A DNA stretch of 64,000 nucleotides from Sphaerolaimus hirsutus (lineage: Eukaryota; Nematoda; Chromadorea; Monhysterida; Sphaerolaimidae), in NCBI GenBank assembly GCA_964036195.1, contig OZ038453.1, forward strand, positions 10,803,469-10,867,468, in the 5' to 3' direction. The notes beneath the pieces are model-generated. The model did no database searches. It had not been told where the DNA came from and saw nothing but the letters and a program-made list of their open reading frames with translations. The translations under genes and the position numbers were made by a program. Numbering within the stretch: the first letter of the stretch is position 1; every line of letters starts with the position of its first letter. This document shows, piece by piece, positions 1-64,000 of the stretch.

Positions 1-2235
1 ACACAGCTTCTCCGACGAAAATGCAATTTAGTTGCACATGACTCTCACACAGCCATTGCATGGTTCACAGCACAGCCAAATTCAATTGCCGAATTCCAAT
101 CTTGCAGCCGTCTTTCCTCACATCCAGAAAAGGCATGTATTTTCTTCATGCATAAAGCACACGCTTTTTCTCAACTCAAAGTAAGCAATGAGCTCCCAAA
201 GGGAATTGTGAGCTACCAATTTCGTGCGCAAGTGGTAACAACACATATATGTGAACGCGCTGGTGAAAAGTCTCGAGAGAGAATTTCTGAATAGCTGTGA
301 ACGGCCGGAATTACTTGTGTTTCCCCCCCCCCACAAAAAAAATCCATTTTTGGCACTTGACTGCATCAAACAGATAGTATCAAGTCAACATAACTTTTTT
401 CGCAACTAATAGACATTTGTGCACTTTTATGTAGATATTTACACAACAGTAATGCATTGCAGTGCATGGGGATGGCCTGAGCTACTTTTTAAAGTAGTTT
501 AAAAACTACTTTTTACTTAAAATCTAGATTGAAGCTATTATTTATCACCTAATTATTATTTAAAAGTTGATAAATAGTCAATATGTATAGAAAAATCGGC
601 GTTTCATATGGTAGAAATATAATAGGCAAAGTAAGGTTGTGTCCAGTGGAAGTTCCCTCCACACAAAGTCACAACTGTCTGATGATAAGCAATATTAATA
701 AATGATGAAATTTGAGTAAAAATATTTCTAAAGTAAAAATGGATACAGTGGATATATTCCAATAAAATTCATGCTGTTTAAAATTAATAAATAGTTATTT
801 AAAACCCACATAATTACATAAATTGACCCACATACAAGTGCACATTTAAAAAAGCACTTCATTTAAAAAAAGGTTTTAAAAAGACAACACACTAAAAAGT
901 TGACTTTTGCCATCCCCAGTCCAACGCATGCACTGAAAAGCTCATTGCTACATGTCATCTTTCTCACCACCGCGTGCCTTGATTCACGCACATCTTAGCA
1001 TTGGTGAATCTGGTCCCATTTCAATATCAACCCTACTCTACACATGTTCCCAGTGTGTATATGTGGGTTTGCATGTCCAAAGTCCATTGGCGGGAAATTT
1101 ACAACTGCTTAAATGTGTTTTTTTCATGGTTGTGTTTGACTTTTGTATATCATGTTACATCTGGAAAAGTAAAATGATCTGATGAACCCCATTCCCATGC
1201 GCTGAAGTCAAATACCAATTTTGATCCCATTTTCAACACTGGCATTAATTCACACAAGCAGACTTGATTTCTCAATAACCATGCGCACTTTCCATGAGGC
1301 ACATGCACCAGAATGTATTTTTGTAAAAGCCTTGTAATGCTAGGTTGTCATAACCTTCCAAATTTAAGCTGAACCTTGACACGAAACCTCCATAAAAGTC
1401 ACACAATAGAGCCTCAAAAACTAATAAAAAGTTGCCAAGTGCACACGCATAGTTCAATCAAAGTGCTAGTTCAGTCTTTCAACTGCTCTGTGATTAAAAG
1501 TGCCTCCATGCGCCATGTCAAGAATAATTGCGCAGGAAGCGTCTCATGTGCAAAACTATTAGCCATGCACACGCCAACTTGATGGTTAGGGCCAAAAAGT
1601 ACAATTTTAGTGCCTTTCTTTTCAGTTTTAGCTCGGTTTTTGAACTACCATATGATATTTATATTTACATGCGTTGATATAAGCTTGCCTTCACATTAGC
1701 ACCCGATATTTTTCACCGCTTATCAGGTAACTAAACACACCAAAAAAAGTCTACACAATTTTAGAAAGTTCCAAAAAGTCTAAAAAGGTTTTTTTGGCAA
1801 ATTTCCAAAACATGCGAACGTCGGGCGGGCGGCGGCAACGCTACCCATACTCCAGTCTGCGGCACACGAACAGCGGCCTTCCCACAGCACCGATTGATGC
1901 AAAACATTTTGCAAATGCACACTGATTAGGGATGGAAATAGCGCCATTGTTTCGTGCGCAAATGGCGCAATTTATCTGGGATCTTTTTTATTGAGGAAAA
2001 TTACAGCACAAATGCAAAGAACACTATAACACTTTTTCAAAAGAGAAAAGTTGTAAAGGCGCCAAAGCGGCGCCACAACACACAAACTATGCTTTGACAA
2101 TGGTGTCAAAACCATGCCACCAATAGAAAATTCGATTATGGCCACATGAGGGAGCTCTCCTTGATGCACTCTGCTCAAATCCAAAAACAAAAAAAAAGAA
2201 AACAAAATTTATTTCTCGACCCAATCCCGGTCAAA
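1..2235. other. Gene-free left edge
   Basis: No open frame here looks coding. Bases about 467 to 918 are bounded by a short inverted repeat: TGGGGATGGC on the left and GCCATCCCCA on the right, with AT-rich palindromic stretches between. This resembles a decayed hAT-type element, but I could not see a convincing duplicated flank. A lone TAGGGATGG end stands near 1927 without a partner. The rest is AT-rich unique-looking sequence and may hold the promoter or 5' untranslated exons of the gene that starts at 2236. Confidence 0.4.
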
Positions 2236-3463
2236 ATGTGCACCATCGAGGCTGTCCCAGCGAACGAAACAGTCGCTGGCAACAGCACCACATCGGCACC
2301 ATCAAATGGCCAGCTGAGACAGCAGCACTCGCTGGACAGCCAGCACACCACAAGTGACATGGCTGGCAAGGCGCCAATACACACGGATGAGCACCGGGCG
2401 CAGGCCACACCCACGCCAGACCACAATCACAATGTCAGCAGACATGTCAGTGATGGTGGTGGTGGTGAGATGGCAGAAACTGGTGATAGTAGTGCAGTGG
2501 AGAAATCATCGCAGGTTGCTTGTTGTGGTTTGGGCGCGCGTGATTGACCATTTGTAAATATGTATTCACACATGGCTATTGCAATGTGATTTTCACATTT
2601 TGTTGCAATGTGTTTGATGCACTTGTATTCAGACAGAGGTAACAAAGATGATGAAATGTCCACAGCAAGGTTGCTTAAACATTTTCAAATCTCCTTGGTG
2701 CTGTAAATATTTACATATAGTCAACTCAGCTCACCAGAAAAAAGTCCAAAAACAAAACTATCAATCTATCACACACACCTAACAACCTAATCCAGGTGCT
2801 GACCCAAGTCGGATTAGACCCAGCTTGGCAGCCGCCGCAAGAAGCAAATGTCCACCACGCTGGCAGGGTGCCAGCAATGCATAATGGCCCAAAATATGGC
2901 ACTGGCGGCAAGAAGTACATCGCCCCACAGCAAAACGATGAAATGATGGATAGCAGCACTTTTACGCTGGATTGGCGCTTTATAAATAGAATCTCTGTGC
3001 TGCAGATGGCCGCGGCTACGGTGAGTGTTGGCCAGGTGCCAATTTCACGAGTTTTCAAGTGACAAACGGTAAACCGTAAGTCAACGTGAAGAGTGAATTT
3101 ACACCCAACTTGTCAACTTTGCATGATTCTCAAATCCACCCGCCAATGACTGACCACTGCCCACTCTCGCGCACAAATCGACCCAAATCGGATAATAATC
3201 CCCGCCAGGTGTCGCTCGTGTGCATGGTGGGCGCCATGTGGGGCGGAGCCAACCGGACGTCCACCTACACCGGGTGTTCCTGGTCCATCTTTCTGTTGCT
3301 GTCGGCCGTATCCGGCGTGCTAGCGGCCAAGAGACGCAGCTACGCCTATGGCATAGCGTTCCTGGTGACCATGTGCTTTCAGACGTTTATGAATTGGTCC
3401 ACGCTATGCTTCGTGGTTTATATTGGATATACGATCGATGAACGCTCCAAGGGTTGGTTTTAG
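2236..3463 (+). CDS. Small multi-pass membrane protein, family unknown
   Basis: Three exons join in phase 0: 2236-2514, 2796-3020 and 3209-3463, giving 252 residues. Donors are CAG|GTTGCT and ACG|GTGAGT; acceptors are ATCCAG and CGCCAG. Residues 1-150 are polar and rich in Gln, His, Ser and Gly, so probably a disordered cytoplasmic tail. After an arginine-containing stretch (WRFINRIS) there are about four hydrophobic segments: one across the exon 2/3 junction (AAATVSLVCMVGAMW), then FLLLSAVSGVLAA, YGIAFLVTMCF and LCFVVYIGY. An NRT glycosylation site lies between the first two, which fits an extracellular loop. It ends with DERSKGWF and a stop. I do not recognise the family; a tetraspan or MARVEL-like layout is possible. 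The stop follows an AAGGGTTGG stretch that could hide another donor, so the C-terminus could be longer. The start is the first in-frame Met with a plausible context; an upstream in-frame Met exists at 2146. Confidence 0.6.
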
Positions 3464-4086
3464 GGGGGGTTATTGAATTCACTTAATTTTCTAACAGTTT
3501 ACAATGAAAATCTCGGACGCAGGCAGGGGTATCTTGAATTTTGACCCTCCGAGTGGTTGGATAGATAGCAAATCGCTCCTCCGGAGGGATAGACAGCTGA
3601 AAAATTTTCTGGGGGGGGGGGGGTTTGGGGGGGGGTTGTGGTGGTTCGATATATAGGCTTTTTCGGGGCATAGAAGGAAGAATCGGGAGAAAAATCGTGT
3701 AAAAGTGTAAAAAAAGTTTTAATATCGTGTAAAAAAGGTGTAAAATAGCTCAAAATGGGTATACAAGAGCATATAGTACTTAAAATAGCTGAAAATAGGC
3801 AGTTAGACGCATGAACCAGTGATTTTGAAGGTGGAAATCTATATATAGGTATGAAAAATAGCGATTTTGAGCGAAAATTGGGGTATAGTTTCTGAAAAAT
3901 CGTTCCAGATAGGTAGATAGCTGAGCGATTTGGGGGGGGGGGGGTTAGAAGGTAGTAGCCCAAAATTTTGCCTCCGGGATAGATAGATAGCTGAGCGGCC
4001 TCCGGGATAGATAGATAGCTGGGCGGTTTGGGGGGGGGGGTAACCCCCCCCCCAACCCCCCATTCGAGACCCCTGGACGCAGGGTT

Positions 4087-5570
4087 AGGGTTCAAACGGG
4101 ATTGACTTAGCGGGATCAGAATCGGCATTGGTTTTTGAGTTTTCGCAAACGGGGTCTGGTCAGGGATCGGGATTCGTTTTTGAGATTCTGGGATCGGAAT
4201 CAAAGTTTCGGGATCGGGTAGGGTTGGGGAACCGAACCGGACCGAACCGAACCGAACCGAGAACCAAGCACAATTTTGGAACCGAGAACCGAGAACCGGA
4301 ACCGAAAAAAATACCCGAACCGGAACCGAGAACCGGCACTCAGACCCGGAACCGAACTAAAGAACCGAAAGAACCGAAATTTTTTACAATAATCAGCGGC
4401 CACCCCCCCCCTTTCCGGGTGAGAGTAGGAAGATGCATGGAAATGTAACTTCCGGCATCAATTTTTAGGCTGATTTGTAAAAATTTTGCACGCAAGCGCG
4501 CAATTCTTGCTTCACGTGACCGGTGATTTCATCTCACCGGTCGCGCAGCCTCATGTGTTCACGATCCCGCCTAAAATGTGTATATGTATGTAAAATACAT
4601 ATACACATTCCTAGGGTGAGACCAGAAAAGTCCAGGAAAATGACACTTTCATTACAATATTCCTACGTTTTGTAAAAATTTTGCGCACAAGTGCGCAATT
4701 TCCCACCACCCACAAGGCATTTCCTCTAGATACTTCCCGTAAATGCAAATCAATGTCAAAACCTCAATTTTTTGCCTGTTGCTGTGTATTGTATGTTTAT
4801 TTACCTACAAATATGTCAGTTTTTGGTGCTAGCGCCAACGCCAATGGCGCCATGGCGTGGCGCCTACAAATGGCGCTAGCGCCTAGCACCATTTCTTCAC
4901 TCAGTATGGAAAAATTTCAGGGGGGGGGGGCTGAGCCCCCCCATTCGCGAGGCTCCGTAAACAAACAGCCCTCCCCCCCACTCCAAAATCCTGGATACGT
5001 CCCTGCCCACCCGTACACCAGGCTCAGTAAACAAACAGACACCATGCTCAAAAGGGGCCTCAAATGTACCTGGCCCCCGAAACAAGGGGTCTACATGCGC
5101 ACTGGGTTTACATGCGCACTGAGTTTTGGCCATCTGGGGCACCTACACCAATGCCAATGGTGCCATGACGTGGCGCCTATGAATGGCGCGAGCGCCATGA
5201 CACCATTCCGCCACTACAGGGGCAAAATTTTAGGGGGGGGTTGTTTTATGTTGTTTTTCCTTTGTTCAGCTTATTAATTTTGTATTCCTGATTTTTTCAT
5301 TACCCGATACCCGACTTTTTCATTACCCGGAACCGAAATTTTTGACAATTTGGGACCGAAAGAACCGAACCGGAACCGAACTTAAGAACCGAACCGAGAA
5401 CCGGAACCGAAAATTTTGAGGAACCGAGAATTGAGAACCGAACCGAAATTTTTTAGAACCGAGAACCGAGAACCGGAACCGAAAATTTTGAAATTCCCAA
5501 CCCTAGGATCGGGACTGCCAAATCCCACAATTTTTTGACATTCGGGATCGGGATCCCGTTTGAACACAAA
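4087..5570. mobile_element. Older hAT-like element hosting a second insertion
   Basis: The left end has GGTTCAAACGGGAT and the right end ATCCCGTTTGAAC. The flanks GCAGGGTT and GCGGGGTT match at 7 of 8 bases. The interior has repeated GGGATCGG-type units. A fragment with the same right end is seen near 18300-18470. The exact terminal bases are uncertain because the right end has diverged. Confidence 0.55.
4219..5505. mobile_element. hAT-like element, GAACCGAACCG family
   Basis: The ends are TAGGGTTGGG and CCCAACCCTA, flanked by an exact 8-bp duplication GGATCGGG (4211-4218 and 5506-5513). Arrays of AACCG and GAACCGAGAACCG lie inside both ends (4229-4370 and 5325-5490). The interior carries debris of the CAGGGACGTA family, ending near 5005. 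A diverged piece of this family lies at about 17930-18003. Confidence 0.9.
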
Positions 5571-5925
5571 GCGGGGTTCGAAACCGTCTGTCAATTTTGT
5601 ATCAGTGCTTAGCTAAATATTCCACATGTTAAAAATAATGAGATGAAAATATGCGCTACAAATTGAGATTAATGCGCGAAACTGAAAGAAATTATGCTCA
5701 AACACGATCATCGCAAAAAAGACTCTTCAAAAACATTTTGAAATAAAAAATCTCAACCCCCCACAGCCTACTACACGGGCCAGGGTCACTCTTTGCTAAT
5801 GACAATAACCCTGGTTGAAATCGGAGCCCTATGCAGACATAGGAGCCCTAGACAGATAATCACGCCAGTGCCAATGGCGAAGTGGACAAGGGATTGGATG
5901 GACATAGACAGGTCGGGTTTGATAC

Positions 5926-6032
5926 TACCGTACATGCTCGAATAAGACCCCCGCGAATAAACCCGCCCCCCCCCCCGTCAAAAACTCAACAAAAAAATAA
6001 CTCTCTGGGGTCTTATTCGAGGATATACGGTA
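5926..6032. repeat. Foldback repeat, GCTCGAATAAGAC arms
   Basis: A 107-base palindrome starting TACCGTA and ending TACGGTA; the arms read CTCGAATAAGACCCC and GGGTCTTATTCGAG. It is the smallest clean copy of the TACCGTATTT family in the window. Confidence 0.75.
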
Positions 6033-6789
6033 AATAGAGCGATGCTACGTTTGTGCTGACTTGACATAACACGATGGCAAATGCGAATGCAAAATGAACT
6101 TTGAAAAATATGACCCTGCTATAATTCAAAGTGCCAAATACTTTAGGGTTTCAAGTTGAAGTTTCAAGTTTTAAGTTCAACTTTTAAGTTTCGTCAATGA
6201 AAGGCGCCACACACGCTGCATGTCAACTGAATTCGTGTCAACTAAATTTCAGTGAATTATGTGATTTCAGCTTTCCTATCTGATAGAGCCTAGTGAAATT
6301 TACACAAAGACACATAATTCTCATTGTTTCTGTTAAGTGTGATGCTTTATAAAAAATTTTTTAGAGTTATTTAGTTGACACAAATTTGCGATGTCAACTA
6401 GCGTGTGTGGGCCCAAAGCGATTTTCAACAGTTGATTTACACATCAAAGCAACTACTTTACAGCGCTATTGAACAAAGTGATCAGCAGATCAGAAGCGAA
6501 CACAGCGTGCAATGAACCCTGAGAATTGGCCACTACAGAATGAAAGGGAAAAAGAATTATATTTATCATGATATGTTATAATTATGGAGGTCTATAAGCT
6601 TAAAAGCCTGAAACGCGCCATCTTTGGTTCGAATTTTTGTAAATATTTATAAAATGACTTTTGTAGCTTTTATTTGCCGTAAGTGTCGTGGGCCTGTGTC
6701 ATTTGATATCTAAGAGCTATATTTTTATTTGTTCCCTTGAATACACCAACTTCTGTACCCGACCCGATGTGATTTTCCAAGGGTACACG

Positions 6790-7245
6790 CAGGGACGTAT
6801 CCAGGATTTTTGAGCGGGGGGGCTGCTTGTTTACGGAGCCCGGCGAACGGGGGGGGGGCTCAGCCCCCCCCCAAAAAAAAAAAATTTTACCTACGTGGTA
6901 GCGGAAAGACGTCATCGTGCTGGCGCCATTCGTAGGCGCAACACCATGGCCCCATTGGCGCTGGCGTTGGCGCCAGAAATCGCTTATATGTATGTAAATA
7001 TACATACGTATAGAGCAAAAACACGCCAATTAGTGTATAAAATAGTGAAGTGAGAGTACGGGGACCGATTTACCAACAATACATCTGCAGAAAGGGCAAA
7101 TGCGCGCATGCGCGCAAAAAATTTTACATTACACCTTCAAAAGTGGTACAACAAGTTGCATTTTCACCGACTTTTTCATGTCCCACCCGGGAACGGGGGG
7201 GGGGGGCTGCAGCCCCCCCCCCCGCCCCACCTGGATACGTCCTTG
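6790..7245. mobile_element. hAT-like element, CAGGGACGTA family
   Basis: The left end is CAGGGACGTATCCAGG; the right end is CCTGGATACGTCCTTG, one mismatch in the outermost six bases. The flanks are an exact 8-bp duplication GGTACACG (6782-6789 and 7246-7253). Long G and C runs sit just inside both ends, followed by TGTTTACGGAGCC-like sequence. Confidence 0.88.
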
Positions 7246-7675
7246 GGTACACGGGATACTTAAACGCCGTGGCATGATTTCTATTAAAAACGCGCGGTTA
7301 AAGCTTTTCCTTTTCGTTGCAGACACAAATATATGTATAAAAATTCCATAAGTTTACACTTTCACACGTCGTTCACGCTGGACGGGTGCCAACAGTATTC
7401 AACTCATGCGATTACGTTTCAAAGAACGAAAAATTCATCGCTGTTATAACGTTCTTCGTTAACGAATTTACAGCAAACAATTTTTCCAACTTCCCATAAA
7501 AATGGCAGTCCTTAATCATCATTGGCACGCCTCCAACGTGAGACATAAATAACTGCGCGTGCAGAGTGTCACGTCACTTGATTTTACAAAAAACACACAT
7601 CTCTCGCCCAATTATCCGACTCCCCCCCCCCCAAAAAAAAAATACCTAACAACACCTCTAGAAAATCAAACCAAC

Positions 7676-9773
7676 CCATGACATCCAGAGATATGTCGAT
7701 GTCCAAACTGCCAGCCTTGTTCACAGCCAGACACGTGTAGGTGCCTTCGTGGTCAAGTTCGGCGCTGGAGATCGTCACCTGAGTGGGCGGAGTCGAGATT
7801 GGGCGAGTGGACTGGATTTTAACTAGGTACATTGTAATTAGGGATGGAAAAAAAGCGCTTTTTTTTAACGGCCCCGCTTTTTTTTAAAAAAAAGCGCTTT
7901 TTTTAAAAAAAAAGCGCTTTTTTTTAAAAAAACGCACTTTTTTCGCTTTTTTTAAAAAATGTCGGGACGTTCACTTAAAAGCTCCCAAATATGGTTCTGT
8001 ATCAATATATACAGGTATATCAGACAAGTGGCAGTGCTTGTGATGATATATAGCCATAGAATGGCTGTGTAGCAATAGGATAGCATTATAAGTGGCGATT
8101 TCTGACAAAAAATACTTTTAATTTTGACTCATTATGTATATCGCCCTTTGTAAATGTTTCGCGACTTCAAGTGAAGTGAGGCATGAAATAGTGCTTATAA
8201 ATAAGGCTATAAGAGAAGGCTAATACATTGAGAGTAATGTTTTACACTGTAGAAGTATGTGGTAGGACATTGGCTGGATATTCTATGCTACACTAACATA
8301 TCACTACTTATTATTATATGATAGCATACAGGAATAGAAGAAATGGAACTAAAAATGCCACAAAACCGATGAAAATAACCACCAGTGCTAATGTGCATGT
8401 GAAATCGCGCGCTTGCGCGCGAAAAATTGGAAAATACCTAGTGTTTAAGTTAGGGTTGGCCGATGTTTTTTTTTAAACGTTTTTTATTAAAAAAAAACGT
8501 TTTTTTTTAAAAAAAAACATGACGTCCCAAATGTTTTTTTTTAAAAAAAAACATCGACCGAAATTTTTAGTACTAAGCACTAGGTATTTTGCAAAAATTT
8601 TGCGCGCAAGCGCGCAATTTCACACACAAATTGACATTGGCGGTTGTTTTAATTGGTTTTGTGGCATTTTTAGTATCAAAGTATCCATTTCTATGTGCTA
8701 CCATGGGTTAATAAGCCGTCATATGTTGCTGTAGTATATAATATTGAGGTAATGTGCTTCCATGTACCTCCACAGTGTGTAACTTCACTCCCAAAGTGAC
8801 AACCTCGTTTTATAACCTTGTTTGATCACTATTCCGTGCCAAACTTTACCTGAAGTCACGAACATTCGACTATAAGGCGATATACGAACGATATGTCGAC
8901 GAAAAATGGATATTTTTGACACAAATCACCACTTATAATGCTATCCCATGGCTCCACAGACATTATATGGTCATATATAACATCACAGAGTATTGCCACT
9001 GTCTGATATACCTATATATGTTGACACAAGGTCATATCTGGGAGCTTTTAAAAAAAAACGTTTTTTATTAAAAAAAAACGTTTTTTTTTAAAAAAAAACG
9101 TTTTTTTTTAAAAAAAAACATCGAGTTAAAAAAAAACGTTTTTTTTCCAACCCTAGTTTAAGTACTGAAAATTTTTGCCAGCGCTCTTTTTTAAAATAAA
9201 GCGCTGGGACCCTTGCGCTTTTTTTTAAAAAAAACGGCGTTTTTTTTAAAAAAAGCGCTTGAAAAAAAGCGCTGGCCATCCCTAATTGTAATTATATTCC
9301 TTTTTATTTTAGTTTGGCAATTTTCCATGGAAAAATTCATTGGTTTGTTAATTCATTAAAAGATTCACTACTTATGGACACACCTACTGCCAAATAGGAT
9401 AAGTTCGATAGAACATTTATCGAAAATCGACAAGAGCAAAAATTGACATAAAATACTGAACATCGATAATTTTTCACATCAAATATCGACAGACAAAATG
9501 TCGATAAAAAATCCGACAGCAACATATCGACATCGAAAAAGTAACAAAACATCAGTCTATAAACCCAACCCAAACCACAAAACATTACCGTTTTCTTATC
9601 TTCCGACAACAACACGCCCCTCAATTCCTGTTCGGGTCTGAGAAGTTGGCCATTTGCCAACCAATTGACATCTGGCTCGGGAACTCCGCGCACGGGACAG
9701 CCGAAAGATATTGAGTTGTTCTGCATTACTCGCACTTTGCGCGACCATTTCGTCTCGTCCAGGTTTGGTGGTA
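7676..9773 (-). CDS. Hemicentin exons 32-33: Ig domain 13
   Basis: Exons 9589-9773 and 7676-7778, residues about 1511-1606. Landmarks are [28 protein letters not shown] then [16 protein letters not shown] and LAVNKAG. Two acceptors fit in phase 0; CTCAG|GTG at 7778 gives an uninterrupted Ig strand and is preferred to the one 12 codons upstream. The intron between the two exons consists mostly of a nested hAT-like pair. The donor ATGG|GTTGGT leaves phase 1, as expected before a further Ig domain. Confidence 0.85.
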
Positions 9774-12700
9774 CTGTTTAGAGTGAAGGGGGATAATTTG
9801 AGTGAGGATTTGTCAAAAAAATAACATTTTTGCACTTGTTTACACTTATCTGTATAACAATCTGCACAATTTTTTCACTGTAATTCACACATTTTTACAT
9901 ACTTTTCACATAAGGCGTTGTGTCTGATAAAAAAATCTGATAAAAAAAACAAGTAAAAAGTGGATTCAAAAAAGTATGTTGGAATGTAGATAGAAGTAAA
10001 AAATGTAAAATGGAAATAATTGCATAGAAACACACAGGAAAAATCCAAAATTCCACAATTTTCCATAAGAAATCATTCAAGCCAAAAAAATGAATACTCA
10101 AGTTCACTAACCCAAAACTTCAACTTCAAAAGTTTTGCTGCCCTCTCCAGCTGGATTTCTAGCGACACACTTGTAAACTCCCGCATCAATAACTTGTGCC
10201 TTATTTATGTGTAAACGTCTGTGGTCTTCTGATAAAACGATGTTTGTGGAGCCTTCGGGAAGGGGGCGCCCATCCATCGACCAAGTGATCTGAATTAAAA
10301 AAGTGAGGTAATAAAGGTTGTGTCGATTTGGAAAAAAGCCAGCGGACATCCAGGCACCCTGAAACATGTCAAACAGAATGTCATGTATACTCGGCGGACA
10401 TCACACTTAGTACGAAAAACTACCATAACCCATCTAATACAGAACCAAATTTTTTAGTTTTTTCATCATAATATTTCGTTAAACTATGAAATAGTTACCT
10501 AATTACGAAATTTATCATAATATTTTATTCACTAAAACATGGTAGGTTTCCATACTATGTGTGCCATCCACCGAGTACAATTAAAATGTAAAATATCTGG
10601 TAAAAAAATAGAAGAAAGTTTGACCAGGAACTTTTTTCAAACATTTACATGAATTTCACAAATTTGTCCGACATCTTTCATTTTACTTCACATTTTACAG
10701 GGTCTGGAACTGGCCCCAGATGGCAAATACATAAATAAACAAAGCATACATTCTCACATTCTCAAAATAGTCCAAAACAATACGAAAACATGTAAAAAAG
10801 ATTTGCGCGTTTAAAGGGATCTTCTGTTTACACAAAGAGATCGCAATCGGACCATTTGATTGACCTCACAACGACCGTATCAAATGTAATTACTTACCTC
10901 CGGTATGGGCGTAGAGAAAACGGGACAATAAAGACTGAAGGCACCGCCAACGAGTACAGTTTCCTTGACGACTTTCTCCTGATCGGGTATGTCTGGTGGC
11001 ACTGAAAAAAGATCAATATCATTGTGAAAGGAAATGTAAGCGCAAGTAGCGACAATTGCCAGAAAACTTCCAGCAGTAACTACCGTATACTAATGAATTG
11101 AACGTAGATTCGCTACTCATCTAAACCCGCTAACGTATCTGATTAGGTTATTCTTTCAGATAAGGTAAAAATTATCGCCCTTCCCAAATCAGAATGCCAA
11201 AAAATGAATACTGCAACGTGGCTGCAAATTCAATCGCCAATACCAACTCAAACCCAACCCACCAATAACAGTCATCTTCACGACTTTCTCGTCCTGGCCG
11301 GCGGGATTCACCGCGCGGCACACGTAGGCGCCGTGGTCCGAGCTGGTCACCTTGTCCAGTTCCAGCGTGCCGTCGGGCCGCACCGACACCCCGTCGGAGC
11401 TGGTGATGCGCGCGCCGCGTCTGAGAGTCGTGGGGGGAATTGAATGGTGTGGTGTTGGTTTCGGTTGGCGATGCACGTAATAGTTGACACGGACGAATGG
11501 TGTCAACTGGGCCGACTCGTTTTGATCCTGCTGATTTTAGTTGACGGGTCGCAGAAGGAAGTTCAGATGCGCATACCAATGTTAATTCATTTTCGACATT
11601 GCCGCATGTGCACTTGGAAATTGTCATGCGACCCGTCAACTGGAATGGAAGCCAGTTGACACCCAGTTTGCGTAGCGCCGTTGTATTTGGAATTGAAATG
11701 TCAGTGAATGTGGGTTAACTGTTCAGACAATTATCCCTGACCGTGAAGAAATAAATATAATATTTTCGGCAACACCAAAATTTGTATCAATTCACACATC
11801 GCATGTAAGCGTCATAACGCTTTTCACTGCCCCGTGAAGCGATTTTTGGGCTGATTAAATTGACAAATCAAACTACAATACACGAAAAATATAAATAAAT
11901 AATAATAAAAAACAGAAAAAGTGTTCACAAACCTGTACCAGTGAATCTCTGGCTTGGGGCTGCCAGTAGCGAGACAGGTCAATCGAATTTCCCCTCCTTC
12001 ACTGACGGAATACTCAGCGGGGGTGGTGGGCAGAATTATTGCCGGCTCTGTGACATTGTGATTTTTTGTGTATTTAAATAAATGTGGTCTAAATAAAATT
12101 TATTGTGCTGCCATTTGTTTAGTTGAGCGGAAAAATTCAGATTCCAAGAATCGACAGATTTGTGTGTGTTTTACATTTATATTGTTTGATATGCGTCATC
12201 GAATAACTGGCCCTTCAAACTAGCTAATAAAACTTTGTTGGCACAAATTTTTTGGTGCATACACATCACCTCCCAACCATGATTTCATGCATACCCTCAA
12301 AGAAACTCACAAATTTCTAACATATCTACGAAAGACAATGGAAAACCTGTCAATGTAGAAAAAAAAACAAGAACTAAAACAACGAACCCTGCACAACCAC
12401 ATTAGTGGTCCTTTGGTCAGAACCAGCTGCATTTTTAGCGACGCACGTGTACGCGCCGGCGTGGGTCAAATCAGCTTTGGACATGCGTAGGGTGCCGTCC
12501 GGGTCAATTGACACGAACGCATCGGGCTGGATCTGAACAGCAAGTTGGTACGAGTTGTTGTCAATCGAAGCGTGCAAATGACCAAAAGCAATAGTGGCCA
12601 AAGTGAAAGTGTAAATATCAATTAGGGATGGCCGAAAAAGGTGATTCAAACGACCTGAGGGGTTTTATAAAAAAAACGGGTTTTTTTCAACAAAAAAACC

Positions 12701-15700
12701 GTTTTTTTAAAGTTCCCAGATATTGTAAATCGGTAAAATACGGTAAATCACACCCCCCCCCCCCAAATCTACAAAACCCACATCAAACGAGTCTTTTTTC
12801 CAGGCGACAGTCGGCTGCGGGGTGCCAATGGCGCGGCAGGGAATTTCCAGGGCAAATCCTAGTGCCACGTCCAGAGTGCCCGCTATGTCGCTGATGATGC
12901 GCGCGGGTTCTGGGAAGGGATGGGAAAAATGTTTTTTTTTGTCGTTTTTGGTGTGTTTTTTGGGAGTTTTTCGGCTTAAGTGTTGATGAATGTATTTAAA
13001 TGAATCGTAATTCAGACCGGAATGATTCAGGGATTGCGGCAGAAGTGAAGAATTTAATGTATCCGTTCAAACCAAAAGAACACCAAAAGAACCACAATTC
13101 GTTTAGAACCAGATGATAATACGTATTAGAAATATCTTTAGACATTCAAGTATTAGACTTTAAACCGGCAACGTTTCAAAAGATGTTTTGACCGATAATG
13201 GATGAAAAATAGGCAGAGAGATTTTTTTAATTTTCCGGATATTTATCATTGATAAAAAATTCCGCCGGATTAAAAAAAAAATTTATTCGATTGTGCGAGC
13301 CAAAGACAAGACGCGGTTTGAAAAATTTGAGCAGTTCTCGGTATGCAAAAGTGGACCTGCAAAATTTACATTTGCAATAAATATCTAAAATAAAAAACGA
13401 ACCCTGAACAATAAGCTGGTAAGTAATTGAATCATTGCCAGCCAAGTTGGAAACGAAACAAGTGTAACGTCCATCGTGTTGCATCTGGGACCGATCGATT
13501 TCAAGTGCACCATTGCCAGTGAAACGGAGTTCCTGGAGAGAAAACACAATTTAAAAAAAAAATCAAAACAAATGAAGGAAAAGTGAGTGAGAATATAATC
13601 ATGTGCTAAACATGCTAATGAACGCATGAAAAATGACGGGTAATGTTTGATATTCGCGATAAAATCTTTTAAATTTAAGATATCCTCGTCACTTTTGCCA
13701 GTTTTCACATGAATTTTTACTGTGAATTTGAAAATATGTCGTCTGCAACACTTGTAAATAAGTATTGACAGACGAAAAGTTCATTGTGCAATTGAATACT
13801 TACGTTCAGATTCTAAATACAGAAATCTTGATTGAAGTTATTTCGAAAAATTCTACTGAAACTAGAAATCAATAGAAACAAGCAAAATATCACTTAACAA
13901 ACATCGCAAACGTGACAAAATGCAACTGGGCAAAACGGGACAAAAACGAACCGATCCATAAGAATACCCCTTGAACACTTTTCGGTCTTCAAAAGTCCAA
14001 ACTCTGGTAGGCGGCGGTTCGGCGAGCGCGGGACACGGCAAAATTGCAGTTTCATTTACAATCACTTGGATAGTTCTCGTCTCGGCAGTGATTTGAGGGA
14101 TGGCTGTAAGAGATTTTTAGGAAATTCGAGTGGAAACTTGAAAAACTATATACCGTATTTGCTTGAATATTCCCCCCCCCATCGAATAACTTTAGGCGTA
14201 TGTGAAATCCCCCCCCCCCACATTAGCGATATGACTTATTGTGTGTGATTTGAACAAAAATGGCGTTACATTGTTAAAAAGTATATTTCATGAAATGCGG
14301 CAATAGAAATATCCTTGAAAATTTGAACGAAACTATAATCCCCCTTGAATAGTCCCCCCCTCAAAAAGTCTGACGAAAACATAATTCCCCATAGAAATTA
14401 TTCGAGCAAATACGGTATATACGTGCATTGAAATACATAACATATACATTCGAAATACATAGTAATTACACCACAACAACCCTATTCCCAATCCACCACA
14501 ATCTACCCCAACCCCAAAAGCCCCCCCCCCAACCAACTGTGCACGGTGAGCGTGACCTCCCTGGCGTCGGTGCCGACCACGTTGGTGGCGACGCACTTGT
14601 ACTTGCCGCGGTCGTGCGCCTCGGCGATGTTTAGGGTTAGGGAACCGTCATCGTGAACTGTGTGATCGGCTGTGACCAGGCCTTCCTGTGGGGGGAAGTG
14701 CGATTGGGGATGTTTTTTAAGAAACCGTTTTTTTTTTAAAGGTTTAGAAACTTTTGAAAAAACATCGACCGTCCCCAGTGTGAATGATAGGTTATTTTGT
14801 GATTTGAGGTGATAAATCAAATAGACCGGATCAATGTGCTTAGATCAAATTTGGCAATTAGAAAGTTTAGAACAACACTTGTCACATCTTACTTGCTATG
14901 CGTGACGCTTGATGTGCATAATCCGCCAACACTCTCTTACCGTATACCACAGAATAAATAAACATATAAACGGAGGACGGGTCCACATCAATAAATGTAA
15001 TGGACAACATTTCTCGAGACAAACCTACAACTATCATACAAAAATAGTCATGAATACAAACATAATTTCCCAAAACAACCCCCCGACAACTGTTCGCAAA
15101 AACAGACCTCGTGAAACCACTCCACCTGCGGCTGGGGGTCCCCCTTGGCCCGACACGCTACCGTAACCGACTGCCCGTCAATCACATTGTATACGGTAGC
15201 GTCGGGCAGAATCGTGGGCGGTAATCGCACGTGTACGGTAACCAAACGGCGAGTTTCCCCGGCGGAATTGGACGCGCGGCAAGTATAGAGCCCGGCGTCG
15301 TTTGCGGTCGCTTTGTGGATGTGCAGCGATCCGTTTACCTGGATTACGAGTATGGGGGTGACGGTATTTACTAAGGGGGTCTCCAAGCGTGTGGTGGGGT
15401 GCAGAAAAAAAACCCTTGAAATTTTTTTTCCAAAAATTGCCAGATAATTAAGATTGCAAGACACTCTTGATTTTGTTTTGTTTTTAAACGGGATTCTAGT
15501 CTAGTAGGGTGCAAAGGCTGTATACTAGAATATTAGTCAGTTCATATTTGTACACTTATGCACACTCGATCCTCAACTACATAATTCAAAAAGTATCGAC
15601 TTTCGTAATTACAAGCTTTTTTGAAAGTCACATAACCGATATGTATGAAAAATTATCCGAATAAAATAAATAAAAAATTATAAATTTATTTGAAATATCT

Positions 15701-18700
15701 CCTTATTATCAAACTAGCGACGACAAAACCCCCACACAAAACCAACACTCCCAAAAACCACCCAAACTGTTCACCTGCGCCGAGTACCGCTCCGTGGACA
15801 CGAGCATGGGGTTGGCGTCCTTGCTCCACTCCACCGTGGGCCGCGGCACGCCCTTCGCTTCGCAAGCCAGAGAAATGGGGTCGTTTTGGTTCACTGTGAC
15901 CTCGTCTTCCGCCTCGACGATCGTAGGTTTCGCTGGGGATTTGTTTGGGGGTGGGGTTTTCGGTTCTATTTTTTTATAAATGAGGTTTACGAGGTGTGTG
16001 GATTTATTCGGTCGGCATTGGTAACTTTTGTGAAATTTTATGACATTTTGACTACAGGAGTTCTATACTCATGGTCGTGATCTGCATACAAGTGTTTTAA
16101 CACAATGAGAAAACCACATACTTCGCAACGAATGCTACCATAATTAGGTGATTCAAGGCATGTAAAAACGGTTGAATTGTCCCGCAGTGGACTATGAATA
16201 TTAGATAAATCTTCACACCCCGTATTTATATTTTCAAGAAAACGCTTGTTAGACAAAAACTGACAAAAATACAACATCGAATAAACAGCAGCTGAGAGAA
16301 ATGGCACAATTTCAGAATTTCAAACCGTGGGGTCAGATATGCTTTGCACACATACACACCGCACATTGCTGAATTTTCACTCTTCGGTGCGTGTGCAAAA
16401 AAATGTGAAAGGTGTACATTGGCCGAAAGTTTCAAAAGCTAATTACCGCAGGTGTTGAAAATTCTGAAATCGCCATTTCCTATATTCAGCAATTTACGGT
16501 AGAAAAGCACCAGAAAAGCCTGCAGGGGATTGGCGTAAGCACGCGAAAAGGACATAAATATAAATTGAAAGTAAGAATAAATAGAAATAGGACAAATGAC
16601 GTTTCGTCCACTTTCAATTCGTCACACACAGAAACTATAAAACAGCAAGACCATGCACAGGTAATGTTCACCACAAGTTTCAAACTTCACACCACCACTA
16701 CAAACATCAAACATTGGCGCATTGACAAAAAATGTCAAGTCAAAGTGAGCCCAGCTTACCGGTGACGAAATTCTATTATTTGCCTTAATTTATATTTTTT
16801 ATTTGTACATAAGAGGGCGATTGAACTTCGTCACAGGGCTCGCAAAAACTTTACTAAAATTGAAAAACACTTCAAAGCAAAAATAGGATTATAAAAGCAT
16901 GAAGCGCGCGCGCTGGAGCTGTCGGCATAAATTGCTGAATATAGAGAGTATATTGCTTAACGTAATTCCCTTTCCAAAATCGACTACCGTAACCCCTCGA
17001 ATAGAACCAACTGATTACGGTAACGTCCACGTGCACGGACGCGTTTCCGGCCGCATTTGTTGCGGTACAAGTGAAGCTTCCTTCATCCGCTGCACTGCCC
17101 CTGGCCACGACTAGCGCAACGCCGTTGTTTTCGATCTGAAAGTTTTTCGAATTAAATACGATTTGCAACAGGGGTTCAGTATGGGGGGGTTGGGGGGGGG
17201 GGCAAAATTACACCTAATTATTTGGGGAAATGAGCAAATATACTTTTGGTACAACAATATGACAATCACCGGGGTAGGAAAGTGGGGGTTACCCCCCCCC
17301 CAAATCGTCCAGCTATCTGTCTTTTCAATAAACTTCCAAAAAAACTCAAAGTGCACAAGTCCTTTTCCAAACCCCACTTTTCCCAATCTACCCCCAGAAG
17401 TCAGAACTAACCCTGACATTCTCAGTCTCTTTCACCAATCTGCCATCTTTCATCCAAGTCAACTTCGGCTTGGGGGTGCCAGCGAGCACGACGCAGCTCA
17501 ATCTCAAAGTGTCCCCTTCGATCAATTGTTGTTCAGGTGGGACATGGCCCAAAACGGGAGACACTGCGATTTGAATTCAGGTGACTACGGTAGGGACTAC
17601 GGTGGGGGATTACGGTAGATTACGGTAACTTACTCAGTCCGACTACCATAACCGTGCGCACGGCGTCCTGGGTGCCGAAGCGATTCGTGGCCGTGCAGAT
17701 GAATCGAGCTTGATCTTCCATGCGCACGTCTGAAAAGGAAGTTTTGGAAAATGCCTAGACAGTCCAGGTGCCAAGTTGTGAAGTAAAAATTTAAAAGAAA
17801 AGTCAAATAAAAATAAAAATTTAGAAGAAAAGTAAAATATGAGAAAGTGAAAAATAAAATGGGAAATAAGTATTCTATTAACTTTTTTACTTCTTTTAAA
17901 TTGTCACTTGACAACTTGATCACAACTGACCCGAACCGCGGTTCCAGGCATATTTTCGAACCGAGAAACGAGAACCGGAACCGAATTTGAAACTTCCAAC
18001 CCTCCCGCACACAGCCAGTAGTTCTACACACACAAAATAGCACAAAAACTACAAAACTCAAACGCACCCCTAATCTGCAAACTGCCATCATCCATAATCC
18101 TATACCTCGGCTCAGTAACAGAATCTACCGTAACCCCATTTCTTTTCCAACTAATTTCCGGTGCAGGGTGCCCTGTAGCTCTGCAGGGCAGGGTTGCATC
18201 CCGTTCAATAGTAGCACTTATCGTGTCCGGATGGATCGGGATTATTGATGGGACGCCTGGGAAGTGGGAGAGTTCAGATGATATACCGTATTTGCTCGAA
18301 TTAACACCCCCCCTTGAATTGAGTCCCTTGCAATTTCCGGGATTAGGGAAACGTCTTCGGAATCGGGATTGAGTTTTCAAATGTTTCCGGGTCGGGATTG
18401 TTTCTTTTGTTGAGTTTTTGTGCCGCAATTTTTCCGGATTCGGAATCGGTATACCGTTTGAACACCTGCATGTAATATTCACGCAGTTTCTAGGTTCCTG
18501 TCATCCCGAAACATAACGAAAAGCCTACAAAGTCACGTATTTTTGTCTTGTGCGTACACAATTGTTGGCAAAAGCCCAGCAAAAATAGCAGAAATAATTG
18601 AGGCAATTAATTTAGAAATAATTTAGGCAAATCATCACTTAACCCTCACTAATCATCCAAAAAGGTGAAAAAATCATCCAAAAACGCACTTCCCACATCG

Positions 18701-21700
18701 ATATTTACATCACCGGTGCCGGTGCCGGCCACATTCGTCGCTCTGCACGTGTATATGCCCGCGTCTGATTCTTGGGCACCCTGAAATGCAAGGCGATTTT
18801 TTGGTTGTATTTTGGTATGTTTTTTTGTGAGTCTAAATATGTTCTTAATTTTAATATTGTTCTCGTCTATTTTTCTTTTATCTGTTGTTAGTATATGCCC
18901 GTGACTTGTAGAGCCAGTAGCGGTATGAGTGTTAAATAAATAAATAAAAATAAATGTTATATTTCAGTTTGATTTTGTGTTTTTTTTTTGTGCGGGACTC
19001 TGGCGATAAATTTGATGATGTGATTCAAAGACACTCAGATTTTTGAATACATGTGTAGAAACATATTTATATATTTATTTAGGTATGCCAGTACATCTAT
19101 CCCGACACGGTACTTTCAGAAATTTCGGTCCCTATCGAGAAAACCCAGTCCCGTTTGAATTTTCATCTCCGGTATAAATACAAGATTTATTACCTGATAA
19201 TATTTACATAAACTGATGACATGATGATGACATAAACTGATCACAAATACAGGATTTTTCTACGTCTGCGCACGTTACAAACGAGAAATAAGTATTTAGG
19301 TACTGGGAGTTCAAGCAAATTCTGGCGAAAAGAAAAATGACCCCTCGAAATACCCCCTACCGTCCCTCAAAATTTTCATTATGAAAAACAAACCGAAAGA
19401 CTATTTCGAGGAAATACGTTAAGTCGTTTTTAAAATAAGTAAACGGAAATGTGTTTTGTAATTTTATACCCCCGCTAAAAATTATTTTTTATCTTTGTAT
19501 TAGGTATTTCTGTTTGAACTTGACAATGCAAGCATTTTGCGCCAGGCATGATGCACTCAGTATGACAGATGCTGACAATTTATTGTTTGACAATAAACAA
19601 GCCTTTAATGTTTACTAAGCGGACCACACGCTTTGGACAGAACGTTACCGTATTTTGATGAATAAAGTCATGTGATCAATTTTACGCTTATTAAAGGCAG
19701 GCATGTGTTCTTAAGAAAATGCTAAAAGATTTTCTATTGTTATTCAGAAGGTATATGGTGAATGTTGGTGCACTGCAGGGACGTACGCAGGGGGGGGGGG
19801 GGCGGGGGGGGGGCGGCCGCCCCCCCGTTCCCGGGCCAGACAAAAAAATTGTGCCAGGAATGGCACTTTGTGAAGCGATTTTGTAGCCACTTAGCAAAAA
19901 TTTTGCGAGCAAGCGAGCATTTCCACACCGCACACTATATATAATTCATTTTTTTATTTTCCAAAGTGAAATCACGACTACAACTGCCCTAAAAGCAGTG
20001 CCCGGTACCATAAATTTAGGCACAAATAAGTACTATGTGGTACACTTTGCCGTTGGCGCCAGCGCCAATAGAGTCATGGCGCCAGCGCCATGACCCCATT
20101 CTGTTACCACAGGAACAAATTTTAGGGGGGGGGGCGCCCCTCCGTTCGCTGGACTCCGTGTACAATCCGCCCCCCCCCCCGCTCAAAAATCCTGCGTACG
20201 TCCCTGGTGCACTGCAAAGTATTGAAAATATTGCAAAAGCTTAACAGTATCATCATTTTTCTGAAAATATTCCAAGGCTTATGAATCATCTAGAAAACTT
20301 GTTTTTGGGTATTTATTTTCCTGTGTCCCAAATTTGTTCATCAGGCGTTGTTTGCTTTATTGAAAAATATATTTTTATTCAAAAATTGTATACGTATTTA
20401 CATCTTGTATCCCACATTTGATTTTATTCAATCCAGTTCACGAAATTACGTCTCAGACGGCGAGCGAAAAATAGGTAAAATAGGTGTAAAATTTCAGATA
20501 TTATCTCCAAAGAGCCTCCCAAACATGTAAACTGCCACAAGGCAACATGGTCACTTGTCATGCCGAAACGCGACACAAATTCATTACATTTCGGCTCTGA
20601 CGCGCTAACATGCATGCAAAGCGCATCAGTAACACCAGCTTGCCGATACATAACTGACAGACTACTGAAAATGACCAGCTTTAAGCACTACAGGGTGACC
20701 CAGTTTGGTGAATTGGAGACAATTTTACGGATTTTTTTTCCGCAATTAGTTTGATTTGACCACAGCAATTGTCGGCATAGCTGAATTGACCCAGCAGCTG
20801 TGGGCAGCAGACACCCCTGTGGCCCTGGGCAACTGCGCTCAGTGGACAACTAAATGCGTGTAGTGGGCAGCAAACCCCCTGGACAATTGTGACATACGCG
20901 CCACTGTCACGCAGCACATGCTAAGCTGGCGCCGATGTGTGAGCAGTCGCACACGCCAAACTGGTGTCACTTGTGCTGTGCAGCTACCACTTTTGTGCCA
21001 ATGCACATGCCACCAGACAGTGCATTTATTGTGTTTTTGATTGTGTTACTTGCATTTGCATTTCTAATAAAATATTTCTGATTCAAGCACTACTTTGTAT
21101 GAAGTGGTGTTTGAAATTTGAAAAATCTAGCAGAACTGATCTTCAGATAAACATTTCAGTGAATTTCAGTGTTATAAATTTACAGCAGTACTTTGTATCA
21201 AGCAGTCTTCACAAGTTCAACCTCTCAGAAACTTCTCAAGAATTCTGTAAAATTCTAACACAAAAGTCAGGTGTGAGTGGTGCAACTGCTCATGCATTGG
21301 CGCCTGCTTGGCAGGTGCTGTGTGACAGTAGCGCATGTGCCACTATTGTCCAGAGGTGCTTGCTGCCCACTGCGAGCTTTCAGTTGTCCACTGAGCGCAG
21401 CTACACAGGGGTGCTTAATCAAATGTGTCTTCCTAATCAAATGTGCTGCACCATAGGGTTGGGACGATATGACTTTTCGATATCGATATTCGATATTCGA
21501 TATTTTTTTCTGAAACTCGATATTCGATATCGATACGATATGGACCCTCGATATCGATATTCAATATTCGATATTAAAAAATGCTCGATATTCGATATCG
21601 ATATTTCGATATTTTCGATATTTTCGATATTTCGATATTTTGCTTTTGGTATAGCAGGGCATATCTCATTTGGCATATTGCATTTCAATTTGATCACAAA

Positions 21701-24700
21701 CCCAACTGACCATCTCTACTGAAAAGTAGATGATACAAATTTAAATCGCACACAATGATCAAAATGAGAAAATGATTTAAAAATGTGACAGATGTGGTAA
21801 GGAAAAGGTGCCAGCCCCATTTATAGGTGCCATGCCATGGTGGATGGTGCCATTGATGTTTCCATGGTGTCAGTAGCTATTAAACATACATATACTCTTA
21901 TGTGAACATCTGAGAGAGCATTTGCACAAGATTTGATGCTGCCGCAAGTGCTGAAACAAAAATACCTGTCATGTGAGAACAAAGTGCGCGCTTGCGCGCA
22001 AAATTTGTTCAAATTGCTTATGAAATCGCCTTCGAATAGTGCCATTCCTGGCTTATTTGAAGTCAGGCCCAGGGAGTATAGAATATCGAAAAAATGGTCG
22101 ATATTCGATATCGATATTCGATATTTTTTCAAAATTTTCGATATCGATATTCGATATGAAAAAATAGTCGATATCCGATATTCGATATTCGATACGATAT
22201 ATCGTCCCAACCCTACTGCACCATTCATTTCTCAGCTATTCAATCTAAATGCAACCTCCAATCCTATACCTACAAACATTCTTTTTGCATATGCAAAAAT
22301 ACAAAAATTTGTAAGAACTGCGGAATGGACAATTAATATCTTATAGCTAGAAAATTGAGAGGATACAATACACGTACATACCTCACTTAGGTTCAAAGAA
22401 TTACTTCCCCAAATTTTTCCTCAATCGTGAACCACCCTGCAAACCCATTCCAATATGACCCGGACAGATGGCGTCTTTTGCTGCCATCGGGTCAGCTTTT
22501 GCATCACATGCAGCCAAATAGGTTTACGTCACAGCGCAGTGTGCGTACACGGTGCAGCAAAAAGTAGGTATTGTAAATTGTTATGAAAAATTCATGCTTT
22601 TTGTTACATATTTTTTCTTTGTTTTGCTACATCGTTTTTGTTGGTTGTTTATATACCATATTACCAGAGTTGGAAAAACGTATTTACGTTTACCCGAAAT
22701 ACCCGGTTATTCGGGTATTTATATTTACGTTTACGTTTACGTTTTCCAAAAATACCGTTACGTTTTGTTACGTTTTCCTGACCGAAATACCCGGGTACTT
22801 GGGAAAACGTAAAAATTCCGATATTTAGTAGTTTCTTAGTGGCCGTGACCTCAGACGGAACTGCATATATCCATGAATTCTCTACATATTATGATGCTTG
22901 AGCACTTAAAATGATCAGAATGATGTGGCGGTCGCTTTAGTGCATCGATTAGAATGATTAAACTCGGCAGACATTATGCGAGTCAATGGTCTAACGAATT
23001 TTTGTACAAGTGCCATTCTAACCCAATTTCATTGTAATTGACACTCGTATTTCATGCTTAGGGATGACCATCAACAAATTTTTCGATTAGATAGATGAAA
23101 AGTTACCAAATTTGAATTTAAGATCTACACCTGATGAATATACGATAATTTCTTATTATTAAGAACATAGTGAGCCTTTTATGTTATTTGGAGCAATTTT
23201 TAGATTATCAAAACTATCCACATTTCGCTAGTGGTGCACAGTGATTAGGGTCGTTCTTCCCTTGTTCTTTCACACGCACACCTACTTTCTTTTTTGCTGG
23301 AATTTGTCTGGGCTGTTACAATAAAATACCTTGCTATTCGCTTTCATATGACAATATGCGTGTCCAGTTTATCCTGTTCTCGCATAAAACGTCGGATTGA
23401 AAAAGATTTACCATGAATCGAATGGAATGCATTCATTCAAATTCAAAACTTACTTAACAATTTCAACGAAATTTAAAATTGGTACGTAAGGGCCGAATCA
23501 CTGACTCCTTTCATGTCTGCCGAGTTTACAAACAATACACATCAAATATTTAATACAGTCCAATACATGGCCACTATTGTTCACTGACTGGAGTCAATGG
23601 GGGATGGTCTGGCCGTAAAGTAAACCCGGCCGTAAAGTAGAGGGTGCTGCTTTAGGCCGGGCATCATTACGGCAGAGTTGTTTAAAGTACTGAACTTTTT
23701 TCAAAGTAAATGTAAACATAAAGTATTTTATTTATAGTCACACCTGAATACAAAAAACGTAAAGTAAAAATTTTCTACTTTTACGCTGTGCAAAAGGTGA
23801 GTAAACGTAAATATCTGTAAATACTCGTTTTCTGTACTGGTGTACTAAAGTACGCAAGTAACTGAGTACCGGTATTTTTTTGGGGGGAAACATAAACGTA
23901 TTTATACAGCACTCAAGTATACGTAATTATCGAGTAAACGTAAATACGTTTGTACAACTATGCATTACGGCCGGATTTACTTTACGGCCGAGATCTTGCC
24001 GAGTCAATGTCGCACATAAAAATGTAACTGTGTTTTGTCATAAACTGACAACAAATTATGAGCAAAAAAGTGAAAGAAATGTAATATTTATGATGAAAAA
24101 TTCAACACAATTTTAGGTTCCGTCTTCATATAGGTATGGAAATCAGCAATTGACCCATATAAAGCTGAAAATAATGGTATTTTCCAGAGCAAAATGACAA
24201 ATACTACATGTATAAAATTTTTACGTTTACGTTTTTTTTACGTATTCCTTGGTATTTTAAAAATACCTTACGTTTTAGTATTTATACTTTTGATTTGGAA
24301 AAGGTATTTACGTTTACGTTTACGTTTTCCAAAAATACCAGTATTTGTACAACTCTGCATATTACCTCGAAATACCCCCATGGGGGTTTATTATTTCGCC
24401 AGCAAAATTTGAGGGGGGTTAATTCGAGGTGGGTAATTCGAGGGGGGATAATTCGAGATAATACGATAATTGCTTAGTCAATTAAACATCAAACTGATGT
24501 TATGCTAACCCAAAATTCAAAAACAGTTGGGGGTTTCGAAATAGCCTGAATGCATGCCTGAGATTTCAGACACTTTAAAGGCCAAAAACTTTTTTTAAAG
24601 AAAAAATCAACGAAAAATCACGATATATTGAACACCCTGCATGTGCCCGCGTGTGTGCGATGCGCCCGGTATCCTAGAAACAGAAACAGGTACGTATCTA

Positions 24701-27700
24701 CGCATGTATTTACCTGCGAGGATGAAATGACCCTCACTGAATCCGCTTTTCAGCCATGATGTTTACGTGTTTATGCCATTTACACAATAGAGATTATTAC
24801 GAATTCATATTTATGTTAGCGAAAATGGTGGCCACTGGACAATGGGTGGCTTACAATTTTACCGCCGTATTATTGTGTACCTAGTCTATATCAAAGTTAC
24901 TCATAATCATATTTACGTTTGATTTTCGCAGGCACTGCAGCTAAAATTTTCACATTCCCAAGTATCACATTTTCCGCATATCTAAGGACCCGCAAAAATG
25001 TCCAACAAAGCGCAGTTCGAAAGAGAAGCAAGTACGTTTTTTTCAAAAGAAAATTTGAAAAATTGGAGAATAAAAAAATGTTTTTAAAAACTCCAGAGGC
25101 CGCATTCGATCAAATCGACGCGAACAAATCGGGAGACATCGACATCAAAGAATTCCAGGCACTTTTGGGCGATTTCACTGGGAGGGTAGACCCAGCCGTG
25201 CAAGCTGAACTCAAGGAAGCCATCAAAAGGGCATTCGATGAAGCAGATAAAAACAAAGATGGCAAAATTACGTTCGATGGTTCGTTTTGAACTTTACGAA
25301 TTTTTTCGTTTTTGTTTTTTTCTTCTCAATTTTTGACTTTTTTCGCTTTTCAGAGTGGAAAATCTTGGTTCGGGAGAGTATGAAGAGCATTTGATCGAAT
25401 TTGGACGAAATGCGGCCGAACCCAATTTGATGTGGACATTTTTTTGCAACTTGGGGCCTGTTTCAGCTTGTCATAACAGATAGACAAAACTATTTCGAAT
25501 ATAAGAATATACAAATCAAAAATACCTACATATCCAGCAATTACAGAAAAGTATTTCTAAATTTGTCCATTTTGTATTCATGAATATTTATCCTCAATTT
25601 GTATTCATGCATATCAATATGTGTTTGTGTTTATCTCAAGCTGGAACTATTTAAGCCATATTATTCTAATTAGTTAGCGCAATGCCTTACAAAAATTTTC
25701 CGCCACTGAAATATGTGTAATTGTCGTTTGTCGTATTGTATTTTTTGCTTCATTTAAAAAAAATGTTTCATATAGCAGCAAAGCTATCTGTATGCCTATC
25801 CAGCGCAATAGTGGGATCTTGCTATGGCGCATATCACCTTACCATAGACCCTACACACACTACAGGGTGGGCGTCATTAAGACAAAAGCCTTTTAAGACA
25901 ACAGTAGATTTAATAGAACAAAAATGCTCATGGAGACAAAAGTTCTGGGTCATGTCATGTTCCATGTCGAAAAATATAAATAGACTTTCATAATTATGAT
26001 AAAAAATATAAATAGACTTTCATAATTATGATAAAAAATATAAATAGATTTTGTCACTATTTGGTGATGCAATTAGGCTGGAAGTATAGTAGTTAAGTAG
26101 AATTGACACAATAAACTTTCACATGAACTTAACTATTTTCAAACACTACAGCGCTTTTGTAGCATTAAAGCTACATAGTTGTCAATGACATAGGGACAAT
26201 GTCAACTTGGCTGACTGGTTTGCATTAAGATTTTAGTAGATTTCAGTTTCCTTTTCTACATTGCCGCATGTGCACATGAAAACTTCCCGCCATCCGTCAA
26301 CTAAAATCTGAATCGACATGGAAACCAGTTTACACCCAGTGTGTGTAGCCCATAGCGCCAAATAAATGATCTGGGACTATTTTTGCGCCCTATTCAATGG
26401 CGCTTTTCTGTCACTATTATATAGGCATGTGGACGATAATCGCCCTTTGAATCTTCCCTACTTACCGCAATAAATTTACTACAGCGTTAATGCAATAAAC
26501 ATCTAAATGCAAAAGACATTTCCACACGAAAAACACCAATAACATTGGCTCGTTGAAAAACTTTTTTTTTAATTTGAAAAAATTCCAACCTCGATAGTCA
26601 GTTTTCCCTGATCGATGCGGACGTAACGAAAAGCGGTCACTTCGCGGCCCCCTTTCAGCCAGGTTATCGATGGCGCTGGTTCTCCCTGTAAAAAAACGTT
26701 ATGATGGAGTCATAATTCAGGTAAAGAAAGGTTAAAATATCGGCCCCTGTGATTAAAAAACATTAGCATCCCAATTATGTTTCCCTATTTAAAGAGATAT
26801 ACCGTAAATCCTCGAATAAGTCCCCGGGGAATATTTTGAGGGGGGGCTTATTCGAGGGGGGAGATACAAAAACAAATAAAAAACAAATAAATAAAAATCC
26901 TTGTCACCGAGGAAAACCCCAGCCCCCCACCACCGCCCAAAAAAAGGTACATCCCAACCCCCCCCCCCCCCCCCACCTGCGTAACATCGCAACTCAGCAT
27001 GACCCTATCCCCCCTTCCGATCATCCTCTTGTCGCTGTACACCCTCACAGCGGGGGTCTGCGCCAGATGCACGTGGGCCGATTTTGAGGCAACCCCCGCA
27101 TCGCTGGTCGCTTTGCACACGTAGGTGCCCGCGTCTTCAGCGCGCGCCGTGCGCACTATTAGGTCGTCTGGGGGGGGGGGGGTTAGAGGGGTTTGGGCGT
27201 TGGTTGGAGATTGGACGGTTTAGTTTTATGGTGCGATTTTTTAACTAAAATTGCGCGCCGGTCATAGTCCGGTATTTACAGTGGAAGTAAAATACACAGC
27301 AAAAAATGGGTTCGTGAGGTGTGTGGAAGCGCGCTCTGTGAAGACACTTCCACTCACTTCCACACACTTCACGAAGTTTTCGGTGAAGTGTCTTCCACTC
27401 ACTTCACCTAGCTTCACGAACCCCGCAATTTCGTGAAGCGCGCTTCCCGACGCTGACACATTGAAGACACTTAACAAACATTGTGCAGCGTGGTGACACA
27501 TATATCTGTGATGTGAAGTGGCTTCACGGCAATATTCGTGAAGCGCTGGGAAGTGCCACCAGCTTCGTGAAGCGTCGGGAAGTGTCGCCATGACGACACT
27601 TCAAGACGCTTCACGACGCATCACAGACCGTTGGCAGACCGCCAACCGAAAACCTATTAACCGAACTTTCGCACAAAAAACAACAACAAGAAAATAAAAA

Positions 27701-30700
27701 AAATGAAAAATTTGCCAGAGTCACAAACGCACATTTATAAGTGACATAAAATCTGCCATCGGGTACGATTGGTGCGTCATCTCTGTACCACTGCACGCGG
27801 GGGCGGGGGTCTCCAGACGCCAAACAGCTGATGTTGAACATTCCGCCGATGACAAAGTACAGATTTTCCGGCTCCACCATCACTTGAGGGGGTTCTGGGA
27901 GGTGACAACGTTACGTGGCAAAGTTTTCATGTCTATTTACGGTCCATCATTGAGCTGAGAAACTGCCTAAAGGACGTATCGATCCACGTGAAGTAAGACG
28001 ATCATAGAAAGAAAAAAAACTTTTACTGACTTTCAGAACTTTGGACTTCGATAGTCAATAAATGTCAGATATGAAGAAGTGCTTGATTTATCTACCAAAT
28101 ACCGTATTTCCTCGAAATACCCACCCCCCTTGAATTAACCCCCCCTCGAAATACCCCCAGGTGTTTTCGAGCTGAGCAAAAAATAACCCCCCCCCTCGAA
28201 ATACCCCACGTCTGGAATGATGTACATCATGTATTCTATGTACATGATGTATTTATATATGTAAGTTTACATCGCAGGTACACATATACGCTAAGTTGTA
28301 AATAGATGTACGTTTATATGTCGTATATATCCTATTAGGACACGTTATTACCGTTTTTGGGTATGTAAAACCGTATTCTACACAATGAATTTCACGAAAT
28401 GTTCTGACGAAATAATAAACCCCCCTCGAAAAAGCCCCCCCCCCTCGAAATACCCCCTCAAAATTTCCACTCTGAAAAAATAAACCCCCTGGGGGTATTT
28501 CGAGGAAACACGGTAAATACAATATAAAATCTATGAACTTTAAACAATGCAGAATCAAAACCAAAAAAAAACTTTACTTTCACATTTTTAAACTATTTTG
28601 GGGGAAAATTCTAGATACCGTATTACCTCGAATTATCCCCCCCTTGAATTAACCCCCCCCCCCCTCGGAATACCCCCCTAAATTTCGGCTGAGGAAAAAA
28701 TAAACCCCCCCCCCCCCTCGAAATACCCCCCTGAAATTGAGTGTATCGTGAACGTACATGACAAATACCACAGTTTGTGATCTGTACAAGTCAGAACACA
28801 CGTTAAGACTGATGATTGAGTGATGTTAGGGAAGGGTTTATGTGTACACAGTTATATATGCCTAAAAACACATACATTTTTCTACGTCTGAGTATGCGGA
28901 ATTTCTGAAAATTTCTGGCGAAATAATAGAACCCCCCCCCCCTCGAATGCCCCCCCCCCCTCAAATTTTGCTGGCGAAATAATAAACCCCCTGGGGGTAT
29001 TTCGAGGTAATACGGTAGCCATTTTAGAAGAAACAAAACTAATTTTAACATTTTTTTCCGAAATGTTTTCTATCGTTGCACACTACTGCTACAAAAACAA
29101 ACAAAAACTGTACAAAAACTTACGCAGTACATTCAGGAAAATTTCCGCCTCTGCAGCGCCGCCCCTGGTGATCAAACGGCAAACGAATCCACCCGCGTCT
29201 AATTTGGTCGTACCCAAAACCACCAGAGTTCCGTTGGGGTAAATTCGCTGGAAAAAAATAAAAACATTTCAATTTTATCGGCGCTGTTTTTTTGTGAGAA
29301 ATGACACCTTTTGGGACACATTTAAATATGACAACTTTTTGTGAGCAAAGATACTTAGCTAGATGCTTTTGTAACAAAAAAGTACAAAAATATGACAAAT
29401 AAATATGAGCCAAAACAAAATCAAAATGTTGATATTTGTGAAATTTTGAACGTCAAGCCAGGGCTAAATACTGCATCATACATCGTGACAAATTTTGAAA
29501 GAAATTTCAGTTCCAGACAAACATTCACATAACTAAAACTGAACCTACAAATCGAAATAGTATTTTCAACAATTTACACAACTTAACTGAGGATTTCAAA
29601 GTAAATTTTGCTGGGGATTTGGATTTTTGAAACTTCCTAACAGACCCACCCCCTCCCCCTGAAAAAAAAACGAAAAAAAATTCCCCCACCATATGCTCAG
29701 AGCTCTGCAATGGAATGCCATTTCTCTGCCAAGTGATGCTGGCTTTCGTGGGCGATTGAGTGCGACAATGCAAATATGCAGTTGACCCAGTAGCGACAGA
29801 AACATTGCGCACGGCTATGATTTGCGGTTGCGGCTCTGCGAAATTTGGCACGAAAATTAGTTGAACTTTTGATAATTGCCGTTGGCATCGAGCCAATTCG
29901 ATAAAATTGCCGCTAAAAATTTATCGCACGTTTCACGTTTTACATTTTTACGTTACACTTTCGCCACAACTTTTTTACGTTACGTTTCATTAAGTGTGTC
30001 ACGGACCACTGAGCTTTTGAAAGCTCGTTGGGTGAAAGTATGAAAATGCTGGAAGCATTTTTTCCAGTCGCGCAATCGGCAGACGGCATTTGGCACCGAG
30101 CCAAACGCACCTTTCGCTTCCAGTTGAGTCGCTGCAGTAGCGTTGCCAACCTTCGAGGTGACCACGCATTTGTACTGGCCTTGATCTTCGAATTTTAGAT
30201 CTTGTAGCGTCCACGTGACCGTTTCAGATTGTCTGCAAAATAGATATTTGATTAGCATGTGAAATTGTTTCGAAATGTTTGGCACGGTGCCATCGTACTT
30301 TCTAATTTTCGTCTTTTCTTTTTTATCCATATATATGTAGTTTTCAAATCACGCCCAAAAAAAACCATCCTTGACATTCAAAATCCACACAAAATCTAAC
30401 AAAGCCTGCCAAACGAACTTGAAAAAGAACGGTCCGGCCATTTCACGATCTCCTTTATACCAATGCAGGGTATAGGGAGCGCGGCTGTCAACTTCGCAGC
30501 TCAAATTGGTCGCTTGCATGCGGAAACCTGAGAGTTTTGGAATGTTGCCAAAAATGTAAATGCAAAAGATTCTTCAAATAAATAAATAAATTGCGCACCG
30601 GTCGTTTGAGGCGGCATGTATACTCTGGGGGCGCCTTCCAATTCTGCGCTGATGGCTGTGAGGGAATACCGCTGAAAATCCAACCCGTGGTCATCTCGGC

Positions 30701-33700
30701 CGATCACCTGGAAGGATTGACGGTAATTATTGAAACGTTGGCTCTTTTCCAAGAAAGTTTGGAAAATTATGGTGTTTAGACTTGCAAGTATAAATTATTT
30801 GCCCCTTATCCGTCTATGATGCCCCATGTTTTTATTCAAATACTTTTCTGGTGCCCAAGTTCATTCTATTGGAATTGAAACATGTCATGCTTCTAATTGA
30901 AATGATGGGCACTTTGAATTGTGAAGTGGGCAACGTCTGGTAGAATGAGAGAAGTGATAAGCAAATGTATGTATGTTTCTATAAGAAAATCTAAATAGTA
31001 ATAAAACCTAAGCACTTTTGTCACTTGTCCAATGGAATTTACCCCAGGTGCCAGTCTCATACTGTGTGAAGTGTAAAGTTAAGTGCCAGATATCATACAA
31101 ATGTGTCAATTGTCATGCAATGCCAGTCATTGTCATGTCAAACGTTCATGTATAAAAACTTTTCTTTTTTCTTTTAATTGGCATTTTAAATACATGGGAT
31201 TTGACACGACCTTATGCCTGCCAGGGTGTGGGACTGCCCCAGGTTCCCAAACTCAGGTGCCCATCAAAAAAACACCACAACCCAAACCAAAAAACCCAAA
31301 CCTTAATAAAAAAGAAGCCATTCGGGGGTTCAATCGGTCCAATAGAGAACAGCCAGGGCACAGTTTCATCGCCCACTGCCTGCCCAGTATACATCACTTC
31401 ACCGGTGGCGTTCACGAGGGATATCTCCGACACCACGCCGGGCTCGTCCAGGCCGGTCATGTTGACCAACAGGTAGGAGGACACGTCTGTGGGGGGGGGG
31501 GGTAAGGTGATGATGGATGGGGAGTATGAGTTTTTTTCTCTGAAATATCAGTTCAGATTTTTTAAAACTAGAGTTTTGCATTTTTCTGCCTTATTTTGAA
31601 TACTTCCGATTATGTTTTGCAGTCCTGTTGCTGTAGAAAAATTTGCAATTTTTTCATTGCTGCTAAGAATATGAAATTGTATTGAATTGTGTTTCTTCCT
31701 GTTTCATGCACTTTCAAGTAAAAATACTGAAAAAAGTTTTGAGAAGTTAGGAAAATGCTGTTCTTCTTGAATTTGGAAAATGGAAATTTGGAAAGTATTT
31801 ATAACTGTGTAAGATAAGTTCTGTGTGCTGTAGACATTTGATATTGTGTTTAGTTTTAGTATGCTCCAAAGTTGATTTTGTAGCATCTCATTAAATATAT
31901 ATAACATTTTTATATTACGATAAAGATTACGTAAGCCGCGGCTTCAAATAATTTTTTTAATGGTGCATAGTCGATTATCAACTTTATGTAAAAATAGGTA
32001 AATGTTACAAGATGAAAGAATTCAATTGCTAATCAAACACTTCCCGATAAAATATAACCACCATCAATCTCTTATCACGTTTTAGGTGAAAAAGAAAGAA
32101 AAAACACACCCAAAACCCCCAACCCACCCTGCAGGGGCCTAGCATGAGCCTTCTCAAATTCGCTCAACCTCCTACTAGCAAAAGCCTGGCTAAAACTAAT
32201 AGCACCAATACCAGTCACCCTCAACGAGTGTTTAGTTTTGGCCGTGGTGTGCAGCTGCCACATGCCCGGCTTGGGGTTGTGCACCGCGCCCGCAAATGCG
32301 TCCGTGATGCCCAGGATGCCCACGAAGTTGGAGTAGGGCGCGCCTGGGGGGGTATTTGGGGGGTGGGGGGTTTGTTGGTTGATTTTTGTTGGGCTGGGCA
32401 TAGTTTTTTGGGTGGTGGGTTTTCTTGGGGGCAGTTTGCCAATGTCGAAAAAATGTCTGAGGAAATAGACATGTATTTGTTTTTCACGAGATAATTTTAT
32501 TTTTAAAGCTATTTTACACCCTACTTGGCATAATTGGCATAATTAAATATCTGGAGAAGTATATTTATAAAGTATCAGAAAATATCAAACATTACGATTT
32601 TTATATTTTTTCAGGATTCTCCTATGAGATTTAATAATATTTACTGTTTGAGCGAGTTTATCTGAGTTTTAAAAACAAAATTCCATAATTTAAAAAAATA
32701 TCTCAAATATTTATTGAAATTTTTCTGCTTTTCTTACCGATGTTCAATTAGGTATATTTTTCTTTTTGAGAGATTGTCTGAGATTATATTTAATTATATT
32801 TTACCTTCTCAAAATCACACATTTTAATGCTAACCATGGTGCTTGTTACGCGTTCAATGCCATAGATTTTTGTCAATTTCTTACCAGTCAACACAGGCAC
32901 TTGACACTTGACACACTTTAATTTTTGTCCAAAAAAATTCGCACACCATCAAAAACACTCACCATCCGGGTCAAACAGCTGCACTTTTGGCTCGCCTCCG
33001 CTCATACTGATGTGCAATTCCACCAGCTGCAAATCGACGGGAATCGGGGTCACGTGGGCTCCGCCTTCTAGCCTGTCGACTGCCTCGATGTTCACTTTGC
33101 GGGTTTGCACGGACACGCGCACGTAGTTTAGCACCTGGGTGATGTCTAGTGGGTGAATTGTTGACCAATTTAACATTTTAGAAATCAAGTCTGCATATCG
33201 CAAATGAATAGGTGACTAGAAAAATGGTTGCTAAATAAAAAGTAGAGTCACTTATAAGTAGTAGAGAAGTGACAATTAAACTTATATTTATAGGGGTTTT
33301 TCAACTGGTAACTTATGCACAATTTTACTTGTCATTTGGTTGAACACATCACTTTTCTTGACAGTTGTCCATTTTGTAAAATGACCCTGATTAAAAATTA
33401 CTATCAACTACCAAACAATTCCCAAACTTGGCACTGTGCCAAATGTTATCAACTCACATCTTCCACATCAGTTTTCTCCAGATGGAACACCTGTCCACTC
33501 GATGCAGACGCGATTTGCTCGAATGATGTATATCCTGGATGTGTTCTGTTGCCGCAGTCGCCAGTCATGACGAACACAACCTGGATGGGTTTTGGGATTT
33601 TGGGAGCTATCTCTAGTGATGGAATGGCGCCATGGCGCTGACGCCCTTTAATGGCGCCAAAGGGTGGCATGGCGCCATTGGCTCTTGGCATTTTTTTCTG

Positions 33701-35550
33701 TGGCGCCACCTGGCGCCTGGTGCCGTTATTCCGAATGGCGCCCTTCGCACTTGGCGCAATTTTTCCCTGGCGCCCGGCACCAGAAATGGCGCCAAGTAGC
33801 CGTGATGCATGGTTATATTTTTCCTATCCATGGTAAAAATTCGCTCAAAAATAATGGACACCAAAACATAAATAAATCCACATAAAAAACCTCCCCAAAC
33901 CTGGCTCTGTTTCTGCTGGATCAAATTGAGCACCTGCTCGGTTAAATGATAATCCTTCGCTCTTGAATCAGTGAAAATGTATATAAAACTGGCTGGCAGC
34001 GATGCTTCCAGTGCCAATTTTATGCCTGTGACGGCCATTTCCGGACAATCTCCACCGCCTTGAACGAACAAATTCTGCAGTTTTCTCTGGAAATAGTGCT
34101 CGTCCGTAGTCACCACCACTGGGCCCACCTCTGCGAGTTTAAATTTGAATTAAAAATTTGTCTGGGATGCGTTTGGTCAAGATGGGTGATGTGAAAGCGC
34201 GGTAAAAATGGCGCGACTCAATGTAAATGGCGGCAGTGCCACGGCACCATTTATCACTAAAGCGATGGAATGGTGAAATGGCGCATGCGCCATTTTTTAG
34301 AGCGGCAAATGGCGCTGCGCCATTTTTCCTGGCGCTTTGACATCACTAGTTGGTACCGTAAATATACTGTTTGGAAAAGTGATGTAAAAGCGCCATGGCG
34401 CTTGGCACTATCTTGCTTGGTGCCAGTGTCTTGGCGCTTTTTACATCAGTAGTTTGGACCTTGTGCTTTACATTCAACCGCACCAAATTTTGATAAATCA
34501 CTGAAAAAATGCACCGGAAAACATTATGGTTGAAACAAGTTAATAAACTGAGAAAATGTCATCGTGATATACCATCCATGAAAATACCATCCTAGGGCAC
34601 TAAATGCACCATTTTCAATGGCGCTTGGCGCCGTTGCCATTGGCACCATGGCGCCTTTCAAAATTGTGTGTCGGGCGCAGAGGGCTCCACCAAAAACAAC
34701 AAAAAGCTTTCTTTCAAGCAGCGCGATTACAAATTTCACGTGGAAAAGTGAAATCAAATAAATCCCCCCCCCCCCCGACAAACAAACCTGGATCGTGAAA
34801 CGGCACCAATACATAATTATAAACTAGTTGTTTTCTCTGTTCTCTAACGGTGGCGTAGATCTTTTTGGCGCCCTCACGAACTTGCACTAAATCGTCGTAC
34901 ATGGAGCCGGTCGTGTCGAACACGAACACCAAACTGGAGGTGCCTGCGATGGGTGGGGGGGGGGGGGGGCGGTTTGGTTTTGTGAAATGTATTTTACTAG
35001 AATTTTACAAAAATTGGAATTTTTATATTGTTTTTATTTCAAATCTTCCATTTTATTCTTGAATTTATTATTTTTGTGTTTACCTATTACATTTTATTCT
35101 GAGATTTTGCTAACCCTGCATACGATCGAGTTTGATGGGTTTAACTTTTAAGAAGTTTCGTATTTACCAGGGAGATTTATATTTGAAAAATATTCTTTTA
35201 TTTTTTATTTTGTCCAGGATTTAAAAAAAGATTTTGAGATAAAATTTTTTTTTGAGATTCAAAAATAGTTGATAGGTAAATATATATGAAGATATTTAAA
35301 CATTCCCATTTAAAAAATACCTACATTAAGCTATTTTTTCACTTTTTTCTAAAGAGATTTTATAGTTTCTCAGATTTTACTTGTGAGATTACCTGTGTAT
35401 ATTGATAAATATTACCTCAGAGTCAAACCACTCAACAAAATTTAAAAAAACTATTTTACCTGGCGGGGGTTCTTGGCACCGGGCCAAAGCGCACATTAGC
35501 GCCATGACGAAGGTGCAAATTACGGCCGCTTTTGGCCATAATTGCGCCAT
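7676..35550 (-). CDS. him-4/hmcn-like: Hemicentin, 5' part (33 coding exons, 3' end missing)
   Basis: Hemicentins are very large secreted matrix proteins that anchor and join tissues at basement membranes. Here 33 exons give 1,606 codons: signal peptide, von Willebrand A domain with a DTTGSM metal-site motif, a conserved middle region, then 13 Ig domains, each with Cys, Trp and DxGxYxC landmarks. All 32 junctions keep the frame and use GT..AG. Fragments such as [13 protein letters not shown] and [11 protein letters not shown] match the hemicentin middle region, so this is not a generic Ig protein. Known hemicentins have over 40 Ig domains, EGF repeats and a C-terminal domain; none of the latter appear. 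The last exon seen ends in phase 1 at a donor, so the gene continues left, possibly past gene 2236-3463. Read-through of that donor would add about 30 residues before a stop near 7584. Exon details are in the following entries. Confidence 0.93.
7839..9284. mobile_element. hAT-like non-autonomous element, AAAAAGCGC family
   Basis: The ends are TAGGGATGG and CCATCCCTA. The flanks are an exact 8-bp duplication, ATTGTAAT (7831-7838 and 9285-9292). Just inside both ends the motif AAAAAGCGC/GCGCTTTTT is repeated. There is no transposase frame. It occupies most of the intron before hemicentin exon 33 and is itself interrupted by another element at 8451-9155. Confidence 0.92.
8451..9155. mobile_element. 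hAT-like element nested in the 7839-9284 element
   Basis: The ends are TAGGGTTGG and CCAACCCTA, with an exact 8-bp duplication GTTTAAGT (8443-8450 and 9156-9163). Subterminal arrays of AAAAAACG/CGTTTTTT lie at both ends. The short palindrome GCGCGCAAGCGCGC recurs inside and just outside. It must be younger than its host element. Confidence 0.92.
10112..11001 (-). CDS. Hemicentin exons 30-31: Ig domain 12
   Basis: Exons 10898-11001 and 10112-10289, residues about 1417-1510. Landmarks are [28 protein letters not shown] and [16 protein letters not shown]. Confidence 0.88.
11263..12047 (-). CDS. Hemicentin exons 28-29: Ig domain 11
   Basis: Exons 11933-12047 and 11263-11420, residues about 1326-1416. 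Landmarks are [19 protein letters not shown] and [16 protein letters not shown]. The internal intron is in phase 2. Exon 29 is noticeably GC-rich compared with its neighbours. The intron holds a palindromic repeat with GTTGACACCCAGT-like ends (about 11480-11670). Confidence 0.88.
12388..12909 (-). CDS. Hemicentin exons 26-27: Ig domain 10
   Basis: Exons 12782-12909 and 12388-12532, residues about 1235-1325. Landmarks are [19 protein letters not shown] and [16 protein letters not shown]. The donor GAT|GTGGGT was chosen because it restores [13 protein letters not shown] in phase 0. A hAT-type end (TAGGGATGG at 12622) lies in the intron. Confidence 0.87.
13403..14103 (-). CDS. Hemicentin exons 24-25: Ig domain 9
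   Basis: Exons 13952-14103 and 13403-13532, residues about 1141-1234. Landmarks are [19 protein letters not shown] and [17 protein letters not shown] foldback repeat (14151-14417) lies 48 bases upstream of exon 24. Confidence 0.87.
14538..15932 (-). CDS. Hemicentin exons 21-23: Ig domains 7 and 8
   Basis: Exons 15775-15932, 15108-15338 and 14538-14685, residues about 962-1140. Domain 7: [19 protein letters not shown] and [12 protein letters not shown]. Domain 8: [20 protein letters not shown] and [12 protein letters not shown]. Exon 22 is 231 bases, phase 0 at both ends, and joins the end of domain 7 to the start of domain 8, a second place where the between-domain intron is missing. Confidence 0.88.
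17012..17563 (-). CDS. Hemicentin exons 19-20: Ig domain 6
   Basis: Exons 17412-17563 and 17012-17135, residues about 870-961. Landmarks are [20 protein letters not shown] and [17 protein letters not shown]. The internal intron is in phase 0 and holds G-run/C-run repeat sequence on both sides. Confidence 0.88.
17634..18256 (-). CDS. Hemicentin exons 17-18: Ig domain 5
   Basis: Exons 18068-18256 and 17634-17729, residues about 775-869. Landmarks are [20 protein letters not shown] and [14 protein letters not shown], where DxARF replaces the usual DxGxY turn. The internal junction is in phase 1. Confidence 0.88.
18690..18780 (-). CDS. Hemicentin exon 16: end of Ig domain 4
   Basis: Begins in phase 0 after TTTCAG and encodes [19 protein letters not shown], closing domain 4; ends in phase 1 at GGAA|GTGCGT. 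Its match in phase and content to exon 15 shows that the gene spans the intervening 7.8 kb. Confidence 0.86.
19776..20206. mobile_element. hAT-like element, CAGGGACGTA family, second copy
   Basis: The ends are CAGGGACGTACGCAGG and GCGTACGTCCCTG, flanked by an exact 8-bp duplication GTGCACTG (19768-19775 and 20207-20214). G/C runs are again subterminal. It lies in the 7.8 kb hemicentin intron. Confidence 0.92.
20805..21427. repeat. Imperfect long inverted repeat
   Basis: Arms of about 150 bases (about 20805-20960 and 21265-21427) are inverted copies of each other at roughly 80% by eye, with shared blocks such as TTGTCCACTGAGCGCAG and TTGCTGCCCACT. The spacer is about 300 bases. The long open frame at 20964-21722 is produced by this repeat and the following GATATCG array, not by a gene. 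Confidence 0.7.
21454..22215. mobile_element. hAT-like element, TCGATATTCGATA family
   Basis: The ends are TAGGGTTGGGACGATAT and ATATCGTCCCAACCCTA. The flanks are an exact 8-bp duplication CTGCACCA (21446-21453 and 22216-22223). Both ends carry arrays of TCGATATTCGATATCGA. The interior is AT-rich and has no coding signal. Confidence 0.93.
22665..24357. mobile_element. hAT-like element, TTTACG family
   Basis: The ends are CAGAGTTGGAAAAACG and GTATTTGTACAACTCTG, flanked by an exact 8-bp duplication CATATTAC (22657-22664 and 24358-24365). Arrays of GTTTACGTTTACG and ACGTTTTCC lie inside both ends. The interior holds further ACGTAAATAC motifs (23690-23960) that look like ends of another, nested copy. 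No transposase frame is present. Confidence 0.92.
24998..25394 (+). CDS. Small two-EF-hand calcium-binding protein, nested gene
   Basis: Three exons, 24998-25031, 25097-25279 and 25354-25394, all junctions in phase 1 (donors GTACGT and GTTCGT, acceptors CTCCAG and TTTCAG), give 85 residues ending MKSI. Two canonical 12-residue loops are visible: [12 protein letters not shown] (about residues 20-31) and [12 protein letters not shown] (about 60-71). Positions 1, 3, 5, 7, 9 and 12 carry usable oxygen ligands and position 6 is Gly in both, so both sites should bind calcium. There is no signal peptide or membrane segment, so it is probably cytosolic, acting as a calcium buffer or sensor; the partner is unknown. 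It lies on the opposite strand inside hemicentin intron 15. Sequence before the ATG ends TTTTCGCAG at 24948-24950 or so, which could be a 5' untranslated splice or trans-splice acceptor. Confidence 0.85.
25968..26048. repeat. Tandem repeat, 31-base unit
   Basis: About two and a half copies of a unit containing ATATAAATAGACTTTCATAA, nearly identical to each other. Confidence 0.75.
26195..26345. repeat. Short inverted-repeat element, second copy of the 11.5 kb type
   Basis: Shares ACATTGCCGCATGTGCAC and CCAGTTKACACCCAGT-like ends with the repeat in the intron at about 11480-11670. The related palindrome near 6220-6420 has GTGTCAACT ends. Probably a small non-autonomous transposon family. Confidence 0.5.
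26590..26685 (-). CDS. Hemicentin exon 15: middle of Ig domain 4
   Basis: A 32-codon exon with phase 0 on both sides: [16 protein letters not shown] to the strand KLTIE. It carries the core Trp of domain 4. It is followed by the longest intron of the gene, 7.8 kb, which contains the nested EF-hand gene. Confidence 0.87.
26977..27894 (-). CDS. Hemicentin exons 13-14: Ig domain 3 and start of Ig 4
   Basis: Exons 27733-27894 and 26977-27167. Exon 13 gives [20 protein letters not shown]. Exon 14 finishes domain 3 ([16 protein letters not shown]) and runs straight into domain 4 ([10 protein letters not shown]), so the phase-1 intron normally found between domains is absent. The donor of exon 13 was set at AAAT|GTGCGT because only phase 1 fits exon 14. 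The exon 14 acceptor follows a run of 12 C and its donor leads into a G run of about 18. Confidence 0.87.
27280..27625. repeat. Cluster of CTTCACGAA / TTCGTGAAG units
   Basis: About a dozen direct and inverted copies of CTTCACGAA and CACTTCCACTCACTTC-like units packed into 340 bases, just upstream of hemicentin exon 14. No terminal duplication seen. Confidence 0.6.
28100..28515. repeat. Foldback repeat, GATGTACATCATGTA subfamily
   Basis: Starts TACCGTATTTCCTCGAAA and ends TTTCGAGGAAACACGGTA. The core has TGATGTACATCATGTAT and a GTATATGTCGTATAT stretch, shared with the copy at 58473-58836 and not with the other copies. Confidence 0.8.
28616..29017. repeat. Foldback repeat, ACGTACATGACAAATAC subfamily
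   Basis: Starts TACCGTATTACCTCGAA and ends TTCGAGGTAATACGGTA; both arms share the TTACC variant. The core shares GTGAACGTACATGACAAATA with copies at 42770-43080, 47567-48007, 52450-52707 and 57448-57892. Confidence 0.8.
29124..29835 (-). CDS. Hemicentin exons 11-12: Ig domain 2
   Basis: Exons 29690-29835 and 29124-29247, residues about 505-594. Landmarks are [17 protein letters not shown] and [14 protein letters not shown]. The usual Tyr two residues before the second Cys is Phe here, which is common. A polypyrimidine-like C stretch follows the exon 11 donor. Confidence 0.88.
30111..30527 (-). CDS. Hemicentin exons 9-10: Ig domain 1
   Basis: Exons 30419-30527 and 30111-30232, residues about 428-504. 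The domain shows [17 protein letters not shown] and [13 protein letters not shown]. The intron inside the domain is in phase 2, unlike most of the other Ig domains here (phase 0). Confidence 0.88.
30599..33134 (-). CDS. Hemicentin exons 5-8: hemicentin middle region
   Basis: Exons 32963-33134, 32128-32343, 31302-31486 and 30599-30707 cover residues about 201-427. Recognisable segments are [20 protein letters not shown] after the A domain, [20 protein letters not shown], a [21 protein letters not shown] block, [15 protein letters not shown] and [16 protein letters not shown]. This order is the one seen between the A domain and the first Ig domain of animal hemicentins, and is the best single proof of identity. 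For exon 5 I chose the acceptor CACCCAG|GTG at 33134 because the other AG, 12 bases upstream, breaks the phase. Confidence 0.88.
33458..34943 (-). CDS. Hemicentin exons 2-4: von Willebrand A domain
   Basis: Exons 34788-34943, 33901-34130 and 33458-33580 cover residues about 31-200. The strand [11 protein letters not shown] holds the metal-ion-dependent adhesion site in the DxTGSM form typical of hemicentins, followed by the helix [15 protein letters not shown]. Later strands are [26 protein letters not shown] and [11 protein letters not shown]. Junction phases are 1, 1, 0 and 0. The intron between exons 3 and 4 has gained TGGCGCC-type repeat sequence (33614-33800); exon 2 is flanked by a C run and a G run. 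Confidence 0.92.
35460..35550 (-). CDS. Hemicentin exon 1: signal peptide
   Basis: Encodes the start Met and 29 more residues, beginning [18 protein letters not shown], a typical secretion signal with a Lys before a hydrophobic core; cleavage is likely near ALARC. It ends in phase 1 at CCAG|GTAAAA. This Met was chosen over upstream in-frame ones because it puts the hydrophobic core at the right distance from the N-terminus. Confidence 0.85.
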
Positions 35551-36313
35551 TTTGGTGCGCCGCCAACGATTATTTTTGGCGCACTTTCCCACTGTCCAGT
35601 TTCCTCGATCGTAAAATACGGGTAAGGATTTAGGGGTGTGAAATTTAGTACAGGGTAGGGTTTCGTTTGGAATCAAGTTCAAGCGATTTGAGTGATAATA
35701 TTCAGTGTAGAAATGATATGATTCGCAGTCCCAAGGCTGGATGGAAAGTTTGTTCGTTTCGGAAACTGAATTGAAAATGTTTGGGTGACTAATAATATGC
35801 TAGCTTAAATATCTATATTGAATTACGCGCCGCAGTGTGTTCCAGAAGTTGCGCTCGTCATAATTGAAAAAAAAATTGAAGCTGAAATTTACAGATGAAA
35901 TAAATAGCAAAGAATAAAACTTGAAACAATAGAAAGGTGATGTGCAGTGATACTGATTTTTTTAAATAGCTTTTGATAGCTAACACCATAAATTTTCCTT
36001 CATGGTTTGGTTGATTAGATTATTTGGCTTCTTCTTGACTATAGATTGTATTGCTCAGTGCCACATTTGGCATTTGCTTGATTTGCAATACTTATAACTT
36101 TTGGGCCTGTGGCCCTCAAAAAGAAGTATATCTGATAAAAAATGGCTAAAGCCAACAAAAAGTGGACGCTGCACCTAAACATGTGTATGCTTTTGAATGC
36201 ACAAAAGTAATATATCATACACAATGCCATTTTCTGATTGAGCTATCAAAAGATGTATATCAAGGGAAATGTACACAAATGCTAATAATATAGGCTATCA
36301 ACACAGCATACTG

Positions 36314-36440
36314 CATCACAAGAAACAATTTCACCAAACTTTGCATGGCAGCGTGAGCTTTTTGTATCTTTAACGTTAGCAGCACTTTGACACAGCTCAC
36401 GCTGCCATGCAAAAGTTTGATGAAATTGTTTCTTGTGATG
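36314..36440. repeat. Near-perfect hairpin with 46-base arms
   Basis: The left arm runs CATCACAAGAAACAATTTC to GCAGCGTGAGCT and the right arm is its inverse with one or two differences, ending TTGTTTCTTGTGATG. The loop is about 35 bases. No transposon ends were identified. Confidence 0.75.
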
Positions 36441-37467
36441 AATACATAATCGAGAAAAAGTTTGGAATCTTGACTTCACAGTTTTTTTAAAATTCTGCTG
36501 CAGCTGTAACACTAACAGTAATTGGGGCGATCAATTACTGTTTTTGTTAATCCTTGTTTTATTAGATGGATTTTCAAAAATTCTCGAAAAAAATTACAGT
36601 ATGAATCGGGTACTATTACTTGTGGAAAGCACCTATCCAATAAAATACATAGCTATTCATTTCATTGTCACCTAAAAACGTCGTCTGAGTCACTTTCAAA
36701 TGTGTCAAATGAACGTAAAACAGCAGTAAAACGACACTATTAGTGAGTTTGCGAACAAAAATTATGAGTACACAACAGATTTTGGTGCCAGTTTGTTCGT
36801 TAACTCGAGCCCGAAAAACGCCACAGACGTTTGACATGACAAGTTCAATAACGGTGAAAATAAAATGCCGCCAAAGTTTTTAGTAAATACCTAAATAATT
36901 ACTGACCAACTGTGCAATAGCTCACTTATTTTGTGACATTTCCTACCGCATAAAAGTTGCATCTTTACGGTAGATTTTCCACGGTAAAATTCTGCATATT
37001 TTGTATGTGTAATGCTTGGTGTAATGTTTGGAATTGGATGTTTCGCGCCCCGTACCAATTTTTTTGAATAATTTTCCGGCCGCTTTTCCATGACTAATCA
37101 AATCATGGTTATGGTTACGGTATTATCATGAATAATTTTTCCTACAGTCCAAAATTATGCGCGAGCGACAGAGTGGACAAACATAAATTATCGCATTTAA
37201 CATGCCATTTAAATGTTAAATATCAATGCCTAATTATATTATTTGTCAGTTTAAGAATCATCGTGTCAATTTGGAATATCTGATCAAATTAACGATTTAC
37301 CTATAGTTATTATGATATACGAATTCGTCAAATGTCATAAAAATGTCAAATGTCCGACAAAAGTTTATAATAACTTAAATTTCACCGGGAATTTGACAGG
37401 GTGCGATGGGAACTGACCCTTAGGACTTAGGTTTGTCACCACACGTCGACAAAAACAAACCCGCGAC

Positions 37468-37765
37468 TAGTGATGTAAAAGCGCCATGACGCTTTTGGCG
37501 CTTGGCGCTATTTTGATGTGGCGCCATTGGCTCTTGCCGCTATACCCATGAATAGCGCCATGGCGCTTTCGGCGCTTGACACTATTTTTGACCGGCGCCA
37601 GGAACAAAATGCCTGGCGCTAGCACCCAAGCAAAAAGCGCCATGGCGCTTCTGGCGCTTGGCGTCATTTTGCTCTGGCGCCATTGGCGCTTGGCGCTGGG
37701 GGTCGGAAAAGCGCCATGGCGTTTTGGTGCTTGGCGCCAAAGTTCTGGCGCTTTTTACATCACTA
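37468..37765. mobile_element. hAT-like element, TGGCGC family
   Basis: The ends are TAGTGATGTAAAAGCGCC and GGCGCTTTTTACATCACTA. The flanks CCCGCGAC and CGCGCGAC match at 7 of 8. The interior is almost wholly TGGCGC, GGCGCTTGGCGC and CATGGCGC units. Diverged or one-ended relatives occur near 33614-33800, 34183-34451, 34600-34670, 41262-41399, 44294-44515, 49390-49440 and 63655-63740. Confidence 0.8.
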
Positions 37766-38427
37766 CGCGCGACTAAATACAACAGGACAAATCGACTTTT
37801 CCAATCGACAAATCCAATTGCATTCAGAAGATCCTGATGACACTTAAAAGCATAGAAAATTTGGAAAAAACCTAAACTCTATCCAAATACTGAGAAATCT
37901 GAACAATCGCGCTATTTCATATTTCTATTGAGTACAAAAGCGGAGAAATCAGAGAACTTAATGAGCACAGTTCAGACCAGACGCTTTGGTCTCTTTAAGG
38001 AAATATACATTACGAGCGGCGGAAAATTTTCCACCCACAAAACCAGTGTGTAAAAATTTCAAAAGTTCACGAAATGTTCAAAATACAGCAATAAAAATTA
38101 TAAGTGAAACAAGTTAAACTTTTCCGGCAATGTCTACCAAACAAGCAGTTGTCATTTTCGGGGACGGCTTTTTAAGAGTGGATGAAAAACGAGCTGGGTG
38201 TGTGGCATATAGTAAAACGGCTCGGCTCCGCTTACCTCCCCACCCCCAGTGCTTGGAAGCAGACCCGACCCGACCCGACCCATTTACCCATTGACCCACT
38301 AGTGGGGTTTTACCAAGTTATCAAGTTTTTTCGTAGTTACCTAGTTAAACTTATTTAACTGACTACACAGTACCCACCTCGAGAGGAAATCTACCGTTTG
38401 TCATCTGAATAAACAACAAAACATATA

Positions 38428-38522
38428 TACCGTATTGCCTCGAGATACCCTGTCAAAATACCCCCTCGTTTACCCCCCCCCCTCAAAATTAAACCCCGGG
38501 GGGATTTCGTGGAAATACGGTA
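38428..38522. repeat. Foldback repeat, short copy
   Basis: Starts TACCGTATTGCCTCGAGATA and ends GGAAATACGGTA, 95 bases with only the C-run arms and no core. Confidence 0.7.
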
Positions 38523-39920
38523 GGTATTTGTCAGTTCCCGATACATTTACTTCACTACCAGGGTCCAGTTCCGCAAGTTGAGAAGTGAGAAGTAAAATGG
38601 CAAATGCGAAGTGAATTGAGAAGGAAATTGGCAAAAGCGAAGGGAAATTACTTCTTATTTTTTACTCCGCTTTTGCCATTTTACTTGCTATTTCACTTCG
38701 CTTTTGCCAATTTTCTTCAAGTCGGAAAAAGTGTCGGGTCAAGTCGGAAAAAAGTGTCGGATCGAGTCGATCCTTTTTCGGAGTTATAGCACATCCTATA
38801 GCTGGACGTATTACTGGAACGATTCGAAATGCATATTTCTAGACTTTTCATTTGCTGCTGCAATTAGCAAAATAAATGAAACACTATTTTACCTAAAAAT
38901 ATACGTCTTAAAAAGTGTGGTTATTGCTTAAAATAGGGAACAGTTTTTAGGGCGGCACCGAAAGCCACGTTTTGAAATGAGATACTGTAATAAAATCGTG
39001 CTTATTTAGACGGTTTGCGCTTATTTACACGAACGTGTGACAAATTTGGACATATTTATATACCTATGTACAAATAAAAGTAGGTAAATAAGCAATTGTT
39101 TAAGACTTCCTGTTTAAACAAAGAATGCATAGATAAACGATTTAAATAGTGATTGTTGTGACTCTGCGATCACTTGTAGCGAATGGTGTTTAAAATATTT
39201 CATGACTTTTCGCCTACCAGGTCCTTGTCCTTAGTAAAGATGTGGCAGTTATTCGAAGGGTAAATTCAGAATTTAACCGTGTATTTTGGAAAACTTAAGC
39301 GATTTCAAAGCCTGTAAAATGGCGTGTTAAATTGGAAACAAACTTGTTTCGGCATTTGATGTTTTACATGAAATTTTACCAATTTGTGTGAAATTTAACG
39401 TTTTAAATTAATTTTACAGGAAGCGTGACTGGCACCTGAATCGGACAGCGTAGAAACTCAGACGATTAGATAAATTCAATACAATTAATTCGTTGACCCA
39501 AAAACGTTTCGCGCTTATTAACTACCCGAGTTTCAAAAAGCTGAAATGCTTCGCCAGTACAAAAAACGTAATTGAGAATACAATTTTGGGTGTATAACAA
39601 GCAAAAACCACTCAAACGAATAAAAAGGCTACAAAAATAGCAGCGGAAATGATAGAAGTTGAGATGGGTGGGGAAAGCGATGACTGCCGCTTTCACTTTT
39701 ACTCATTTTTACATCTTCCTAATTACAAAATCGAAAAAAAATTACTTCTACGTTGTCCCTGACTAAAAAATACTGCTATTTACGTTTACTCACGTTTTAC
39801 GCAACGTAAAAGTAAAAAAAATACTTTACCTTTTCTGTACTCAGGGGTGCGTAACGATAAAATACTTAACGTTTACGTTTACTTTGAAAAAATGTTCATT
39901 ACTTTCAACAACTCTGGTAG

Positions 39921-40115
39921 CTATCCTACAGCGACATTACACCTTACAATGAAATCTACCATATCGCATCTGAATAAAAGAACAAACATAAAAATATTTT
40001 CAGTATATTTATCAAAGCAATCTGATAAATATAATGAAATTTTTTTTATGTTTGTTCTTTTATTCAGATGGGATACGGTAAATGTCGTTGTTAGGTGTAA
40101 TGTCACCGGAGTATA
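39921..40115. repeat. Hairpin with TGTTCTTTTATTCAGATG arms
   Basis: Arms CATCTGAATAAAAGAACAAA and its inverse flank a GATAAATAT-rich loop; the outer arms add TTACACCT/AGGTGTAA. Related half copies occur near 38380 and 47510. Probably a small inverted-repeat transposon. Confidence 0.65.
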
Positions 40116-41703
40116 CATGCGGATTAAACACCAATCAATGTGCGCATGACACTAGCTTCAACAGTACTTTTTTGCTCATTATTGAAAACTTAAAATTGCT
40201 CAAAATTTTTGAAAAACAAAAGTCTCAAAAATAAAAAGAAATAAAAAAGGCTTCACATGAGATGAGTTTTCAATCGAGTCTTCAAAATCGGCGAAAAAGA
40301 ACCGTTGTTAACTAGTGTTCTGGGCACAATTGTGTCGTTTCGAAAGCTATGAAAATTTCTGTATTTCTGCAACTGTTTGCCTCTATTGGAAAGGATTCCA
40401 GATATTATAGACAAAGGCTTCGAAATGGAACACTACCGAATTCACAAATGCTCTCAAATGGTTTGAAATTTCACCAACTGAAATGCGGGAAATTGATGAT
40501 TTTAAGTGGTGGAATTGATCCTTGCTATGGCGCCTACGTAATCTACGTAAATAGGTATGGTAAAGTGAATGGGAGAATGCCCTTTTACCTTTGTGGTGTA
40601 TTTACCCTGCTAATTAATTTACCTTGTGGGCTTGTGTTTACTTTACATGTCAATGTACCTTCAGGTATAAGATTCACCCTAGACAACAAACATTCACCCA
40701 CAATGAGGGTATGTATTTACCCTAACACAAAGTATGCACACCTGTTCTTGTTAAACCTGGGGTTTGGATTTACCATTCACTATACATAGAGATGCTGGAT
40801 TTACCATTCACCATAGATAGAGATGCTTGAATTTGCCATTCACCAAATGCTTATGCTTGCTTATACATCTGCTTTTTAACATTGCACAAATATTTTTGCT
40901 AATGAGAATGTCCTATTTATGTATACTTGTCATGCACTTAATGTCTCTGTCTATATAATGAATATTTGCACTCATCTGCACACACCAAAATGCACCAAAC
41001 AGACATAGGTACTTATGAATCATACGTTTGAGTTCACCTCCCTATACTTTACATGGGGATATAAATCCACTCATGTGATGGTAAATTTTTGCCACTTGAA
41101 ACTTACCTCCAGGGTAAATGCATACCCTCCCAAGGTAAATTGACAACACGTATGGTAAATATTTGTTTTGTTAAATGGGCACGGATTAAGGTAAATACCT
41201 TCAAATAGTAAATGAGCGTCAGGGTAAAAACACAGGGTCGCAAGTGAACGTGCGTCATGGTTAGTGATGTAAAAACCTTGGCGCTGGGATCAAGGCAAAA
41301 AGCTAAATTTCTACAAGAAACCACATTCAAGAAAATCGCCAGGTGCCAACGGCACCACAGAAAAATGGCGCCAACGCCATGGCGACTTTCCATCACTCGT
41401 TCAAGGCATCATTTCATTTCGACCACTAATGGTGTCTTATGTTAGCTCAATGAGAAATCTGAATGCAAAGTAAATATTTATTAGCAGCTGCATGCAATGT
41501 GCCAAATTAATGACCATTGTGTTTACATTTTACAAATGACTTTCGATCAAACTTGCGACATATGCTTATAACATGTGTCCAAACTAAAATGTTATTTACG
41601 ATTTGAATGGAAAATTCGAAATACCGTATTTGAATCGCTATAGATTTTGAATTACGTACTTATTCAGTATTGCAGACAGTAAGGGTTATCATTGAAATTC
41701 CTA

Positions 41704-42999
41704 TTCCGTATTTCCTCGAAAACCCCCCGGGGGGTGATTGTTTCATAGTGGTCCCGAGAAGGGGGGGGGGGGGGTAAACGAGGGGGGATGGGGTATTTCG
41801 AGGGGGGGTTATTATTTCGCCAAAAATTTCATTTTTTCATTATTTCAAATCCTAGTACAAAATCGCCGTTTGTGATGTACACTGGGGTAGAAAAATGCAT
41901 CACACAGTGAAACGCAGTTCTCCGACAACTCGCTGCCAACTTGCTTGACAACCATCAAAATAAGTGGCAGCTCGCTGCCAAAAAAATGCAGCTTGCTGAC
42001 AGCTCGCTGACAATTTACTTGCCTCTGGTTGTAACTAGCTGACAAATCGCTGCCAAAACATTATTCATTTGACCCAAAATAAATTGTTCACTTGTAGCGA
42101 TGGAACATTAGGTGGCGTTGAGTGCAACGCATGGTAAAATAAAAATAATAAAGCAAAAACGAGTCAAAGCATTGAAAATTAATGAAGCAAAAACAAGTTA
42201 AATCATTGAAAATTAAAAATGCACTGTGATAAAACATTGTATTTTGTCAATTGAAATCATGTAGAAATCAAAACGAAAATCATAGTTGCTCTATACATTT
42301 TGATTAATGTAGGAAGTGTGGACTCTTCACATCAGTGCAATACCAATCAACTGTGATCATTTCTTCTCAACAGATTGGAACTTTTAATGAAATAGTGTCA
42401 CTACCCAATAGTTGCAACATTATAATGCATTGATTTTATGTCCCACATACATTAATTTTCTGCACTTGTTTGATTAGGTATACATTTTTTTGGGGTCAAA
42501 AAGATTTGTACACACTTCCATAAAGTGCATGTGGTACAAATTACATTCAGCTTGCTGACAACTCGCTGCCAGCTGTGCAGCTGCTAAAAAATGCACCCCA
42601 ACTTTCAGCCACTCGTTGACAAACATGATTCCAACTCGCTGCCACTCGCTGACAACTGGCTGCTAAGTGTAAACAAGGCATTGTCAGCAAGTTGAAAGCT
42701 AGTTGTCAGAGAAAGGCGTTTCACTGTGTCAATAACTGACATGTATAGACTCCTGTAGACTAATAGTAGTACGCAGATGGTATAAACACTGTTCTAACGT
42801 GATTACGACATATATTGTTTTAACGTGTGTTCTGCACTACGCAGAACACAAACTGCAGTATTTGTCATGTACGTTCTCTTTACACTCAATCTGGGGGGTA
42901 TTTCGTGGGGGGGGGGTGATTGTTTCATAGTGGTCTCGAGAGGGGGGGGGGTCAAACGAGGTGGGTATTTCGAGGGGGGTATTTCGAGGAAATACGGTA
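41704..42999. repeat. Foldback repeat interrupted by a CACTA-like element
   Basis: Left end CCGTATTTCCTCGAAAA, right end TTTCGAGGAAATACGGTA. Without the insertion at 41903-42728 it would be about 470 bases, the size of the clean copy at 47567-48007, and has the same core in reverse orientation. A second, partial copy in the opposite sense continues to about 43320. Confidence 0.78.
41903..42728. mobile_element. CACTA-like non-autonomous element
   Basis: The ends are CACAGTGAAACGC and GCGTTTCACTGTG, flanked by a 3-bp duplication TCA. Subterminal regions carry many copies of CTCGCTGACAACT / CTCGCTGCCA units. The host repeat has an uninterrupted copy at 43150-43195 (in reverse: AATGCATCAATAACTGAC), which shows the exact empty site. 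The CAC ends with a 3-bp target duplication fit the CACTA (EnSpm) group. No transposase frame remains. Confidence 0.87.
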
Positions 43000-44979
43000 A
43001 ATGTGGAATGAAAATGGAAATAATCTAAAATACGAGAACGTGAAGATTTGACAAAACACACGTGAGTGCAGAACACACGTTAAAACAATATCGGAATCAC
43101 GTTAAAACAGTCCTTATACCATCTACGTACTACTATTAGTCTACAGGAGTTTATACATGTCAGTTATTGATGCATTTTTCTACCCCAGTGTACATCACAA
43201 ACGACGATTTTGTACTAGGATTTGAGAAAATTTCTCGCGAAAAGATAACCCCCCCTTTCGAAATACCCCCCCCCCTCTCGGGACCACTATGAAACAATCA
43301 CCCCCCCGGGGCCGAGCTAGCGCTAGCGAGGCCGAGTAGAACAAACCCTCCGACGACAACACGAAAAATACATTATCTACTGTGCATCATTGCGTAATCT
43401 ATAAAAAAAACTTATTGTTCCATGTAATGGGGTCGATCAAATAACGATCAATTGAGGCGTCTGATCTATCCACTTAGGTACTGGTTTTCATCCAAAAATA
43501 TGGTTGACAAAATCACAATTTTTGTAGTCACAAAGAATCCGTGTAAACACCGCCTAATAAAAACTACTTTCGACATATTTACATGGGCAGACCAAAATAA
43601 TGTCTGGGTTTAAAATCAGTACCGACAACAACATTGGTATTTTAGATAAAAATAAAGAGTATTCAATCAGAAGGAATTAAAATAGTATTCAATCAGCATC
43701 ACATTTTCACGTGATTTTTCCTCGAGCAACAATTTTTTGCCACCCAGAAACTATGATTCAGAGTTCAGACGAATCGATCAATTTCCGGAAAATATGGAAC
43801 GAAAACCACTGGTGGATTGCGGCAACAGATGCAATCACTTTTAATCTTGGGTGGAAAATTTTGAATTTTATTTCAGCTCAAATTTCCCCCTATTTCAATG
43901 TTTGTACAATGCTTGCCTATGTATTTTTCGTCAAAATTGGACAAAAATAGAAGAGTATTATCCGCAACACCGCACGAATACTGAGCCATAAGTGTAGGTG
44001 AAATATCAAAATACACCATTAGACTGTTCAAGAAATCATTGACCAAACGTTTTGTTAATATTTATTTACCTGCAGCAGCATTTCCACAACTGGCATAAAA
44101 ATTCCCCAAATTCAGCTGTCTTTTAATTCGAGGGTGGCGCCTTAGTTTATAGTTACGGTAGTTGTCAAATTGTAAAGTGTATATTTCGTAGTTCAGATAT
44201 AAATAAAGAAAGAGAAAAGAAACAAAAGAAACATTTTCCACCAACAATGGCGCAAAAACACAAAGTGCCTGTTTTTATGGGCACAATAAGAGGTAGTGAA
44301 AGAAAAGCGCCAAGGGCGCCAGAAACGCCATACAACTGAGTGCCAAGCGCCATAAAAAGCGCCATAAAAATGGCTACAGAATAATGTGGCAATGAATGCG
44401 CCAGGAGGTTTCCCAAAATTATGGCGCCAGCGCCAAAGGGAGTGGCGTTCCAAATGGCGCCAGCGCCAGCGCCGCTTGGCGCCATTTCCATCGCTCGCCA
44501 TTCCATCACAACGCAAGTGGGCGTACAGCTAATTTGGACTACCTATATGCTTAGTTTTGTTCGACCGCAGTTGTGCTTCATTCATCAAGATTTTTGCGCT
44601 AAAAACGCTTGTCACATTTTTGGTGGAATTATAATGAAGACTAAGTGCCGCCGGCCGCCCAGCCGGGTCCGGATTTTATGGGAAAAATGCCCATTTTGTG
44701 AGACATAAATATCTGGGTGAGAATGAAACAATATTTTTTTGTGGGGAAGGTTATGTATCGTTGACTGTTTGGGTCATTAACGATGGCAACCAAAAATTCG
44801 AAAATTTGAAGACATTTTCGAATTTTCGATTTTTTTTTTGGAGTTTTCGTGTTTTTATTTCACCCAAAAACACTTAAAAATCCATTTCTCTATAGAAATT
44901 CTAAAAATTTGAACACGTTTCGAAATTTTCTGTCTCTCAAAGTATTTTTGGCTGAAAATAAGTTTAAAATGCAGAAACA

Positions 44980-46175
44980 ATTGAGGCGTCCAATTCTAAA
45001 AGTCGACAAGTCCAAAATATGAAAATTTTGAGTTAGACCCGGAAACGTCATCTGGGGGCAGTCCCAAGCCCTGTAAAGTGTAAAGTAAAGTGTCAAATGT
45101 AAAGTCAAGTGTCAAGTCAACTGTCAAATGTAAAGTAAAGTGTCAAATGTAAAGTCAAGTGTCAAGTCAAATGTTAAATGTAAAGTAAAGTGTCAAATGT
45201 AAAGTAAAGTGTCAAATGTAAAGTCAAATGTAAAGTAAAGTGTCAATTGTGTATCCAAATCTTATTTTTCGTATCCAAATCTTATGTTTTTGTATCCAAA
45301 TCTTATGTCGAAAAATAAAATTTGGATACAAAAACATAAGATTTGGATACGAAAAAAATAAGATTTGGATACACAATTGACACTTTACTTTACATTTGAC
45401 ATTTGATTTGACACTTGACTTTACATTTGACACTTTACTTTACATTTGACATTTGACTTGACACTTGACTTTACATTTGACACTTTACTTTACATTTGAC
45501 ATTTGACTTGACACTTTACTTTACATTTGACATTTGACTTGACACTTTACTTTACATTTGACACTTTACTTTACACTTTACAGGGCTTGGGATTGGCACC
45601 TGGGGCTACTCCCGCACATTTTTCATAATTTTCCATAGATTTTTTAACCTCACATGCCCATATGGCAAAGTGCCAAATTTGACATTTTTGAGAAAAATGC
45701 AAAAAATTTGTGCAAGAAGTCGACAAGTCCACTTAGTTTTGGGCTAAAAGTCGACAAGTCCACCTTCCGCCGCCTTCTTTTATGGGAAAAAAAAGCAAGA
45801 AATGTGATAAGTCCATCATGGACACCGATTTCAAAAAGTCGACAAGTTCAGAAATTTCCCATAAGGCAGGCGCAACCTGGGCGGGAACAAAAATGTTCTC
45901 GAGTGCAAGAAGCCGACAAGTGCATTTTCCTCCCCAAAACAGTTTTGTTCGGTCCGAGTAGAATTTTATAGACACCCAATTTTTCCATTATACGTTGAGA
46001 GCAGGGGCTGAAAATTTGACACTTAATTGTTAACATTTGGAACTTAATGTTGAGCATGAGAGAGCGCCATTGGACACGCACCTCGGACCTGGAATTGGAA
46101 ATGAAACTTAAAATGCGATTTACTCAAAATCGCATTTTGTGGACTTGTCGACTTTTAGAATTAGACGCCTCAATT
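44980..46175. mobile_element. Inverted-repeat element with GTCGACAAGTCCA motif, composite
   Basis: Ends are TTGAGGCGTCCAATTCTAAA and TTTAGAATTAGACGCCTCAA, followed inside by GTCGACAAGTCC at both ends. The motif GTCGACAAGTCCA recurs at about 45001, 45718, 45751, 45837, 45909 and 46141. The element is split by the large foldback at 45053-45605. No clear target duplication was seen. Confidence 0.65.
45053..45605. repeat. Large foldback built of GTAAAGTGTCAAAT units
   Basis: The left arm (about 45070-45245) is an array of GTAAAGTGTCAAATGTAAAG and GTCAAGTGTCAAGTCAA units; the right arm (about 45370-45585) is its inverse. The centre has ATCCAAATCTTATTTTTCG in both orientations. The ends GGGGGCAGTCCCAAGCCCTG and CAGGGCTTGGGATTGGCACC link it to the CAGTCCCAGACCC-ended repeats at 48239 and 62115. 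Confidence 0.8.
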
Positions 46176-46448
46176 ACAAACATCAATTTGCCAATTGCCC
46201 CTAAATTTGCACCTCATTTACTTCGTGACCTGAGATATATTTATTTACATCTGATGTAGACAGTGTACGGGACATACATAATTTCGGTTACGGTAAAAAA
46301 CGCATACCTATCTAACTATTCGAAGTCAATCGAAGTCAAAATTACGGTCAAATACAAATGCATTTGTATCACAGGGGACGCATATGCCATAGACAAATAA
46401 AATATTGAAAATTCTTCAAAAAAATCAAAATTCGGCAGTATCATCAGG

Positions 46449-49400
46449 TCAGGTCTCATTTTCGGTAGTATCTTCAGGTCTCATTTTCACCATAATGAAG
46501 AAAAATGACACCACACCACTTATCATCTGCAGTGGGGGTACAAAATGGACAATTATTATTACCTCTCAAAATTTGTCAATATTTGGAAAAACTTTCGATC
46601 AATTTACCGTAAAAATGACCGGTCTGTCAAAACGAAATGTCCTCCACGCTGTTAGACCCCAGAGTTCCTGTGTCTGCAGCTTTCGAAATACATTGCTAAT
46701 CTGAGAGTAAAATTGGCAATTGAAAAAACTACGAATTTTTCAAAAATTTAGGTACCGTATTTCCTCGAAATATGCCCTCCCCTTGAAATATCTCCCCTCA
46801 AAATGGACACTATGAATTCACAAGCAACAATTTAGTACTTGGATTTATAACAATTTCTGGCGTAATAATAAACCCCCACCTCGAAACACCCCCCCTCGTT
46901 CAACCCCCCCCCTCAAAATTCAGCTCTGAAAAATAGACCCCCTGGGGGTATTTCGAGGAAATACGGTAATAAATTTTTACCAGGAACAATTTCGGGTCAT
47001 CTGGACACTTTGCAGTCCACTTGATAAGTGGTCCGGTCACGGTACGAACCTGTATGTTAAATGCTATTTTTAAACAGTGAAACCAGTGTGAAGGCCAATT
47101 TGGCGCTATAACTAAAAGTTAGAAAAGCTAAAAGTGAACGAAATTGTCGCGACTCGTCATGAGTAACAAAAAGTCACTATAATTTCAGTAATCGTTTTCC
47201 CTACCACATTGTTTCATTTGACATACCAGCTCATTTGATCCAATAGCGATATAACATATGCCGGCGATATTTATGAACGCAATGACAACTTGCACACTAG
47301 TCCACATCATGTTGAAGCTGAGAAATTTCGGCAACTTTGAGTAACATGAAATGGACATTTTTATACTTTTTAGGGACGGAGAAAAAATCTACAAGAACAT
47401 GAAGGACTGAACGCTTCACACACAAGTTTATGAATACCATATTTCGATGAAAAAAATTGTGAAATTTGTCCACTAACTCACAGATGCTTTAATTTTCTAT
47501 CACTTTAATCAGATGTGATATGGTAGATTTTGTTTGTTAAGTGGATGTTCATCGCCTACATATAAATACCGTATTTCCTCGAAATACACCCCCCCTCGAA
47601 ATACCCCCCTCGTTTGATCCCCCCTCTCGAGACCACTATGAAACAATCACCCCCCCCCCCCTCGAAATACCCCCCCAGATTGAGTGTAAAGAGAACGTAC
47701 ATGACAAATACTGCAGTTTGTGTTCTGCGTAGTGCAGAACACACGTTAAAACAATGTCGGAAACACGTTAGAACAGTGTTTATACGATCTACGTGAGTCT
47801 ATACATGTCAGTTATTGACACATTTTTCTACCCCAGCGCACATCACAAACAACGATTTTGTACTATGATTTCAAAAAATTTCTTGCGAAATTATACCCCC
47901 CCTCGAAATACCCCTCCCCCTCGAAATACCCCCCCTCGTTTAACCCCCCCCCCTCGGGAGCACTATGAAACAATCACCCCCGGGGGGCATTTCGAGGAAA
48001 TACGGTACTTGTACGTTCAATCAATTGTATAAAAATACGCAGTGAAACAGCATTTTAGCCCATTACTTTGACCCCAACCGATACTCAAACAAAAGACACT
48101 TACGCCAAGACAAATCTGAGCATTCTGCCCTGCTCAGAATCAACCATTGCAGCCCTGCGCAAACCCTCCGGGAACAAACTGGTAATTGTAGCATAGTGCA
48201 GAAAGTATAATGTTAAGCACAGCGTGACCAGGGGCCAGTCCCAGAACCTGTTAAAGACCCTGTAAAATGTCAAAAGTTGTAACATGGACTGTAAAATGGC
48301 AAACGTACATTTGCCATTTTCCAGGGAATTTTACATGACTTTTGAAACTTTACATAACATTTGACATTTTACAGGGTTTTTACATGACTTTTGACATTTT
48401 ACAGGGTTTTTACATGACTTTTGACATTTTACAGGGTCTTTTCACCAGAGTTGGAAAAACGTATTTACGTTTACCCGAAATACCCGGTTATTTGGGTATT
48501 TATATTTACGTTTACGTTTACGTTTTCCAAAAATACCATTACGTTTTGTTACGTTTTCCTGGCACAATTACCCGGGTACCAGAGGAAACGTAAAAATCGT
48601 ATGGAAAATGCACAAAAACAGTGCATTTTTGAAATTTTTTTTGATACAATGAGTAAAATTTATGTTTTTGGCCAATTATCTTCTTAATTGTTTGATAAAT
48701 AACATAGGTAAGCAAGAATGTGATCGTATCAGCAGAGAAATGGTTGAAATCGGAAAAACAAAAGTGTTTTTCAATGCACTTGATCATGGGTGGTGCACTT
48801 CAAAGAATTTTTTACGTTTACTTTTTTTTAACGTTTACCTGGGTATTTTAGAAGTATTTTACGTTTTCAGTATTGATACTCACAATTTAGAAAAGGTATT
48901 TACGTTTACGTTTACGTTTTCCAAAAATACCAGTATTTGTACAACTCTGCTTTTCACAGGGTCTGGGACTGGCACCAGGGGCCACGCCACGCCCAGAAGT
49001 AGCCAAGCGCCGAAAAGTTTGCTCGCCAGTTTCTGTGCAAATTTGGGAGATGTAAATATTTTGGTTCTAAATACATCTTTTTTCAGCAGAATCTTTCCCA
49101 TTGAATTTGATATACCGTATTTCATCGAAATACCACCTCCTCGAAATACCCCCCCCTCAAAATGGAAACTTTGAATTCATAACCCCCCCTCGAAATACCC
49201 CCCTCTAAATGGACACTAAAGATGCCCCCTTTGTGGCACACCTGTACTTTCGTAAATGATATAAATCTGTCGTAGAATGGTTGCAACTGCAGTATGCCTC
49301 TTCTGACCCGCCGTTCGGTCTGCTCCACCATCAGCATGCAATACTCATTCAATTGCACCTGCGTGAAGGGCGTGAGTAATGGTCGTGAGTAATGGCACTG

Positions 49401-51745
49401 GCGCCATAGATTATGGCGTTGACGCCATTTGTCATCGCCACACATGATTCCGTCCTATTGCAGTCTGGTGATTGCTATACTTGGCAGACATGATACTCTA
49501 CAAATAGATATGATTTATGTCTTCGGCTGGCAGACGGCCAACTGAAAACTTATGAATCAACAATTCGCAAAAAGAAAAAAACAACGTTAAACACCAGAAT
49601 TGACTAAAGTGATGACGTCATGATAAAGTGTTTCCTCCGGAAAAATGTACGGTGTAATGTCATACGCTGTATACGCTCTATAGTGTATACGCTGTATAGT
49701 GTATACGCTGTATAGTGTATACGCTGTATAGTGTATACGCTGTATAGTGTATACGCTTATACTCTGGCGCCATTCTTTTTCGAATTACGAATTTTTGAAA
49801 TATACTTATTATTTTGGACGTTTCGCATTTTTGTTTCACAAACACATACAAATCGATTATTTTTTTCTAGACAAATTCAAAAAAGTTTTGAATTTTCCAA
49901 TTTCTTTCAATATTTTTGGCTGAAAATGGGTATGAAGTGCAGCAACGCAAATTATTGAGTTCAGCCATAAAATATTGTGAAATCGAGCCAAAAAACAACA
50001 AACAACAAAAATAACGCATTTAACCTGCACGAAGATGAAATATGCGAGCGGCAGCAAGTTTACCAGTGCGATAAGCGGCACCAACAACATGCTCATGTTC
50101 ACTGGGAATCCACGGGAAAATCTGAATTTTCCAATTAACAATTCCTCCGTGAAACTGGCGCAGACCAGCGGTAAAACTGAAAGAAATTTGACAAATTTTT
50201 TGATATTATAGTATCGAATAAAAACGTGACATATTACTAAAAATCAATCTGTAAAAATGATTAAAAACACGTAGAATTTGGATTTATTCATAGAAACAAT
50301 GCCGTATTTCTTCTAATAGATGGACGTCTCGAATAGAAGGCCCGCCTTCTAAAAAAATGTCGACAAAATAGAAAGAAGGGTGCCCTTCTATCAGAAGAAA
50401 TACGGTAAATTCTTTTGTAGTTCCACCAATTATGTACTACACTTCGATTACACAAACTCTGAAAAAAATGTAGGCAAAAAGTTACAACATTCAAAAAGAC
50501 AATATCACAGCTGAGCCAACCTAGGAAACCAATACCTACAAAAAAGCCTTTTCTTTTGTTACCATAATTTGGCCTGTGGTGAAATTGAGAGAACATATCC
50601 ACCCTTAGCGCGTCCATTGCTGCTACCAATTTTTGGTGCGTTTTGTGTCGCAAACAGAAAAGAATGCAATTCATCAAAGCAATCATTGGTTTAACGCCTG
50701 TGCAAAAGGGGGTTTATTTTGGGGGTCTGTGCAAAAAGGGAACGAAAATTCACAAAAAATGTACTGTATTTCCTCGAGATACCCCACCCCAGGGGGTTCA
50801 TTTTCTCATAGTGAAATTTTGGGTCAGGGGGTGTATTGTTTGATTTTTCTACGTCTGAGTATGTGGCATTTCACAAACTTTCTGGCGAAATAATACCCCC
50901 CCCCCTCGAATAAGCCCCCCCTCGAATTACCCCCCCCCCTGAAAATTTGCTGGCGAAATAATAAACCACCTGGGGGTATTTCGAGGTAATACAGTACACT
51001 GATTTCAGGTTAGATAATTTCAAGGGGGTTATCAATTCATAGTGGCCATTTTGAGGGTGGTATTTGAGGAAATACGGTATGCTTCTCACCAGTAATCACA
51101 CTGCATACTGTTAGCAAGTTTAGAACTCCGCTGGCTTTCGCGTGAAAATTCCACAATTTCAGTGTGAAAAAGCAGCAATACGCATAGATGCCCATCACAA
51201 AAATGGTGTGTAATGGCCAATAAAATCTCACAAATTGGTTCCATTTCGACAATTTGTCCCGATGTGTTTGGTAACATTCAGTTTGTATTGGTTCGTTGCT
51301 GAAAAAATAAAGAGAGGTAGGCAGTTAAGTTCGCAAACGAAAATCACGGTCAACTCACATTTCCCGGTTGTCAACAGAAATATCCATATCGAAACGCGTA
51401 TCGGCGCCGAGCGCGTGCACATTCTTCATAACCCTCCCGCATCTGCATTTTGGCGATGTGCCAACGGCAACTGTTACCGACCCCTGCCCAAAGTTCACAG
51501 TTTCACTTTCCTCCCTCCCCGTTTCCAATTCAACATTGGCATTGGCGCAGGCGTTTCTGCCACAGACGCACTTGCTCAGAGTTCCGTCGGTGGTGTTCGA
51601 GCCCAGCTTGGAGCGGTACAGGCCGCACAGCTGCGACGAGGTGTACGGTAGTTTGCGAAGGGTGGGATTTAATTCGATGGGTTATGGTAACCTGAAGAAG
51701 TGATAAAACTGGCCGGCACTGGTTGATCCATTCGTTTTCGTTCAT
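46449..51745 (-). CDS. Gustatory-receptor-like seven-helix chemoreceptor
   Basis: Twelve exons (51692-51745, 51359-51630, 51090-51298, 50563-50697, 50025-50176, 49248-49358, 48986-49032, 48104-48178, 47227-47317, 46981-47049, 46608-46700, 46449-46526) keep phase at all junctions and give 461 residues, a usual size for the 7tm_7 family. Typical features: the N-terminal CRPVLSLLQLCGLYRS, a helix followed by LFCLRHKTHQKLVAAMDAL, helices LLVPLIALVNLLPLAYFIFV and VVIAFINIAGICYIAI, the C-terminal TAWRTFRFDRPVIFT and a last helix SGVVSFFFIMVKM where insect receptors have TYLVVLIQF. These proteins are ligand-gated channels or receptors in sensory membranes; the ligand cannot be predicted. An unusual Cys-rich, GT-rich loop (residues 30-108) precedes helix 1. 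The exon 7 donor (GGC|GTGGCC) is weak and was chosen only because phase 2 is needed; a repeat starts beside it. Exons 3 and 10 each have a foldback 5-7 bases past the donor. Confidence 0.82.
46753..46968. repeat. Foldback repeat just past a splice donor
   Basis: Starts TACCGTATTTCCTCGAAATA and ends ATTTCGAGGAAATACGGTA, 216 bases. It ends six bases from the donor of receptor exon 10. Confidence 0.8.
47567..48007. repeat. Foldback repeat, cleanest full copy
   Basis: 441 bases; starts TACCGTATTTCCTCGAAATA and ends TTTCGAGGAAATACGGTA. The core holds GAACGTACATGACAAATACT, AGTGCAGAACACACGTTAAA and GTCAGTTATTGACACATTTT. It serves as the reference for the interrupted copy at 41704-42999. Confidence 0.83.
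48239..48980. mobile_element. Repeat with CAGTCCCAGACCCTG-type ends, hosting another element
   Basis: The left end CAGGGGCCAGTCCCAG and the right end CTGGGACTGGCACC are inverted. Inside are three copies of a 30-base unit (ACATGACTTTTGACATTTTA). The hAT-like element 48446-48949 is inserted in it. Its right end touches receptor exon 7, so exon and repeat boundaries cannot be separated by eye. Confidence 0.6.
48446..48949. mobile_element. hAT-like element, TTTACG family, second copy
   Basis: The ends are CAGAGTTGGAAAAACG and GTATTTGTACAACTCTG, as in 22665-24357. It has an exact 8-bp duplication CTTTTCAC (48438-48445 and 48950-48957). It lies in the intron between receptor exons 7 and 8, inside an older repeat. 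Confidence 0.92.
49664..49757. repeat. 16-base tandem repeat
   Basis: About six head-to-tail copies of TGTATAGTGTATACGC, with one changed base in the first unit. It lies in the intron between receptor exons 5 and 6. Confidence 0.9.
50300..50407. repeat. Foldback repeat, TTCTAATAGA variant
   Basis: Starts GCCGTATTTCTTCTAATAGA and ends TCAGAAGAAATACGGTA; the inner arms are GAAGGCCCGCCTTCT-like rather than C runs. It is the most diverged member of the TACCGTATTT group. Confidence 0.65.
50762..51079. repeat. Foldback repeat just past a splice donor
   Basis: Starts TACTGTATTTCCTCGAGATA and ends GAGGAAATACGGTA, with an internal second right end (TTTCGAGGTAATACAGTA at about 50980-50998), so it is two copies merged. 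It ends four bases from the donor of receptor exon 3. Confidence 0.75.
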
Positions 51746-52449
51746 GATTAGATTTTTATTGGGAAATTGCGGTGTCTGGTTTTCTGCTGATTACTGCAGG
51801 TTTGTCAGTTTTATACTTTATAGTTAACACCTGAATATATTTATATAGTGTGGCAACTGTTAAAAATGACATAGGTATCTGAAAACATTTTAAGCTTGGA
51901 AAAAGGCCTCGGAAACAATCTCAATCTTATTTTAATCGTCTCATTTAACTACGATTGAATAATAAGCACAAAGTTTACAGATATACATAAACAGGTAAAA
52001 GAACCAGTAAATATTCAGCTAAACGCCTGAAGCAGTACTAAATAGAAAAGCAATATGCTTGAATGGACGCCGCTATAAGCAGAAAGGTAAAACACAATGA
52101 TGTGTACTTTCATACATTTTCATTAGTCAAATGGGGCAGCTCCATGGAAATCATGTCAAGCTTTCATAGATTACCTACATTTACATCCAAAACATCCAAT
52201 GCTCAAATACATTATTGATATTTTTGTTTGGCATATTTTCTTCATTTGATGGTCTTGCTACAGTATTCTTTTATATTTGAATCTCACTGGGGCTTTATTT
52301 TTAAACAAGTGTGATCAGAACATAGTTGACAATTCTAGAAAGTATCCATACTTTTGAATAAACTACCCACTACTTACCCAACTTTAGCAGGTTTGGAATA
52401 CTAATTTATAACTTCCCACCTTTTTTATAACTTTCCAAGAACTAGAAAT

Positions 52450-52707
52450 GGTGTATTTCCTTAAATTACCCCCCGGGGGTTTATTTTTTCAGAGTGGAAA
52501 TTTTGAGAGAAAAACGTGAAAAATGCAACCATAACCACCATTTATAAGTTTTTACAGCCTTATATAAGGATGTAGATGGTATAAACGATGTTCTAACGTA
52601 ACACAGTACGTGTTTTCAACGTCTGTTATGCATTTCCCAGACCACAAATTCATAGTGCCCATTTTGAGGGGGTATTTCGAGGGGGGGTAGTTCGAGGAAA
52701 TAAGGTA
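52450..52707. repeat. Foldback repeat, diverged copy
   Basis: Starts GGTGTATTTCCTTAAATTAC and ends TTCGAGGAAATAAGGTA. The core has ACGTAACACAGTACGTG and TTCAACGTCTGTTATGC, matching the GAACGTACATGAC subfamily in reverse. Confidence 0.65.
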
Positions 52708-53711
52708 GCTCAGTGAATCTGCTATTCAATGTTGCGTTAGGATTTAGGACAGAGTGGCTGTGGGGTGAAACATTCTTCAAATGTGTTATTGCACCCATTT
52801 CAATCGGACTTCTGCGGGGGGGGGGGGTAGAGTTATTCAAATGGGGTCACCCGAATGGGGGGGGGGGTAATCGAATTCTCGTGTACTTTTCTGCCGGCTG
52901 TCATTTTTGACATGCTTTGAATTGCGATTCTACGGCTCAGAGAACTTATTCAAGCCAGGGTTCATTGAATAAGAATGTGCTAATGTTTAATATCGCAGAT
53001 GCTTGCCGTGATAGGCGGCACGCAGTTGGCTTATCACAGGAAATCAATTCCTATCACTTTAATATTTAGTTCCAGTAAATATGAACGCACTGTGAAATGA
53101 TGCATCTTATAAATATAACACACATGCCACCAAGAGTATTTCTTCAATTAATCATGATGAAAGCGAGTGTGTAGTTGGGTACTTGTTGATGCGTATTGTG
53201 CAAATGACATACGAGGATTTGAAACATACATTGTATCATATATTTTTTTATCTGCCCTCGGGTACGCATTTGTATAAACATTTTGTCACGGGGTATTTCA
53301 TGAGCGAGTTTCGAAATGTTTTACTAGAAAAGTGTGCAAAGTTACGCTATGACTTTGACATCATTTTTTAAAAATTCAATCACACAGGTTGTGTATTGGC
53401 TAGGAAACATCAACTGGAATACAAATTCCGTGAATGTGATGACCCAATGTTTGGGCTCTTTCATGTATGCCGACATTGCTTCTAGTGTGAATTGTTATAT
53501 TTTGCAGATGTACATGTAAAAGATCTTAAAAGCATTACAAACAATCTTCCAACAATGAAATTTTGCATTTCAAGTGAAAACCTTTCTGAACAATAAATAC
53601 TACTTAAAGATCATATTTAGAGTGATTACTGCTTAAAGTTTACTTTGAATTTTCGTTAATACCGTTCAGAGGGCTTTCTGCATCTCACATAATTTATGCA
53701 ATAAGCACACA

Positions 53712-54136
53712 TACCCTAAATCCTTGAATAAGACCCCAGGGGAGTCATTTTTTCGTCAGACGTTTTGGAGGGGGAGTTATTCAAGGGGGGAGGGGTTATT
53801 CGAGGGGGGGAGTTATTATTTCCCCAGGAAACTTGGACTGAATTTATTGTATGGATGCAGTATGTAAACTCGTGTAATTCAGGTATTTCACTGTCCAACA
53901 ACAACAAAACAATGTGTATACACTGCATACAAATTATGTACATATCTGCTGTCGCTGCCATATGCTACTATTAGTTTATAGTTTTGTATTGTATCCTTTT
54001 CATCAGAGGGAGGAGTTATTTAAGAGGGGGAGTTATTCAAGGGGAAGTTATTTTTTCCTCACCCCGCCAGCAGGGGGGGGGGGGGACTTATTCAAGGGGG
54101 TGTTAATCCAGGGGGGTCTTATTCAAGGATTTGCGG
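53712..54136. repeat. Foldback repeat, TCCTTGAATAAGACCCC arms
   Basis: The left arm TCCTTGAATAAGACCCC pairs with GGGGTCTTATTCAAGGA on the right, both differing in the same way from other copies. The interior has further GTTATTCAAGGGGG and GTTATTCGAGGGGG units. Confidence 0.72.
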
Positions 54137-54586
54137 CAAATATGTAATACACCCGTGTAAATATGTATAATAATAAGCTTGTAAGTATCTAATGAAGGAA
54201 ACTCCGCTTCCAATGCAATTGGAATGTAAGCAGCACAAAAGTGGGGGAGCATTTCATGGAATGGAGCACTATGTATCATCTTCAAGCTTAGTGATCAGCA
54301 ATAATAAATAAAATGGCGCCGCACAGGCAAAAGATACAGTCAGCTGGGGTGAAATTTAGACAGAGGCACGTTATCAAGTGAGAATACCGGTACCTTGTCA
54401 AGTGAAATATTTTTAGAGAAAGTTTAATATCCCATGTCTGATGACTGAAGTTTCGTATAATTAATAACGGGCATATTGATTAACATAAAGACATATCTTC
54501 ACCAAAAGTACTTCATCAAAATTCATAAAATTTATCACGTACTGATTTTGGCAAATCGCCAGAATGGAATAATTGAAGGCTATATT

Positions 54587-54752
54587 TAGGGCTTGAACTC
54601 GACTCGACTCGTGACTCGAAGGTAAAAATGGGTGCCGAAGGACTCGGCTCGACTCGACCGAAAAAAATTCGTAATGACTCGGACTCGGTATTTTTGGCCG
54701 ACTCAAGATTCGATTTTCACTGATTCGACTCGCCGACTCGACCGGTAAAATT
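54587..54752. mobile_element. One-ended hAT-like fragment with ACTCG array
   Basis: Begins TAGGGCTTGAACTCGACTCG and continues as an array of GACTCG/ACTCGACCG units for about 160 bases. It looks like one end of a hAT-like element of the same style as the AACCG and TCGATAT families; no matching right end was seen. Confidence 0.5.
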
Positions 54753-55443
54753 TTGAGGTTGCCTTGTGGAACTCCAGTTTAAAAAAGGAGTTTCGAGCCA
54801 TACATAGCTACATTCATCAGACAACATTATTCATCAAAAAATATGTAAGAATCACATTAACATGTGAGCACAGAATGAGGTCTGGTACTAGTGCGACATA
54901 ACCTGATATGGGTTGTTTTTTTACATCCTGCCAGTATGCCCCAGACAGGGAAGTTCTTTTACTCAGCTAAAAGTGGAGACCTTGAATGTACCGTATTTTG
55001 TGATTTTATCCCCTGGGTGGTTATTTTTTGATCAGACTTTTTGAGGAAGAAATATTCATGTGGTAATTGTTTAAGTAGAAAAATTATTTTATGTTAAAAA
55101 TTTTGACATCGTTTTTATCATAATAATCGAAGAAAAATGATACCGTATTACCTCGAACTATCCCCCCTTGAACTAACCCCTTATACTAAAAAAAAATGTG
55201 TGCTCAAGCAACAAGTAAACACATTTACATTTGAGTAGTTTGGTTTCGGAACCCGATATCACCATGTTTTTGAAATGTACTTGAAACTTTGATGTGGGTC
55301 CAAACAGGCATGATTTAAGCCCTTACCCACTTTTTGAGAAGCTCGTGAATTTTTTGACATATTTACAACCCTGCGGCTGGCCAATATGGCTCTTTATGAT
55401 TGTAAGAAGTTTTGCATTTTTTTTGTTACAGCAGAGACCCCCA

Positions 55444-56110
55444 CAATTATGTTAGCCCCCTTGTTGGGGCCCCAAAAATTGCCAGTGCCGACCGTGTTTC
55501 AGGTCGTCATGGCGGGCAATTGGGAAAAGTTTTCAACCAGCAATAAACCCCACTCGGCTGAGCCTCATCGTGTGGGTTATCGCCTCTGCGCAAAGCTGAT
55601 TATTTGATGTTTTTGCGATCATCTGATTGAACTGTGAAACATGAAAATAACGGGTTCATGGTGATGACGCAGTGCAACTGTAATATATTGATAGGACTGA
55701 ATTTTGTAGGGACTATACTGTATTTTGATGAATAAAACCACCCAATGTAGTAGTGATGCAATCTGAGGGGAAAATAGTTGTTGTTTATTCTACAAAAGTG
55801 ATATGGTAGATTGTAAAGTGTGAAGTGTATAATGAAGTAGTGTGTGAAGTCCACGTACTGTAAAGTGGACTAGGTATTTACATGCATTCCACTTTATTTT
55901 CAGCTGAACTTGTAAAGTTCATGTTTCATCCATAAATGACTCTCACACATAACCCCATTACCATCAGCTTTGCGCAGAGGCGATAGCCCACACGATGAGG
56001 CTCAGCCGAGTGGGGTTTATTGCTGGTTGAAAACTTTTCCCAATTGCTCGCCATGACGACCTGAAACACGGTCGGCACTGGCAATTTTTGGGGCCCCAAA
56101 TAGGGGGCTG
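55444..56110. repeat. Inverted repeat with about 150-base arms
   Basis: Arms 55444-55602 and about 55964-56110 are almost identical in inverse orientation (shared blocks GTGCCGACCGTGTTTCAGG and GAGCCTCATCGTGTGGG). The spacer of about 360 bases is unrelated. Each arm stays open in one frame for about 70 codons, but there is no other coding sign. The outer boundaries and any target duplication are unclear. Confidence 0.72.
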
Positions 56111-56377
56111 ACTAAAATCAGTATTTAGGAATTTGTTCTTGCAATCATTGCAACAGGGGCAATCCCACGAATGGTCAAATGTTGTGCAATATGAGATCCC
56201 CAAAAGTTCAGTGATTATTTTTCAAAATATTTTTGTAAAGTTTAATTGACAATGCGCATGCAATTTGACACTTAACATGATATTTTACGGGATGCGGGAG
56301 TCCTGGGAATGGGATACCTAGTTCTAAACAAAAAATAACTGCGGCTCAATTTAGACATAACTCCCAAGTTTTAGAAC

Positions 56378-56813
56378 TACCGTATTTACTCGAATAGTTC
56401 CCCGGGGAATTATTTTTTCCTCAGACTTTTTTGAAGGGGGAACTATTCAAGGGGGGAATTATTCAAGTGGGGGAATTATTTTTTTGTCGAAATTTTCAAG
56501 CCCATTTCTATCTCTTCTTAGCAATAAATATTCATCATTTACAAAACAGCATGCCATTATTGCTCAAATTCAACAACAAATTTGTCATTCGATTGTGTTT
56601 TTCACACATGTTGCATTCGATGACCAGACGCAGCTCTTTTGCTTGGTCTGGCATCATCATTTGTTTTTAAGTATGTCTGGTATTTTTCTTGCATTAGTGG
56701 GGGGGGAATTATTCGAGTGGGGTAACTAATTTTCCTCACTCGCCTAACATGGGGGAAGTATTCAAGGGGGAATTATTAAAGGGGGGGGGGGAACTATTCG
56801 AGTAAATACGGTA
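56378..56813. repeat. Foldback repeat, ACTCGAATAGTTCCCC arms
   Basis: Left arm TTTACTCGAATAGTTCCCC, right arm GGGGAACTATTCGAGTAAA: a perfect pair that differs from all other copies. The interior has three further GGGGAATTATTC units. Confidence 0.8.
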
Positions 56814-57447
56814 ATTAGTTCCAAAAATCCATCCACATTTTTTGCGGGCACATAATTTTCAGTTAGGTATATCCCTACTACCCGGTCAAGTAAATAATAT
56901 GTTTGACTGATATGTTTGAAGAATAGAAAAATGTAAAAGAAACCTTCAACTGTAGCTTCTTATCGTCAAAAAATAGAAGCGTTTATCGTTTTTCTATTTT
57001 GTAATTTGGATGGAATTGCTTTATTTTCTCAGACAGACGGAAACTGGGATGTAAAAACAAATTTCATTAAGAAGACACCGGAATAGATCACCGAGCAAAA
57101 AGGCACCAAATATAAGATGGTATAAAAAGTGAAAATAGTGTGCATATCGATTATCATTCCATCATCAAATCAAAAGAAGGTTACAAAAGAATTTCATAAT
57201 GCCCTAAAATTTAAAAAAATAGTGATGTTTATCCATTTTTCAACACTTTCAATGTTAACACATCCGGAAACATTCGAGAATACGGTTTTATGTAAATATA
57301 ATTTATTCTAAAAAGAATGTAAAATATCAAGTTACACATGGAAGCTTGTTAAATCATTCAAAATGTCTTATTTTATAACAATAAGTAAATAAAATGTTCT
57401 ACAAACGAAAGAAACCACCCAGGTTAAGTAAACTGCCATTTTTGGAA

Positions 57448-57892
57448 TACCGTATTTCCTCGAAATACCCCCGGGGGGTTTATTGTTTCAGAGTGAGAAT
57501 TTTGAGGGGGGTTAAACGAGGGGGGGGTATTTCGAGGGGGGGGGGGTTATTATTTCGCCAGAAATTTTTTGAAAACCAAGTACTAAATTGTCGTCTGAAA
57601 CGTACGCAGACGTCGAAAATGCAACAAAAATCGCCAGTTATAAGACTCTAAGCACTTGTATAAGTGTGTAGATGTAAATATAATCACTGTTCTCACATAA
57701 CAGAGTCATCGTTTTTAACGTGTGTTTTGCATTACCCAGATGACAAACCGCAGCCTTTGTCATTTACGTTCTCTATACACTGAATTTGGGGGGGGGGTAT
57801 TTCGAGGGGGGGGTTTATAAGTTCATATAAATTTTGTGTCCATTTTGAGGGGGGGTATTTCGAGGGGGGGGGTATTTCGAGGAAATACGGTA
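57448..57892. repeat. Foldback repeat, GAACGTACATGAC subfamily
   Basis: Starts TACCGTATTTCCTCGAAATA and ends TTTCGAGGAAATACGGTA; the core is in reverse orientation relative to 47567-48007. Confidence 0.8.
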
Positions 57893-58183
57893 AATCCCAC
57901 CGGGGTGTTCTTACTTAGTGATAACAATAAATACAGCACTAACTATTCACTAAATTTTACACAACATAAAATACCTATACGTAGGTATATATTTTTCCAG
58001 GTGTAAGCAAATAAATATATAAATAAATACCTTAATAGAACAACAAAATGTAAATCTACCTGTCAATCGGACAGAAAAGAAATAAATGTTTAAAAAAGTA
58101 TTAAAAAGTCAATAAAAATAGTAATTACAGGTAGATAATTCAAGCGCACTGTGTAAATAGTCAACTCTACCCTCCCAAATTAC

Positions 58184-61100
58184 TCAATTAAACAGCAACT
58201 CATAATAATTCTTCAAGCACTCAAACATGCTAGTTTTAGCCATTTCAGTAGTTCTCACCACGCACATCCTACCCGCCCTTTCACAATTAGCCCGAACTAA
58301 TTCATAGTAGGACCCATCGCTCAGAACCATCGAATGCAATTTGGGACATTTCAAACGGAGCACATCGATAAATTTCGACGATTTTTCGGAGAACCGCAGC
58401 GTTTCGTCGTCCCATCTGGGTGCGGGTTGGATTTTTTTTGTTATTTTATATATTTGAATGTGGATTTAGGTATACCGTATTTCCTCGAAATACCCCACCT
58501 TGAATTACCCCCCTCGAAATACCCCCGTCTGGAATGAGGTACATCATGTATGCAAGGTATATGATGTATTTATTGATGTATATTTGCATCGCAGCAACAC
58601 ATAGACAAGTATGTGTACCGAACTAGGTACGTTTATATGTTGAAATATATGCCGTTAGGTCACGTTTATTACCAGTTATGGGTGTGTAAAAGCTCATTCT
58701 TTACTATCACCCTTTGCAAAAATTTCTGGCGAAAACATAACCCCCCACCCTCGAATAAGCCCCCCTTGAAATACCCCCCTCAAAATTTCCACTCTGAAAA
58801 AATAAACCCCCCGGGGGTCTTCGAGGAAATACGGTATTTATATAGAGCGCATGAACGCATTCCATCAGGTTGTACATCATCAAGTAATCGAAAAGCACCG
58901 GTAAAATGACGCCATGGAGACATTGTGAAACATGGCGCGCAAAATGGTGCCATTTTTACAGAAAATTAACAAATCACCAAATTAACAAATTAGCTACAAA
59001 TTCACCGACAATGAAGGAAGTGTAATGTGATGAGCAAATGTTTTTTTTGTTACATGCACACCGCCCAGCCCAGCAGTGCACACACACAAAAAATGTTTTC
59101 CGATGGCGGCTGCCTGGCACTTTACGCAAATGGGGAGTTCCATTCCAAAAGTTCACAAGCGCCAAATCCAGAAAATTCGAGTTAAGCGTGGATTTGACCT
59201 CCACGTATAGTTTTTCACATTTTAGAAAAAAATCAGCGTAATAGTCAATTTCGTTCCCGAGATACAGTGGTACCGATTTTCAAAAACATCGTAATTTTCA
59301 CATCGAAAGTTCACATATCCATGACCAGTCCCCTATTAAAAACAGGACTTTCACATCGAAAATGCATAAATCCATCTCAGACCGCCGGAGTTTCATATCG
59401 AAAATGCACATATCCAAAAATAGTTTCATTTCCAAAAATGCACACGTGCTTCGGAGCGGTCGCGAAGAGCTGGCCGGAATTCCCATACAAAATAAAGTTT
59501 CATTTCCAAAAATGCATACGTGAATTTCCAAATCTATTTTGCACTATAAATCAAAATATGCGTGTATATATTGATCTGAAAATTTAGGTAGAGGTACTTT
59601 TAGACACGGGCTTTGCAGTCGTGTAATTCGTTTTTGCCTACGATGCACCGCTAAGAAGTTATTTAACATTTAATTTCAAATTTTCAGATTTGTTCCCGAT
59701 TTTGGGTGATTTACAAAATCTACTCCCTAAATATTTCCCGGCCAACAAACTTTTGGTCACAAAAATTGTAGAGAAATGTCGGATCTATCTGAAAACTTCA
59801 AGGCAAGCTTTGTCGCCCAAACATAGCGCCGTCGGGCCATCGCCAAACTTTAAAATACGATTTTGAAAAATTGAAAATTGTGGATATATGCGTTTTTGGA
59901 ATGAAACTCCCCAAATACCGTATATCAAGGGTGTTGAATTTTGTCAGAATGTTTTGACTGGGAAATTATTCGAGGGGGGGGGGGGGTTATTTTTCCTTAA
60001 TTAGTTAACGGGGGGTTATTCGATGTGGGGTCTATTCGAGGATACACAGTAACATAATTACAATGCATACACATTACATGCCCACACCAGCACGTACAGT
60101 TGCTAGCACAGTAATCACAATTGCTGCAAAGTGCACATATCCGTGCGTGCATTGTAATTACGGTAATTAGGTAAAATTCCAGCCAGCCGCCATCGGTAAG
60201 CGTCTTTAATGCGTGTGCGCTGCTCGGCAGTGTGCAGTCACGCAGTGCATATTGCATGACGTTTGGGGTATGGATGAGTAGTGAGTATATCTAGATGAAT
60301 GCCGTGTATAGATGAGTAATCGGCACAGGCTCTTTTGAATCATGTCAAAAATATAGCTCGTTCATATTCATGGTTAAGTGGTCATTTGACTCGACAATTG
60401 AAATTTTTACAAGATATTGATTGTGAATCTGAACCTTGTCTGACCTTCACACTTGTCCGGACCCAAATTTTTTTATTTGAAGACCTGATAATTATAAAAA
60501 CAAAGCATCAACAACAATACGAAACGGACCTGACTTCAAACCTCCTCAATTTATTGCAATTATTAGCCAATTTGTCAATGAACTGGTCTACATGAATTTT
60601 GGAAATCACTTTTGGACAACAGTCTTCTGGCATGCCCATGCACAAAATTCTGAAAAATGTTTTTGATAATGTGAAGGTTATGTTCTTTTTGGAAATAAAG
60701 TTTGAGTTAAAAACTACTTAACACAATGTCTAGTCATTGGGAAAAGATGTATACTTATCAAGGATGTTACTTAATTATAACATTTTGCATTTTTAAATCC
60801 CACAAGTGATGCACTTAAATCACAAAAAAAATCGCAATTGAAAAACCAACTCGACATTAGTAATACGTTCGAAATTCAACATCCAGAAGTTTTCATTTAG
60901 CTTCGGATGTCCAGCGAGATTCAGAGCCCTCATATGTTTTCCATTTCTAGCCAAAAACTCGCTAATTGAGTCGGCGCTAATTAAATCGCACGTGTCCAAA
61001 TCCAAACAGCGCATATTTGCAGTAGCTCCGGATTCAAGCCAAGCGTACATCACCTGAAAAAGGGATTTTATGATAAAATTGATGATATTTTAATTGAACA

Positions 61101-63903
61101 GTTTTGTTGTGAACAATCAGCAATTGTCAACTAAATATATGTGAAGTAATTTTTTTTTTATGATGTGTTTTGATGTTTTGACCAGCGCGTTGAGTAAATT
61201 CAATTGAAAATAAATTTTATTCAAATTTATTAAATTACACAAAATTTAATAATGATTTAATTGCACCTAAAGACTGAAGGATCACACCAAAAATCTAAAC
61301 ATAATAAAAGCCACCCCCACGCAAACCTCATCGGTAAAACTCTCCAAAAACGAAGCTTTGAGCCATTTGAGCGCGGGCAACCTGCACAGCATGTTCATCA
61401 ATGCGGACTGGTTCAGCTCGGTGCCGCTGATGTCCAATTCTTCCAGCTGGCCGCCCATTTTCTCCCATTCGATTTCGGCGATCAGTTGACTGTTGAGCGC
61501 TGAAAAATGGGTGCTTTTGAGGGTGTAGGGTTCTGGTTTGTGATGGGATAGTGCCACACATACATTAGTTGACCGTAGATCGGCTGTCAACTGAAAAATT
61601 CATTCAAATGTCAACTTGATCATGTGCTAGTGGAAGTGAACATATGATAGCCTGGCGCAAATTGTAGAATCAATCCACCGCTATAATCCCTCTTATCAAA
61701 TCTGTCTTACAGGTTTTGGACAGTTGCCAATCAGTATCAAATTGTACCAAGGAGAGTGCAATGTAATGTTGTGTTATAAATAATATACCTATTTTTTCAT
61801 ATTTACCTACATATTTCTGATAAAATTTTTTTTTCATTTCACTCACAAGTATGTGCACACAATAGACTCTTCAAATTTCTGCATCTATTCACTATGTTCC
61901 TCACGCAGGTGCCAGTTATTTTTGTGCAATAATTGAGCACCAGACATTCCAATTTTGCACAATTCGCAGTGACACCGTCCACGTGCTCGTCGGACACAAA
62001 CAGAACCTGTAAATGGTGTGGTTAGAAATTATCTGTTCGATAAGCACGCAGCTCATTGGCGATAGTTCTTAATTAAGGCCAAACAGCCTCAATATATTCA
62101 AGTGACTAATCCGGGGCAGTCTCAGACCCAGTAATGTAAAAAGACCCCAAGACACATGCATGGCATTTTACAGGGTATTTTACATGACATTTCACAGAGT
62201 CTTGGAGTCTGGAACTGGCACCCGGCCAAAAAAGTGTCAAGTATCCAAAGTGCATCAGTCAACTCACACCCCACAAGTTGACAATCCTCAAGTTGGGCAT
62301 CTGCACAGTGAGTTTGTGTATATTCACGGTCTCGTAAACCTCCTCCTCCTCATCCTCGATCTTCTCGTATGTTCCTGCGGCAAAAAATTGCAGGTGCCCG
62401 ATTCAATTAATAAAACGTAAGGCGCGCGTAGAGCGAGTGTGCGCATGAGATGACGTAGGCCTACTGGTCATTTAAACCCGCTAGTCATGTAGACCCGCCA
62501 GTCATGTGTTTTAGGGGGATTAACATCACACAGGGGATCAATGACAGTGGGTTTATATGGTTAGTACGGTACATAGAGCGGGCCGCACTGCGTGGGCATT
62601 CGCATCGTTTTTGTCACTATTTTGATGATACTGATGATAGAAAAATTTAAAAACTCAAATGCATAACAACCGATTTTAAGTTTTTCAATTTTTCTTTGAA
62701 CTGTATCATATGTGACTAAAGCTATATCAGGTCACACGCACTGTGTTCCGCGCTATGTACTCTACTAAACTTGTGAAACCTGCTGCCGTTAATCCCTCGT
62801 GTCATCCAAATGCCCTAAAATACATTACTGGCGGGTCTACATGACTACAACAGGTACAGGGTCCATGAAATTGTGCGCATTAAGCGCATGCAAGCAATCA
62901 AATTTGGGCAGTACATAATTAAGCGACAATGGATGAAGGTGGATAAATATAACTCCCTCGAGTCTCCCCGTAAACAATACCCCTGATAATAAAAATTGAT
63001 CGATCATGAATATAATTCACAATCGACAATAAATAGACCGTTCTTTCAGAATCGAATATTATTCAAATCGATCATTTTTGTCAAATTACGAAGTTTCAAT
63101 TCCCCGGAAACCAACCAAACAACGTGAGAACCTCCACGGATGATATAAACGTGTAAATTTTCCTCAAAAAGCCTTCCAGGAAAATATTTTCCGACAGACA
63201 CAGGCACAAACTTTTCAATCTGGACGGGAATGACTGCAAATCGGTGAAATCGTGCAGTTGAGCAGCGGTAGAAAAATCTGGAAATTTAAAACAGACACGT
63301 TGACAATTTGACAAAATGTGAATATTTAAGACAAATAAATATCATCAGGGGCCAGTTCCGCAGATTGAGAAGTGAAAAGTAAAATGGCAAATGCGAAGTG
63401 AAATAAGAAGTGAGAAGTGAATTAAGAAAGAAATTGGCAAAAGCGAAGGCAAATTACTTTTTATTTTTAAATTCGCTTTTGCCAATTTACTTGCCATTTC
63501 ACTTTGCTCTTGCCAATTTTCTTCACAATTCACTTCGCATTTGCCATTTTACTTCTCACTTCTCGATTTGCGGAACTGGCACCAGCTAGTGCTAAAAATC
63601 CCAGTAGAATAGGACACTGTTATTTAAAAGTAACGCCAATTACCCACCCTTCCAAAAAATGGCGTCAATTCAAACTGGTAAAACCACGCCAAAAACCATG
63701 GCGCCACAGAAAAAGTACACCAACAGGCAAATGGCGCCATTAAATCTCCATCACTTACCAAGTGTAAGGTACCTTAAATGGGGGCACCTATTTCCAAACT
63801 CCTGCAGCATGTGCGGCGTGATCAAATCCGTGTTCAAATCCAACGATTTCACGTTGCTCAGTCTGGTGCCAATCATGTGATAAACCACATCGTGGTTGGT
63901 TAC
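58184..63903 (-). CDS. Leucine-rich-repeat protein, C-terminal part
   Basis: Eight exons (63759-63903, 63116-63277, 62268-62374, 61847-62006, 61327-61499, 60847-61053, 60530-60582, 58184-58415) keep phase throughout and give 412 residues and a stop after KNYYELLFN. Repeats of the cysteine-containing F-box/LRR type recur: LSNVKSLDLNT, FGNRCPHLRYLTL, CAKLECLVLNYCTKIT, NRCRNLKSLL, LEELDISGTELNQ, MRCLDLDTCDLISA, LANNCNKLRRFEVR and LKCPKLHSMVLSD. An acidic stretch (EDEEEEV) lies in exon 3. Such proteins usually recognise substrates for SCF-type ubiquitin ligases, but no F-box is in view, so that role is inferred only. The first exon is read as starting at an acceptor (TTTTCGCAG|GTA); if that AG is not used, a Met at 63975 opens the same frame. 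Exon 7 is 53 bases and was placed by its LRR text and by phase 2. Confidence 0.78.
58473..58836. repeat. Foldback repeat, GATGTACATCATGTA subfamily, second copy
   Basis: Starts TACCGTATTTCCTCGAAATA and ends CTTCGAGGAAATACGGTA; core as in 28100-28515. It lies 57 bases upstream of the last LRR exon. Confidence 0.8.
59132..59912. mobile_element. Inverted-repeat element carrying an exon-like open frame
   Basis: Ends GGGGAGTTCCATTCCAAAA and TTTTTGGAATGAAACTCCCC are inverted. Inside the left end lie about six units of the type TTTCATTTCCAAAAATGCA and GAAAATGCACATATCCA. The stretch 59687-59866 on the + strand stays open for 59 codons after TTTTCAG (text DLFPILGDLQNLLPKYFPAN) and ends in a stop. It looks like gene-derived sequence but matches no family I know. 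AAAT flanks both ends, too short to call a duplication. Confidence 0.5.
59916..60051. repeat. Foldback repeat, diverged copy
   Basis: Starts TACCGTATATCAAGGGTG and ends TATTCGAGGATACACAGTA, 136 bases, directly next to the element at 59132-59912. Confidence 0.6.
62115..62226. repeat. Short repeat with CAGTCTCAGACCC ends
   Basis: Ends GGGGCAGTCTCAGACCC and GAGTCTGGAACTGGCACCC are inverted, with GGCATTTTACAGGGTATTTT between. Same end type as 48239-48980 and 45053-45605; lies in the intron after LRR exon 3. Confidence 0.55.
63346..63585. repeat. Palindrome with CCAGTTCCGCA ends
   Basis: Ends CAGGGGCCAGTTCCGCA and TGCGGAACTGGCACCAG; arms contain AAGTAAAATGGCAAATGCG and its inverse, and a GGCAAAAGCGAAGG centre. 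A second copy with the same left end lies at about 38564-38720. No target duplication seen. Confidence 0.7.
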
Positions 63904-64000
63904 CTGCGAAAAATTTGGCACTGTTCCAAGGATTGGGGACACATGTACGGTGTTAAGAGTCAGGACATAAGCCACATGGTGAATACAAAATGCCAGTACT

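Follow-up and report, generated by a model that had tools for sequence, protein, structure and literature searches.

Between positions 4219 and 54752 of a 64,000-nucleotide stretch of Sphaerolaimus hirsutus DNA (the window; contig OZ038453.1), several families of short hAT-like transposons are found, each of which was thought, from a preliminary description, to carry its own iterated CG-centred motif inside the ends. The locus raises the question of whether such families are variants of one layout which differ mainly in the motif presumably bound by the transposase, the specificity of which might have diverged together with the arrays, and, if so, whether a change of motif within a single lineage can be recognised.

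hAT-type elements and their target site duplications

The terminal inverted repeats (TIRs) of hAT elements are short and of the YANNG type. Ten intervals in the window combined YANNG ends, at least 8 of 9 TIR matches and an exact 8-bp target site duplication (TSD), while 0.02 were expected (mean of 100 shuffles; shuffle maximum 1). Under the same rules exact duplications of 5, 6, 7, 8, 9, 10 and 11 bp were obtained 9, 2, 1, 10, 0, 0 and 0 times, respectively. The excess at 8 bp is conditional on the known hAT end rule; when YANNG was dropped it was gone, with 23 pairs at length 7 and 23 at length 8, since, in our reading, array-internal matches then flood the count. The tips seen were TAGGG, CAGGG, CAGAG and TAGTG, which fit YANNG. 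In addition to the ten elements with exact duplications, one more has 7 of 8 bases duplicated. Inspection of the ten target sites by eye gave no clear consensus. Coordinates and duplications reported previously could all be reproduced, eight of the elements concerned being among the ten, and the hAT-type anatomy is supported by 8-bp duplications, YANNG ends and subterminal arrays.

Element A (4219–5505, + strand) has TAGGGTTGG ends, the TSD GGATCGGG and AACCG arrays at 4230–4376 and 5331–5481. A truncated right end of the same family lies at 17931–18003; its last tip base is changed and the AACCG array adjoins the tip. Elements B1 (6790–7245; CAGGGACGTATCCAGG-type ends, CAGGG/CAAGG; TSD GGTACACG) and B2 (19776–20206; CAGGGACGTACGCAGG ends; TSD GTGCACTG) both contain a palindrome module. 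Element C (7839–9284, + strand; TAGGGATGG ends; TSD ATTGTAAT) consists towards its ends of A/T-tract units with a GCGC core and is interrupted by element D (8451–9155, - strand; TAGGGTTGG ends; TSD GTTTAAGT), the A/T-tract units of which have the core ACGT (or ACAT/ATGT). Element E (21454–22215) has TAGGGTTGGGACGATAT ends, the TSD CTGCACCA and TCGATA arrays at 21477–21637 and 22084–22194. The two TTTACG copies, previously counted as one family, are both complete, each with its own duplication and CAGAGTTG ends: F1 (22665–24357, + strand; TSD CATATTAC), with arrays at both ends, and F2 (48446–48949, + strand; TSD CTTTTCAC). For element G (37468–37765; TAGTGATGT ends; TGGCGC array) the imperfect duplication CCCGCGAC/CGCGCGAC, 7 of 8, was confirmed.

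Two of the ten are additions to the earlier set. Element H (23673–23962, + strand) is nested inside F1, has CAGAGTTG/CATAGTTG ends, the TSD CATTACGG and AAAGTA and AAACGTAAA words; a relative was seen at 39771–39916. The interval 3524–4075 has the TSD GACGCAGG and hAT-like ends and is devoid of a CG-motif array. Nine GACTCG copies, all on the + strand, follow TAGGGCTTG at 54587–54740, and no partner end was found for this array; likewise, the ends at 1927, 12623, 39916 and 41262 could not be paired with a second end bearing a duplication. The interval 33614–34348 (TAGTGATG ends) was considered as a further G element and was not counted, as its flanks mismatch.

Subterminal arrays

Arrays were tested by counting 6-mers or motifs within 160 bp of either tip (in halves, for short elements) and comparing the counts with those of 200 shuffles. 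None of the 200 shuffles reached the counts of AACCG in A (29), AAGCGC in C (11), AAAACG in D (11), TCGATA in E (31), TTTACG in F1 (11) and F2 (10), TGGCGC in G (19) and B2 (6) or GACTCG in the one-ended array (9). For B1 the same outer zone contained no significant array, TGGCGC being present twice, a count reached by 14 of the 200 shuffles. The statement that every family possesses a dense array thus applies to most elements, B1 and 3524–4075 being the exceptions. The window as a whole is rich in low-complexity tracts.

The arrays differ in extent and orientation. Both CAGGGACGTA elements have TGGCGC confined to one side, with five words at 6921–6975 (B1) and six at 20054–20090 (B2); in G the array extends over the full length, with 20 words at 37481–37751. 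Each array of A consists of 15 AACCG copies, all on the + strand, and TTTACG in F1 is mostly on the + strand as well, so that both motifs are in direct, not inverted, orientation across the two ends. Wherever a family offered two copies for comparison, its array was retained, namely TTTACG in F1 and F2, the ends of which show identities of 93% (152 bp) and 88% (144 bp), and AACCG in A and its truncated copy. Contrary to what had been assumed, the motifs are not private to single families: AAACGT is within the top seven 6-mers of D, F1, F2 and H, TGGCGC is present in G, B1, B2 and the interior of A, and AAGCGC in C and G.

Internal palindrome module and shared interiors

Several families have interior sequence in common despite their different ends, a feature absent from the preliminary description. 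A GCGC palindrome module was detected in seven copies of one orientation in families A, B, C/D and E, and nowhere else in the window: twice in A (4487–4502 and 4682–4697, both + strand) and once each in B1 (7101–7116, - strand; GCGCATGCGC), C (8406–8421, - strand; GCGCTTGCGC), D (8601–8616, + strand; GCGCAAGCGC), B2 (19904–19919, + strand; degenerate) and E (21985–22000, - strand; GCGCTTGCGC). The nearer element end is on the 5' side of all seven copies; six lie 128–268 bp inside that end, those in C and in D at 150 bp. Profiles from which one group was left out found the best copy of that group with E values of 1.4e-7 (B1), 5.7e-10 (A), 2.4e-11 (E), 4.1e-12 (C/D) and 3.6e-12 (B2), the relatives B1 and B2 having been left out one at a time. 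The copy in C is weak alone (E 1.5e-4), and the best match outside any element had an E value of 0.033. Four of the seven copies (B1, C, D, E) contain GCGCNTGCGC exactly; the window has five such sites (0.19 on average in 100 shuffles), of which the fifth is situated at 34281 in a TGGCGC array. In the available text of one report GCGCNTGCGC is the NRF1-type binding-site consensus (PMC10810270).

Two colinear blocks of B1 (421–309 and 218–1; 331/456 bp) have their match in the interior of A, and one B tip is located inside A at 4990–5005. As this interior looks B-derived, the presence of the module in A and in B may not count as two independent cases. In the comparison of interiors, B1 and F1 (z 3.4) and A and C (z 3.1) gave marginal values.

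The module could, instead of being a functional part under conservation, be debris of one CAGGGACGTA-type element which had been inserted into, or captured by, the other families. The colinear blocks and the B tip inside A speak for this; C, D and E, however, gave no match to a B tip (E up to 0.01), and after masking of the palindrome with 12 bp on each side C and D had no similarity to the others. Furthermore, the 5' position of the nearer end in all seven copies and the distance of 128–268 bp in six would not be expected from random capture. We regard debris as an unlikely account of the module, which still deserves some weight.

One lineage with different cores

Elements C and D had been listed as separate families; they are full-length homologs of one lineage, D being nested in C, and D itself displays the empty site of C. 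With D excised, C can be aligned with D from tip to tip, in opposite orientation, over 740 columns, with 521 of 698 positions identical and 42 gap columns; blastn yielded 744 columns (E 2.6e-113). The two are one lineage by homology over their full length, including the tips, and differ in the core of the subterminal motif. Their cores differ in place, and spacing, tips and interior are homologous. All eight GCGC cores of the C arrays are opposite ACGT (4), ATGT (2) or ACAT (2) in D; three other D cores are opposite C words other than GCGC. AGCGCT occurs seven times in C and not in D, and AACGTT six times in D and not in C. Mismatches were found in 20 of 32 core columns versus 30 of 169 other array columns (Fisher p 7e-7); the core columns were picked from the GCGC words of C, so that the mismatches of the outer core bases (16/16) are partly built in and the independent parts of the comparison are only the D partner words and the common spacing. 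One array of C has its cores 104, 84, 70, 30 and 16 bp away from the tip; each of these five distances is occupied by a core in D as well, where two further words stand at 75 and 50 bp. An apparently unusual conservation of the A/T tracts between C and D (5/132 mismatched in the array, 20/253 in the interior) was discarded, as the control gave it no support.

A one-ended relative of the C/D lineage at 12623–12723 (+ strand) has TAGGGATGG, A8-CGGG-T7 and A7-CCG-T7 units and then AGTTCCCAGATAT, with one mismatch to D; its units are suggestive of a third type of core. The idea of one layout in which mainly the motif differs holds in a strict sense for the C/D lineage; the families also differ from each other in tips and interior. 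C and D, the one full pair, would possibly document in nature how a transposon came to alter the sequence recognised by its enzyme.

The cores might also have changed with the enzyme remaining the same, if unequal exchange, slippage or gene conversion had spread one mutated unit and the transposase tolerated both versions. Near-tandem arrays are prone to homogenisation, and the arrays of C and D are of this type, their units following one another with a period of 20 bp and a single core being dominant in each element, as concerted evolution would produce. This course of events is nevertheless judged unlikely: in the array described, the cores of C and D are in register with uneven spacing (20, 14, 40 and 14 bp), no gap interrupts the alignment past the junction region and a spacer such as TGGGAC is kept, and both ends of the element have changed alike. 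Since re-amplification would tend to erase the register, the in-register cores count against it; conversion of one unit after another is still compatible with them. That ordinary repeats should have converged by chance on CG-containing simple sequence, hAT-like ends being read into them, has next to no probability and, as far as the ten as a set are concerned, is refuted by the duplications (ten at 8 bp versus 0.02; 2, 1, 0 and 0 at 6, 7, 9 and 10 bp), although the low-complexity tracts, the lack of a CG-motif array in 3524–4075 and the loss of the 8-bp excess without the YANNG rule would suit it, and a single member, e.g., 3524–4075, could be due to chance.

Transposase and proposed explanation

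A hAT transposase has an RNase H-like core, a hAT dimerisation region and usually a BED finger. Pfam searches detected no hAT transposase or BED domain in six frames of 22665–24357, 20200–24402 and 36000–55892 and in four frames of 4219–5505; outside this six-frame scope lie the rest of 1–20 kb, 24–36 kb and 56–64 kb, with the elements B1, C and D and the greater part of B2. The scans of these intervals gave a single match, to Bfc (E 0.077), which was below the threshold and unrelated. Ten open frames from gene regions contained Ig and VWA domains, or nothing. Absence of a transposase is expected of non-autonomous elements. Scans with exact patterns of viral contigs and of bacterial and archaeal genomes revealed no relative, which says little about animals; one viral contig with a 17-base match lacked both a TCGATA array and a partner end accompanied by a duplication, and was dismissed as chance.

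The best explanation, to which as a whole we assign a probability of about 0.72, would be the following. The elements are probably small non-autonomous hATs, mobilised by transposases which would be encoded elsewhere in the genome; cutting at the short YANNG ends would generate the 8-bp duplications observed. By analogy with Ac, Hermes and CGGBP-type hATs, the arrays most likely serve a multimeric transposase as docking sites for its BED zinc fingers and would thereby set the specificity of the reaction. The switch between C and D would then probably have been caused by a change of the mobilising enzyme, either through evolved specificity or through recruitment of a different transposase, and the changed enzyme would have favoured copies with matching sites. 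The palindrome module may descend from the promoter which drove the transposase gene in autonomous ancestors.

A bolder version appears rather improbable to us, namely that lineages of non-autonomous hATs survive because they change masters. A single chassis, recognisable by a conserved NRF1-like module at a fixed internal position, would pass through several transposase systems while its arrays are rewritten or exchanged as interchangeable address labels. The cases which could be cited are, in the C/D lineage, ACGT versus GCGC (and perhaps ACGG), and the AACCG, TCGATA and TGGCGC arrays around related interiors.

The elements are of a known kind, and the new part is the core switch between C and D. 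Among the literature matches listed, none dealt with in-register core switching or with an NRF1-like interior module in hATs; single families may well already be contained in Repbase or Dfam. A joint change of specificity of a transposase and its many sites is hard to study because all sites must change. C and D offer matched substrates, i.e., GCGC and ACGT arrays on one backbone, with which evolution of the enzyme and a change of master could perhaps be distinguished.

Comparison with known systems

Some host proteins with BED fingers bind CG-containing sites. The DREF site TATCGATA includes TCGATA, the array word of element E, which is a resemblance of words only, and ZBED1 binds TGTCG(C/T)GA(C/T)A (PMC6179265); the consensus for ZBED6 is GCTCGC (PMC2780926). 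DREF, ZBED1 and ZBED6 differ from the present case in being host transcription factors with BED fingers, not transposases.

BED plus Hermes domains of the hAT type bind motifs which are AT-rich or contain CGG, CGC or GCGC; in the case of four hAT proteins the bound motif matched subterminal regions of the element (PMC8097297). The CGGBP/hAT-19 domains in the available part of that work are similar to our case as hAT-derived BED plus Hermes domains of varied specificity; the evidence there is from the protein side and across species, whereas here it is from the DNA side alone and one 64-kb window. Host DNA-binding proteins, the sites of which vary and often contain CG, have repeatedly arisen from DNA-binding domains of hATs (same source), and the route of switching considered for C and D could help to explain the origin of such specificities.

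In Hermes, BED domains bind subterminal repeats which are arranged asymmetrically, antisense at one end and sense at the other (PMC10368747), a layout which we read as resembling the orientation of AACCG and TTTACG. The Hermes motif, in contrast, is AAG(T/C), without CG, with 17 and 14 occurrences in the two ends, and the description as available has no counterpart to the 20-bp units which C and D repeat nearly in tandem (PMC10368747).

Another likeness is to Ac/Ds of maize, with its 8-bp duplications, short TIRs, non-autonomous relatives with filler interiors and a CG-containing hexamer in multiple copies in the outer 200 bp, Ac binding AAACGG repeats (PMC3260210). According to the accessible text of that report, a single hexamer is used in Ac/Ds, whereas in the lineage described here full-length homologs carry two, perhaps three, cores.

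Element ends and their surroundings

Intervals of 80–4000 bp with YANNG ends and at least eight of nine terminal bases matching were searched for flanking duplications. Exact 8-bp duplications bordered ten such intervals, versus a mean of 0.02 and a maximum of 1 in 100 shuffles; duplications of 6, 7, 9 and 10 bp were found for two, one, none and none, respectively, and without the YANNG rule the 8-bp duplications showed no excess. The claimed ends in the preliminary description were present at every coordinate, and eight of the ten intervals were already contained in it, i.e., A (4219–5505), B1 (6790–7245), C (7839–9284) with D (8451–9155) nested in it, B2 (19776–20206), E (21454–22215), F1 (22665–24357) and F2 (48446–48949). 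The additional two were 3524–4075 and H (23673–23962), which sits within F1. In element G (37468–37765) seven of the 8 bp of the duplication match. The combined span of the nine outer intervals is 7,429 bp. The hAT elements of the window are real and ordinary in kind, namely non-autonomous; Repbase may contain individual families like these. H lies, as judged by eye, inside an inverted repeat of CGGCCGTAAAGTA (23606–23996), and thus a further small element could be present between H and F1. In another interval, 42860–47709 (4,850 bp), all nine terminal bases match (ATTTGTCAT) and the element is flanked by an exact 8-bp repeat, ACTGCAGT; its ends fail the YANNG rule, and it may be due to chance.

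The window has a G+C content of 39.8% and a CpG observed/expected ratio of 0.96, near expectation. Open frames on the minus strand encode Ig and VWA domains, which we take to be hemicentin-like. Two full-length U4 snRNA genes (55457–55597, minus strand; 55966–56106, plus strand) are inverted to each other, with 96.7% identity over 150 bp. These genes and frames make it probable that the window is part of an animal nuclear genome. Units resembling CCCCCCTCGAAATA make up a frequent repeat with many copies in both orientations (24360–24472, 28097–29017, 41703–43311, 46746–48007, 49103–49203, 50759–50996, 52453–52707, 53712–53850, 56378–56462, 57446–57895 and 58463–58838), one of which starts only a few bases from the end of F1. 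A satellite-like 50-bp repeat forms two inverted blocks (45072–45250 and 45373–45582), with short repeats of approximately 21 bp between them.

Subterminal arrays

Motif counts from the outermost 160 bp at either end were compared with those in 200 shuffles. Dense arrays, proposed earlier for every family, were confirmed for A, C, D, E, F1, F2, G, B2 and the one-ended GACTCG array (54587–54740), where none of the 200 shuffles matched the count of the named motif; the exception was B1, with no significant array in the outer 160 bp (14 of 200 shuffles matched). The notion of one private motif per family did not hold, since motifs were found in several families: the top 6-mers in each of D, F1, F2 and H include AAACGT, TGGCGC was present in G, B1, B2 and the interior of A, and AAGCGC in both C and G. 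The AACCG and TTTACG arrays are direct, though the short tips are inverted, because these motifs hold one strand across the element (plus/minus counts for AACCG in A, 15/0 left and 15/0 right; for TTTACG, 4/1 and 6/0 in F1, 4/1 and 5/0 in F2).

That arrays are stable inside a family has support, albeit thin, from two families with two copies each. The ends of F1 and F2 are alike (93% over 152 bp and 88% over 144 bp) and have the TTTACG array in common; their middles gave no blastn match except to array-like stretches and the nested H. A truncated copy of A (17931–18003; score 74, maximum of 300 shuffles 31) has kept AACCG beside its tip.

Ends with TGGCGC arrays and TAGTGATG tips (33614–33794 and 34279–34348) lie on both sides of a stretch that encodes part of a VWA domain (domain match at 33613–34149, minus strand); a matching duplication around these ends was looked for and none was found. 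Just outside C, at 9405–9530, six TCGATA words occur in 126 bp without hAT tips.

A motif switch between sister elements

D is inserted in its own sister element. For alignment, C was stripped of D together with one of D's two duplication copies, and D was reversed; 521 of 698 columns were then identical from tip to tip, with 42 gap columns, and the empty site of C is visible in D's own sequence across the junction. The difference between the tips was kept, with GGAAAAAAA at one end and GGCC at the other end of both elements. Opposite the eight GCGC cores of C's arrays (the core being the central 4 bp of an A/T-tract unit), D has ACGT in four cases and ATGT and ACAT in two cases each; ACGT turns into ATGT or ACAT when its CpG is lost. 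Three more D cores were read from the alignment opposite CCGC-, CGCA- and CGGCG-like words of C. The five cores of one C array are placed 104, 84, 70, 30 and 16 bp from the tip. Cores at all five distances recur in D, which has two further such words at 75 and 50 bp. Since this spacing is irregular, the units correspond one to one. Mismatches affected 20 of 32 core columns versus 30 of 169 other array columns (Fisher p 7e-7); in the interior, 124 of 474 columns differed. These figures call for caution, since the cores had been chosen on the GCGC words of C and since the A/T columns of the arrays (5 of 132 mismatched) were not strikingly better kept than those of the interior (20 of 253).

Position 12623 may represent a third variant of this lineage, a reading which is suggestive only because one end and two units are present. 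Its one TAGGGATGG end leads into A8-CGGG-T7 and A7-CCG-T7 units, after which comes AGTTCCCAGATAT, with one mismatch to the word that D has at the corresponding boundary. Against D, the local score was 68 (maximum of 300 shuffles, 32); the non-array part alone was weak, being matched by 8 of 1000 shuffles against D and 19 of 1000 against C.

The pair C/D is unusual and useful. It could reflect an altered enzyme, a switch to another master, or homogenisation in which neither took place.

A shared interior module

A GCGC palindrome, TGCGCGCAAGCGCGCA, was found with at most two mismatches (better strand) at seven sites, all within elements: twice in A and once each in B1, C, D, B2 and E, i.e., in four families (A, B, C/D and E). 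This module crosses the family boundaries drawn in the preliminary description. The four remaining matches (27320, 33106, 3158 and 33098) have four mismatches and lie outside elements. Profiles built leaving one group out (B1 and B2 singly, though relatives) and searched in the 64 kb recovered A (E-values 5.7e-10 and 2.8e-9), B1 (1.4e-7), B2 (3.6e-12), D (4.1e-12), C (1.5e-4) and E (2.4e-11); the best match outside any element had 0.033. No credible copy was found by profile search in F1, F2, H, G, the GACTCG array or 3524–4075. In all seven copies the nearer element end is on the 5' side; the distance is 463 bp for the second copy in A and 128–268 bp for the others (exactly 150 bp in both C and D).

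After masking of the palindrome and 12 bp per side, similarity persisted for A/B1, A/B2, A/E, B1/B2 and B2/E; none was seen for B1/E, or for C or D versus the others. A stands apart, as two colinear blocks of its interior match B1 (331 of 456 bp) and a B tip is included, so that this interior probably contains nested B debris. Four of the seven copies contain GCGCNTGCGC, given in PMC10810270 as the NRF1 consensus; the window has five such sites (mean of shuffles, 0.19), and the one outside the module copies lies in a TGGCGC array. The module could perhaps be a relic promoter.

Comparison with known systems

The families had been regarded as variants of one layout, in which arrays and transposase specificity diverged together; this putative co-divergence gains support from the DNA side, in one lineage. 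In the most likely mechanism, a hAT transposase would be supplied in trans, its BED fingers would dock on the arrays, and selection would favour arrays fitting the enzyme. The protein literature fits such a mechanism: PMC8097297 describes hAT-derived BED plus Hermes domains as binding CGG, CGC, GCGC or AT-rich sequences, and four hAT proteins have motifs that match subterminal regions of their own elements. According to the same source, two neighbouring coelacanth paralogs have no high-scoring 8-mer in common, and thus a change of specificity among close relatives has a precedent. The TCGATA array word of E is part of the binding site of DREF, given as TATCGATA in PMC6179265; DREF contains a BED finger. 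In Hermes the subterminal repeats are described as antisense at one end and sense at the other (PMC10368747), an orientation which we read as comparable to the one-strand arrays of AACCG and TTTACG.
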